A stretch of 36,298 bases of DNA, from assembly GCA_945864305.1 (NCBI GenBank), contig CAMBAJ010000018.1, forward strand, positions 1 through 36,298, read 5' to 3'. The notes under the pieces were generated by a model, which saw only the letters and a list, made by a program, of their open reading frames with translations, was not told the DNA's origin and did not search any database. The stretch comes from an uncultured Clostridia bacterium. GTDB lineage: Bacteria; Bacillota; Clostridia; Oscillospirales; Oscillospiraceae. A program made the position numbers and the translations under genes. Shown piece after piece: positions 1 through 36,298 of the stretch. Position 1 is the first letter of the stretch, and each line of letters starts with the position of its first letter.

Positions 1-1372
1 CAGCTGCGTGAAACTCATAATAATACGAATCAATATCAATTGGCATATTTTGATTAATCGCACTATTGCTAAACACACTGCTATGCGGAATCATCCCTGA
101 TACAGTCTGCTGCATTGTTGCGTTATTTCCATAGACAATTTCTCCTACAGCAAAATCATTGGAAACACATTCCAATTTACACGCAGTAAAACTATACCCA
201 GGCTTGCTAAAAGATGCTAAAATAACATTTTTTTTAGTTGCCGGCTGATTAAGTCCAACGTACAAATACGAAGTTAAATCTTTGTTATACGATGTACGTT
301 CTTTTACGATGATAACTTTTTTGTAATCTTTGACCGGCGCAACAAGGTACAACGCGGTATCCGGCGAAACAGGGATGGTGCCCAAGTAAACCGGCACATC
401 TTTTATATTTGCGAGCCCATAGCTACCATCCTCCTGCACCACCGGCACCTTGCCCGCATCCTCCGCCGTGGCAACCGGGACGCCGAGGCCGTCCTTGCCG
501 GCAGGCCCCTGTGGGCCCGTCTCTCCTGTTGGACCTGCAGGGCCCTGTGGCCCAGTCTCTCCCTGGGGACCCTGGGGGCCCTGCGGGCCGGTATCGCCCT
601 CGGGCCCCTTACTGCCGTTGCGTACCTCAAACGTGGAGGTCGTGCCATCCGTCTTGGTGACGGTGACGATGTTGGTGCCACCGTCCTCGGTGGAGGTGGT
701 AGTCTGCACCACGGCCTGGATGCCTACGCCGTCCCGTCCGTCAGCTCCGGTTGCACCATCCTTGCCTGTGGCGCCGTCCTGGCCGTTCGCGCCCGCAGGT
801 CCCACGGCATACCCGGCGTCAATGGTCTTTCCGGTGGACAGCGTAATGATCAGGTGTCCATCCTCGTTGATAGCTGCATCGGTGACGGACGCGCCGCCAC
901 CGCCTCCGGATGCAAAAATCTCGTTGATGGCCGCCACCAGCGAGGACTTGTCCTCCGTCTTCAGAGCAGCGAGATCGCCCATGCGCCCCAGAAGCTGCTC
1001 TACCAGCGTGGGCGACGGGTCCGCCGCCTCCTGGGTGGGGCCTGCGCCAGGATTGATGTACAGACGTCGCTCCGTCCAGATGGTGGGCAGGCGGCTGCCG
1101 TCCTTGGTGCCGTAGACGCCTACCTTGAGATAGGCTCCTGGCAACAGCACCTCCCACGGAACCCTACAGGCGTCGTCCTCCAACAGCTGCTCCCGGGTGA
1201 TGCTTGTGGTGTTGTCTCTGCTGTAAAACACGGCGGTGCGCTGGAAGCCGTCCCAAGCACTGTTGAACGAAAATGATACCGTGTACACATTCACGGTTCC
1301 TGCAACCAGCATAACCGGCTCCGTCAGCTCGATGCGCTGTCCGGTAACGGCGTAGCTTAAATTCTTGTCCAT
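1..1372 (-). CDS. Collagen-like tail fibre protein, 3' end off the window
   Basis: The frame is open from an ATG at 1372 to the window edge with no stop: 457 codons plus one base. The first ~115 residues form a conserved-looking domain ([12 protein letters not shown]..., with [18 protein letters not shown] further on) of a kind seen at the start of fibres in Firmicutes siphoviruses; I cannot name the family. Collagen-type Gly-X-Y repeats follow near residues 188-205 ([13 protein letters not shown]) and 254-291 ([16 protein letters not shown]). The last ~115 residues are probably the receptor-binding tip; their DNA is markedly more A+T-rich than the rest of the operon, which suggests exchange of the tip. 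It starts three bases after the stop of the upstream tail gene. The role as an adsorption fibre is inferred from position and repeats. Confidence 0.8.
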
Positions 1373-1375
1373 GGC

Positions 1376-3577
1376 TCACTCCTTATCCCAGTAAATTACA
1401 CACACGCCGTCCGCGCCGTCCACACCGGGCTGGCCGGGGCCGGGCTTGACCGTGACGATAAAATCCCATCCCTTAGGCCTCCCATCGGGCCAAAATTCCT
1501 GCTTCCAGTATCCAGCACCAGCGCTGCCGCCATCTCCGCCCTTGCCGCCGTCGCCTGTGCCCGAAATGGGCACTTCCACGCCGGTACGGCCGTAGGCGTC
1601 TCCGTTGGCAATGTCTGTAAAGCTGGGGCTGTACACTTGGCCATTGGCGGAGGAATACACGCCAAAGGTGGTCTCTCCGCCCTCTTCGCCCGGAACGCCG
1701 GTGACAGCGCTTGCCTTGCCGCCCTTGCCGATGATCACGGTGTAATCCGTGTTCGGGTTGACGCTGACCACGCCGCTCCATACCTTTCCGCCGCTGCCGT
1801 CCAGGCCGGGGTCTCCCTCGCCGCTGGACACGCCGCTGCCGGGAAGCACGCCGGAGCCGCCCACATAGCCGTCTCCGCCCCGTGCGCCGCCCTGTCCGCC
1901 CTGGGACAGGATGATTCTCGCCTGTGTCTGATTCGGGCCGGTATGGAACACGCCGCTCTCGGTGAATACCACCCGGTTCTGGAACAGGAAACTGCCGTCC
2001 GCCTGGAGCAGGACGCTCTTGCAGTCCCGAAGGACGCCGTTGCTGAATGTGAAGCTCTGCTCCATCCGCCGCCCGGTGGTGGCGCTGGATTCGTCCAGCC
2101 AAACCGTGTCCACGTCGCCGATTTCCCCCGCCGGGTCGCCCCGGCCGGTGGTCTCCAGCTTGATGCCACCGTACTGGCTCAAAATCTGCCGCGCCGCCGT
2201 CTGGGCCTGGGCCGCTGTGTGGATAAATGGATTGCTCACCGTCAGGGTATTGGAACTGCTGGTGGCGTTGCCGGAGATGTTGACCACGGTGTTGTTCCCG
2301 TCGTACAGCTGGAAGGTCAGGACCGCTAAATCGTCGTTGGCCTTCATCACCGGGTACACTGTCATATTGTCCAAATCCAGCTTGTTGCCCTGGCTCCAAA
2401 GTGGTTCCGCCGTCAGGTCGCCTGTCTCGGCGTCCGCCCGGGGCCATGTGCCCGTGGCCATGCACACCCAGCGGAGGATGTCGCCGCACTTCTTGCCGCT
2501 GACATCGTCGGCGCTGTTCACCGTGGCCGCAGCGTCTGCGTAATCCGGGTCAACGTGGTACTTGTTTGCGAAATTGTCCCCCAGCTGGGCCGCAAGGGCC
2601 GCCAGCCAGCCGGAAAGGGTGGTGGGCAAGGTATCAGGCGCCTTAAATTCCCGGTCCGCCAGCAGGCCCACAATGTCCACCAGGTCCCATTGCATGGTCA
2701 TGGCGTTGTCGCCGGTTTTCCAACCGCCGTTGGCCTGGTAGAATACCCCGGACCGCTTGTACTCCACGCTGCCGTCCGACAGCTCGCAGCCGATGGCGAT
2801 GGGAATGGCCTGCCGCTCCTCGATGCTCTGGAAGATGCCGCTTTTGTTCCTGGGTTCAAACCGCCTGTCCAGGTTGTCCATCCGCAGGGTGCAGGTGCCG
2901 TAGGGGATGGCGAGACAGGCAAAGTTGCCCCGCATCTGGATGTTGATAGAGGCCAGGATGTCGTCCGTCCATTCCTCGTACACGCCGGGGATGATTTCCG
3001 CCACCCGCAGCCGCCGCCCCGGCAGGGACCATTTTGTCACCGTCACCCGGATGGCCGTGGGGTCGTAGACCGTGAAGCCGTCCAGGCTGACGGAGACGGC
3101 CGTGTTGCCGGTGAAGTCCTTGGTGTAGACCGCCGTGTCGCCGGAGTAGACAGCTACCGAGAAATCCTCGGCAATTCCGTCGATGGCGTCGTCGGAGAAG
3201 TACACGCTGCACGCCTGGAGGATGGAGCAGTTGGAAAAGGTCAGCTCCGCGTAGACAGGGCTTGCAAAGCTGCCGTCATCTCCGCTGAGCACGTCCCCCA
3301 CGAAGCCCACCTCGCCGGTGAGCTGGGCGGGGTCATCCGGAATGAGCCGAAAGCTGCCGTCCAGTACCCACCGCCCTGGTTCCAGTGTGGCGTACCGGCT
3401 GTTCAGAGACAGTTCCTTGTCGTGCAGCTGCTCCGGCTTGGACCATGCCGCCGCCCCGGAGCCATTGGGCGCCCCGAAAGTGATATCCGGGTCCACGATC
3501 TCCAGCACGGCCTTCATGAACATATTCCGGGGATCTCCGACAATAGCAGACTTGTATCCGTCAGTAATGGCGAGCAT
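1376..3577 (-). CDS. Large tail tip / minor structural protein with Gly-rich C-terminus
   Basis: This is a 733-residue protein just downstream of the tape measure and a small distal-tail gene, the usual place for tail-tip or tail-associated adsorption proteins. The N-terminal ~530 residues look like a structured tail protein (starts MLAITDGYKSAIVGDPRNMF). The C-terminal ~190 residues are glycine-rich (GGQGGARGGDGYVGGSG and similar), like the glycine-rich modules that cap many phage fibres; a similar domain occurs in the protein at 34276-35511. No peptidase motif was recognised. The start overlaps the preceding gene by 17 bases, indicating coupled translation. The exact tail function is inferred from context. 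Confidence 0.8.
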   Translation of the reverse strand: MLAITDGYKSAIVGDPRNMFMKAVLEIVDPDITFGAPNGSGAAAWSKPEQLHDKELSLNSRYATLEPGRWVLDGSFRLIPDDPAQLTGEVGFVGDVLSGDDGSFASPVYAELTFSNCSILQACSVYFSDDAIDGIAEDFSVAVYSGDTAVYTKDFTGNTAVSVSLDGFTVYDPTAIRVTVTKWSLPGRRLRVAEIIPGVYEEWTDDILASINIQMRGNFACLAIPYGTCTLRMDNLDRRFEPRNKSGIFQSIEERQAIPIAIGCELSDGSVEYKRSGVFYQANGGWKTGDNAMTMQWDLVDIVGLLADREFKAPDTLPTTLSGWLAALAAQLGDNFANKYHVDPDYADAAATVNSADDVSGKKCGDILRWVCMATGTWPRADAETGDLTAEPLWSQGNKLDLDNMTVYPVMKANDDLAVLTFQLYDGNNTVVNISGNATSSSNTLTVSNPFIHTAAQAQTAARQILSQYGGIKLETTGRGDPAGEIGDVDTVWLDESSATTGRRMEQSFTFSNGVLRDCKSVLLQADGSFLFQNRVVFTESGVFHTGPNQTQARIILSQGGQGGARGGDGYVGGSGVLPGSGVSSGEGDPGLDGSGGKVWSGVVSVNPNTDYTVIIGKGGKASAVTGVPGEEGGETTFGVYSSANGQVYSPSFTDIANGDAYGRTGVEVPISGTGDGGKGGDGGSAGAGYWKQEFWPDGRPKGWDFIVTVKPGPGQPGVDGADGVCVIYWDKE

Positions 3578-3953
3578 GCGGTTTCACCTCCCGCAGAGTA
3601 AAGGCCAGGTTGTGCCACTTTGGCGTTCCGTCTCGGAAAAACGCCAGCGTCGGATTGGTGATCGATTCCACAATGAACGTGGAAGTCACCAGCTCGTCCC
3701 CATCATCCGGCAGGTACGCCACGGTCTTCGGCCCCCGGCTCCGGAGAGCGCCCAGCACCTCCCGGCACTTGGCGTCCCCCATGTAGTCGTAGGAATAGGA
3801 GATCTTCTGCACCACGCCCCGGACCTCCTCCACGATCCGGCCGGAGATCATCTGGATCTGCTCCCGCAGCTCCTCCGGATAGCACTGGTAGCGGTCATGT
3901 GTGGTCGTGGGAAGAAGTACCTCGTTGATGATCAATTGAATAGGCTGACTCAT
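3561..3953 (-). CDS. Small distal tail protein, unknown function
   Basis: A 130-residue protein lies between the tape measure and the large tail-tip protein. The sequence (starts MSQPIQLIINEVLLP, with YSYDYMGDAKCREVL in the middle) resembles small tail proteins annotated as DUF6711 in Firmicutes siphoviruses, but I recognise this only weakly. It overlaps the tape measure stop by four bases (ATGA) and its own end overlaps the next start by 17 bases, so it is tightly embedded in the tail operon. A hub-adjacent or distal-tail role is plausible by position only. Confidence 0.75.
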   Translation of the reverse strand: MSQPIQLIINEVLLPTTTHDRYQCYPEELREQIQMISGRIVEEVRGVVQKISYSYDYMGDAKCREVLGALRSRGPKTVAYLPDDGDELVTSTFIVESITNPTLAFFRDGTPKWHNLAFTLREVKPHARHY

Positions 3954-6673
3954 ACGTCGCTCACCACCTCCGGGTTAGATCGGTCTTCAGATCGGTAATA
4001 GGGCTGGGTCACACGGGCAAACTCCCGGCCGTCGATAGCCAGTACGGTGGTGCCCACGTACTCGGTCCGCCCGCCCATGACCGTGGACATGCCGTTGACC
4101 ATGCTGGCTGCAGCTCTGGAAAGGCTGGTGTCCAAATCGGGCACGCCGCTGCGCATGGTGCCGGCGATATCCGCGTAACTCGCCGTCACGTTGGTTGTCA
4201 TGGAAAGCTCCCGCTGCTTGTCCAGCACTTCCTGAATGGAGTCTGCCAGCTTCTGATACTCGATCTGCTCCTGCAGCAGGGTCTTCATGTAGCTGAGCGC
4301 TTCCGCGCTGTTGACGCCGTACTGGTCCGCCATGGACTGATAGACGGCCTGGGTAGCTTCCAAAACTCCAGCCTGGGTGGCCTCCTGCTCTGTCAGCAGC
4401 TCCAGCTTTTTGTCGTAGCGTTCCAGTTCACCGGCATTTTTCCCGGCCGTCATCTCCCACAGCTGATACTGCAGGTCCGAAATGTCAGACTGTGTATCCA
4501 GTGCGCTGGTGAGGGTCCGGAAACGGTCCGTCACCTCGCCGGCGATATCTTCAACCGTCTCCATGACCTTCCCTTTGCCGTTTTCCATGCCGATCTCCAG
4601 GCCGTCCATCAGATATTCGCCGATGGTCATAAACACGCGGGACGGGGAGTTGACGTCCCATGTGCTTGCAAACAGGCCAGTGATCTTGGAGGCGATGCCG
4701 GTGATATTGCCCTTGATGGCTTCAAATTTTCCTGTCAGACCCTCCAGCAGGCCGTCGATCAGGTGAGAGCCGATCTCCTTCAGCTTAGCAGGCAGCTTCA
4801 TGAAATAGCCGATCAGATCGTCTCCGATGGCCGACGCCTGCTCCCGGATGAAATTCACCATGCTCCGGATTCCGTTTCCGACGCCCTGCATGATCTTGCT
4901 GCCAAGATCCAGCCACTGGAACGCCGTAAACACGTCCCAGATGGCCTTGAGGATCTGCGGGATATTGGCCACCAGCGTGGGGATGGCCTCGATCATGCCG
5001 TTGGCCAGGGTCCCGATCAGATTGGCAGCCGCCCCCAGCAGCTTCGGCGCGTTGTCGTTGATGATGCCGGCCAGGTCACTGATGATGCCCGGCACCTTTT
5101 CAATCAACACCGGGATGCTGTCCGACAGTCCCTGTCCCAGTCCCTCCATCAGGCCCACCGCGCCCTCCGTGATGTGGGATGAGCCTTCTCGCAGGCTTGA
5201 CGCCAGACCGCCGATCAGATCCAGCGCGATCGATGCCATGTCCGGAAGGTCCTCCGCAAGCATGGTCCCCAGATCCGCGAACAGCGCCGCTATGGTCTCA
5301 TGGATCAGGCTCAGCGCCGAGGTCAGCAGGGGCACACCATTGCTCAACAGGCTGCCCGCCAGTTGAGAGAGCATGTCCAGAACTGTGGGCAGAAGCGCCG
5401 GGATCGTTGTTTTCAGCGTCTCCATGCCTGCCATGAGGGAGCCGGTCATCTGGCTGACCAAGTCGGTCACGCCGCTGGTATCGCCATGAGACAGCTGCTT
5501 CACCGCGTCAAACACGGCGGTAACGCCCTGCCCGAAGCCTTCCCAGTCGATGCTTTCCGTCAGGCTCTGGAAAGCGCTTGTGACCTCCTGCAAAATGGGG
5601 ATCAGGTTTTCCAGAAACGGTGTTCCCACCGCCGCCTGAAACTGCTTCCATGCTTCCGTCAGGTTGCCCTGGACGTTCTCCCAGCCGTCCGCCTCCCGCT
5701 GGGCCTGTCCCATGGCGCCGGACAGCGCCATGCTGTCCTCCACCATTTTCAGCAGCGTGTCCTGCTTCTGGATCTCCGTCAGGTCATTGAATTTCTGGCC
5801 GAACAGCTCCATGGCCGCCGCGTTCCGGGTGGTCTCCGTGGCGGAGAGGCCCAGCGCCGCGTCGTTGGAGTAGTTCCCCTTCAGGAAGCTCTGCAGGCTC
5901 TCCGTGGTGTCCTCCAGGCTTCGGTCGTAGTAGGCGGCGCTGTCTGCAGCGACCTTCAGGGCCCGCTCCATGATATCCATGCTCTGTGCCGTGTCGCCGC
6001 CGGCGGACCGGGCGAAGGCGTAGATCTGCGTGCCGGTGCCCTGCAGCCGGGTAGCCAGGATGCCGGAGGCATCCGCCACCCGGTTGATCGCATCAGACGC
6101 CTCGCCGCCCAGGGAGCCGAAGGTTTGTTCAAACTGAGCAGTGTTGGCCTTCACGCTGGCTGCGGACTCAATGAATTCACCGGCCATGTCCCGGATCGCG
6201 CCCGCCACCTTCTTGATGCCCTCCACGATGGCCTCACCGATGACGTGCGCTTTCAGCATATCGCCGAATTTCAATGCACTGTCTCCAGCGTCGTCCAGGG
6301 CACCTCCGGTGTCCTTCAGGGATCCTCCGGTGTCATTAAGGGCATTCTCCATGTCATAGAGTTCTTTGGTGGACCGGTTCACCGTCTGCTGCCACTTTTG
6401 GGTCCGCTCGTCCGCCGCGCCGTATTTGGCCGTCGCCCTTGCAAGCATATCCTGCTGCAGCGCCAGCTTTTCCTTTTGGGCGGCGATCTGCTTGTTCAAA
6501 ACAGCCGTCTTGGCGGAAAGCGCGTCCTGGCCGCTGGCGTTCCGGGCAAACTGGGCGGTCACAGCGCCCATCTCCGTGCCCAGCGTCTTCAGCTGAGCGG
6601 AGACCGTGCCGATCTGTTTTCTGAATTCGGCCTCGCCGTCAATACCGATCTTCGGACCGATATCATAGGACAT
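3950..6673 (-). CDS. Tail tape measure protein
   Basis: A 907-residue protein, the longest in the window, encoded directly after the frameshifted tail chaperone as is standard for siphoviruses. The first ~130 residues are coiled-coil-like (GEAEFRKQIGTVSAQLKTLG, then QIAAQKEKLALQQDML). The middle (about residues 400-660) has long hydrophobic stretches typical of tape measure proteins, and the end contains another helical region (VEDIAGEVTDRFRTLTS). It sets tail length and helps DNA entry; at ~0.15 nm per residue the tail would be about 135 nm, a family rule of thumb. The start ATG has a GAGGTGA ribosome binding site. No lytic transglycosylase or peptidase motif was recognised. Confidence 0.93.
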   Translation of the reverse strand: MSYDIGPKIGIDGEAEFRKQIGTVSAQLKTLGTEMGAVTAQFARNASGQDALSAKTAVLNKQIAAQKEKLALQQDMLARATAKYGAADERTQKWQQTVNRSTKELYDMENALNDTGGSLKDTGGALDDAGDSALKFGDMLKAHVIGEAIVEGIKKVAGAIRDMAGEFIESAASVKANTAQFEQTFGSLGGEASDAINRVADASGILATRLQGTGTQIYAFARSAGGDTAQSMDIMERALKVAADSAAYYDRSLEDTTESLQSFLKGNYSNDAALGLSATETTRNAAAMELFGQKFNDLTEIQKQDTLLKMVEDSMALSGAMGQAQREADGWENVQGNLTEAWKQFQAAVGTPFLENLIPILQEVTSAFQSLTESIDWEGFGQGVTAVFDAVKQLSHGDTSGVTDLVSQMTGSLMAGMETLKTTIPALLPTVLDMLSQLAGSLLSNGVPLLTSALSLIHETIAALFADLGTMLAEDLPDMASIALDLIGGLASSLREGSSHITEGAVGLMEGLGQGLSDSIPVLIEKVPGIISDLAGIINDNAPKLLGAAANLIGTLANGMIEAIPTLVANIPQILKAIWDVFTAFQWLDLGSKIMQGVGNGIRSMVNFIREQASAIGDDLIGYFMKLPAKLKEIGSHLIDGLLEGLTGKFEAIKGNITGIASKITGLFASTWDVNSPSRVFMTIGEYLMDGLEIGMENGKGKVMETVEDIAGEVTDRFRTLTSALDTQSDISDLQYQLWEMTAGKNAGELERYDKKLELLTEQEATQAGVLEATQAVYQSMADQYGVNSAEALSYMKTLLQEQIEYQKLADSIQEVLDKQRELSMTTNVTASYADIAGTMRSGVPDLDTSLSRAAASMVNGMSTVMGGRTEYVGTTVLAIDGREFARVTQPYYRSEDRSNPEVVSDV

Positions 6674-6684
6674 ATGTACTCACC

Positions 6685-7244
6685 TCACAGTACGTCCGGG
6701 ATAATGTCCTCGTCCGTGAGGACATGCTTGGGCTTGGCCCCCTCGTGCTTGACCTGGTACACGGCGATCAGGTCCTGCAGCTCCCCGAAGGGCAGGTCCA
6801 TGGTCTCCGTCCTGGTCAGGCCACAGGCCATCCCGTACCAAAGAAACCACGCGGGAGTCAGGTCTCCCGCGGCTCCTGCGTGGTTTCTGCGTTTTTTCCA
6901 GGCTCCGCCTCCACGGTCCGCTCATTGCTGGCGCTCATGGCGGTCATCAGGCTGTGCCGCAGATCGTTCAGGTCATCCAGGCCGAAGGTATCCAGCAGCA
7001 CGTCCTCGTCGGGCGGCTTCACGGCTTCCACGCCGTTTTCCTTGTCATAGCGATATCCGGCGTCCAGCATCTGAGCCAGAAGCCAGGTGCAGTTGCACAG
7101 CGCCTGGATGACGTCTCCGTTTCCGGACAGTGCGCCGTCCAGGCCCTCCAGACCGCCGAAGCGGTCCCCGCAGGCCTTGATGACCCGCAGGGAGAAGCAC
7201 AGAGGCATTTCCTTGCCTCTGATAGGGATCGTGACTCTCTTCAT
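6685..7244 (-). CDS. Tail assembly chaperone, -1 frameshift product (GT-type)
   Basis: If ribosomes slip -1 at the AAAAAAC heptamer (6891-6897), residues 1-118 of the short chaperone are joined to 68 residues from the other frame, giving 186 residues. The second frame reads sensibly (DLTPAWFLWYGMACGL, then DLPFGELQDLIAVYQ) and ends at a TGA at 6685, 12 bases before the tape measure start. It has no good start codon of its own, which supports the fusion. In lambda-like phages the G and GT proteins coat the tape measure while the tube polymerises, and the same role is inferred here. The segment downstream of the slip site starts at 6891. Confidence 0.85.
6843..6897 (-). promoter_or_regulatory. 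Programmed -1 ribosomal frameshift signal (slippery heptamer plus hairpin)
   Basis: On the minus strand the codons GGA AAA AAC contain the canonical X XXY YYZ heptamer A AAA AAC at 6897-6891, in phase with the chaperone start at 7244. Three bases downstream a two-part stem begins: GAAACCAC (6887-6880) pairs with GTGGTTTC (6850-6843), and inside it GCGGGAG (6870-6864) pairs with CTCCCGC (6857-6851). The six-base apical loop ACCTGA contains the zero-frame stop. The 5' side has a nine-base bulge. Position, phase and structure all match a stimulated frameshift. Confidence 0.9.
6858..7244 (-). CDS. Tail assembly chaperone, unshifted short product (G-type)
   Basis: A 128-residue protein (starts MKRVTIPIRGKEMPLCFSL) encoded between the tail tube and tape measure genes, the fixed position of tail assembly chaperones. 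Its C-terminal tail is hydrophilic and disordered-looking (VEAEPGKNAETTQEPRET), as usual where the slip site lies inside the coding end. The zero-frame stop at 6858-6860 falls in the loop of a strong hairpin. It should be made in excess over the frameshifted form. The stop of the tail tube gene is four bases upstream of the start. Confidence 0.88.
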   Translation of the reverse strand: MKRVTIPIRGKEMPLCFSLRVIKACGDRFGGLEGLDGALSGNGDVIQALCNCTWLLAQMLDAGYRYDKENGVEAVKPPDEDVLLDTFGLDDLNDLRHSLMTAMSASNERTVEAEPGKNAETTQEPRET

Positions 7245-7247
7245 CGG

Positions 7248-7850
7248 TTAACCTCCAGTGATATTCAACCGGTCCTTAATGTAGGCCTCCGCCTGGGCTT
7301 CCGTGGTAAATGTGGCCTCCCGCTTCCACATGTGGTTCTCGCTATCGTCCCGCATGACGGTTGCGCTCAGCTTAGGCACCTGCCACTCGATGCTCCCTTC
7401 CTGGGTGGTGGCGCTGTCGCTGGGCACGGCGAACATGCACTTGGTCAGCACGATGGCACGCCACTTGATGACGCCGCCTTTCTTCTTCTTGACGATGAAG
7501 CCAACGCCGAGGTACGGGGTCACCTGGGTGTCATCGTAGATCAGCTCCTTCACGTCGCTGTCCGTCACACCGGGGATACTGGACTCCAGGGTCTGCTCCT
7601 TCAGCCCAAGGATGGCCTTGGAGACCTCCTGGCTCAGGTCATCGGGGGTCAGAGTCAGGGTGCCGTTGGCGAATGTGCGGTCGGTCTCAACCACACCGTT
7701 GTCCGCATACAGGTTGTTGTCCTTGCTGGTCTCGATCTCCAGATTGATTTCCTTCAGTTTACCCAGGACGCCGCCGGAGACATAGGTGACGCTATTTCCG
7801 CTGGCGCTGTACACGCCGTAATAAGGTTTGCTAACGCCGATGATTGCCAT
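7248..7850 (-). CDS. Major tail tube protein
   Basis: A 200-residue protein with the look of the phi13-type major tail protein family of Firmicutes siphoviruses: N-terminal MAIIGVSKPYYGVYSASGN, a middle beta-rich part with FIVKKKKGGVIKWRAIVL, and a C-terminus rich in charged and polar residues. It polymerises around the tape measure to form the tail tube. It sits between the tail-completion/gp10-like genes and the chaperones, the standard order. The start has an AAAGGATG-type ribosome binding site. No C-terminal Ig-like domain is present, unlike some tube proteins. Confidence 0.88.
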   Translation of the reverse strand: MAIIGVSKPYYGVYSASGNSVTYVSGGVLGKLKEINLEIETSKDNNLYADNGVVETDRTFANGTLTLTPDDLSQEVSKAILGLKEQTLESSIPGVTDSDVKELIYDDTQVTPYLGVGFIVKKKKGGVIKWRAIVLTKCMFAVPSDSATTQEGSIEWQVPKLSATVMRDDSENHMWKREATFTTEAQAEAYIKDRLNITGG

Positions 7851-7866
7851 ATATCAATTCATCCTT

Positions 7867-8355
7867 TCACTTCATGATTTTTTCAATATTGTCATCCACA
7901 CGCTTTTTCATGATCTCCAGGGCCTTCTTTTTGCTGGCGGCCACGCCATTCTTAACAAACGGGTGCTTCAGCATGTAAGTCGTTCCACTTTCGATCGCGC
8001 GGGCGATCAGTTGATTTGGCTGACCGTTGGGCCATTTTTTTGTTTTGATGCCGCTGTATCCATCAAAACCGATCTTGACGTTCAGAAAACCGTTTGCGTC
8101 TTCTTCCATCTTTGTGATGCCATAGCAGTCATACAGGGCTTTTTTCTGGATTTTCTTAGGGCCAATCGCAGGAGTCCCTTCCGTTCCGAACCGCTCATCG
8201 GTCGGAACTTTTCTGAACTCTGACATGATCCTGTCCGCAACAAGACCAGCCGCATCATAAATGGCTGGACCGCATACCTCATGGATCGTTGCGTTTGAAA
8301 GCTTTGACAGCTTCATCAAATACTCGTCGCCCTTTTTAAACGTGATCGTCGCCAT
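7867..8355 (-). CDS. HK97 gp10-like head-tail / tail completion protein
   Basis: A 162-residue protein (starts MATITFKKGDEYLMKLSKL) whose length, basic C-terminus (KKKALEIMKKRVDDNIEKIMK is the last stretch) and gene position match the HK97-gp10_like family, which helps join the tail to the head. It starts inside the end of the upstream gene (20-base overlap) and precedes the tail tube. The assignment rests on position and general resemblance; no catalytic motif is expected. Confidence 0.75.
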   Translation of the reverse strand: MATITFKKGDEYLMKLSKLSNATIHEVCGPAIYDAAGLVADRIMSEFRKVPTDERFGTEGTPAIGPKKIQKKALYDCYGITKMEEDANGFLNVKIGFDGYSGIKTKKWPNGQPNQLIARAIESGTTYMLKHPFVKNGVAASKKKALEIMKKRVDDNIEKIMK

Positions 8356-8671
8356 CTCCCGTCACCTCCCAGCTCCACTCGTAGTGTAAAAAGCCGGTAT
8401 CGCTCTCCCGCTGGAAGCTGGAAAAGCTCCAGGCGATGCCAAGGGCATCCAGAGCCGCCTCAAAAGCTGCCGACCAGGGGTCAAACTCCTGCTTGGTGAA
8501 GAGATCCGTGGTGCCGGTGACGGCGGTCTCCGCGTGGATGTTGTCCGTCATGAGGTCGTTCCGGCCATCCTCCTGCCACACGAAATATCGCTCCGAGGAG
8601 AGCCGGACCAAGTGGCTCACCTGGTCCGTCACGGCGGTGTGTGCCGCGATGATCTTTTCGTTCCAGGTCAT
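8336..8671 (-). CDS. Tail terminator / completion-type protein
   Basis: A 111-residue protein (starts MTWNEKIIAAHTAV, ends in YEWSWEVTGDGDDHV) in the slot between the head-closure and gp10-like genes. In this gene order that slot usually encodes a tail terminator or minor capsid/tail joining protein. The start overlaps the upstream stop as ATGA. I recognise no domain; the function is inferred from synteny. Confidence 0.65.
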   Translation of the reverse strand: MTWNEKIIAAHTAVTDQVSHLVRLSSERYFVWQEDGRNDLMTDNIHAETAVTGTTDLFTKQEFDPWSAAFEAALDALGIAWSFSSFQRESDTGFLHYEWSWEVTGDGDDHV

Positions 8672-9090
8672 CCGCTCACCTCATTTCCGGTGTCCGAATC
8701 GGACACGCCGTCCGCCGTGATCCGCTTCTGGCTGACCTTTGCCAGCGTCAGGTCCAGACTGGGAGGCCATACGCCGTCCACGGTCTGCACCAGGCCGACA
8801 GCGTATTCCTGCCCATCCTCCGTCACGGCGATATCCTGGGCGGCGATGGGTGCCCCTTTCGGCACCCGCACCACCCGCTCCACCTGCACGTTGTTTTGCT
8901 TGGCGGAGTAGTACCGGGTCAGGCCCAGACGACGCTCCTCATAGCGCAGCAGAGCCACCTTCACGGGCTTCGGCTTTGGCATATAGCCGGGCTCCGCTTC
9001 ATCCTTCAGCCGGTAAACGGTCACCAGACCGTCGTTGAAGGTCTGTGTGACCTCATTCCCCGGCCGAAAGGGGAGTTTTCTCGGCGACAT
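8668..9090 (-). CDS. Head closure (stopper) protein, putative
   Basis: A 140-residue protein between the gp6-like connector and the tail-terminator slot, where head-closure proteins are encoded in HK97-type phages. The middle contains RYEERRLGLTRYYSAKQNNVQ, consistent with a small beta-rich joining protein. It overlaps the connector gene by 38 bases. Its last residues read VSDSDTGNEVSG and are encoded over one copy of the recurring 17-bp palindrome (8691-8707). The C-terminal extension therefore may exist because of the DNA site. Confidence 0.7.
   Translation of the reverse strand: MSPRKLPFRPGNEVTQTFNDGLVTVYRLKDEAEPGYMPKPKPVKVALLRYEERRLGLTRYYSAKQNNVQVERVVRVPKGAPIAAQDIAVTEDGQEYAVGLVQTVDGVWPPSLDLTLAKVSQKRITADGVSDSDTGNEVSG
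8691..8707. repeat. 17-bp palindrome GTGTCCGAATCGGACAC, copy 1
   Basis: A perfect palindrome (8 bp arms, one central base) inside the 3' end of the head-closure gene. It is one of five related copies in the window; on the minus strand it is read as VSDSDT. Function unknown. Confidence 0.75.
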
Positions 9091-9385
9091 AGGCTTTCAC
9101 CCGCCTCTCGTTCTGCATTGCCGTCAGCAGATGCAGGTAGTTGTTCTCGAACACGTCCAAGGCGCCATCCCGGAAATAGCGGACATATTCCAAAAGCAAG
9201 GTCCTTCCGTCGCCGTCTTTTGCGTAATCCATCTCCTCGCCGGCCTTTTTGTCCAGATACGCCATCCCGGAGGCGATGAAGCCCAGATACTTTCGATCTG
9301 TGGCTTCATCGCTCCAGGTGACGTCCAGGTGGTTTTTCACATCATCCAGCAGGCCGTAGGAGACGATCTCCTCCCGGCTCAGCAT
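9053..9385 (-). CDS. Head-tail connector protein, gp6-like
   Basis: A 110-residue, mostly helical protein (MLSREEIVSYGLLDDVKNHLDV, then LLLEYVRYFRDGALDVFENN) immediately downstream of the major capsid gene. Length, helix content and position match the gp6-like/gp15-type adaptors that dock under the portal. The start overlaps the capsid stop by one base (TGATG arrangement). Assigned by pattern and synteny. Confidence 0.8.
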   Translation of the reverse strand: MLSREEIVSYGLLDDVKNHLDVTWSDEATDRKYLGFIASGMAYLDKKAGEEMDYAKDGDGRTLLLEYVRYFRDGALDVFENNYLHLLTAMQNERRVKAYVAEKTPLSAGE

Positions 9386-10857
9386 CAGGACTTGGTGACG
9401 GTGACCGTGTAGGTCTTGGTGGTAATGCCGTCCTCAGCCGTGACCGTGATCTCCACAGTGTTGCTGCCATCGGCCCAGGTGATGGAGCTGCCGTTGTCAA
9501 CGCTCTTGCCGCCCACGGTGATATCGACCTTCGCACCGGCGTCGGCGGGCACGGCGTTGATGACGTTGGTGGTGTTGGTGGTGGCCGCGGTGTAAGCCAC
9601 GGTGGAGGCGTTAAATGCGGGAGACAGGGCCGCCGCGCCCAGGCTCAGGGAGGTCAGGGCGGCGTCAGAGCTGGGGGTGGGCAACGTCACCTGGGTTACC
9701 TCGTAGATGGCAGGCCGCAGATCGGAGATATCCAGAACCAGGAAGGCGTTGTTGTCCTTGGGCATACCGTTGGCGTACAGCTTCACCAGGTACAACCGCT
9801 CATCCTCCAGGAAGTGGTACTCGTCGGAGTACTCGATCTTGCCGTCCTTCGCCATGCCGACGGGGGCGAAGTACTTGGCGGCAATGCCCATGACAGCCTT
9901 GCCGCGGGGCAGGGCAAAAGTGGGGATGATGGTCATGGGATAAGGCATCACGTCATTGCGGTAGGTGCCGTCAGGGGCCCGCAGGGTGGTGGCGGGCATC
10001 ACCTTCTGGTAGTAGTCCTGGCCGTTCACGATGAAGACCACACCATTCACAATCCGGGTCTTTCCGTTGGGGCCCATGGCCATGATGCTCAGCAGGTTGC
10101 CGATGGTCACGGGGTCAATGGAGGTCAGCTTGACAGCCGCCTTCTCCGGGTACTTGCCGCCGGTGACGGAGACGCCCTCGCCCACCTGGCGGATCATGCC
10201 GATGGGAGCGTCGGAGCCGTCGCCGTTGATGATGCCGTTCTCCAGGCCGCAGGCCAGTGCCTCCGCCAGAATGGTCCGTACATACCGGTCCAGCCACTCG
10301 GGGCCCAGATCCAGCATGGCCTTGCACACAGGCAAGAAAGCAGACAGCTTGTACAGGGTGTTATTGACCTTCTTGAAGGCGGAGCTCAGTTCCTTGGTGA
10401 TATCGCCGCACAGGGGGCCCCACACCGCCAGCTCCGTGGTGTCGGTGTTCATGATCATCTCGATCAGGCCGCTGGCGTTCTGGAAGTCGATCCGGCTCAG
10501 CAGGGGGTGGTTCTGCTGCAGGTCCTCAAACACGGAGTCGATGACCGTGGTGGGCATCACCGCGTCCAGATTGGTCAGGGCCTGCTTGGGATTGGGACTC
10601 CGCATGGCGTCCATGACCTTCTGGTAATAGGTCTTCTCCTGGCTCGTCAGCTGCCGCACACCCCGCTGGGCCAGCACCTGGATGTCATTGGCCTGCTGGC
10701 CCAGATCGTCGTGCTCCGCCAGCAGCTTCTCTATAAGGGCCTGCATCATGTCCTGCTGGGCCTTGGCAAAAGCCGCCTCGTCGCTGTTCTTGGTGGCCTC
10801 CTGCATGGCCGTCCGGGCGTCATTGATGCGCTGGTTGATGAGCTCCAAATTGTACAT
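9385..10857 (-). CDS. Major capsid protein, HK97 fold, with C-terminal cadherin-like beta-sandwich
   Basis: A 490-residue protein in two parts. Residues 1 to ~390 are an HK97-type capsid protein: an N-terminal helical scaffold-like region (~1-90), then a shell domain with motifs such as NGIINGDGSDAPIGM and a C-terminal axial part (FALPRGKAVMGIAAKYF). From about residue 395 a separate ~95-residue domain begins (SDAALTSLSLGAAALSPAFN, ending TTKTYTVTVTKS), which matches the pattern of the cadherin-like beta-sandwich family (PF12733), normally found in surface proteins. It probably projects from the capsid and may bind glycans. The upstream protease would remove the scaffold region. Confidence 0.92.
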   Translation of the reverse strand: MYNLELINQRINDARTAMQEATKNSDEAAFAKAQQDMMQALIEKLLAEHDDLGQQANDIQVLAQRGVRQLTSQEKTYYQKVMDAMRSPNPKQALTNLDAVMPTTVIDSVFEDLQQNHPLLSRIDFQNASGLIEMIMNTDTTELAVWGPLCGDITKELSSAFKKVNNTLYKLSAFLPVCKAMLDLGPEWLDRYVRTILAEALACGLENGIINGDGSDAPIGMIRQVGEGVSVTGGKYPEKAAVKLTSIDPVTIGNLLSIMAMGPNGKTRIVNGVVFIVNGQDYYQKVMPATTLRAPDGTYRNDVMPYPMTIIPTFALPRGKAVMGIAAKYFAPVGMAKDGKIEYSDEYHFLEDERLYLVKLYANGMPKDNNAFLVLDISDLRPAIYEVTQVTLPTPSSDAALTSLSLGAAALSPAFNASTVAYTAATTNTTNVINAVPADAGAKVDITVGGKSVDNGSSITWADGSNTVEITVTAEDGITTKTYTVTVTKS

Positions 10858-10923
10858 ATGGGTACCATCCTTTCTCTTGTTGAAAATGATAGATATTGAA
10901 ACCGCAACAGCGGTTGGATACAG

Positions 10924-11697
10924 TTACTTCCCGCCGAACATTGCCAGAATGCTCTTCTGCGCCGGTTCCTCAGGTTTGGGTGCCGGCTCAGGCTCCTGGG
11001 GAGGCGTGCTCTGCTGTACCAGCTCCCGCAACTGGGCGGAAAGGCTCTTCTGCAGGTTGATCCGCTGTTCCAGATTCAGATTCGCCTTCTGCAGGACCTT
11101 CGCCGCCTGGCTCATGTCGGCATCCTTCTCGGCGTACCGGTCCGCCAGTCCCAGCCGGATGCAGTCTTCCGCCGTCAGCCAGGTTTCCGCATCCAGCATG
11201 GAGACCAGCTCCTCCTCGCTCAGCTTGTCTCCGGCCTTCTGCAGATACGCCTGGCGGTTTCCCTTGTTGATGGCGTCCAGGTCATCCGCCGCTTTCCGCA
11301 GCTCCGCCGCGTTGCCGCAAGTATACATGTAGGCGTTGTGGATCATCATCATGGCGTTTCGGGGCATCACCACCTCATCGCCCGCCATGGCGATGACGGA
11401 AGCCACACTGCAGGCGAAACCGTCGATATAAACCGTTTTCTTAGCCGGATGGCGCCGCAGCTGGTTATAGATGGCGGTGCCCTCGAATACGCTGCCGCCG
11501 TTGCTGTTGATGTACAGATTGATCTGGCTCACATCCTGGTATTTGGCCAGCTCGTCCCGGAAGTGGTTGGCGCTGGTCTCGCTTTCGATGGTCTGGTCGG
11601 TCCACCAGTCGTATCCATCACCTTCCACGTCTCCGTAGATGTACAGGTCCACGGCACCGGCAGCCGCTGCCTGCTTGAGTTCCCAGAATCTTTTCAT
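10924..11697 (-). CDS. ClpP-like head maturation (prohead) protease
   Basis: A 257-residue protein with the ClpP-type S14 fold used by many phages to process the capsid scaffold. Visible motifs are INLYINSNGGSVFEG near residues 60-75, the nucleophile region DGFACSVASVIAMAGD (Ser in CSVA) near 91-107, and the histidine region MMMIHNAYMY near 116-125. An acidic residue for the triad probably lies in DDLDAINKGNRQAYL. The C-terminal ~70 residues are charged and proline-rich (PPQEPEPAPKPEEP), perhaps a scaffold or linker part. The start overlaps the portal stop (ATGA). It lies between portal and capsid, the usual order. Confidence 0.92.
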   Translation of the reverse strand: MKRFWELKQAAAAGAVDLYIYGDVEGDGYDWWTDQTIESETSANHFRDELAKYQDVSQINLYINSNGGSVFEGTAIYNQLRRHPAKKTVYIDGFACSVASVIAMAGDEVVMPRNAMMMIHNAYMYTCGNAAELRKAADDLDAINKGNRQAYLQKAGDKLSEEELVSMLDAETWLTAEDCIRLGLADRYAEKDADMSQAAKVLQKANLNLEQRINLQKSLSAQLRELVQQSTPPQEPEPAPKPEEPAQKSILAMFGGK

Positions 11698-12863
11698 TCA
11701 GTCTGTTCTCCTTTCAAAACAGTCTCCGCCTTGGCAAAATTCTTGGTAAACAGGTGCTCATTTGCCCAGGGCTCGTTTACGGTGGGCATGCCTACCGCCC
11801 GCTGCACGTCATTGTAGCTGTACCCGCAGCCCATAAGCTTCTCTACATTGGGGGCGTTTGCCAGCAGGTCGAAGTGGTTGATGGTGCTGGTGTCAACCCG
11901 CAGGAAGCTCCCCGACTTCCACCCCTCAAAGCCATAAAGCTTCCGGGTGATCTCCTCACTCAGCTGGTCCGCCAGTGGGTCCACACAGGCCGTCAGGAAG
12001 CGCCCCATGGCGTCCGCCGTCCCCTGGACCTGTCCAAGCAGCAGTACCGGCGGGATGCCGAAGGCGTTGGCCGTGAAGGTGAAGACGTCCTCGTACAGCG
12101 CCCGGATGTCCTTGGCGTCCCGGCCGCCCTCCACCTGCTTGTCCACGTTCTCATACTGCCAGCCGTCCATCTCCGGCAGCACGGCGTAAGCCGCGTTCAG
12201 GAAGGGGTTGATTTGTGCCGTCACCATCTCCTGGAACTGCTCCGCCCAGCCGTCCTCGCCCTGGGCCATCTGGCTGACGTGGACCTTCCAGTGCTGACCG
12301 TTGGAGAAGACGTAATTTCCCTCCGCCGCCTGGATGAGCTTCTGGAAGGACCGGGACACCCCGTCCAGCACCGGCTTGATGTTCACGCCGTGGAGTTCCA
12401 GGTGGAACACATCGTTTTCCCGGAAGGTCTTGTCATAGGTCAGATCGCCCACCATGACGTTCTTGTACTCCCGCTGCTTGTCCGGCCACTTTTCCGGCGT
12501 GAAAAAGCTGTCCGCCACCACATAGGCGGACCTGCCGTTTTTCCGCCGGGTGGGGATTACCAGGACTTCGTTATTGGCGTACAGCTGATGCACCAGTTTG
12601 TGGAGGAACGCTGTGCTGTTCTGGTTGGTGTTGGGGTCAAAATTGAACAGCCAGTAGTACTCGTCAAAGGTCTCCTTCCCACCAAGATACGTCCGAAACT
12701 CGCAGCGCCCCAGGGCGCTGGCGATCATATTCACGCAGCACTGGAAAGCCAGCTCCCGCGCCCGGCATTCCTCCGCCATCCGGCACAGGTCTGCCACAGA
12801 GACCTCCCGGGTCGTCACTTTGCTGTCCTTGCCGATGATGCGCTCCAAAAATTTCAGTGCCAA
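11694..12863 (-). CDS. Portal protein, HK97 family
   Basis: A 389-residue protein between the large terminase and the head protease. The sequence fits the HK97-type portal family in length and pattern: an N-terminal part with CVNMIASALGRCEF, a central stem region with FTFTANAFGIPPVLLLG (conserved 'F-GIPP-LLG' type motif), and a C-terminal helix ending KAETVLKGEQTE. Twelve copies form the DNA entry and exit ring at one capsid vertex. Only four bases separate it from the terminase stop. Confidence 0.92.
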   Translation of the reverse strand: MALKFLERIIGKDSKVTTREVSVADLCRMAEECRARELAFQCCVNMIASALGRCEFRTYLGGKETFDEYYWLFNFDPNTNQNSTAFLHKLVHQLYANNEVLVIPTRRKNGRSAYVVADSFFTPEKWPDKQREYKNVMVGDLTYDKTFRENDVFHLELHGVNIKPVLDGVSRSFQKLIQAAEGNYVFSNGQHWKVHVSQMAQGEDGWAEQFQEMVTAQINPFLNAAYAVLPEMDGWQYENVDKQVEGGRDAKDIRALYEDVFTFTANAFGIPPVLLLGQVQGTADAMGRFLTACVDPLADQLSEEITRKLYGFEGWKSGSFLRVDTSTINHFDLLANAPNVEKLMGCGYSYNDVQRAVGMPTVNEPWANEHLFTKNFAKAETVLKGEQTE

Positions 12864-12867
12864 AGTC

Positions 12868-14550
12868 TCACCTCCTCAAAACGATCACGGGAGGCGGCTC
12901 CGACGGCGGTATCCCGCTTCCCAGCAGCGGCTCAATGACCATGCTGGCCACCAGCGCCATAAAGGGGTCCGTCTTCCGGCTCTTCGCCTCGATCTTCGCG
13001 TAAATAAAATTGCCGGTGTCCACACCGATGCTCCGGCTTGCCCGGACGCGCTTCGTGTTGTTCACCGCCCACCGCAGGTGGGGGACATTGCCCCAGGTAA
13101 ACAGCTCCCGGTCGAAGCAGTCCTGGATCACCGGTTCCACCTGCATGATGTCGCTGGGCCGAACCAGCTTTACGTTCTTCCGGTCCTTTGGGTCAAATCC
13201 GATCTTTTTCAGGCTCTCGCTCACCAGCGTCCACCGGTAGTGGTCCATAGCCAGTCCCTTGATGACATATTTGGTGGCTGCCGCCTGGATAAATCCGGCC
13301 AGGAGATCCGGGTGGATGCTCACGTCGTCCACCACCGTGATGTCTCCCTTGGCCGCCCAGTCCCGCCACGGAGCCTTGACCCGTGTCAGGGTCTTGCTCT
13401 GGGCGCAGACCCAGGCGTGGTTGATATCAAACCGCTGGTCTCCCCGCCGGAAGTGGAGATTCATCGCCGCCCAGTCGGAGATATCGGCGTAGTCAAGGCC
13501 AACCGTGCAGGCCATGCCGTACAGGCTTGGCAGCTCCCGGTTGGTCACCAGCACCTTGTCGTAGTCCGTCACGGCGATCTCAGCGGACTGGACCCGCAGG
13601 CCCATCCGCTTGGTCAGAAAGTCCGGGTTCCGCTCCGGATACTCCAGCCAGTCGTGATACTCCTTCTCCGTCTCATGCAGCAGGCTTTCGCTGTACTGCA
13701 GGGACGGATTGGCCATGTACCAGTTCTCAGGATCGTGTACCTGCTCCTTGTCGTGCAGGCAGCAGATAAACGGCAGGAACCCCCGGTCTGCCTCCCCCTC
13801 AAAGAGGATGCGGCGCCCCTGGGCCAGGAAGTCATCCAGCGGCCCATCGGAGATCTTGCCGTTGGATGTGAAATACCCGGTACGGGGATGAGGGACCTTG
13901 CCCTGGCCGGTGCGGAACACCGTGATATTGTCGTAGCTTTCGTACTGGTGGACCTCATTGAAAATGGCCTTCCCGGTCCGCATACCGTCCCGGCTCTTGG
14001 GGTTGTTGGTCCGCCCCCGGACGCTTCCCCGGTTTTTCAGCCCCTGGACCACTTCCTTGGTATGGTAGAAATGCTTTTTCAGCTTGTCCAGTTGTCCTGG
14101 CGTCTCCAGGACCTCCACCAGGTCCTTCAGCGGCCGTGTGGCCTGCTCCTCCAGGTTTGCGCAGATATCCACGTCATACCGAGGGCTGCTCTCGCAATAG
14201 GGTGAAACGGAGCACATGGAGTCGAAGGAGAGGTATCCGTCTTTTCCGGCGCCCCGGCCGATCATGCAGAACACCGTGTCCCACCTGGGAAGTCCGCTGT
14301 CGTCCCAGTAGGTGCAGTCCCACAGGGCCGTCAAGAACTTCTCCCAGGGATACAGCTTGAAGGGGAAGTACTTCTCCAGCTTCAGGTAGTTCGCCAGCTG
14401 CTTGGTGTCCACATGGATGGCCTCGGTCTCGAAGCACTTTCGGATGTAAGCACAGAGTGCGTGCTGTTCCGGGCAGGCCCGGTACGGTCCGTTCTCCACC
14501 AGCTCGATGTAATCCAGGACCTCCGGCGGCATCTTACAGGTCATCGTCAT
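12868..14550 (-). CDS. terL: Terminase large subunit
   Basis: A 560-residue packaging motor. The ATPase Walker A-like loop MIGRGAGKDGYLS is at about residues 96-108, and a Walker B-like segment (GKAIFNEVHQYES) lies near residue 200. The C-terminal nuclease half contains TVGLDYADISDWAAM with the first acidic residue of an RNase H-type site, and DDVSIHPDLL later. It translocates DNA into the prohead and cuts it. The gene overlaps the small subunit by 17 bases; a second in-frame ATG two codons later is an alternative start. Confidence 0.95.
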   Translation of the reverse strand: MTMTCKMPPEVLDYIELVENGPYRACPEQHALCAYIRKCFETEAIHVDTKQLANYLKLEKYFPFKLYPWEKFLTALWDCTYWDDSGLPRWDTVFCMIGRGAGKDGYLSFDSMCSVSPYCESSPRYDVDICANLEEQATRPLKDLVEVLETPGQLDKLKKHFYHTKEVVQGLKNRGSVRGRTNNPKSRDGMRTGKAIFNEVHQYESYDNITVFRTGQGKVPHPRTGYFTSNGKISDGPLDDFLAQGRRILFEGEADRGFLPFICCLHDKEQVHDPENWYMANPSLQYSESLLHETEKEYHDWLEYPERNPDFLTKRMGLRVQSAEIAVTDYDKVLVTNRELPSLYGMACTVGLDYADISDWAAMNLHFRRGDQRFDINHAWVCAQSKTLTRVKAPWRDWAAKGDITVVDDVSIHPDLLAGFIQAAATKYVIKGLAMDHYRWTLVSESLKKIGFDPKDRKNVKLVRPSDIMQVEPVIQDCFDRELFTWGNVPHLRWAVNNTKRVRASRSIGVDTGNFIYAKIEAKSRKTDPFMALVASMVIEPLLGSGIPPSEPPPVIVLRR

Positions 14551-14851
14551 CCACAGGTGCTTTAATCTCCTCTGGCTTAAAGCCCAGGGCCGTGAACAGG
14601 GCCAGCATCTGGCGGGAGACCTGGACCTCCAGGGACACGCTCCGGTTCTCGGAGACTCTTCCCCGGTCGTCCATCACGGTCAGTCCCCGTTCCGCCACAT
14701 CGTCCCGCAGCTCCCGCCGCCGCACCCAAAAGTCCATGTACTCGTCCACCTTATCGGTGTACGCCTTGGTATCCAGCCCGCGGGCCGACAAATTGTCCAG
14801 CAGCGCCTGGCGAATCTCCTTATACGCCTTTGTCTTTTTGACGTCTTTCAC
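14534..14851 (-). CDS. terS: Terminase small subunit (P27-like)
   Basis: I prefer a GTG start at 14851, which has AAAGGAG eight bases upstream, giving 105 residues (VKDVKKTKAYKEIRQALL onward). The same frame is open back to an ATG at 15040, but that extension is low-complexity and lacks a ribosome binding site. The helical pattern (DKVDEYMDFWVRRREL, VSRQMLALFTALGF) and position before the large subunit fit the P27-family small terminase, which recognises the packaging site. It is short for the family, so the N-terminal DNA-binding part may be reduced or the longer start could be used. Confidence 0.8.
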   Translation of the reverse strand: MKDVKKTKAYKEIRQALLDNLSARGLDTKAYTDKVDEYMDFWVRRRELRDDVAERGLTVMDDRGRVSENRSVSLEVQVSRQMLALFTALGFKPEEIKAPVDDDDL

Positions 14852-15449
14852 GCTGTCCGCTCCTTTCCCGCGGCCCTCTGCCGGGAGGCCGGCCGTTGGT
14901 TGACCGGTCCCGGTGGGTGAAGAGTTGGACGGTGGCAAGCCGCCCGGCAGAAAGCCGCGTGTTTGATTTAGGTCATCCAGCGCATCCCCCAGCCGTGAGG
15001 CCGGGGAGGAAAGAAAGAAAAGCAACATGCCAGCTATCAAAGCTGGGGGATACGCTGGAGCATCGTCCGGTCCGCTCCCCGGCCCTGAGAGGTGTCTGCA
15101 GGGCGCGGGGCAAGGAGGAAATACTATGGCCGGCTCAACGCCGGGGACCGGATCGGACAGGACTTCTCTTGGCGCCGCGCTCCCGCAGCGCCCTGGTCAA
15201 ATCCGCCGCAGATCCGCAGCGGAGGCCTTTCGTGCCAGAATCGGGCACACTTTCGGGTTATCCCGTGATTTTGCGCTGTTTTGGAAAATTCAGGCCGTTT
15301 CAGGCTTGTTTTTCCGAAATTGGCCCGCCGTTTTCGGGCCCGCGCACGTCGCGGCACCGCGCGGGCCCGAGAATTTCTCCCTTGTCCCGGACCCTATGCG
15401 ATTGGACCCGGTGTTGCCTTTTTCGTTTTTTCGGACCCGGGGTATGTGG
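14852..15449. other. Non-coding region with inverted repeats, candidate packaging (cos) site
   Basis: About 600 bases between HNH and terS hold no convincing gene; open frames here on both strands are low-complexity. Two inverted repeats stand out. One has 18-base arms at 14976-14993 and 15042-15059 with one mismatch and a 48-base loop. The other has perfect 12-base GC-rich arms at 15334-15345 and 15359-15370. GGACCC repeats occur at 15389, 15404 and 15433. In cos phages the site usually lies next to terS and an HNH protein often assists cleavage, so a packaging site is inferred. Confidence 0.45.
15334..15370. repeat. Strong GC-rich inverted repeat, 12-bp arms
   Basis: TCGGGCCCGCGC (15334-15345) and GCGCGGGCCCGA (15359-15370) are perfectly complementary around a 13-base loop. 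No T-run follows on the plus strand, and only TTTTC on the minus strand, so it is not an obvious terminator. It lies in the intergenic region before terS. Confidence 0.75.
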
Positions 15450-15842
15450 TCAATCCCAGCGCTCCTGGGTCACATAATCGCGCTTCACAACCTTCCGCCA
15501 CTGGCGTTCCGGGTGCTCTTCCTCATGGCAGGCCCGGCATAGGCTCACAAGCTGCCGTTCCTGTCCGTCCCAGATGCTAAGCGCAAGATCCGGCCGGTCC
15601 TTCAGGTGCTTGACGTGATGCACCAGGACCGCCTTGCGATATCTGTGCTTGACGTTCTTGCACCGCTGGCACTCATGCCGGTCCAGCTCAAGGACATCCG
15701 CCCGAATGTGGGCCCACTCTGGCCAGTCGTAGAACTTGGCCTCCTGGCCAGCCGCGATTAGTTGCGCCAGCTCTGCCAGCCGCATTGGTGATATGCACAG
15801 GACCGCCTCAACCGTCTGCTCTTTGTGTTTTTCCCAGCTCAT
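15450..15842 (-). CDS. HNH endonuclease
   Basis: A 130-residue protein with a clear HNH motif: a zinc-binding pair ECQRCK, the core VLVHHVKHLKDRPDLAL, and a second pair SLCRACHEEEHPE. HNH proteins next to terminase genes are needed for specific DNA cleavage during packaging in HK97 and several Gram-positive cos phages; that role is inferred here. The start has GGAGGTGA upstream. The N-terminal ~50 residues are helical (MRLAELAQLIAAGQEAKFYDW). Confidence 0.9.
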   Translation of the reverse strand: MSWEKHKEQTVEAVLCISPMRLAELAQLIAAGQEAKFYDWPEWAHIRADVLELDRHECQRCKNVKHRYRKAVLVHHVKHLKDRPDLALSIWDGQERQLVSLCRACHEEEHPERQWRKVVKRDYVTQERWD

Positions 15843-15910
15843 GGGCTATCACCTCCATGCCATCCAGGCAAAACAAAAAGACCAGCGCTGCCATCCTCCC
15901 ACTGGGAGAC

Positions 15911-16111
15911 CTAGCAGCACTGGTCGATCAAGCAACACTGGCCGAACTCGATATTCACAAGAAATGCTCGCTTGCATCGCGGGCACCAAAGCTGGAGGTT
16001 TTCCGCCTTTGTCTCCGGCCGGATCACCTGGTTAGTCTTGCCTCTGCAAACCGGGCAGACCGCCAACCCATCTTTCACAGCTAGTTTATCAGGTAACTTT
16101 GCACTTTTCAA
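15911..16111 (-). CDS. Cysteine-rich KTR-type zinc ribbon protein
   Basis: A 66-residue protein starting at TTG (GGAGG eight bases upstream). It has CPVCRGKTNQVIRPETKAEN followed by WCPRCKRAFLVN, the pattern of the Cys_rich_KTR family of small proteins found in phages and conjugative elements. Four cysteines in two CPxC pairs should bind zinc. The end (FGQCCLIDQCC) carries four more cysteines. The role is unknown; it could bind nucleic acid or protein. Confidence 0.8.
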   Translation of the reverse strand: MKSAKLPDKLAVKDGLAVCPVCRGKTNQVIRPETKAENLQLWCPRCKRAFLVNIEFGQCCLIDQCC

Positions 16112-16178
16112 TAGTTTCGCCTCCGATTCTCTCGAATGTCCACAAAAACCAACTATATTTCAAGTATTGAATCATATT

Positions 16179-16919
16179 CTAAATATAAAGCACTGTTTTT
16201 GGCTCGATGTACGAGTAGTAATAATAGACCCCGAATTCATTGGGCACACACTCCGGTCCGGCAGGGCTGCTCCTCCAAAATGCTTCCCTTGGCACCGGGA
16301 TGGAGCCTGACGGATCTTCCCACCGCTCCGCTGGCGGAAGCTTAGCCCGCAGACACCGGCTGCAGCTCCAGGCATGGCGCCCCACCGGAAGGAAGAATCC
16401 ATCAGAGCGTTCCTTGTTGAAATACTTGGCAAGACGCCGGTATCCGCCCGTCTTCAGGAGCACTGGAAAATCCTCCACTGTCCCGCCTTTCCAAAGGTAA
16501 CGCACCTCGGCCGGGGAAAACTCGCTGTCCCGCAGGATCAGGTGCACATGATACCGGCAGTGCTGAGAGCCATATTCGATGGCATAGATGTAATCGAAAG
16601 CCATGTTACCCCGCCATCGTTTGCATCTTCTGAAGAACGACGTCAAAGCCGTTCGCACATCCTGGAAGCGGCTAGGCAGATGCTCGTCATCGAAAGATAA
16701 CTCATAATGGCTCCCCTCATAGCCAAACAGGGCCAGCATCAGCTCCAGCTGATCAACAGGCCCATGGCAGACCGCTGAGCGAATCCGTTTTTTGAGTGCG
16801 TTCTTCTCTGCCGTCGTATACGGGTCATCGTCCTTGCTGAGTCTGGGTCGCAGGGCCCGGCACTCCTTGACCAGAGGCCCGGCCCGTTGGCGGGTACAAT
16901 ACCAAATCGCATCAGGCAT
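16179..16919 (-). CDS. HUH-type replication-associated protein (Rep/G2P-like)
   Basis: A 246-residue protein; the ATG at 16919 is chosen because GGGAGG lies six bases upstream. The region YIYAIEYGSQHCRYHVHLIL holds the H-hydrophobic-H metal motif of rolling-circle initiators, and GGYRRLAKYFNKERSDG further on carries two tyrosines spaced like a catalytic Tyr motif. These fit replication-associated proteins of inoviruses and small plasmids (ORF2/G2P type). The C-terminus is tyrosine-rich (GVYYYYSYIEP). Its sequence looks more A+T-rich than neighbours toward the 3' end. A nicking role is inferred; whether it serves this phage is unclear given the DnaB replication set. Confidence 0.75.
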   Translation of the reverse strand: MPDAIWYCTRQRAGPLVKECRALRPRLSKDDDPYTTAEKNALKKRIRSAVCHGPVDQLELMLALFGYEGSHYELSFDDEHLPSRFQDVRTALTSFFRRCKRWRGNMAFDYIYAIEYGSQHCRYHVHLILRDSEFSPAEVRYLWKGGTVEDFPVLLKTGGYRRLAKYFNKERSDGFFLPVGRHAWSCSRCLRAKLPPAERWEDPSGSIPVPREAFWRSSPAGPECVPNEFGVYYYYSYIEPKTVLYI

Positions 16920-17087
16920 GAATAGCCTCCCAATATCATTCGTCGAAATGCCGAGAATCAACACGACTGGCACAATTCATTTTATTTTTACTCATAATGT
17001 CCTCGTTTAAATCACATTTTTCGTGCAAACCGCTTATGGAAAGTTTTATTGGCCCGTGGTAAGCTGAGCAAAAAGGAGGTGAGAAGA

Positions 17088-17336
17088 ATGGATTTGTCCA
17101 TCAAAATCGACTGTCCTCATTGCGGCTGTCCTATTGACGTTGATACCAGTGACTTTGAGATTGGAACAACTGGATATGAACGTGAAATGGGAGCTGAGCT
17201 TCAGCACGAAATCGAATGCGAAGATTTTGAATGTCCGCATTGTGGAAAGCGTTTTTCTTTTTCTGGTTCCGTATGGGAATATCCTATCGGTGCTGTGAAT
17301 GAGATTGACGTTACCGCAAAAGCCACTGACGATTGA
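17088..17336 (+). CDS. Zinc-ribbon moron protein on the opposite strand
   Basis: An 82-residue protein on the plus strand inside a minus-strand region. The start ATG at 17088 has AAGGAGG seven to eight bases upstream. Two CPHCG motifs (IDCPHCGCPID and ECPHCGKRFSF) with acidic residues between suggest a zinc ribbon. It is followed 10 bases later by a good terminator (17347-17378), so it is a self-contained transcription unit. This is the classic look of a moron. I saw no clear promoter. Function unknown. Confidence 0.8.
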   Translation: MDLSIKIDCPHCGCPIDVDTSDFEIGTTGYEREMGAELQHEIECEDFECPHCGKRFSFSGSVWEYPIGAVNEIDVTAKATDD

Positions 17337-17346
17337 TACGATTTAC

Positions 17347-17378
17347 CCGCCTCTTAATTGAGGCGGCTTTATTTTTTT
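17347..17378 (+). terminator. Rho-independent terminator of the zinc-ribbon moron
   Basis: CCGCCTC (17347-17353) and GAGGCGG (17360-17366) form a 7-bp stem with a six-base loop, followed by CTTTATTTTTTT. The T-run is only on the plus strand, matching the gene at 17088-17336. Confidence 0.88.
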
Positions 17379-17389
17379 ACTTAGTCGCT

Positions 17390-17998
17390 TCACTCATAGG
17401 CCGCCTCCCTGCTGATACGCTCAAAGCCGATAACCCACACCCACGGGTTGGCGTCCCATCCGTAAAGGGGCAGATCGGATGGCTTGATGGTGCTGTCCCA
17501 CTTAATCCGAAAGAATGACGGGCCACTCGGCAAAAGCTCTCCAGTCTTCGCACTGTACGCCCACTCTTTGCACCCCTCTGCATCAATCTGCCCCGACGTG
17601 ATGTCCTGCAAACGCTCCACCTGCACATCCGTCACCCGCAGAAACAGCCGTGCGGCCTCCTTCGGCATGTGGATGGAGGGGCGCCACTTGATCTGGACTT
17701 CCTTCCCGTCCCTGAAGAACTTCTCAGTGTCCGAATAGTTCGCTTTGTACATATACCGTGTAGGGTCTTTGTACCACGTCTCCCGCACATACAGGATGTC
17801 GCCGGGCTGATACTGGCACGGGAACGCAGGCGGGTGACTGTCGCCTGTTTCATGATCAATGAAAGCAATCGGCGTTCCGTCGCTTTCGCAATCCAATGCG
17901 TTGACAATGTCTTTATCCTTGATAACTCTCCGCGTGACGGTCTTTCTGCCATCCAGGATAGCCCGCACCATATCGGTGTTAAACAGTATCGGCTTCAT
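17390..17998 (-). CDS. ASCH-like phage protein ('morphogenetic protein' family)
   Basis: A 202-residue protein with a family signature I recognise from many Firmicutes prophages: KPILFNTDMVRAILDGRKTV at the start, GDILYVRETWYKDP, KWRPSIHMPKEAARLFL and VERLQDIT. These are ASCH/PUA-like proteins thought to bind RNA or modified bases; the 'morphogenetic' label in databases is not experimentally based. The ATG at 17998 is preferred (AAAGGAGG upstream). It lies in an accessory gene cluster before the SSB gene. Confidence 0.85.
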   Translation of the reverse strand: MKPILFNTDMVRAILDGRKTVTRRVIKDKDIVNALDCESDGTPIAFIDHETGDSHPPAFPCQYQPGDILYVRETWYKDPTRYMYKANYSDTEKFFRDGKEVQIKWRPSIHMPKEAARLFLRVTDVQVERLQDITSGQIDAEGCKEWAYSAKTGELLPSGPSFFRIKWDSTIKPSDLPLYGWDANPWVWVIGFERISREAAYE

Positions 17999-18378
17999 GG
18001 GTGCCTCCTTTCCGCGCAAGCCGCCTCCGCTTCCTCTATGGAGAATAGCGCTACCTGCTTACCTGATTTTGTTTCCGGCGCATCGCGGAATGCCGTAAGC
18101 GTATGGTTCCAATGGTCCGCTCTGAATGTATAGCCGTTTCTTATCAGCTCCACATCAGTACCGCACGGCAGCATCACCAGCAGCCCGGCCTTGTCGGCAC
18201 ATGCCAGCTCCAAAAGGCGGTCGAACGGTACGATACCTTCGATGCTTTTGACCGCTTCATATAGCTTGATTTCGTCCTTAAAGATGCAGTCGCCGGGGTC
18301 TCCAAAACAATGCCCGTACTTCTTGCAGTACATCTCGCAATAGCCTTGCGCACAGTCCGTCAGTCTCTCCATGCTCAC
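17995..18378 (-). CDS. Small Cys-rich phage protein, unknown function
   Basis: A 127-residue protein (MSMERLTDCAQGYCEMYC, then KKYGHCFGDPGDCIFKDE) with six cysteines in the first 35 residues, possibly a zinc-binding head, followed by a helical region (PFDRLLELACADKAG). It is linked to the next gene by a four-base ATGA overlap and to the previous one in the same way. Function not recognised. Confidence 0.75.
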   Translation of the reverse strand: MSMERLTDCAQGYCEMYCKKYGHCFGDPGDCIFKDEIKLYEAVKSIEGIVPFDRLLELACADKAGLLVMLPCGTDVELIRNGYTFRADHWNHTLTAFRDAPETKSGKQVALFSIEEAEAACAERRHP

Positions 18379-18800
18379 GCCTCCTTCTTAGGGCAATGCC
18401 TAGAGCAAAAATCATCAGGGACGTGCGGGTGGTCATCTCCCTCACAGAAACCAACCTGATATTGTCCCCATCCGCTCTTTCCCCAAAGTTCACATGTCTT
18501 GCAGGTTTTCGGCGGTTCGCCGCCCAACTGTTGGTATGCCGCATCCCGCTCCGCAATGGCCTGGTTGGCCTTATCGGTGGCGATCAGGCCCGCCTTGGTC
18601 AGCTCCTCTGCCTGTTTCCGCAGCTTCTCGATCTCCTTAACCAGCGCAAGCCGTTCCGTTTCGTGGTTTTCCAGCATGTCGGCAGCTGCAGCATACAGCA
18701 GGCATGTATCGTGATCGCATTCGGCGGCACATATGCAATCTTCACATGTCGTGTCATTGCGCAGCGCCGTCACCAGTTCATCCCTTGTCAGTTTTTTCAT
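18375..18800 (-). CDS. Cys-rich phage protein with coiled coil
   Basis: 141 residues from an ATG at 18800 (GGGAGG five bases upstream). An N-terminal segment TTCEDCICAAECDHDTCLL carries five cysteines, a central coiled coil follows (ERLALVKEIEKLRKQAEEL), and the C-terminus has another cluster (KTCKTCELWGKSG, then FCSRHCPKKEA). The layout resembles Cys-rich early phage proteins in gut Clostridia. It overlaps the 18778-18975 gene by 23 bases in another frame. Function unknown. Confidence 0.75.
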   Translation of the reverse strand: MKKLTRDELVTALRNDTTCEDCICAAECDHDTCLLYAAAADMLENHETERLALVKEIEKLRKQAEELTKAGLIATDKANQAIAERDAAYQQLGGEPPKTCKTCELWGKSGWGQYQVGFCEGDDHPHVPDDFCSRHCPKKEA

Positions 18801-18975
18801 TGCATCCTCCCAGTTCCTTGAGCGACTCCATATGCTCCACGGCATTCCGGATAATGGCGCATCCATGAGTGGAACATCTATGCTCATGGCCGCATCCCAA
18901 ACAGGCCAGGCTCCCGGTCTCAACAAGCAGGCCTTTCAGTGCCTGCAGCGTAGATGTATAATCCATCGTCGTCAA
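18778..18975 (-). CDS. Tiny Cys-rich protein next to SSB, unknown function
   Basis: 65 residues if it starts at a TTG that overlaps the SSB stop (TTGA, 18973-18975); an ATG at 18966 is an alternative. The protein reads LVETGSLACLGCGHEHRCS then THGCAIIRNAVEHMESL, with four cysteines and two histidines that could bind zinc. The end overlaps the start of the next gene. The overlap on both sides and the compact motif argue that it is real. Confidence 0.65.
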   Translation of the reverse strand: MTTMDYTSTLQALKGLLVETGSLACLGCGHEHRCSTHGCAIIRNAVEHMESLKELGGCNEKTDKG

Positions 18976-19376
18976 AACGGCAGCTCTCCTTTCTCATCGT
19001 CCGGAAGCTCATGGAGCTCCCCGGAAGGTTCTGCCGGCGTATCCGAATCGGACACTTTCTTGCTGTCGCCGAAGTACACGTTGTCGGCGATGACCTCGTA
19101 GCTGCGGCGCTTGTTGCCGTCCTTGTCCGTCCAGTCCTCCATCTGGAGGCGGCCCTCCACCACGGCCATGCGGCCCTTGGAGAAGTACTTGAACACGAGC
19201 TCCGCCGTGGAGCGCCAGGCCGTGCAGTCGATGAAGTCCGTCTCCTTTTCCCCGGCCTGGTTCTTGTAGTCCCGGTCCACAGCCAGGGAGAAGGATGTCA
19301 CCGGCGTTCCGCTTGCGGTCTTGCGCATCTCCGGGTCCCGAGTCAGGCGGCCCATAAGGAAAATTTTATTCAGCAT
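18972..19376 (-). CDS. ssb: Single-stranded DNA-binding protein
   Basis: A 134-residue SSB with the usual OB-fold start (MLNKIFLMGRLTRDPEMRKT), the core TDFIDCTAWRSTAELVFKYF and EGRLQMEDWTDKDGNKR. The C-terminus is acidic and ends DDEKGELPF, a variant of the partner-binding tip. It protects single-stranded DNA in phage replication. The linker contains VSDSDTP, encoded over palindrome copy 2. The start has AGGAGG upstream, inside a short AGGAGGTCCTCC palindrome. Confidence 0.95.
   Translation of the reverse strand: MLNKIFLMGRLTRDPEMRKTASGTPVTSFSLAVDRDYKNQAGEKETDFIDCTAWRSTAELVFKYFSKGRMAVVEGRLQMEDWTDKDGNKRRSYEVIADNVYFGDSKKVSDSDTPAEPSGELHELPDDEKGELPF
19039..19055. repeat. 17-bp palindrome, copy 2 (one mismatch)
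   Basis: GTATCCGAATCGGACAC inside the ssb linker; one base differs from copy 1. On the minus strand it is again read as VSDSDT. Confidence 0.7.
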
Positions 19377-19425
19377 TGGAGGACCTCCTCAAGAACGGCT
19401 TCACATGGGACTCCAGTTCAGTCAT
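19366..19425 (-). CDS. Possible 19-residue coupling peptide before ssb
   Basis: An ATG at 19425 with AAAGGAGG seven bases upstream opens a 19-residue frame (MTELESHVKPFLRRSSNAE) whose stop lies just inside the ssb start. The ribosome binding site also lies inside the 3' end of the upstream gene, so it could be coincidence. If used, it would couple translation of ssb to the upstream gene. Confidence 0.35.
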   Translation of the reverse strand: MTELESHVKPFLRRSSNAE

Positions 19426-19630
19426 CATCCCGCCTCCTTTTGTCTCCCTTCAACACCTGGATGCCATACAGCACAGCTTTCACAGCGATCCCAGCTGCCA
19501 GCAGGTTCAGCACGCCCTCCTCCGGATGGCCGGCGGCCATGAGCCACACGCCGAAAAACAGACCCACAGCCCCAAGAAGCACCGCCCACGCGGTGAACAC
19601 TTTGACCAGCATTCGCTCAAAGGAACTCAT
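19418..19630 (-). CDS. Small membrane protein
   Basis: 70 residues with two predicted membrane segments (AWAVLLGAVGLFFGVWLMA and LLAAGIAVKAVLYGIQVL) and a basic/acidic tail (KGDKRRRDDD). The start ATG overlaps the previous stop (ATGA) and has GGAGAAAGG upstream. Function unknown; it lies in the accessory cluster between ssb and parB. Confidence 0.75.
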   Translation of the reverse strand: MSSFERMLVKVFTAWAVLLGAVGLFFGVWLMAAGHPEEGVLNLLAAGIAVKAVLYGIQVLKGDKRRRDDD

Positions 19631-19845
19631 ACCTGTCCTTTCTCCTTTCGATATCGTCTCGGCTTACTGACATAGCGGGCGGTCTCCACATCGTCCTGCG
19701 CTCTTCTGGCCGCCGCATTGCCTGCGTTCCACGCTGCCAAGGCCTCCTGATACGCGGCCCAGTCTCCGCACACCGCCGGGTCGTGGCAGTTGGGGATAGC
19801 GGAGCGCTTCGGGCAGTTCCTCCCGCATGGCGGCTTTGGCTTCAT
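19627..19845 (-). CDS. Small Cys/His-containing phage protein
   Basis: 72 residues from an ATG at 19845 that overlaps the stop of the upstream small membrane peptide (ATGA). The sequence begins MKPKPPCGRNCPKRSAIPN, has CHDPAVCGDWAAYQEAL and ends with YVSKPRRYRKEKGQV. I recognise this pattern as a recurrent small protein in phages of gut Clostridia, without a known role. Four cysteines suggest metal binding. Confidence 0.75.
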   Translation of the reverse strand: MKPKPPCGRNCPKRSAIPNCHDPAVCGDWAAYQEALAAWNAGNAAARRAQDDVETARYVSKPRRYRKEKGQV

Positions 19846-19955
19846 CGGAGCGCCACCGTCGACAGGAGCAATGCGGCCAGAAACAGCGCCAGCAGGATGA
19901 GTGCCGCCAGACGGAGAAGTCCGTCCCGGCGGCGTTTTCGTTGGTTTCTCGTCAT
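19842..19955 (-). CDS. 37-residue single-pass membrane peptide
   Basis: MTRNQRKRRRDGLLRLAALI followed by LLALFLAALLLSTVALR: a basic head and one hydrophobic helix. The start has GAGGAG seven bases upstream and the stop overlaps the next start. Function unknown. Confidence 0.6.
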   Translation of the reverse strand: MTRNQRKRRRDGLLRLAALILLALFLAALLLSTVALR

Positions 19956-20095
19956 AATCTTTCTCCTCGCTATTTTGACATTCCCAGCCCCCGGCAGACG
20001 GCGCCGGAGAGAGCGAAGACATGCCGGCGACCGGCACAACGGCCCAGGAGAGAGGCCAGCCGACGCCGCCTGCCAGGAGCTGGGTGTTTTCTTTA

Positions 20096-20242
20096 TCATT
20101 CGGGTCTTTTATCGGTCATGTCCTTTCCGCGCTTCTCGGCCCAGGCCGCCAGAACAGAAAGCACATACAGATCATCAGGGTCCGTGGTCTTGATGGGATT
20201 TCCACAGCAAGGGCACGGGTCACCGGGCTTCAGAATTTTCAT
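20096..20242 (-). CDS. 48-residue zinc-knuckle-like protein
   Basis: MKILKPGDPCPCCGNPIKTT contains a CPCCG cluster and the rest is helical (LYVLSVLAAWAEKRGKDM). The ATG at 20242 has GGAGG six bases upstream and lies inside the end of the ParB-like gene. About 140 bases downstream (19956-20095) hold no convincing gene start. Function unknown. Confidence 0.65.
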   Translation of the reverse strand: MKILKPGDPCPCCGNPIKTTDPDDLYVLSVLAAWAEKRGKDMTDKRPE

Positions 20243-21755
20243 TGTTTTCCTCCGAACTCTCATATTCCGGCAGCCGCATCCAGACAAGCGGCTGCAATCT
20301 GGCATCGACACCGCCAGGCGTCAGAAGCCAGTCCGTTCCATCCCACCAAAGAGCCTTCGGTGTAGGCTCACCTGCCAGCGGCATCATGCACACGCACCAC
20401 CCGGACTCGTGCCCCGGATTCGTCCCGCCGGGCATCCAGCCGCAAATGGCAAGCTGACCCTCCGGCTGCACCGCCGATACGATTTCACCATAGGGATTAT
20501 CGGACAGTCCCAGTAAATAATCAGCAGTGACGCCCAGGCATTTTGCTGTGGCGATAAGCCTATGAGCATCACTAAGATAAAAGCCATATTGGCCAAATGG
20601 TAGTTGCGTGTCTGTCCGAATTTTCTGGAGAGACTCTTTTTCCAACCAGCTCTGCTCATTAGCCTCACTGTAATAACTTTGCGTTGCCGAAAACAGTTGC
20701 TTAACCGATTTTCCAGAGGCAGTTCGGGCTGAAGATTCCCGGCGCCAGTATCCAGAAATTTCTTCAATTGTTGGTTTATCCTTTGCTGCTTTTGCCTCCC
20801 TCTCCTGTGCGTTTTGAGCCCGTCGGTCTGCCCGGAGTCGTTTTACCTTTTCAGTCAACAGAGGGCAAGCTACCTTGCAGGATGCTAAATTATCGCACTT
20901 ATCGCAGCATATACGGTCACACGGCTTATACCCATAGTTACCGTCAAAAAGCTTATTCAGCATAGCAGTCTTATGGGTGCAGGCAGCACCAGACTGCTTT
21001 TTGCATTTACGTTCCATGACTGGCTTGATTTTGCCAATCGTGTTATTGACCTGCCACTCAGAAAGGTACTGGATATCCTGTTTATCAGTATATTTACGGA
21101 CAATCTTTTGGATTTCTGGAGGCTGCTGGGCCAATACGTAAGCGCTGGCTTCCTTGAGAGTTCCGGCTTCGTAATATTTGGAAAACTCCGGAATCAGATT
21201 ATCCCTGATCACCTTCAGGCGGGCTAGTTTTGTCTTGCTCACCTTGCAGGCCTCGGCAACGTGATCCCGCATCCTCCCTGGAAACTCATACCCTTCTTCC
21301 TTCAGTTGATACAGCAGAGCCTCCACACGCTCCGCCTGCTTGCTAATCTCTGCGGAGCTCAGGTTACGTGTATCACTATTTGCGTAAATGAGACGCAGCT
21401 CCTGCAGGGCAGCAGAGCCTTCCGATCGCTCCCGAATACATGGGATCTCCCGCAGATCTTCACGTCCAGCGTCCACCAACTGCCGAATTGCAGCCCGGCG
21501 ACGATGTCCGGAGACAATGATGACGCGGCGTGCGTCCTGCGGGTTGGATCGTACCCGAATGGGCTGCTGTAAGCCAAATAGCTCAATGTTTGCCGCCAAC
21601 TCATCCAGCTGTGACAGCTCGTAAAAATTTTTAGGATCGTCGTCGATCTGTTCGATGTCGATGTACTCGATCTGCTCCCGGCCTGTGTCCGATTTGGACA
21701 CGCCGACATTCAGGGTTTTGGCGAACTCGCCTAGGTCCAGTTTTTTCCCGGCCAT
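20220..21755 (-). CDS. ParB-like partition/nuclease-domain protein with C-terminal extension
   Basis: 511 residues from an ATG at 21755 (GGAGG seven bases upstream; GTG at 21761 is an alternative). Residues ~25-130 form a ParB N-terminal domain with the motif IIVSGHRRRAAIRQL. A helix-turn-helix region follows (VAEACKVSKTKLARLKVI near 165-185). The middle has a Cys cluster (CDRICCDKCDNLASCKVACP). The C-terminus, with WCVCMMPLAGEPTPKALWW and DGTDWL, resembles DUF551-type domains. It may bind DNA with the ParA partner encoded upstream. The N-terminus contains VSKSDTG over palindrome copy 4. Confidence 0.85.
   Translation of the reverse strand: MAGKKLDLGEFAKTLNVGVSKSDTGREQIEYIDIEQIDDDPKNFYELSQLDELAANIELFGLQQPIRVRSNPQDARRVIIVSGHRRRAAIRQLVDAGREDLREIPCIRERSEGSAALQELRLIYANSDTRNLSSAEISKQAERVEALLYQLKEEGYEFPGRMRDHVAEACKVSKTKLARLKVIRDNLIPEFSKYYEAGTLKEASAYVLAQQPPEIQKIVRKYTDKQDIQYLSEWQVNNTIGKIKPVMERKCKKQSGAACTHKTAMLNKLFDGNYGYKPCDRICCDKCDNLASCKVACPLLTEKVKRLRADRRAQNAQEREAKAAKDKPTIEEISGYWRRESSARTASGKSVKQLFSATQSYYSEANEQSWLEKESLQKIRTDTQLPFGQYGFYLSDAHRLIATAKCLGVTADYLLGLSDNPYGEIVSAVQPEGQLAICGWMPGGTNPGHESGWCVCMMPLAGEPTPKALWWDGTDWLLTPGGVDARLQPLVWMRLPEYESSEENNENSEAR
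21685..21701. repeat. 17-bp palindrome, copy 4 (one mismatch)
   Basis: GTGTCCGATTTGGACAC inside the parB-like N-terminus, read on the minus strand as VSKSDT. A partition protein might bind a site in or near its own operon, so this copy could be a centromere-like site. Confidence 0.7.
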
Positions 21756-21757
21756 GC

Positions 21758-22540
21758 TCACACCTCCCCCAAGAGCTCATTCACCCAGGAGCGGTAGTCC
21801 TGGGATGCCGCGCTGCCGGGGCTGTACGACACGATGGGACTGCGGTCAAAGGTGCTCTCCGGCACCTTGTCTGTCCGGCGTATCACCGTACCGAATACCG
21901 ACAGCCCCAGGCTCCGCACCAGCTTCTCACCCTGATGCACCACGTCGGCGTTGTGCCACTGGTTGATCAGCACGCCGGTGATGCGAATATCAGCGTTGGC
22001 CTCCCGCATACTGGCGATCTGCTCCTCCATGTCCGTGATGCCGTCGAAGTTGAAGCCGTCCATCACCATGGGGATGATCACCTCACTGGCCGCCAGCAGG
22101 GCCGCGCAGGAAGATGTGGTGAAGCCCGGAGGGCAGTCGAACAGCAGGAAGTCAATGCTGCCGTCCTCCTCGATGGCCATTCGGAAATCCCGCAGGGCTT
22201 TGATATGTACCGCCTGCCGCTCCTCCGCGTTTCCCATGATGGCCGCCACGTCCAGCCGGTACAGCGCCGGGGTACTGGGCAGCAGCAGGAAGTCCTCGCT
22301 GACCTCCTGCACGTTGTCGTCCCAGAGAGGTTCACCCTCTCCCAGAAGCAGGTCCCGGACGGTGATGACATCCTCCAGGTTGGTGTGTGGCAGCAGGAAC
22401 CGGGAAGCGTTCCGCTGTCCGTCGCAGTCCACCAACACAACCTTCTTGCCGTGGTCGCGGACCAGGATGTCCGCCAGGTTGATGGCGGTGACGGTCTTGC
22501 CGACGCCGCCCTTATTGTTCATGATCGCTATCGTTCTCAC
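21758..22540 (-). CDS. parA: ParA-like partition ATPase
   Basis: 260 residues from a GTG at 22540 that has GAGGAGG eight bases upstream. The deviant Walker A MNNKGGVGKTVTAIN lies near residues 7-21, Walker A' VVLVDCDGQRNASRF near 35-49, and Walker B FLLFDCPPGF near 130. These are signatures of the Soj/ParA family, which positions plasmid or prophage DNA with a ParB partner encoded immediately downstream. In an integrating phage this may act on the excised or replicating form. Confidence 0.93.
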   Translation of the reverse strand: MRTIAIMNNKGGVGKTVTAINLADILVRDHGKKVVLVDCDGQRNASRFLLPHTNLEDVITVRDLLLGEGEPLWDDNVQEVSEDFLLLPSTPALYRLDVAAIMGNAEERQAVHIKALRDFRMAIEEDGSIDFLLFDCPPGFTTSSCAALLAASEVIIPMVMDGFNFDGITDMEEQIASMREANADIRITGVLINQWHNADVVHQGEKLVRSLGLSVFGTVIRRTDKVPESTFDRSPIVSYSPGSAASQDYRSWVNELLGEV

Positions 22541-22553
22541 GCTCAAATCCTCC

Positions 22554-22814
22554 TCAGCGGTACAACGCTTCGCCGTACCGGTTCTTTTTTCTGTTCAGCC
22601 GGGCCCTCTCCACCGGCACCTCGCCGCCACAGGCCCGCATCATGGGATAGCTCTCCCGGAACTTCTCGCCGGTTACCGGGCTTTTAAACTCCAGCGTGTA
22701 AAACCGCTTCTGCGGGTGAATGTATACCACCACACCCTTCTGTGGCTTTCCCACCGACTCACCCGTGGCGCCGCCGAACAAGGGCCGCGCCGTGATCTGG
22801 TCTCCAAGTTTCAT
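22554..22814 (-). CDS. Small conserved phage protein, unknown function
   Basis: 86 residues from an ATG at 22814 (GGAGG four bases upstream). It reads KGVVVYIHPQKRFYTLEF and ends with a basic stretch (RARLNRKKNRYGEALYR). I recognise this as a small protein common in replication regions of gut Clostridia phages. The N-terminal half looks like a small beta-barrel. Function not known. Confidence 0.75.
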   Translation of the reverse strand: MKLGDQITARPLFGGATGESVGKPQKGVVVYIHPQKRFYTLEFKSPVTGEKFRESYPMMRACGGEVPVERARLNRKKNRYGEALYR

Positions 22815-22824
22815 GCTTCCTCCG

Positions 22825-24123
22825 TCATTCCACCCACGCGGGCTTGAATGTGTTGGTCTCCGGCCAGAAGGACAGGTCGATCTTGCCCGTCCTTCCGTGC
22901 CGGTTCTTTGCCAGGATGATCTCCGTCCGCTCCGGCTGAGCCTGTTCCCGCTCGTAGTCCGCACGGTAATAGTCCGGACGGTGGACGAAGATCACGCCGT
23001 CGGCGTCCTCCTCCATGGCACCGGTAGCCCGGAGGTCGGATAGCGTAGGCCGTTTATCCGTCCGCTTCTCGTTCTCCCGGTTCAACTGGGCCAGACACAG
23101 CACTGGCTGTCCGATGGACTGAGCCAGCCGTTTCAGCGCGTGGGCGATTTCCCGGCTTTCGTCGGCGTCCTGCCGCTTGCCGGGCTTCAGGATCAGGCCG
23201 AAGTGATCCACCACGACCAGCTTGACGCCACGGCTGGCCCGGGCAATGGAAGTGATGCGCCCCACCGTCTGGGCATTGCCGTCCGTTGTGTACAGCGGCG
23301 TGCGCCCAACGGTCAGCATTGCCTCCGCCACCCTGCGGTTCTCGTCCTCCGTCAGGGTCTCCATCAGGATGAGCCTGCTATCCACCCTGGCCAGCGCTGA
23401 CAGCCGGCGGGCCATGATCTGCTCCTTGGACATCTCCAGGGAGAAATAGTCCACACGGCCGCAGGTGGCCGCAACAGACTCCGCAATGGCGACGCCAAGG
23501 GCTGTCTTGCCCATGCCGGGGCGGCCCGCCAGTATGTACAGCCCATCCTGCACCATGCCGCCGCCCAGCAGCTTGTCCAGGGAGCGGATGCCGGTGCGGA
23601 CGTATGGTATGCTGCCGTCGTCGATGAGCTCCCGGTAGGCGAAAAAGCTGTCCACCTGCTCCTTCGGCGCCAGCAGCTCACTGGCGGTCCGATCTGCCGA
23701 TGCGGTAATGGCGGCGTCCAAACTGGAGCGGACCGTTTCCTCCGGCTCACCGTCGTCCAGGGCCTTGGCGCCGTCCAGAAGCGCTGCCTTCAGCTCCCGC
23801 TTCCTGGCCTTTTCGGCCACGATGTCCGCGTACTCCAGCACGTTGGCCGCCGTCGGCGTAATGTCCATCAGATCGGCCAGATAGCGGCGCAGCGTCTTTT
23901 CCTCCGCCAGGCGCTGGTTCACCGCCTCCTGGCACACGGTCAGGCCGTCCACAGGTCTGCCGTCCCGGTCCATGTTGGTGATGACCCGGAAAAGCTCCTG
24001 ATTGAGCGCCATGGAAAAGTCCGTCTCCCGGAGTACTGCCGCCACGTCCCGGATGCATCCGCTGTCGATCAGCATGGAGCCCAGCACAGCCTGCTCCGAC
24101 TCGATGCTCACAAATTCACTCAT
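22825..24123 (-). CDS. dnaB: Replicative DNA helicase, DnaB-type
   Basis: 432 residues. The N-terminal domain (SIESEQAVLGSMLIDSG) is a DnaB start. The RecA-like core has Walker A YILAGRPGMGKTALGVA near residues 196-212, Walker B KLVVVDHFGLI near 295, and the conserved LAQLNRENEKR and SDLRATGAMEEDADGVIFVH. It unwinds the phage replication fork. The start has GAGGAGG upstream and overlaps the initiator gene by eight bases, so loader and helicase are coupled. Confidence 0.95.
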   Translation of the reverse strand: MSEFVSIESEQAVLGSMLIDSGCIRDVAAVLRETDFSMALNQELFRVITNMDRDGRPVDGLTVCQEAVNQRLAEEKTLRRYLADLMDITPTAANVLEYADIVAEKARKRELKAALLDGAKALDDGEPEETVRSSLDAAITASADRTASELLAPKEQVDSFFAYRELIDDGSIPYVRTGIRSLDKLLGGGMVQDGLYILAGRPGMGKTALGVAIAESVAATCGRVDYFSLEMSKEQIMARRLSALARVDSRLILMETLTEDENRRVAEAMLTVGRTPLYTTDGNAQTVGRITSIARASRGVKLVVVDHFGLILKPGKRQDADESREIAHALKRLAQSIGQPVLCLAQLNRENEKRTDKRPTLSDLRATGAMEEDADGVIFVHRPDYYRADYEREQAQPERTEIILAKNRHGRTGKIDLSFWPETNTFKPAWVE

Positions 24124-24949
24124 ACACGTCTACCTCCTCGCCGTCCACGACCTTGGTCCCGATGTACCGCCGCTGTGGCGCCGCTGGGGCCTCCTGGGAC
24201 GCTGCTCCCCGCAGTCTGTCCTTCCAGCGCTCGTTTTTCAGCCAGCGGCAGGCGTAGGGGATGCCCACGCCCCGCTTCCACTCGTCGGTGGCCACCTGGG
24301 TCTGGAGGGCCTTCGCCATGGTGTCGATCAGCTCGTCGTCAGGCTGCAGCCTGTCCCACTCCCGGACGGCCCCGGCCCGGTCCTCTCCCCTGGCGTTGTC
24401 CCGGTAAAAAGCCCAGAACTTTTCAAAGCGATCCGGCTTCCAGTCCGGCACCGATTTGCTCTTACGCTTTTTTGAGGCGCTCCCCCCTTTGGGGGGATTA
24501 TAGGGGGGTATATTAATACCTGTATTAATACTGGGTGAAATTTTTTTCACCCCAAAGGCGAAATTATTTTCAGGGGTGAAATTTTCTTCACCCACAGAAA
24601 TATCCGCCAAACAGGCGCCGATGAAGATGCGGCGGCCCTGCCGAACCACACCGTTTTTATCCGGTGGAAGAGGTCCAATATCCATATGGATGTGGCCATG
24701 GTTCCGCAGCTCCGCCAGCAAGGACTGGAGCGTCCGCTCCGTGATGGCGTTCACCGCCCCGGTCTTCGGGTTGACTCGTGTCATCGCTTCCAGAAGCACC
24801 GCATTCTTGGCATAGCAGAAGCCTGTCCGCTTTGCAAAGCTGGTAATGTGCGCATACAGCACCATGGCAGGCCAACGAAGAGCCGCGTCATACAGCACAG
24901 GACCCGGTATCGTAGCATAATAGCTGGATTGCAGCTCCTCATCTTCCAC
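24116..24949 (-). CDS. Replication initiator / helicase loader with internal origin
   Basis: 277 residues starting at GTG. The N-terminal part (PGPVLYDAALRWPAMVLYAH, FCYAKNAVLLEAM, TERTLQSLLAELRNHGHI) has a winged-helix pattern of phage replisome organisers. A low-complexity linker (NTGINIPPYNPPKGGSASKK) follows, then a C-terminal domain (DRFEKFWAFYR, GIPYACRWLKNERWKDR) seen in DnaD/replication loader proteins. It is encoded directly before the helicase. The linker DNA holds A/T-rich direct repeats and two near-identical 20-bp palindromes (24511-24593), as in lambda O, where the origin lies in the initiator gene. Confidence 0.85.
   Translation of the reverse strand: MEDEELQSSYYATIPGPVLYDAALRWPAMVLYAHITSFAKRTGFCYAKNAVLLEAMTRVNPKTGAVNAITERTLQSLLAELRNHGHIHMDIGPLPPDKNGVVRQGRRIFIGACLADISVGEENFTPENNFAFGVKKISPSINTGINIPPYNPPKGGSASKKRKSKSVPDWKPDRFEKFWAFYRDNARGEDRAGAVREWDRLQPDDELIDTMAKALQTQVATDEWKRGVGIPYACRWLKNERWKDRLRGAASQEAPAAPQRRYIGTKVVDGEEVDVYE
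24511..24593. repeat. Candidate replication origin repeats inside the initiator gene
   Basis: TATTAATAC occurs twice (24511-24519 and 24523-24531) with a 12-base period. Next come two palindromic 20-mers, gggtgaaatttttttcaccc (24533-24552) and gggtgaaattttcttcaccc (24574-24593), 41 bases apart and differing at one base. The tract is A/T-rich in a GC-rich gene. Such clustered repeats in the initiator linker are typical of lambda-type origins. Confidence 0.65.
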
Positions 24950-24953
24950 TTGC

Positions 24954-25046
24954 TCACCCTCTCTCGATCACATCGATCACTCGGAACAACTGGGCCACAG
25001 TCCAGGTTATTCCAATCAGCACAAACGCAAACTCCACATTGCTCAT
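24954..25046 (-). CDS. 30-residue single-pass membrane peptide
   Basis: MSNVEFAFVLIGITWTVAQL then FRVIDVIERG. The ATG at 25046 has GGAGGTGA upstream. One membrane helix covers most of the peptide. It lies between the HTH gene and the initiator gene and fits the coupled gene chain. Function unknown. Confidence 0.6.
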   Translation of the reverse strand: MSNVEFAFVLIGITWTVAQLFRVIDVIERG

Positions 25047-25636
25047 GGAAGAGTCACCTCCTCCCGGCCAAACTTTGGGCTTGCATTCCGCCGCCGATGT
25101 GCTATAATAATTTTGCTATCGTTCTCGGATGCAAGTCCCTGAACCGAACGCCTTGTGGTTGCCGCCACGGGGCGTTCTTTTTTTGTCTCCGGCGGCGCAT
25201 CAGACGTGTACTTCACCTGCAGCGCCGCGCCCACGATGCCGTCCAAATCCCGGCAGATGTCGTCAAAGTCCGGCCGTTCCGTCTCGTCGATGATGCCGTC
25301 CTCCGCGATCCGCAGCAGCTGCCGGTCCCTGTGGCGTTCCGCGAAGTTCAGCACCCGGTTGATCAGGGTGATGGCCGCCGTCGGCAGGCTCTGCACGGTC
25401 ACCTCCGGCAGCACACCCAGGGCGCCACCCGCCTGTTTCAGATGCTCCAGAGCCAGCCACGGCGTGCCGTACAGCTCCGCCATCCGGGCTACCGTCTCGT
25501 TGTCCGGCACCCGCGCTCCCTGCTCCCAGGCCTTGACGGTGGTCTCCGAGACCCCCAGCCGTTCCGCGGCCTGTTCCTGGGTCAGACAGCTCTCTTTCCG
25601 GGCCGCCTGGTAGATATTCGGTCCGTTTGTCAGCAT
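25043..25636 (-). CDS. XRE-family HTH regulator
   Basis: 197 residues. The helix-turn-helix CLTQEQAAERLGVSETTVK spans about residues 17-35, with the XRE ending AWEQGARVPDN. The rest is a helical effector-like region (TLINRVLNFAERHRDRQLL). The last ~50 residues are basic and low in structure (VAATTRRSVQGLASEN, HRRRNASPKFGREE), and their DNA contains a full promoter-to-terminator unit on the plus strand (25081-25184), so the C-terminus may be shaped by the RNA gene. An early regulator or replication-linked role is inferred. Confidence 0.88.
   Translation of the reverse strand: MLTNGPNIYQAARKESCLTQEQAAERLGVSETTVKAWEQGARVPDNETVARMAELYGTPWLALEHLKQAGGALGVLPEVTVQSLPTAAITLINRVLNFAERHRDRQLLRIAEDGIIDETERPDFDDICRDLDGIVGAALQVKYTSDAPPETKKERPVAATTRRSVQGLASENDSKIIIAHRRRNASPKFGREEVTLP
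25081..25108 (+). promoter_or_regulatory. Sigma-70-type promoter for the antisense small RNA
   Basis: TTGCAT (25081-25086), a 16-base spacer, and a perfect TATAAT (25103-25108). Start of transcription would be near 25115. Confidence 0.7.
25115..25184 (+). ncRNA. Predicted ~70-nt antisense small RNA
   Basis: Between a good promoter (25081-25108) and a strong terminator lies a ~70-base unit on the plus strand, antisense to the 3' part of the XRE gene at 25043-25636 and just upstream of the replication initiator operon. The 3' end is a 13-pair stem (25146-25158 with 25165-25177, two G-U pairs, six-base loop) followed by seven T's. No open frame with a ribosome binding site is present. It may control the overlapping mRNA or act on another target. 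The call rests on promoter, terminator and spacing only. Confidence 0.65.
25146..25184 (+). terminator. Rho-independent terminator of the antisense small RNA
   Basis: GAACGCC...GGCGTTC extended by TTGTGG/CCACGG pairing gives a 13-bp stem with loop TTGCCG, then TTTTTTT at 25178-25184. The T-run is only on the plus strand. Confidence 0.85.
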
Positions 25637-25649
25637 GGTATATCACTCC

Positions 25650-25874
25650 TCATTGTGGTATGGTGGATTTAAGGGCCGTAGAATAGGCCTGCAATAAGTA
25701 CCGGATGTGCGCAAGCGTCACGGCATCAGTATCATAGCCGCCGGCATTGATATCCAAGGAGCCTCGAATCGAACCCAGAATAAGGTGCGGCCCGCTTTCT
25801 TTCGCGGCCTTAGCAGCCAGATCATCATAGTATTTCTTCCAGTCGTCAGATACTAAGTCCTTTTTCTTGCTCAT
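25650..25874 (-). CDS. Small phage protein, unknown function
   Basis: 74 residues from an ATG at 25874 (GGAGG eight bases upstream): MSKKKDLVSDDWKKYYDDLA, then SGPHLILGSIRGSLDINAGG. Probably a soluble alpha/beta protein. It is part of the early leftward operon between two HTH genes. No domain recognised. Confidence 0.7.
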   Translation of the reverse strand: MSKKKDLVSDDWKKYYDDLAAKAAKESGPHLILGSIRGSLDINAGGYDTDAVTLAHIRYLLQAYSTALKSTIPQ

Positions 25875-25927
25875 ACCGTCGTCCTCCTTTTTTGGTATGG
25901 TGAGCATGACAGACGAGTCATGCGTCC

Positions 25928-26137
25928 TCAACTCATCGCCCTGGCCAGCGTGGCCACGGAGATCCAGCAGGTAGACCCCTGGGTTCCGCCGCCCTTCATG
26001 GGGAAGGTCTGCTTCACCGTTCGGCTGTCCATGTGCAGCCAGGCCGCCAGCTCCTTCTGCGTGATGATCTCTCTCCCCGGGAACGCCTCCAGGATGCGCT
26101 CCAAGTTGTCCCGGTACGCCTCTTTTTCCCGCGCCAT
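25928..26137 (-). CDS. Small HTH protein (excisionase/regulator-like)
   Basis: 69 residues from an ATG at 26137 (GGAGG upstream). It has a winged-helix-like segment REIITQKELAAWLHMDSRT followed by VKQTFPMKGGG, a layout seen in small phage DNA-binding proteins including excisionase-like ones. No other excisionase candidate was found, so it could serve that role, but it may equally be a regulator. Confidence 0.7.
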   Translation of the reverse strand: MAREKEAYRDNLERILEAFPGREIITQKELAAWLHMDSRTVKQTFPMKGGGTQGSTCWISVATLARAMS

Positions 26138-26192
26138 AACACGCCTCCTCTCTCCTAGAATTTTGGCAGACAGCTTGTCCACCGCGGCTTGC

Positions 26193-26393
26193 TCACGCAA
26201 GCCCGGACGCCTGTTTCCTCAGAGCCGACCGCATGGCGATCTCCACGATCTGCCGGTCGGCCCTGGCCTTGTCCTCCGCGGTGAAGTTACGGCAGCAGGT
26301 GTCCATGATGTAGCAGACCGCGCCGTTCGACTCCACGATCATCTTGCAGTCCTCCATATTGGGTACAAAGGGAACGTTCTTCAGCCGTGCCAT
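26193..26393 (-). CDS. Small phage protein, unknown function
   Basis: 66 residues from an ATG at 26393 (GGAGGTGAT upstream): MARLKNVPFVPNMEDCKMIV, then YIMDTCCRNFTAEDKARADR. Three cysteines and a charged helix are visible. It is a recurrent type of early protein in gut Clostridia phages; the role is not known. Confidence 0.7.
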   Translation of the reverse strand: MARLKNVPFVPNMEDCKMIVESNGAVCYIMDTCCRNFTAEDKARADRQIVEIAMRSALRKQASGLA

Positions 26394-26433
26394 ATCATCA
26401 CCTCCGCTACAACTTACTGCCCTCTGGCTTGTC

Positions 26434-26640
26434 CTATGCGGTGTCCCGGCCAATCAGGTCGTAGATGGTGACCTCCAGGGCGTCCGCCAACCGGACCAGC
26501 TTCGGCAGCGTCAGCTCCGCCCGGTTGTTCTCGTATTCGCTGATGCTGCACTGATTGACGCCCAGCTTGTCCGCCAGCTCCTGCTGGGTCATGTTCTTTT
26601 TCATCCGGAAATACCGGATACGGTCTCCCGTTTTCTGCAA
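26434..26640 (-). CDS. Cro-like XRE repressor
   Basis: 68 residues starting at TTG with AAGGAGG upstream. It consists almost only of an XRE domain: RIRYFRMKKNMTQQELADKL, GVNQCSISEYENNRAELT, then LVRLADALEVTIYDLIG. Small single-domain repressors at the head of the leftward early operon usually act like Cro. It lies in the operon that the 28021-27998 promoter would drive. Confidence 0.88.
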   Translation of the reverse strand: MQKTGDRIRYFRMKKNMTQQELADKLGVNQCSISEYENNRAELTLPKLVRLADALEVTIYDLIGRDTA

Positions 26641-26655
26641 ATTATTTCCTCCTCC

Positions 26656-26684
26656 TTGTCAGCCTGAAAGCACTGTGATAAAAT
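26656..26684 (+). promoter_or_regulatory. Rightward sigma-70 promoter before 26730-27092
   Basis: TTGTCA (26656-26661), exactly 17 bases, then TAAAAT (26679-26684). It faces the plus-strand gene starting at 26730 and overlaps the upstream region of the Cro-like gene on the other strand. A partial palindrome TTGTCTCTAACAA follows at 26684-26696. Confidence 0.65.
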
Positions 26685-26729
26685 TGTCTCTAACAATAAG
26701 CACTTGCAAAAAGAAAGGGTGGTACATCC

Positions 26730-27092
26730 ATGGAGTCTTTAGAATCTCAGTTTTGGTCTAACATGAAATCAACCCAACAAATCTTGATCAGCTCTCCGCA
26801 ATCCAGACAGTTTGATGCTATCAAATTTCAGATACAAGAGTTTGAGAAGTCTTTGGATGACACCCACGAAGTCGGCCTAATGCTGGCTTCCTTCGGAACT
26901 AATGTCACAATGGCTGTCAGTGATATTTCATATGACGGTGACGTCTTTGTGTTCCATGGTCTTGTCAACGGATCAAGATCAAAACTGCTGCAGCATCGTT
27001 CTCAACTCAACTTTTTGCTTTTGGCGCTTCCGCGTCAAGAACCGGCTGAGTTCCCAAAACGCCAGATAGGCTTTGTTCAAGAGATAGACTGA
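26730..27092 (+). CDS. DUF6173-like phage protein
   Basis: 120 residues on the plus strand. The middle and end, LDDTHEVGLMLASFGTNVTM, ISYDGDVFVFHGLVNGS and LNFLLLALPRQEPAEFPKRQ, match the pattern of DUF6173 as I remember it: a small phage protein without known function. It has its own promoter at 26656-26684, suggesting expression in the lysogen. Its 3' end overlaps the gene on the other strand by 86 bases. Confidence 0.75.
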   Translation: MESLESQFWSNMKSTQQILISSPQSRQFDAIKFQIQEFEKSLDDTHEVGLMLASFGTNVTMAVSDISYDGDVFVFHGLVNGSRSKLLQHRSQLNFLLLALPRQEPAEFPKRQIGFVQEID

Positions 27093-27234
27093 CCTGCATC
27101 AACTGCGCGGATGCTATGCAAAATAGGGCTGCATGAATGGCTTCTTTTTGCGTGACGTGATCCTTGTTCAAAATGTCCATGCTCGCCTGCATCAATTCAG
27201 CGCTGATACTTTTTGCAGCATCACTATAGAGCAT
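27007..27234 (-). CDS. Small helical phage protein, unknown function
   Basis: 75 residues from an ATG at 27234 (GGAGGGAG upstream): MLYSDAAKSISAELMQASMD, then EAIHAALFCIASAQLMQVSL. Almost entirely helical. It lies between the Tad2-like gene and the Cro-like gene in the leftward early operon, and its 3' end overlaps the opposite-strand gene. Function unknown. Confidence 0.65.
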   Translation of the reverse strand: MLYSDAAKSISAELMQASMDILNKDHVTQKEAIHAALFCIASAQLMQVSLSLEQSLSGVLGTQPVLDAEAPKAKS

Positions 27235-27257
27235 CGTCTCCCTCCATTCTCGAAAAC

Positions 27258-27482
27258 TTAAGGTTTCACTAAAACCCAATCGTCTGCCATCAAATCTTCC
27301 TTTGTGGGATTCCATCTGGGCCCCGGTTTCCCAACTCCGTACATGATGCAGCAGTCCGGACTGTTGGACGGCTGTATCTTGAACATCATGGGGTGGTCAT
27401 GCAGGATTCCGTCGTTCCAGGACTGCCGAGTGATGTACGGATGTTTCATATCAATGGACTTGATGGCATCACAGATATTCAA
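27258..27482 (-). CDS. DUF2829 / Tad2-like protein, candidate anti-Thoeris inhibitor
   Basis: 74 residues from a TTG at 27482 (AAAGGAGG upstream). NICDAIKSIDMKHPYITRQS, then PDCCIMYGVGKPGPRWNP and KEDLMADDWVLVKP show the DUF2829 layout: an N-terminal 'ITR-W' strand and the typical C-terminal 'DLMADDW-V'. Tad2, a member of this family, sequesters the signalling molecule of the Thoeris system. It would be the first gene of the leftward early operon, as expected for early anti-defence genes. Activity is inferred from family only. Confidence 0.7.
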   Translation of the reverse strand: MNICDAIKSIDMKHPYITRQSWNDGILHDHPMMFKIQPSNSPDCCIMYGVGKPGPRWNPTKEDLMADDWVLVKP

Positions 27483-27551
27483 GACGCTGTCCTCCTTTCT
27501 TTTTGAACTTGTTTTGAAAAGGCTCATAACTTCTAGGAACGAGGTCATTTC

Positions 27552-27890
27552 ATGGATTACGAAAAAACATTCCTTTCCCGAAGAGACCGGGAGATTATGG
27601 ATGCTGTTCGATATGGAGCTGTCGTTACGCTGCATCCTGTTGACGCGGAATATCTGATTTCTCTTGGCTTCATAGATCCATATGCATTATCAAACAGTGG
27701 AAACGACTATGTAATCAATGCTGACGGTAGCCGTTATATGGAATTCATAGAAGACAGGGAGAAAGCCGAAGACGAAAAGAAGAAATCAGAAAAACAGCGC
27801 GAAAAACAGGAGCGTTTCAGGACCTGGGCCTCTATCATCGTTTCGAATCTCATTGCCTTTGCTGCGTTGATCATTTCGATAGTGAAATGA
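27552..27890 (+). CDS. Small protein with C-terminal membrane anchor
   Basis: 112 residues on the plus strand: an N-terminal soluble part (MDYEKTFLSRRDREIMDAVR), a charged coiled coil (EDREKAEDEKKKSEKQREKQ), and a C-terminal hydrophobic helix (ASIIVSNLIAFAALIISIV). The ribosome binding site (GAGG) is modest. It lies antisense to the leader of the leftward early operon and may be expressed from the lysogen, perhaps in superinfection exclusion. That role is a guess from topology and position. Confidence 0.65.
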   Translation: MDYEKTFLSRRDREIMDAVRYGAVVTLHPVDAEYLISLGFIDPYALSNSGNDYVINADGSRYMEFIEDREKAEDEKKKSEKQREKQERFRTWASIIVSNLIAFAALIISIVK

Positions 27891-27997
27891 TGATCGCCAA
27901 AATGGACATCAAAATAGCAGGTAGCAACATCCAACGCTTTGGGTTCTTCAAATCCGCCCTCCTTTCTTTTTTGCGGTCGCTTATTGTTTATGGGAAT

Positions 27998-28026
27998 AAT
28001 ATAATTTCTAAATTTAGAAACGTCAA
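27998..28026 (-). promoter_or_regulatory. Leftward early promoter with repressor operator in the spacer
   Basis: On the minus strand TTGACG (28026-28021), a 17-base spacer and TATATT (28003-27998). The spacer is filled by the perfect palindrome TTTCTAAATTTAGAAA (28005-28020), so a bound repressor would block RNA polymerase. The start would be near 27991, driving the Tad2-like gene and the early operon leftward. Confidence 0.75.
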
Positions 28027-28074
28027 GCTAATTTTCATAAATTTAGAAACTTTGTTGAATATAACTAAATTTAG
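28005..28074. repeat. A/T-rich operator cluster for the CI-like repressor
   Basis: Three related sites: TTTCTAAATTTAGAAA (28005-28020, perfect palindrome), TTTCATAAATTTAGAAA (28033-28049, one extra base) and CTAAATTTAG (28065-28074, overlapping the repressor ribosome binding site). A partial copy GAATTTAGAATT lies over the start codon. They sit between the leftward promoter and the repressor gene, the expected place for operators giving both repression and autoregulation. Confidence 0.75.
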
Positions 28075-28086
28075 GAGTTTGATTTT

Positions 28087-28584
28087 ATGAATTTAGAATT
28101 ACTTGATAGGAACATTGCCGCACTTTGCAAAATTAAAAACGTCCCCAAAACTACCGCATTTCGTGAAGCTGGTGTTGGGATCAATTTTTTGAACAACATC
28201 AAAAGCGGCAGTGCCCCATCCGTCGAGAAGGTCCAAAAGCTCGCCCAGTACCTGGGAGTCACCACATCAGAGCTTCTTGGCGAGGACTACATGAAGCCCA
28301 CGGAATGTCAAGTGATGGATATCCACTTCGTTGAGGACGTCTCCGGTTCCATGACCGGGCCAAGCCTTTCTGAGGAAGCCCTGGCAGTTGCCCGCAGCTT
28401 TGACCAGGCCGACGACAAGAGCCGGGCGATGGTCCGCCTCGCCCTGGGCCTGGATGATGATATGGCCATCGCCGCCCGGGGCGGCAGGGTTGTAAAAAAG
28501 CCCAGCGCGGTCAGCGCCGAAACGCTGGACGAGCTGAGCAGAGCCACCGAGGAGGCGGCAAAAAAAGAAAACGATAACTATTGA
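28087..28584 (+). CDS. CI-like XRE-family repressor
   Basis: 165 residues. Residues ~5-70 form an XRE domain (IAALCKIKNVPKTTAFREAG, INFLNNIKSGSAPSVEKVQ, LAQYLGVTTSELLGEDYM). The C-terminal part is helical and charged (LARSFDQADDKS type, then VSAETLDELSRATEEA); no S24 peptidase domain is present, so it is not a LexA-type self-cleaving repressor. Operators lie directly upstream. Its stop overlaps the end of the ImmA-like gene on the other strand by seven bases. Derepression by the peptidase is plausible. Confidence 0.9.
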   Translation: MNLELLDRNIAALCKIKNVPKTTAFREAGVGINFLNNIKSGSAPSVEKVQKLAQYLGVTTSELLGEDYMKPTECQVMDIHFVEDVSGSMTGPSLSEEALAVARSFDQADDKSRAMVRLALGLDDDMAIAARGGRVVKKPSAVSAETLDELSRATEEAAKKENDNY

Positions 28585-29183
28585 CCGCTCTTAACGCGGT
28601 CGATGTACGGCTGGAACTGAGCCAGCACCTGCCGCTCCAGCGGTGAGGCGCCGTATTTGCCCCGCTGATCCAGCACCCCCATGCGGCCGGCGCGGAACCG
28701 GGCCGCCGCCAGGGAGATGTCACACACCGCCGCGATCCGCTCCGGCGTCACGGCCCCCAGCGCGTGAAGCACGCAGGCCGGGGCCAGCAGCCGGGACGCG
28801 AACACATTGGCCGTGTGCTCCTCCGGGGCGTCCTCCGGGGACGGCTCCCGGTTGTAAACCGTGTGTTCTCCGTCGCCCAGGTGTCCCAGCAAGATATGGC
28901 CCAGCTCGTGGGCAATGGTGAACCGCACCCGGCCCGGTGGCTGTTCTATGTTATAGAACACATAACAGCGACCGCCGCTGCGAACGGAAAAACCGTCGCT
29001 GGCCCCGCATTGGGCCTCCAGGCCCAGCGCCCGAATCAGCGGCGCCCCGGCCTGGTAGCTCCGCAGTGTCACGCCGTAGGCCCCGCAGATCCGCGAGACC
29101 TTCACCGGCAGCTCCCGCGTGCCGGTGTCCAGTAAAACCCGCCAGGACAAGTCCCTGGCCTGCTTGTAGTCGTCATAGTTCAT
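28578..29183 (-). CDS. ImmA/IrrE-type metallopeptidase
   Basis: 201 residues with the zinc motif RFTIAHELGHILLGHLGDG (HEXXH) near residues 87-105 and a downstream EEHTANVFASRLLAP that supplies the third ligand (E). In ICEBs1 and related elements this enzyme cleaves the XRE repressor on damage. Here it is convergent with the repressor gene rather than in an operon with it. GAGGAGG lies upstream of the ATG. The N-terminal DYKQARDLSWRVLLDTG is a helical family start. Confidence 0.93.
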   Translation of the reverse strand: MNYDDYKQARDLSWRVLLDTGTRELPVKVSRICGAYGVTLRSYQAGAPLIRALGLEAQCGASDGFSVRSGGRCYVFYNIEQPPGRVRFTIAHELGHILLGHLGDGEHTVYNREPSPEDAPEEHTANVFASRLLAPACVLHALGAVTPERIAAVCDISLAAARFRAGRMGVLDQRGKYGASPLERQVLAQFQPYIDRVKSGQ

Positions 29184-29281
29184 AGCAAAACCTCCTCAAG
29201 GAGATTCTAAGAGAACTATGTCGGATAATCTGCAAGTAAATCTTGGTAAGTACCAAACCGCCGGAGGGCGGAAAAATAAAC

Positions 29282-29298
29282 GTGTCCGAATCGGACAC
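29282..29298. repeat. 17-bp palindrome, copy 3 (perfect, in 5' leader)
   Basis: GTGTCCGAATCGGACAC, identical to copy 1. It is 21 bases upstream of the start of the 29320 gene and outside any likely coding sequence, so its conservation is not due to a protein. It could be an operator. Confidence 0.8.
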
Positions 29299-29319
29299 AA
29301 AAGCAAGGGAGATTGGAAT

Positions 29320-29994
29320 ATGGGATTCACGGATAATATTAAGGCATCCTGGGATAAGATGCAGACGCAGGCAAAAGAACTGCATGTCACCGTTGAAGTC
29401 AAATCCGGAAAGCAGTTTTTAAACATAGGACCGCTGACTTCCAGCATTACCATCCGCCAGAACGCAGACGGCAATATATACTTTGATAAGGTTGACGGTT
29501 TCTTTGAGATCACGGACTACCAGTGGGAGGGGCCCCGATACAAAACCGTTGCCACGACCAACACTACGGAGAAATCCAAAGAGAAAACGAAAAAGAAGGG
29601 CGGACTTGGCGGTGCGGTCGTTGGCACGATGGTAGCCGGGCCTATCGGAACCGCTGTTGGCTTTGCTGCCACCCGCAAAAAGGACAAGAAGGGCGAAAAA
29701 GAAGCCAATACCATTGCCAGCGAAGAAGAGGTCGAAACCAAGAGCAACGCCAAAATGACGCTGCGGAACCTGAGCACCGGAGAATCCTTTACCATCGGAT
29801 TCCTCTGCGACAGTAAAATCGACGGCGACCTGAGCAACTTTAGCATGAATACCCAGCGCACCGTTACAACCAGCGAAGTTACTCAACAGAAGAGCAAAGT
29901 CGAGCTCATGAAGGAGTACAAAGACCTGCTGGATGCTGGAATCATCAACGAAGAAGAATTTGCCCAGAAGAAAAAAGAAATTCTGGGCATCTAA
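29320..29994 (+). CDS. SHOCT-domain protein with glycine-zipper segment
   Basis: 224 residues from an ATG at 29320 (GGGAG eight bases upstream). The N-terminal half looks like a small beta-rich domain (GPLTSSITIRQNADGNIYFD). A glycine-zipper-like segment follows (GGLGGAVVGTMVAGPIGTAV), then the C-terminal SHOCT motif VELMKEYKDLLDAGIINEEE with FAQKKKEILGI. SHOCT domains occur at the ends of many phage and bacterial proteins, probably for oligomerisation. The gene lies between ImmA and integrase and may be expressed in the lysogen. Confidence 0.85.
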   Translation: MGFTDNIKASWDKMQTQAKELHVTVEVKSGKQFLNIGPLTSSITIRQNADGNIYFDKVDGFFEITDYQWEGPRYKTVATTNTTEKSKEKTKKKGGLGGAVVGTMVAGPIGTAVGFAATRKKDKKGEKEANTIASEEEVETKSNAKMTLRNLSTGESFTIGFLCDSKIDGDLSNFSMNTQRTVTTSEVTQQKSKVELMKEYKDLLDAGIINEEEFAQKKKEILGI

Positions 29995-30024
29995 ATAAAA
30001 ATCCGCCCCTACTGCAGGGCGGAT
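29993..30024 (-). terminator. Rho-independent terminator facing left, upstream of integrase
   Basis: ATCCGCCC (30001-30008) and GGGCGGAT (30017-30024) form a perfect 8-bp stem with an eight-base loop. On the minus strand it is followed by TTTTTATTT, so it stops leftward transcription; the plus strand has no T-run. Genes on both sides are rightward, so it would block antisense reading from the integrase side. Confidence 0.75.
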
Positions 30025-30072
30025 CAAAAACAATGGCATCCATGCTCCAGAGAACTCTATCGGGAGGAACGT

Positions 30073-31116
30073 ATGAAAAAGCGGACGGACGGCCGATATC
30101 AATCGAATATTACCATCACGGACGCCCTGGGCAACAAGAAGCGTAAGACCTTCTACGGGAAATCTCCGGCGGAAGTCCGGCGGGCCATCTTGGCATTTAC
30201 TGGCGAACAGGCCCAGGGGCCGACGCTCAAAGAGGTCTGTGATGAGTGGCAGGTCGAGGAGGGAGGAGACGTCCGGTACAACACCCAGGTCTGCTACAAA
30301 AAGCCCACAGAGGACGTCCTGGAGGCCTTTGGCCCCCGCCGCATCCGGGAAATTACCACGCTCCAGATTGAGGCATTCCTCCGCCAGCTGGCCAAGAAGG
30401 GTTTCGCCCGGCAGACTGTCCGGGTGCGCCTGGTTGTGTTAAACCGCATCTATAAGTACGCCCTGCGCCACGCGTACGTGGAGACCAACCCGGCGGCCTC
30501 TGCGGAGCTGCCGCCGGGGCTGACCGCCAAGAAGCGGGAAATGCCGTCCGATGACATCCTGGAGAGGATCAGCAAGCTCCCTCCCAAGGGCTTTACCCTG
30601 CTCCCCATCCTGCTGTACTACACCGGCTGCCGGCGGGGTGAGGCCATGGCCCTGGAATGGAGCGACATCGACCTGAAAAACCGTGTTATCCACATCACCA
30701 AGGAGGTAGAGTACCACGGCAACACGCCGGTGGTCGTCAATCACACCAAGAGTGAGGCCGGGTACCGGGACATCATTATCCGCCTGAAGCTGCTGGAGCT
30801 GCTGCCCAAGCGCAAAAAGACTGGCTACCTATTCCCGGGCAAAAATGGCGGACTGATGACAAAGGGAGAGCTGATCGAGTGGTGGGACGGCCTGCACCTG
30901 GGCGTCACGCCCCACCAGCTGCGCCACGCCTATGTGACAGAGCTGTACGAGGCCGGCGTGGACGCTGAGTTGGCCATGACCCAGACCGGCCATGCAGACA
31001 TCAAGACCATGCGCGGGATCTACACCCACATCCGGGACAGCCAGAAGGACAAGGCAAAAACCCTGCTGGACGCCTACGATGCTCCGCCGGCAGAAAAACC
31101 AGAAGAGAAAAAGTAG
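30073..31116 (+). CDS. int: Tyrosine integrase
   Basis: 347 residues with an N-terminal arm-binding part (MKKRTDGRYQSNITITDALG), a SAM-like core-binding domain (ITTLQIEAFLRQLAKKGFA) and a catalytic domain. Catalytic residues seen: Arg in YTGCRRGEAMALEWSD (~residue 190), a Lys candidate in HTKSEAGYRD, His-x-x-Arg in HQLRHAYVTELY, His in TGHADIKTM, and the Tyr in MRGIYTHIRDS. It inserts the phage at a tRNA-Ser gene whose 3' half is next to the gene. The stop overlaps the first arm-type repeat. Confidence 0.95.
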   Translation: MKKRTDGRYQSNITITDALGNKKRKTFYGKSPAEVRRAILAFTGEQAQGPTLKEVCDEWQVEEGGDVRYNTQVCYKKPTEDVLEAFGPRRIREITTLQIEAFLRQLAKKGFARQTVRVRLVVLNRIYKYALRHAYVETNPAASAELPPGLTAKKREMPSDDILERISKLPPKGFTLLPILLYYTGCRRGEAMALEWSDIDLKNRVIHITKEVEYHGNTPVVVNHTKSEAGYRDIIIRLKLLELLPKRKKTGYLFPGKNGGLMTKGELIEWWDGLHLGVTPHQLRHAYVTELYEAGVDAELAMTQTGHADIKTMRGIYTHIRDSQKDKAKTLLDAYDAPPAEKPEEKK

Positions 31117-31165
31117 TCAAATTACAGTCAAAATTTCTGTATGTATTGATATTTCTATGTTTTTA

Positions 31166-31229
31166 TATGATTGGAAATCATGTAGGCCCCTAAAGGGTCT
31201 CGAGGGTTCGAATCCCTCCTTCTCCGCCA
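31166..31229 (+). other. 3' half of tRNA-Ser(GGA), the integration target
   Basis: From the anticodon arm (stem TATGA/TCATG with loop TTGGAAA, anticodon GGA) through a variable arm to the T arm (GAGGG/CCCTC around TTCGAAT) and acceptor end with CCA (31227-31229). No D arm lies upstream, so it is not a complete tRNA. On integration it should replace the host 3' half and restore a functional tRNA-Ser. Confidence 0.85.
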
Positions 31230-31235
31230 CAAGAA

Positions 31236-31271
31236 AATCCTGCAATCATTGAGATTGCAGGATTTTTTCTT
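31236..31271 (+). terminator. Terminator after the tRNA-Ser fragment
   Basis: AATCCTGCAATC (31236-31247) pairs with GATTGCAGGATT (31253-31264), loop ATTGA, followed by TTTTCTTG. The phage thus brings a terminator for the restored tRNA. A shorter T-run (TTTTC) on the other strand may also help stop the late operon. Confidence 0.8.
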
Positions 31272-31280
31272 GTTTTTATT

Positions 31281-31311
31281 CCCGAGAATAGCTACTATTT
31301 TTCGGGTTTTT
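31281..31311 (+). terminator. Second rightward terminator before the endolysin
   Basis: CCCGAGAATAG and CTATTTTTCGGG pair with one bulged base around CTA, followed by TTTTT. The T-run is on the plus strand. Confidence 0.7.
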
Positions 31312-31377
31312 GCGATGCAAACAAACGTTCCAAATCGGTGAGAATTGTTGATAAAAAGTAGTCAATATGTAGTCAGG

Positions 31378-32082
31378 TCATTGCTGGATTGCCGGCTCCA
31401 GGCCCACAGCCATCAGCTTCCGGTCAAAGGCGCCGCCCCGGTAGACGAACACCAGCGTCCGCACCTGCTCATGGGTCAGGTTGATGACGTCGCCATTGCC
31501 GTTCTGGTCGCTGCCGTCTCCCTGGATGATTCCGGCGGTCATCAGGTCGTTGATGATGGGTCGGAACTTATCCGGGATGTCCTTCAGATACTTGTAGGTC
31601 ATAGGATTGTCCTCCTTTTCTGCGGTCTCTTCGGCGTAGTGCGGCCGGTATGCCCCGACGATGACAGACAGGGGACGGGTACGCTCCATGACCTCCCCGC
31701 CGTTGGAATCGTCTCCAGCGGCCGTATTTCCCTCGATAGCCCGGACGCCGGTGGTCAGTGCTGTCACCACGATGCCGCAGTGGTCCGTGGCCCCGCCGCC
31801 GGGAAAGTCGTAGATCACCACGTCCCCGGGCTGGTAGCCGCCGGTAACCCACTGCCCCGCCGCCTTGGCCACCCGCATAAAAGCCCCGCAGGAGGCCGTA
31901 CGAGCCGCCAGGAGCGATTCTGCGCCGGCCTGGGTAAACACCCACTGAATGAACATCATGCACCATGGCTGGCCGTTCAGGCCGAACCAGGCGCCGTATT
32001 TGGTACGGTTGGAGCCAGCCGGAGATTCTTTATAGCCAAGTTCAACCCGTGCAACTGCTAAGATTTCTTTAGCCGTTGCCAT
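31378..32082 (-). CDS. Endolysin with CHAP domain
   Basis: 234 residues from an ATG at 32082 (GAAGGG upstream). The CHAP domain shows the catalytic Cys in QPWCMMFIQWVFTQAG (~residue 40), the His in ATDHCGIVVTALTTG and an Asn in IEGNTAAG, consistent with peptidoglycan amidase/endopeptidase action. The C-terminal ~70 residues (KDIPDKFRPIINDLMTAGI, NLTHEQVRTLVFVYR) look like a small wall-binding domain seen in Clostridia endolysins. It overlaps the holin-like gene by 14 bases. Confidence 0.92.
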   Translation of the reverse strand: MATAKEILAVARVELGYKESPAGSNRTKYGAWFGLNGQPWCMMFIQWVFTQAGAESLLAARTASCGAFMRVAKAAGQWVTGGYQPGDVVIYDFPGGGATDHCGIVVTALTTGVRAIEGNTAAGDDSNGGEVMERTRPLSVIVGAYRPHYAEETAEKEDNPMTYKYLKDIPDKFRPIINDLMTAGIIQGDGSDQNGNGDVINLTHEQVRTLVFVYRGGAFDRKLMAVGLEPAIQQ

Positions 32083-32287
32083 TGCCTGTTCCCTTCTCGT
32101 CCACCGCATCCTGCACCTTCTGGCTCTGCGTCCCGAAATAGAACGCGATGATGACCGCATAGATGGTCATAAAGTCCTGGCTGATTTTCCCGGCTACGGC
32201 CATGTACGAAAACACGACCGTCAGGCACAGCGTCACCAGACTTTTGACGGACAACAGGTTGGCCAGCCGTTTTTTCATCAGTTCCAT
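32069..32287 (-). CDS. Small holin-like membrane protein
   Basis: 72 residues from an ATG at 32287 (GAGGAGG upstream). Two hydrophobic segments (SLVTLCLTVVFSYMAVAGKI and FMTIYAVIIAFYFG) and a charged tail (KVQDAVDEKGTGNGNG) fit a class II-type holin. It lies directly before and overlaps the endolysin, the usual position. Confidence 0.8.
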   Translation of the reverse strand: MELMKKRLANLLSVKSLVTLCLTVVFSYMAVAGKISQDFMTIYAVIIAFYFGTQSQKVQDAVDEKGTGNGNG

Positions 32288-32297
32288 GTGTACCTCC

Positions 32298-32498
32298 TCA
32301 ACCGACAAAATTTGTGTACTCTTCCCTGCCGTCCGCATGCATGTAGAAGTCTGCGGTCTCCCCGTTCTTTCCTTCGGGGTGAATGGTCAAAAGCAGCAGG
32401 TCCGGTTCTTTTTCGTTCATGTCAGTGACCGCCACAGTGAAATCACCGTGAAAATGGTCCATGTTCTTTGCGATGTACTCATAGATATTTTTGTACAT
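32298..32498 (-). CDS. Small phage protein, unknown function
   Basis: 66 residues from an ATG at 32498 with AAGGGGG upstream: MYKNIYEYIAKNMDHFHGDF, then DLLLLTIHPEGKNGE and ADGREEYTNFVG. Soluble, no domain recognised. It lies between the two membrane protein genes of the lysis region. Confidence 0.65.
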   Translation of the reverse strand: MYKNIYEYIAKNMDHFHGDFTVAVTDMNEKEPDLLLLTIHPEGKNGETADFYMHADGREEYTNFVG

Positions 32499-32512
32499 GG
32501 TATGTACCCCCT

Positions 32513-32800
32513 TCATAAATCTCCCGTGTCCGAATCGAGCACATTTCCCATGGCGGCGTCGTAGGTGATGCCGCCTTTTGTGTTCTCCGCTTTGGCCTTG
32601 TGGAAATAGGCCGTCAGCACCACGCCTGTGACGGCCTGCAGCGCGCCGATGAGGGTAGTCAGGTACGGCAGTGCCCCCTCGTAGGCCCGCAGAATGGACA
32701 GGGCACACAGACCAAGCACGGCGAAGGTAGCGGCGGCGTCCACCTTCAGCACCCAGAGGGCAATGGTCTGGCTGGTGGTCTTGCGGCTCCGCCTTGCCAT
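32513..32800 (-). CDS. Membrane protein, second holin-like candidate
   Basis: 95 residues with two membrane helices (AAATFAVLGLCALSILRAY and LTTLIGALQAVTGVVLTAYF) and a basic start (MARRSRKTTSQT). It ends with VLDSDTGDL over palindrome copy 5. Its first codon overlaps the stop of the upstream gene. It could be a holin, antiholin or tail-associated membrane protein. Confidence 0.75.
   Translation of the reverse strand: MARRSRKTTSQTIALWVLKVDAAATFAVLGLCALSILRAYEGALPYLTTLIGALQAVTGVVLTAYFHKAKAENTKGGITYDAAMGNVLDSDTGDL
32526..32542. repeat. 17-bp palindrome, copy 5 (degenerate)
   Basis: GTGTCCGAATCGAGCAC; two bases differ from copy 1. It lies in the 3' end of the membrane protein gene and is read as VLDSDT on the minus strand. 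Confidence 0.6.
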
Positions 32801-33177
32801 CAGTTCACCTTTTTGGCGCTGACAGCGTAACCGGCATCGGTGTAGGTCACGTCGAAGTCGCCGGCCCTGGTATGCTGCCGAACCACCTGGCCCGCCAGAT
32901 CGGGGCGGCGCCGCATGTCCGCCGTCTTTGGCAAGGGCTTGCCCTCCTCGGTGGCGGGGATGAACCCAAGCTCGTCCTCCCGCTGCTTCTTGGCGGCCCG
33001 CTCCTCGTCGGTCAGTGTCTGGAAAGAATATCCCGCTCCAAGGTCCTTGAGCCCCGCGTTTGCCTCGTCCCGGGTGATTTCACCGGCCTTGTAGGCCTCA
33101 TTCAGCTTGTCCCGGGTCTGTGTGTCGGTCAGGGTACCGTTCCGGTACTGCCGCATAATATCCTCAAACTTGCTCAT
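32800..33177 (-). CDS. SHOCT-like small protein of the lysis/tail region
   Basis: 125 residues. MSKFEDIMRQYRNGTLTDTQ and NEAYKAGEITRDEANAGLKD are helical repeats reminiscent of SHOCT-type helices; the C-terminus (DFDVTYTDAGYAVSAKKVN) is beta-like. It is coupled to the downstream membrane protein gene (stop/start overlap at 32800). Function unknown. Confidence 0.7.
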   Translation of the reverse strand: MSKFEDIMRQYRNGTLTDTQTRDKLNEAYKAGEITRDEANAGLKDLGAGYSFQTLTDEERAAKKQREDELGFIPATEEGKPLPKTADMRRRPDLAGQVVRQHTRAGDFDVTYTDAGYAVSAKKVN

Positions 33178-33190
33178 CGTAAAACTCCTT

Positions 33191-33541
33191 TCAATTTTCG
33201 TGGGCTTTCTGGTTCAGGTACTTCTCGATCTTGTTGACAGCCTCAGTCACGGGCCCGTTGCAGCCCTGCTCTTTCAGGCCTTTCAGACAGGCCAGAATGC
33301 CATATGTAAGCAGCTGCTGCTCCTGCCGGAAGGACGCCATGTCACTCTGCATGGCCTCACGGAGCGCCTTGATGTCCTGCTCCTCCTTTTCGCGCAGAGC
33401 CTCGATGTCGGTGGACTGCTTTTCCTGCTTGTCAAACCACCGGACGCCTTTGGCAAACCGGCCGACAAGCACCCCAAGCGCTGTAAAAATGGCGCCTGCG
33501 GTAATGATCGTCTGCGGTGTTACTTCAATGATCAAATCCAT
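33191..33541 (-). CDS. Membrane-anchored coiled-coil protein (holin-associated type)
   Basis: 116 residues from an ATG at 33541 (GAGAGGGA upstream). One N-terminal membrane helix (TPQTIITAGAIFTALGVLVG) is followed by a long charged coiled coil (DIEALREKEEQDIKALREAM) and a conserved-looking end (LLTYGILACLKGLKEQGCNG). Proteins of this layout in Firmicutes phages are often holin or holin-accessory (BhlA-like) proteins; databases sometimes mislabel them as transporter parts. Confidence 0.75.
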   Translation of the reverse strand: MDLIIEVTPQTIITAGAIFTALGVLVGRFAKGVRWFDKQEKQSTDIEALREKEEQDIKALREAMQSDMASFRQEQQLLTYGILACLKGLKEQGCNGPVTEAVNKIEKYLNQKAHEN

Positions 33542-33618
33542 TCCCTCTCTCTGTGTTTTAGATGGCCCCCGCCCTGGGGAGCGGTTGAAAACTCCAATTC
33601 CGACTTTGTTTCGTGCGG

Positions 33619-34056
33619 TCAGGCCGTGTACTCCGTCCACCCCGCCGGGTAAGCGTCCGGCGCCCACACGTTGGCGTCAATGGTAGACTGGTACAGGGTG
33701 CCGTTATAGCTCACGATGTCGCCCGTGTTGTAGGCGTCGGAAGCGCCCAAAGGCTGAACCCACTCGGGATATCCACCAGAGGTCACGCCGATGGCCTTGT
33801 ACAGAGAGACGGCCGTATCAGGCGTCCACTCTGCGGCAGAGGTATGGTCCTGGAGCACTTGATACAACTGCGGGTCTCCCACGCTGTTTTCGCCGTAGCG
33901 GAACACCTGCTTTGTCTTATACGCCTTGCCCACCTGGTAGGCCGGCAACACGCTGGAAACGGACATCATTTCCTCAGCTTGGGTATCTGCATCCATCGTG
34001 GAAAGGAAAAGCTGCAATGCTTTTCGCAGCTCTAAAGCGGCTTGTACTCTGTTCAT
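33619..34056 (-). CDS. Tail protein with carbohydrate-binding module
   Basis: 145 residues. An N-terminal helical part (MNRVQAALELRKALQLFLST) and a repeated 'WVQPLGASDAYNTGDIVSYN' / 'LYQSTIDANVWAP' pattern at the end, typical of chitin-binding type 3 (CBM5/12-like) modules found on phage tail proteins. A similar module is present at 35931-36298. It likely helps bind the cell surface. The start is four bases inside the end of the next gene's region (ATGA). Confidence 0.75.
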   Translation of the reverse strand: MNRVQAALELRKALQLFLSTMDADTQAEEMMSVSSVLPAYQVGKAYKTKQVFRYGENSVGDPQLYQVLQDHTSAAEWTPDTAVSLYKAIGVTSGGYPEWVQPLGASDAYNTGDIVSYNGTLYQSTIDANVWAPDAYPAGWTEYTA

Positions 34057-34265
34057 TCCTCGTTCACCCCCAAAAGAGCATTTAAGACTTCATCCGCCGT
34101 CGGTTCCGGCTCGGGGGCGGGTTCCGGATCAGGCGGGTCATAGGCTTGTCCGATGGCCGCGCCGTCATAGGATGGAACCGCGCCGAACTCTGCCGCTGCG
34201 GAGTCGTCCTCGCAGACGATGATGTTGGTGATGAGATTGCCCGAATCTAAAATACAATAATCCAT
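34053..34265 (-). CDS. Small tail-region protein, unknown function
   Basis: 70 residues: MDYCILDSGNLITNIIVCED, then a Pro/Glu-rich linker (PPDPEPAPEPEPTADEV). I recognise this as a recurrent short protein downstream of fibre genes in gut Clostridia phages. It may be a fibre chaperone or cap; no evidence for a function. Confidence 0.65.
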   Translation of the reverse strand: MDYCILDSGNLITNIIVCEDDSAAAEFGAVPSYDGAAIGQAYDPPDPEPAPEPEPTADEVLNALLGVNEE

Positions 34266-34275
34266 AGGTTCCTCC

Positions 34276-35511
34276 TTATGCGTTCAAGTCGCCGAAGTCG
34301 AAATGGATGCGCATGGTAACGCAGCCAGAGCCACCTTTGCCGGGATTACCTTTATCTTGCTCAAGGTCTTCTGTATTGTAAGACGCGAAAAATGCGCCGC
34401 CCGAACCGCCGCCGCCTCCGAAACCATCTTTCCCAGCGTCTCCGGAAACTCCATTTGTTCTTTCTACGCCGCCGCCTTTCCCGCCATATCCGCCCGGATT
34501 TCCGCCGGATGTCGAGCTTGAATTGGAAGCGCCGCCTGAACCGCCGGACCCGCCGAATCTTGTAGTTGTCGTGAAGCTGTCGTACCCGTCTACGGTACCC
34601 GGATTGCCGTCATTGCCGGAATGGTCCCCTTTTGAATATTTGTCGACAATTCTTCCGTATACGCCGTTTCCGTTGCCTGCTTGACCGGCACCGGCGGCGG
34701 AATATGTAGCTGCTTTTCCGCCTTTTCCGCCAGCAGCTTCAACACCAAAAAACGAGGATTTTCCGCCGTCATTTCCATCGGAGTAGGTGGTCGTTCCACC
34801 GGAGCCGATAACTGCAGGATAAGCCGTATTGGGCGTTATCTGTATGTTGTCTTGGACTGTACAGTATCCGCCAGCTCCGGATCCTCCGGTCGCGGCAACC
34901 GACGGACTTTCCTGGCTTGCGTAAGACGTTCCGGCAGCGCCTCCGCCTCCGACCACGGTCACATCCACCGTCTTTACATTCCCGGAAAACTTCACGCTTT
35001 TGGATGCCGTGAGCTTCACGAAATTGACACGGGTCGGCGTCAGCGTCTCCACGATGGTGGCCCCCTTGACCACGGTCAGCGTCTTGGAGATGTCCTCCAA
35101 ATCCGCATAATTCTTCACGGAAATAATCTGGTTTCCATCCGAGATATATCCGGAGGCAACGCCGCTGGCGTTTGTGTAGACCGCGCTGCCGCTGTCCGAA
35201 TAGATGCCCTCCACCAGCGCGCTTTTCACGGCGTTCCCGGCCTGGTCCGTCACGGTTACGGTGATGGACGCCATATCGCTCATGATGAGCTTCAGCTTGG
35301 ACCCGATGCCCGCGAAAGCCTCGCTGACCGTCCTGTCGTTGGCAACGCCAAACAGGGCGATTTCCGCATCGTCAGACAGCAGGTTCTCCTTATTCAGCGG
35401 CATACCCTTCTGCGTGGGGCTGTCAGCCCGCACCATGTCATATGTATTTTCCTGACCAGTTACCGGAATCAGTTTCACCCGTCCTGGATAAAGGGATACT
35501 CTGTCCTGCAT
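34276..35511 (-). CDS. Tail fibre protein with Ig-like and Gly-rich domains
   Basis: 411 residues. The N-terminal ~85 residues (MQDRVSLYPGRVKLIPVTGQ) are a fibre-base type domain. Residues ~85-175 resemble an Ig-like/carboxypeptidase-regulatory fold (VTDQAGNAVKSALVEGIYSD). From ~180 on the protein is a glycine-rich domain (VVGGGGAAGTSYASQ, GGKGGKAATYSAAG, GFGGGGGSGGAFFAS) similar to the one ending the protein at 1376-3577. It should be part of the adsorption apparatus. Confidence 0.85.
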   Translation of the reverse strand: MQDRVSLYPGRVKLIPVTGQENTYDMVRADSPTQKGMPLNKENLLSDDAEIALFGVANDRTVSEAFAGIGSKLKLIMSDMASITVTVTDQAGNAVKSALVEGIYSDSGSAVYTNASGVASGYISDGNQIISVKNYADLEDISKTLTVVKGATIVETLTPTRVNFVKLTASKSVKFSGNVKTVDVTVVGGGGAAGTSYASQESPSVAATGGSGAGGYCTVQDNIQITPNTAYPAVIGSGGTTTYSDGNDGGKSSFFGVEAAGGKGGKAATYSAAGAGQAGNGNGVYGRIVDKYSKGDHSGNDGNPGTVDGYDSFTTTTRFGGSGGSGGASNSSSTSGGNPGGYGGKGGGVERTNGVSGDAGKDGFGGGGGSGGAFFASYNTEDLEQDKGNPGKGGSGCVTMRIHFDFGDLNA

Positions 35512-35514
35512 AAA

Positions 35515-35928
35515 TTAAACCTCCCCAGAGTAAATCTCGCCGGAATAGAGCCACCCGGCGGCAATATTGGTAAGCAGTGTGTCGATGTCCACCAAAATCT
35601 GTTCGATGCTGTTGGCCTCGATGTAATTCAGCTTCTCAAGGTCCGACGGCACCTCCGGCGTTGTCTCGTACAATGTAAACTGCTTCCGCAGCTCCGCCAG
35701 GTCCACCAGATAGACGGCCTGTGCAGCTGGGTCTACCCAGTCATCGTCTTTCCAGTCTGTCTTGGGGCTGATATGAGGGTCATAGCCCGCCGCCTTCAGC
35801 CTGTCCGCCACATAATTCATGGCGGCTCCCACCCGGTTTAGGTCGCTGGCGTTGTAGGTGCCTTTGGCATTGCCTGCGTCCACATCCGCCTGAGTACGGT
35901 CCGTCACCAGCGTATCGATGATGCTCAT
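35515..35928 (-). CDS. Tail-region protein, unknown function
   Basis: 137 residues: MSIIDTLVTDRTQADVDAGN, then TYNASDLNRVGAAMNYVADR, SDLEKLNYIEANSIEQILV. Pattern typical of proteins encoded next to fibre genes in Clostridia phages. Three bases separate it from the fibre gene. No domain named. Confidence 0.7.
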   Translation of the reverse strand: MSIIDTLVTDRTQADVDAGNAKGTYNASDLNRVGAAMNYVADRLKAAGYDPHISPKTDWKDDDWVDPAAQAVYLVDLAELRKQFTLYETTPEVPSDLEKLNYIEANSIEQILVDIDTLLTNIAAGWLYSGEIYSGEV

Positions 35929-35930
35929 AA

Positions 35931-36298
35931 TCAGATGGCCTCCACATACAGCCCCACCAGCTCACTCAAGGCGTTGTACACGGCAATGCCGGTGTCCCGG
36001 TTGCACAGGTACGTAACGCCGCCCTGGATGTAGTACAGGCCCGCTGTCAGTGCCATGTTGCCGTCATAGGGGATAGGATCGTACTGGTCGCCGGTGTGGG
36101 TCTCGTCGATGCGCTCCCACAGGCTGGCGGTATCGGTGGATGGGACCCAGCTATCCTGGCTGGTGTGCGCCTGGATGCAGCGCCACAGCTTGCCGTTGCG
36201 CTGCACCTTATAGCCAGCGGTGTAGGCTTGTTCGCTTTCCCACGCCGGGTAAAACTCCGTCATCCGCACCGCGGTCTGGTCGTCCACCTCCAAGGTGT
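35931..36298 (-). CDS. Tail protein with carbohydrate-binding module, 5' end off the window
   Basis: The frame is open to the window edge; a TTG at 36293 has no convincing ribosome binding site, so the real start is probably outside. The protein contains FYPAWESEQAYTAGYKVQRN and LWRCIQAHTSQDSWVPSTDT, the chitin-binding type 3 pattern, then GLYYIQGGVTYLCNRDTGIA. If the window ends are joined, this frame continues in phase from the fibre at 1-1372. Confidence 0.75.
   Translation of the reverse strand, partial: TLEVDDQTAVRMTEFYPAWESEQAYTAGYKVQRNGKLWRCIQAHTSQDSWVPSTDTASLWERIDETHTGDQYDPIPYDGNMALTAGLYYIQGGVTYLCNRDTGIAVYNALSELVGLYVEAI

Follow-up and report, generated by a model that had tools for sequence, protein, structure and literature searches.

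A 17-bp palindrome dispersed over an integrase-bearing Oscillospiraceae phage as a candidate set of parS-like sites of its ParA-ParB system

The window analysed here, a phage contig of 36,298 nucleotides from an uncultured Clostridia bacterium of the Oscillospiraceae, carries scattered copies of a 17-bp palindrome, GTGTCCGAWTCGGACAC. We consider these copies, with a probability of roughly three in four, to be parS-like sites that serve the ParA-ParB system encoded by the phage itself, dispersed along its genome. Within the host assembly the palindrome occurs in this phage only, it is linked to parA and parB over many phages, and its preferred position is the parA-parB junction or the start of parB. 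From these comparisons we infer that ParB is the binder, that it would load on the sites as a clamp, and that the system would have a role in partition. The features concerned are collected in Table 1.

Table 1. Palindrome copies and associated features of the window
Feature	Position	Strand	Remarks
Palindrome, perfect	8690..8706	.	3' end of head-tail adaptor gene; next start codon 18 nt on
Palindrome, perfect	29282..29298	.	probable leader; 21 nt ahead of likely start (29320) of SHOCT gene
Palindrome, one change	19039..19055	.	C-terminal tail of SSB gene, ~21 codons before stop
Palindrome, one change	21685..21701	.	within 5' coding part of parB (VSKSDT)
Palindrome, two changes	32526..32542	.	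3' end of small gene, lysis region
Palindrome, two changes	4128..4144	.	close to 3' end of tape measure gene
Weak palindrome, three changes	15232..15248	.	between HNH and terminase small subunit genes
parB-like gene	20220..21761	-	ParB N-terminal (CTPase-fold, predicted) domain, conserved HTH-like region, Cys cluster, C-terminal part
parA-like ATPase gene, 262 aa	21758..22546	-	AAA_31 3.9e-29; directly upstream of parB
Tyrosine integrase	30073..31116	+	
attP	31167..31229	+	63 bp identical to 3' part of tRNA-Ser(GGA), which lies elsewhere in the assembly on a different contig
CI-like HTH_3 regulator	28087..28584	+	own CTAAATTTAG repeats at 28008, 28037, 28065
Second HTH regulator (XRE, phrog_6499)	25043..25636	-	
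Replication initiation protein (Rep)	16179..16973	-	

At three or fewer mismatches the palindrome matches seven distinct places in the window (13 matches with both strands counted), compared with a mean of 0.11 and a maximum of 2 matches in 100 dinucleotide-preserving shuffles. The initial annotation had described five copies, two perfect and three with one or two changes, as a recurrence beyond chance; both statements are borne out and all five copies are present (its position 8691 is 8690), but two weaker copies, at 4128 and 15232, had been missed. A sequence with four changes at position 1557 is a doubtful copy. The placement of copies at the ends of unrelated genes holds for 8690 and 32526; the copy at 21685 is at the 5' and not the 3' end of parB, and that at 19039 is in the SSB tail, still some 21 codons from the stop. 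The copy at 29282 probably lies in a non-coding leader, as had been proposed, when the SHOCT gene is given its chosen start, an ATG preceded by a ribosome-binding-site-like GGGAG; a longer open reading frame begins at 29218.

All five in-gene copies share one frame on the minus strand and encode VPDLDT (4128), VSDSDT (8690 and 19039), VSKSDT (21685) and VLDSDT (32526), in agreement with the earlier reading of a common frame giving VSDSDT or a variant. The accompanying suggestion that the DNA rather than the peptide is preserved is supported by codon choice, since GTG TCC stands at the site in 24 of the 25 parB genes shown; 14 of the 25 had been retrieved through the palindrome word itself, so that the fair count is the remaining 11, all of which have GTG TCC. 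With codon usages of 0.54 for GTG and 0.36 for TCC, such an outcome has a probability of about 1.5e-8 if the genes are independent, which related genes are not. One locus (L250) has lost the copy in parB and GTG TCC is absent, and in another (L130) the peptide is kept and the site DNA is altered.

Across the host assembly (2.24 Mb), copies at two or fewer mismatches are confined to the phage contig, and the reversed word does not occur. The exact word is present in at least 120 stretches of IMG/VR, where the reversed word is found in none, and in 6 of 300 genomes of the family, the phage's own host assembly included. The motif scan that had been proposed found neither equal density in host chromosomes nor absence from close relatives. 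Four literal 17-mer forms of the word were not found in the literature searched. As a query, the word would make it easy to look for further integrating phages with dispersed-site ParAB.

The parB-like gene, which contains one copy within its start as first noted, sits together with parA among replication genes. As a single protein, the window ParB scores below the cut-offs of Pfam PF02195 (25.2 against 26.3 bits) and TIGR00180 (38.9 against 58.45), and no match to an HTH model was obtained. A family profile of 28 sequences matches the Noc structure 7ol9 (E 3.6e-17) as well as ParB structures; the N-terminal CTPase-fold domain is predicted from this profile, and the alignment contains a conserved VSxxKLARLKVIR region. 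Also characteristic of ParABS systems are the ParA-type ATPase gene beside parB and the inverted-repeat site at or near parAB.

The linkage between site and parB was followed in three sets of loci: ParB-first loci, fetched by ParB similarity using search peptides that did not include the site's peptide; word-first loci, selected by the exact palindrome word; and a TerL panel, chosen independently of the word. Among the ParB-first viral loci, whose ParB relatives have 33-49% identity, 8 of 9 contain a copy at three or fewer mismatches and the ninth a single copy at four; on whole viral contigs, 8 of 9 carry strict copies, from 1 to 6 each, and none of the 28 contigs searched has the reversed pattern. 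Four named phage records encode a ParB relative. Cormatin, MT835558 and MT836068 have 4, 5 and 2 strict copies, respectively, one of which is inside parB in each case, and MT838970 has a relaxed copy only, just ahead of parB. Cormatin (ON453905), whose host is Flavonifractor plautii of the OMM12 laboratory consortium, has its sites at 15329, 21480, 23600 and 28505. Of the 60 word-first ParB loci, 27 have an exact copy no more than 60 bp from the parB match start, and 30 have one no further than that from the end of the parA ORF (1.05 expected for each). No exact copy was found at the start of the genes for Rep (52 loci), XRE197 (19), DnaB (22), the initiator (18), integrase (19) or CI (2), and the ends of these genes gave 0-2 each. 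Clustering of ParB at 80% identity leaves 19 of 39 clusters with an exact copy near the parB start, distant ParBs have the site at the parA-parB junction, and ParB ORFs are the largest ORF group near exact copies (49 of 247 loci).

Whole word-first contigs encode ParB in 27 of 40 cases; 16 of the 40 were already known for ParB, and 11 of the other 24 encode it. ParB was not found in 13, of which 10 are also without DUF3102. Within the TerL panel, a strict copy is present in 3 of 6 ParB loci against 6 of 79 others (P 0.014), and three ParB-like genes (E 9e-49 to 7e-44) are on palindrome-free contigs. Four further panel contigs carry the word with no ParB and no ParA match, the search for ParA, ParB and DnaB being negative over the opening 20,000 bases of both G315 and G329 and over the whole of G328 and G332; G315 extends as far as a Rep match, and these four settle little. 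The site also varies with the protein, as its centre (C/G or A/T) tracks the ParB HTH subtype (13:1 against 3:24) in a count made by hand on ParB-first and TerL-first loci from few clades. Such ParB-site pairs with subtype covariation form a natural set for studies of ParB specificity. Overall, the ParB-type site is the one of the four options in the initial annotation that is backed by the comparisons.

In the proposed mechanism, a ParB dimer would read two GTGTCC(G/A)A half-sites. What is known of ParB, Noc and KorB suggests by analogy that it would next be loaded as a CTP-dependent clamp, spreading over the DNA nearby. With about seven loading sites along 36 kb, ParB could coat a large part of the phage molecule once this is excised or replicating, and ParA could then move or separate the phage DNA copies. 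None of 20,000 simulations spaced the sites as evenly over nine genomes, these being related, picked for at least three sites and treated as circular, with two weak sites in the lists; single genomes gave P values between 0.002 and 0.74. Double changes placed symmetrically in the half-sites are just slightly more frequent than expected.

Phage ParABS is usually taken as the mark of a plasmid prophage that gave up integration. Here the integrase, attP and intact attB, an uninterrupted matching tRNA-Ser gene of the assembly, point to integration, which suggests that ParAB is not a substitute for it, but the phage contig itself is unintegrated. Dispersed-site ParAB is found in this integrase- and attP-bearing phage and also in Cormatin, whose reported coordinates lie within an assembled bacterial genome, and this raises the question of what use partition or ParB spreading may be to an integrating phage.

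Noc and chromosomal ParB are the closest solved structures by sequence to the window ParB family, while the window system has a different site (chromosomal parS differs in sequence from the palindrome), a dedicated phage ParA and an extra C-terminal Cys-rich part. N15 and RP4 are plasmid replicons. Like N15 SopB and RP4 KorB (PMC5016525), the window phage has a ParB-superfamily protein and short inverted repeats in several copies scattered over the replicon; unlike them it has an integrase and attP, its ParB is a different one, and its site probably differs from that of N15. The cluster A mycobacteriophage RedRock likewise encodes ParA, ParB and parS, but according to PMC7157519 parABS replaces the integration cassette in cluster A and RedRock parS consists of two loci of eight direct 8-bp repeats, whereas the window phage has an integrase and single palindromes spread over the genome.

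A possible, though rather improbable, alternative is that ParB reads the sites mainly for KorB-like distant control of transcription, with clamps blocking lytic or late transcription. Several sites are at gene boundaries, some directly ahead of a ribosome-binding site. Among the 8 phages, window included, whose head-tail adaptor gene was read, 6 have a site that coincides with the 3' end of that gene or comes to about 50 nt or less from it. KorB on RK2 silences promoters up to 1.5 kb from its operators (PMC11790492). Silencing alone would need no ParA, yet of the word-first loci with ParB, 33 of 34 viral and 23 of 28 genome loci also encode ParA, and sites may lie at gene ends and linkers merely because insertion of VSDSDT is probably tolerated there.

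It is unlikely that the palindromes are stoperators or operators of a phage repressor, be it the CI-like protein, the XRE regulator or the product of a small HTH gene noted by eye near 26550. An odd-centred palindrome of 17 bp has the size of a lambda-type operator and would fit such a role, and the XRE regulator is present in a ParB-less contig (G314) that has ParA, DUF3102, Rep and 5 palindrome copies. Two phage systems offer precedents. In SPbeta, a repeated prophage element is bound by one phage protein, the SPBRE peaks lying in promoter regions and the element being read by the recombinase-like repressor MrpR (PMC10516654). The L5-type stoperators of cluster A phages, read by the repressor Rep, occur like the window sites in many copies throughout a temperate phage genome, but are 13 bp long, mostly in one orientation to transcription and up to 30 in number (PMC6550527); the window sites are palindromic, with no orientation relative to transcription, number about seven and are linked to parB. 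Against a repressor, the CI-like gene has its own AT-rich upstream repeats, distinct from the palindrome, and neither regulator of the window has a copy at its start, so that the stoperator option of the initial annotation fits less well. The XRE regulator was set aside as general reader: phages near the window phage have it, but just 8 of the 60 word-first ParB loci do (a CI-like regulator is in 2 word-first loci), and it was not found in loci with 6-10 kb upstream of parB such as L087, L096 and L122; copies at the regulator gene start number 0 in 19 loci for XRE and 0 in 2 for CI, the largest ORF group near exact copies is ParB, and no genetic link of the site to a regulator was seen in the loci compared.

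There is also little likelihood that the reader is Rep, ParA or some other protein that phages with ParB share with those with DUF3102. Rep occurs in G314 and in 35 of the 60 word-first ParB loci, and in word-bearing phages ParB and DUF3102 proteins alike usually have ParA as their partner. Against this, none of 52 Rep loci has an exact copy within 60 bp of the start or the end of the gene, some ParB loci yielded no Rep, although loci are short (for instance L221, with 5.5 kb upstream), and ParA has by Pfam an ATPase domain only. An RNA hairpin is very improbable and was rejected: by inspection the palindrome would form a 7-bp stem, but the non-Watson-Crick pairs in 24 sense-read parB sites are 7 mismatches against 6 G-U, in the window's parB site the sense strand opposes A to C, a mismatch, and sense-strand pairing is not preserved. 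A small mobile repeat or host motif, both among the original options, is very unlikely in spite of the copies in unrelated genes, as by eye the copies have nothing in common beyond the palindrome itself, the assembly has none outside the phage contig, and the exact word is rare in the family.

Besides ParB as the main candidate, some phages with ParA and DUF3102 (PF11300) also carry the word, and DUF3102 is a weaker lead as an alternative centromere binder. Among the best 80 of 119 DUF3102 loci found, strict copies are present in 8 of 20 loci next to ParA and in 3 of the 60 others (P 4e-4; reversed pattern 0). Three of the eight are the contigs that prompted the idea in the first place, two having been retrieved by means of the word; leaving the three out gives 5 of 17 against 3 of 60 (P 0.011). 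A role of DUF3102 as palindrome reader appears only partly supported. An N-terminal peptide common to ParB and DUF3102 (KFDMGEFAKTL type) is striking in one locus (G376), and in the same best 80 of 119 loci the palindrome occurs in 4 of 10 with the peptide against 7 of 70 without (P 0.027); minus the three seed contigs this becomes 1 of 7 against 7 of 70 (P 0.55), and the link does not hold as a statistic, the pattern being narrow (43 of 83 ParB ORFs matched). Homology between DUF3102 and ParB is not supported (hhalign probability 0.6%, E 0.1). One could speculate, and we regard it as doubtful, that a single palindromic centromere is common to two unrelated binders, ParB and, in some ParA-linked phages, DUF3102, alike only in an N-terminal ParA-docking peptide; the sites would be spread along integrating phages in such a way that the excised genome becomes covered by clamps or something equivalent, and ParAB would serve the unintegrated or lytic stage and not lysogen maintenance. 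DUF3102 together with ParA and phage was not found in the literature searched, and the domain gains a testable hypothesis. Twelve ParA-adjacent DUF3102 loci are without a strict copy, and in the 10 of these that were searched for other repeated palindromes no scattered family was found. One locus (L394) contains a tight array of a different palindrome, of TGTCGG type, at 7045-7126.

The palindrome GTGTCCGAWTCGGACAC was found, within three mismatches, at seven places in the window, where shuffled versions give 0.11 matches on average; the initial annotation was right that its recurrence is beyond chance. In the whole 2.24 Mb assembly (98 contigs) every match with up to two mismatches falls in the phage contig, and the reversed control word gave zero matches. 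An exact copy is present in 6 of 300 host-family genomes, that of the window's own assembly included (reversed control 0), and in at least 120 stretches of IMG/VR (reversed word 0). The exact word also occurs in at least 119 stretches of GTDB contigs, a count that stands without a reversed control; part of these, such as those in actinobacteria with large genomes, could have arisen by chance. Four literal 17-mers of the palindrome were not found in the literature searched.

The distribution points to parS-like sites of a phage ParAB system. Among nine viral loci fetched by ParB similarity, eight have a copy within three mismatches, and in the remaining one, L130, the sole copy has four; strict copies (GTGYYCRANTYGRRCAC), one to six each, were present on 8 of 9 whole contigs so found, while the reversed strict pattern had 0 matches in the 28 contigs searched. 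A copy, in some cases degenerate, lies within the first codons of 24 of the 25 parB genes compared (the word had served to fetch 14 of them, but not the other 11), and also in those of the phages Cormatin and MT835558, the residues preceding it being variable in number, about 10 to 16. For distant ParBs the site is instead at the parA end or between parA and parB, as in the IMG/VR loci L087 and L079, and likewise in the Paenibacillus alvei loci L200 and L184 that match them.

Among 239 loci fetched through the word, 60 have a ParB ORF, and in 27 of these the ParB match starts no more than 60 bp from an exact copy (1.05 expected); after clustering at 80% identity the same is true of 19 of 39 clusters. 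ParB is encoded on 27 of 40 whole contigs, which were picked from those that hold the first 80 of the at least 120 stretches, mostly by length and not blinded to earlier ParB hits; since by our count ParB was already known from the stretches in 16 of the 27, what counts is that 11 of the remaining 24 have it. Two or more copies, counted with GTGTYCRANTYGRACAC, occur on 20 contigs, of which 16 have ParB, two (G376, G379) have ParA and a DUF3102 protein, and two (G362, G387) had no match to ParB, ParA or DUF3102; ParB is encoded on 11 of the 20 one-copy contigs. On G362 (locus L017) two exact copies stand 49 bp apart. A word-independent test used 85 loci (0.95 Mb) chosen by terminase similarity, in which 17 strict copies and no reversed one were counted; 3 of the 6 loci with ParB have a strict copy, as do 6 of the 79 without it (Fisher P 0.014). 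The word occurs on 7 of 25 contigs of this panel of at least 18 kb: G303 and G336 have a strong ParB, G314 has ParA-DUF3102, and four are partial and without ParA. Three panel contigs whose ParB-like gene is more distant, and G322 (DUF3102), lack the palindrome.

Distant loci, among them L087, L096 and L122, have Rep as well, so that co-occurrence alone cannot tell Rep from ParB, but position can. In 30 of the 60 ParB loci fetched through the word, the parA ORF ends no more than 60 bp from an exact copy (1.05 expected); for Rep, among the loci fetched through the word, there is none at start or end (0/52 each). Of the other proteins, those distant loci gave no match to the XRE regulator, the initiator or DnaB, and exact copies within 60 bp of start and end number 0/19 and 1/19 for the XRE regulator, 0/22 and 1/22 for DnaB, 0/18 and 0/18 for the initiator, 0/19 and 2/19 for the integrase, and 0/2 and 1/2 for the CI-like regulator. 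The latter has repeats of its own upstream (CTAAATTTAG type; three matches were reached in 2 of 100 shuffles), which are probably CI operators. ParB is the candidate reader with a preferred site position. The CI-like and M78 protease genes are convergent, not one operon.

The initial annotation's view that the DNA is what is kept is also supported: sites occur at gene ends, in linkers, at the ends of parA, within codons of parB and in one probable leader, and in all 11 parB genes fetched without the word Val is encoded by GTG and Ser by TCC at the site. To judge from these sequences, it is DNA and not peptide that is conserved. Position 7 of the half-site is G or A, and the centre (C/G or A/T) tracks the ParB HTH subtype (SAP/SAS 13:1 vs others 3:24, P 4e-7 by site), in a tally made by hand on loci not selected by the word, from few clades whose events are not independent. 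Spacing over nine genomes is more even than chance (0 of 20,000 simulations as even), these being related genomes with three or more sites, chosen by us and treated as circular; two weak sites were counted in, and P for single genomes ranged from 0.002 to 0.74. Of the 8 phages whose head-tail adaptor gene was read, 6 have a site at its 3' end (window, Cormatin, MT835558, G314, G328, G332), and G315 and G336 do not.

A profile of 28 ParBs matches the Noc structure 7ol9 (3.6e-17) and ParB structures, and weakly a KorB structure (0.0067); singly, the window ParB is below curated cut-offs and hence a divergent member. Its C-terminal half has near-invariant cysteines (C255, C279, C280, C283, C293, alignment numbering); inspection by eye alone also suggests an SxDYLL stretch of XRE type and a tail resembling DUF551. 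The C-terminus of the L087 ParB matches the Lar restriction-alleviation domain (PF14354, 1.9e-8). In its working the system would resemble the ParB systems of N15 and RP4, which also have dispersed sites (PMC5016525), and perhaps KorB silencing (PMC11790492). Cluster A parABS is different in that it takes the place of integration (PMC7157519), and stoperators in that they have an orientation and are bound by the repressor (PMC6550527). The accessible text of a 2025 ParB-fold survey takes in phage ParB-like proteins and does not describe dispersed palindromic sites of this kind (PMC12704722).

DUF3102 as an alternative reader is a lead, not a result. ParA adjoins a DUF3102 protein in G314, G376 and G379, which had no ParB match and hold 5 strict (terminase-selected), 5 and 2 copies (both word-selected). 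The G376 protein starts MAKFDMGEFAKTL, and AKFDMGEFAKTL is common to it and the ParBs of L129 and L137. Among the best 80 of 119 loci fetched by similarity to DUF3102, 8 of the 20 ParA-adjacent loci have strict copies vs 3 of the 60 others (P 4e-4; reversed 0), or 5 of 17 vs 3 of 60 (P 0.011) with the three seed contigs removed. Without these contigs the shared N-terminal peptide showed no association with the palindrome (P 0.55), and homology of DUF3102 to ParB was not detectable. A ParA-DUF3102 phage without the word, L394, has a tight array of another palindrome with TGTCGG-type arms, a candidate centromere of that group.

By gene content the window, a complete contig of 36,298 bases, is a temperate siphophage: its minus strand bears the genes for packaging, head and tail, and it further has genes for Rep, SSB, ParB, ParA, DnaB and an initiator, regulators, an M78 protease, a tyrosine integrase and a CHAP endolysin. 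A Tad2-like (Thoeris anti-defence 2-like) domain (PF11195, E 4.5e-8) adjoins the regulators. Although no overlap was found between the contig ends, a 421-codon reading frame crosses their junction when joined, which fits a circular phage map.

Features located in the window and in fetched loci
Record	Coordinates	Strand	Feature
Window	20220-21000	-	parB C-terminal half
Window	27258-27635	-	Tad2-like domain
Window	28008, 28037, 28065 (28008-28074)		repeats upstream of the CI-like gene
Window	28087-29183		CI-like and M78 protease genes
Window	31167-31229		attP
L017	2676-2741		two exact copies
L087	6825-7706		ParB, Lar-like C-terminus
L394	7045-7142		TGTCGG-type array

The phage has both integrase and attP, and the 63 bp of the latter recur without a difference in tRNA-Ser(GGA) on the assembly's contig C9; as the tRNA is intact there, the phage contig was assembled apart from its likely attB. 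Cormatin has no integrase listed among 62 annotated features; its virome coordinates (1,128,657-1,164,096) are nevertheless inside the F. plautii genome assembly, and it gave no 3C signal in F. plautii (PMC10197239). Further loci with ParB and the word lie on long contigs, among them L184 (P. alvei, 1.43 Mb) and L212 (Sporofaciens musculi, 5.43 Mb).
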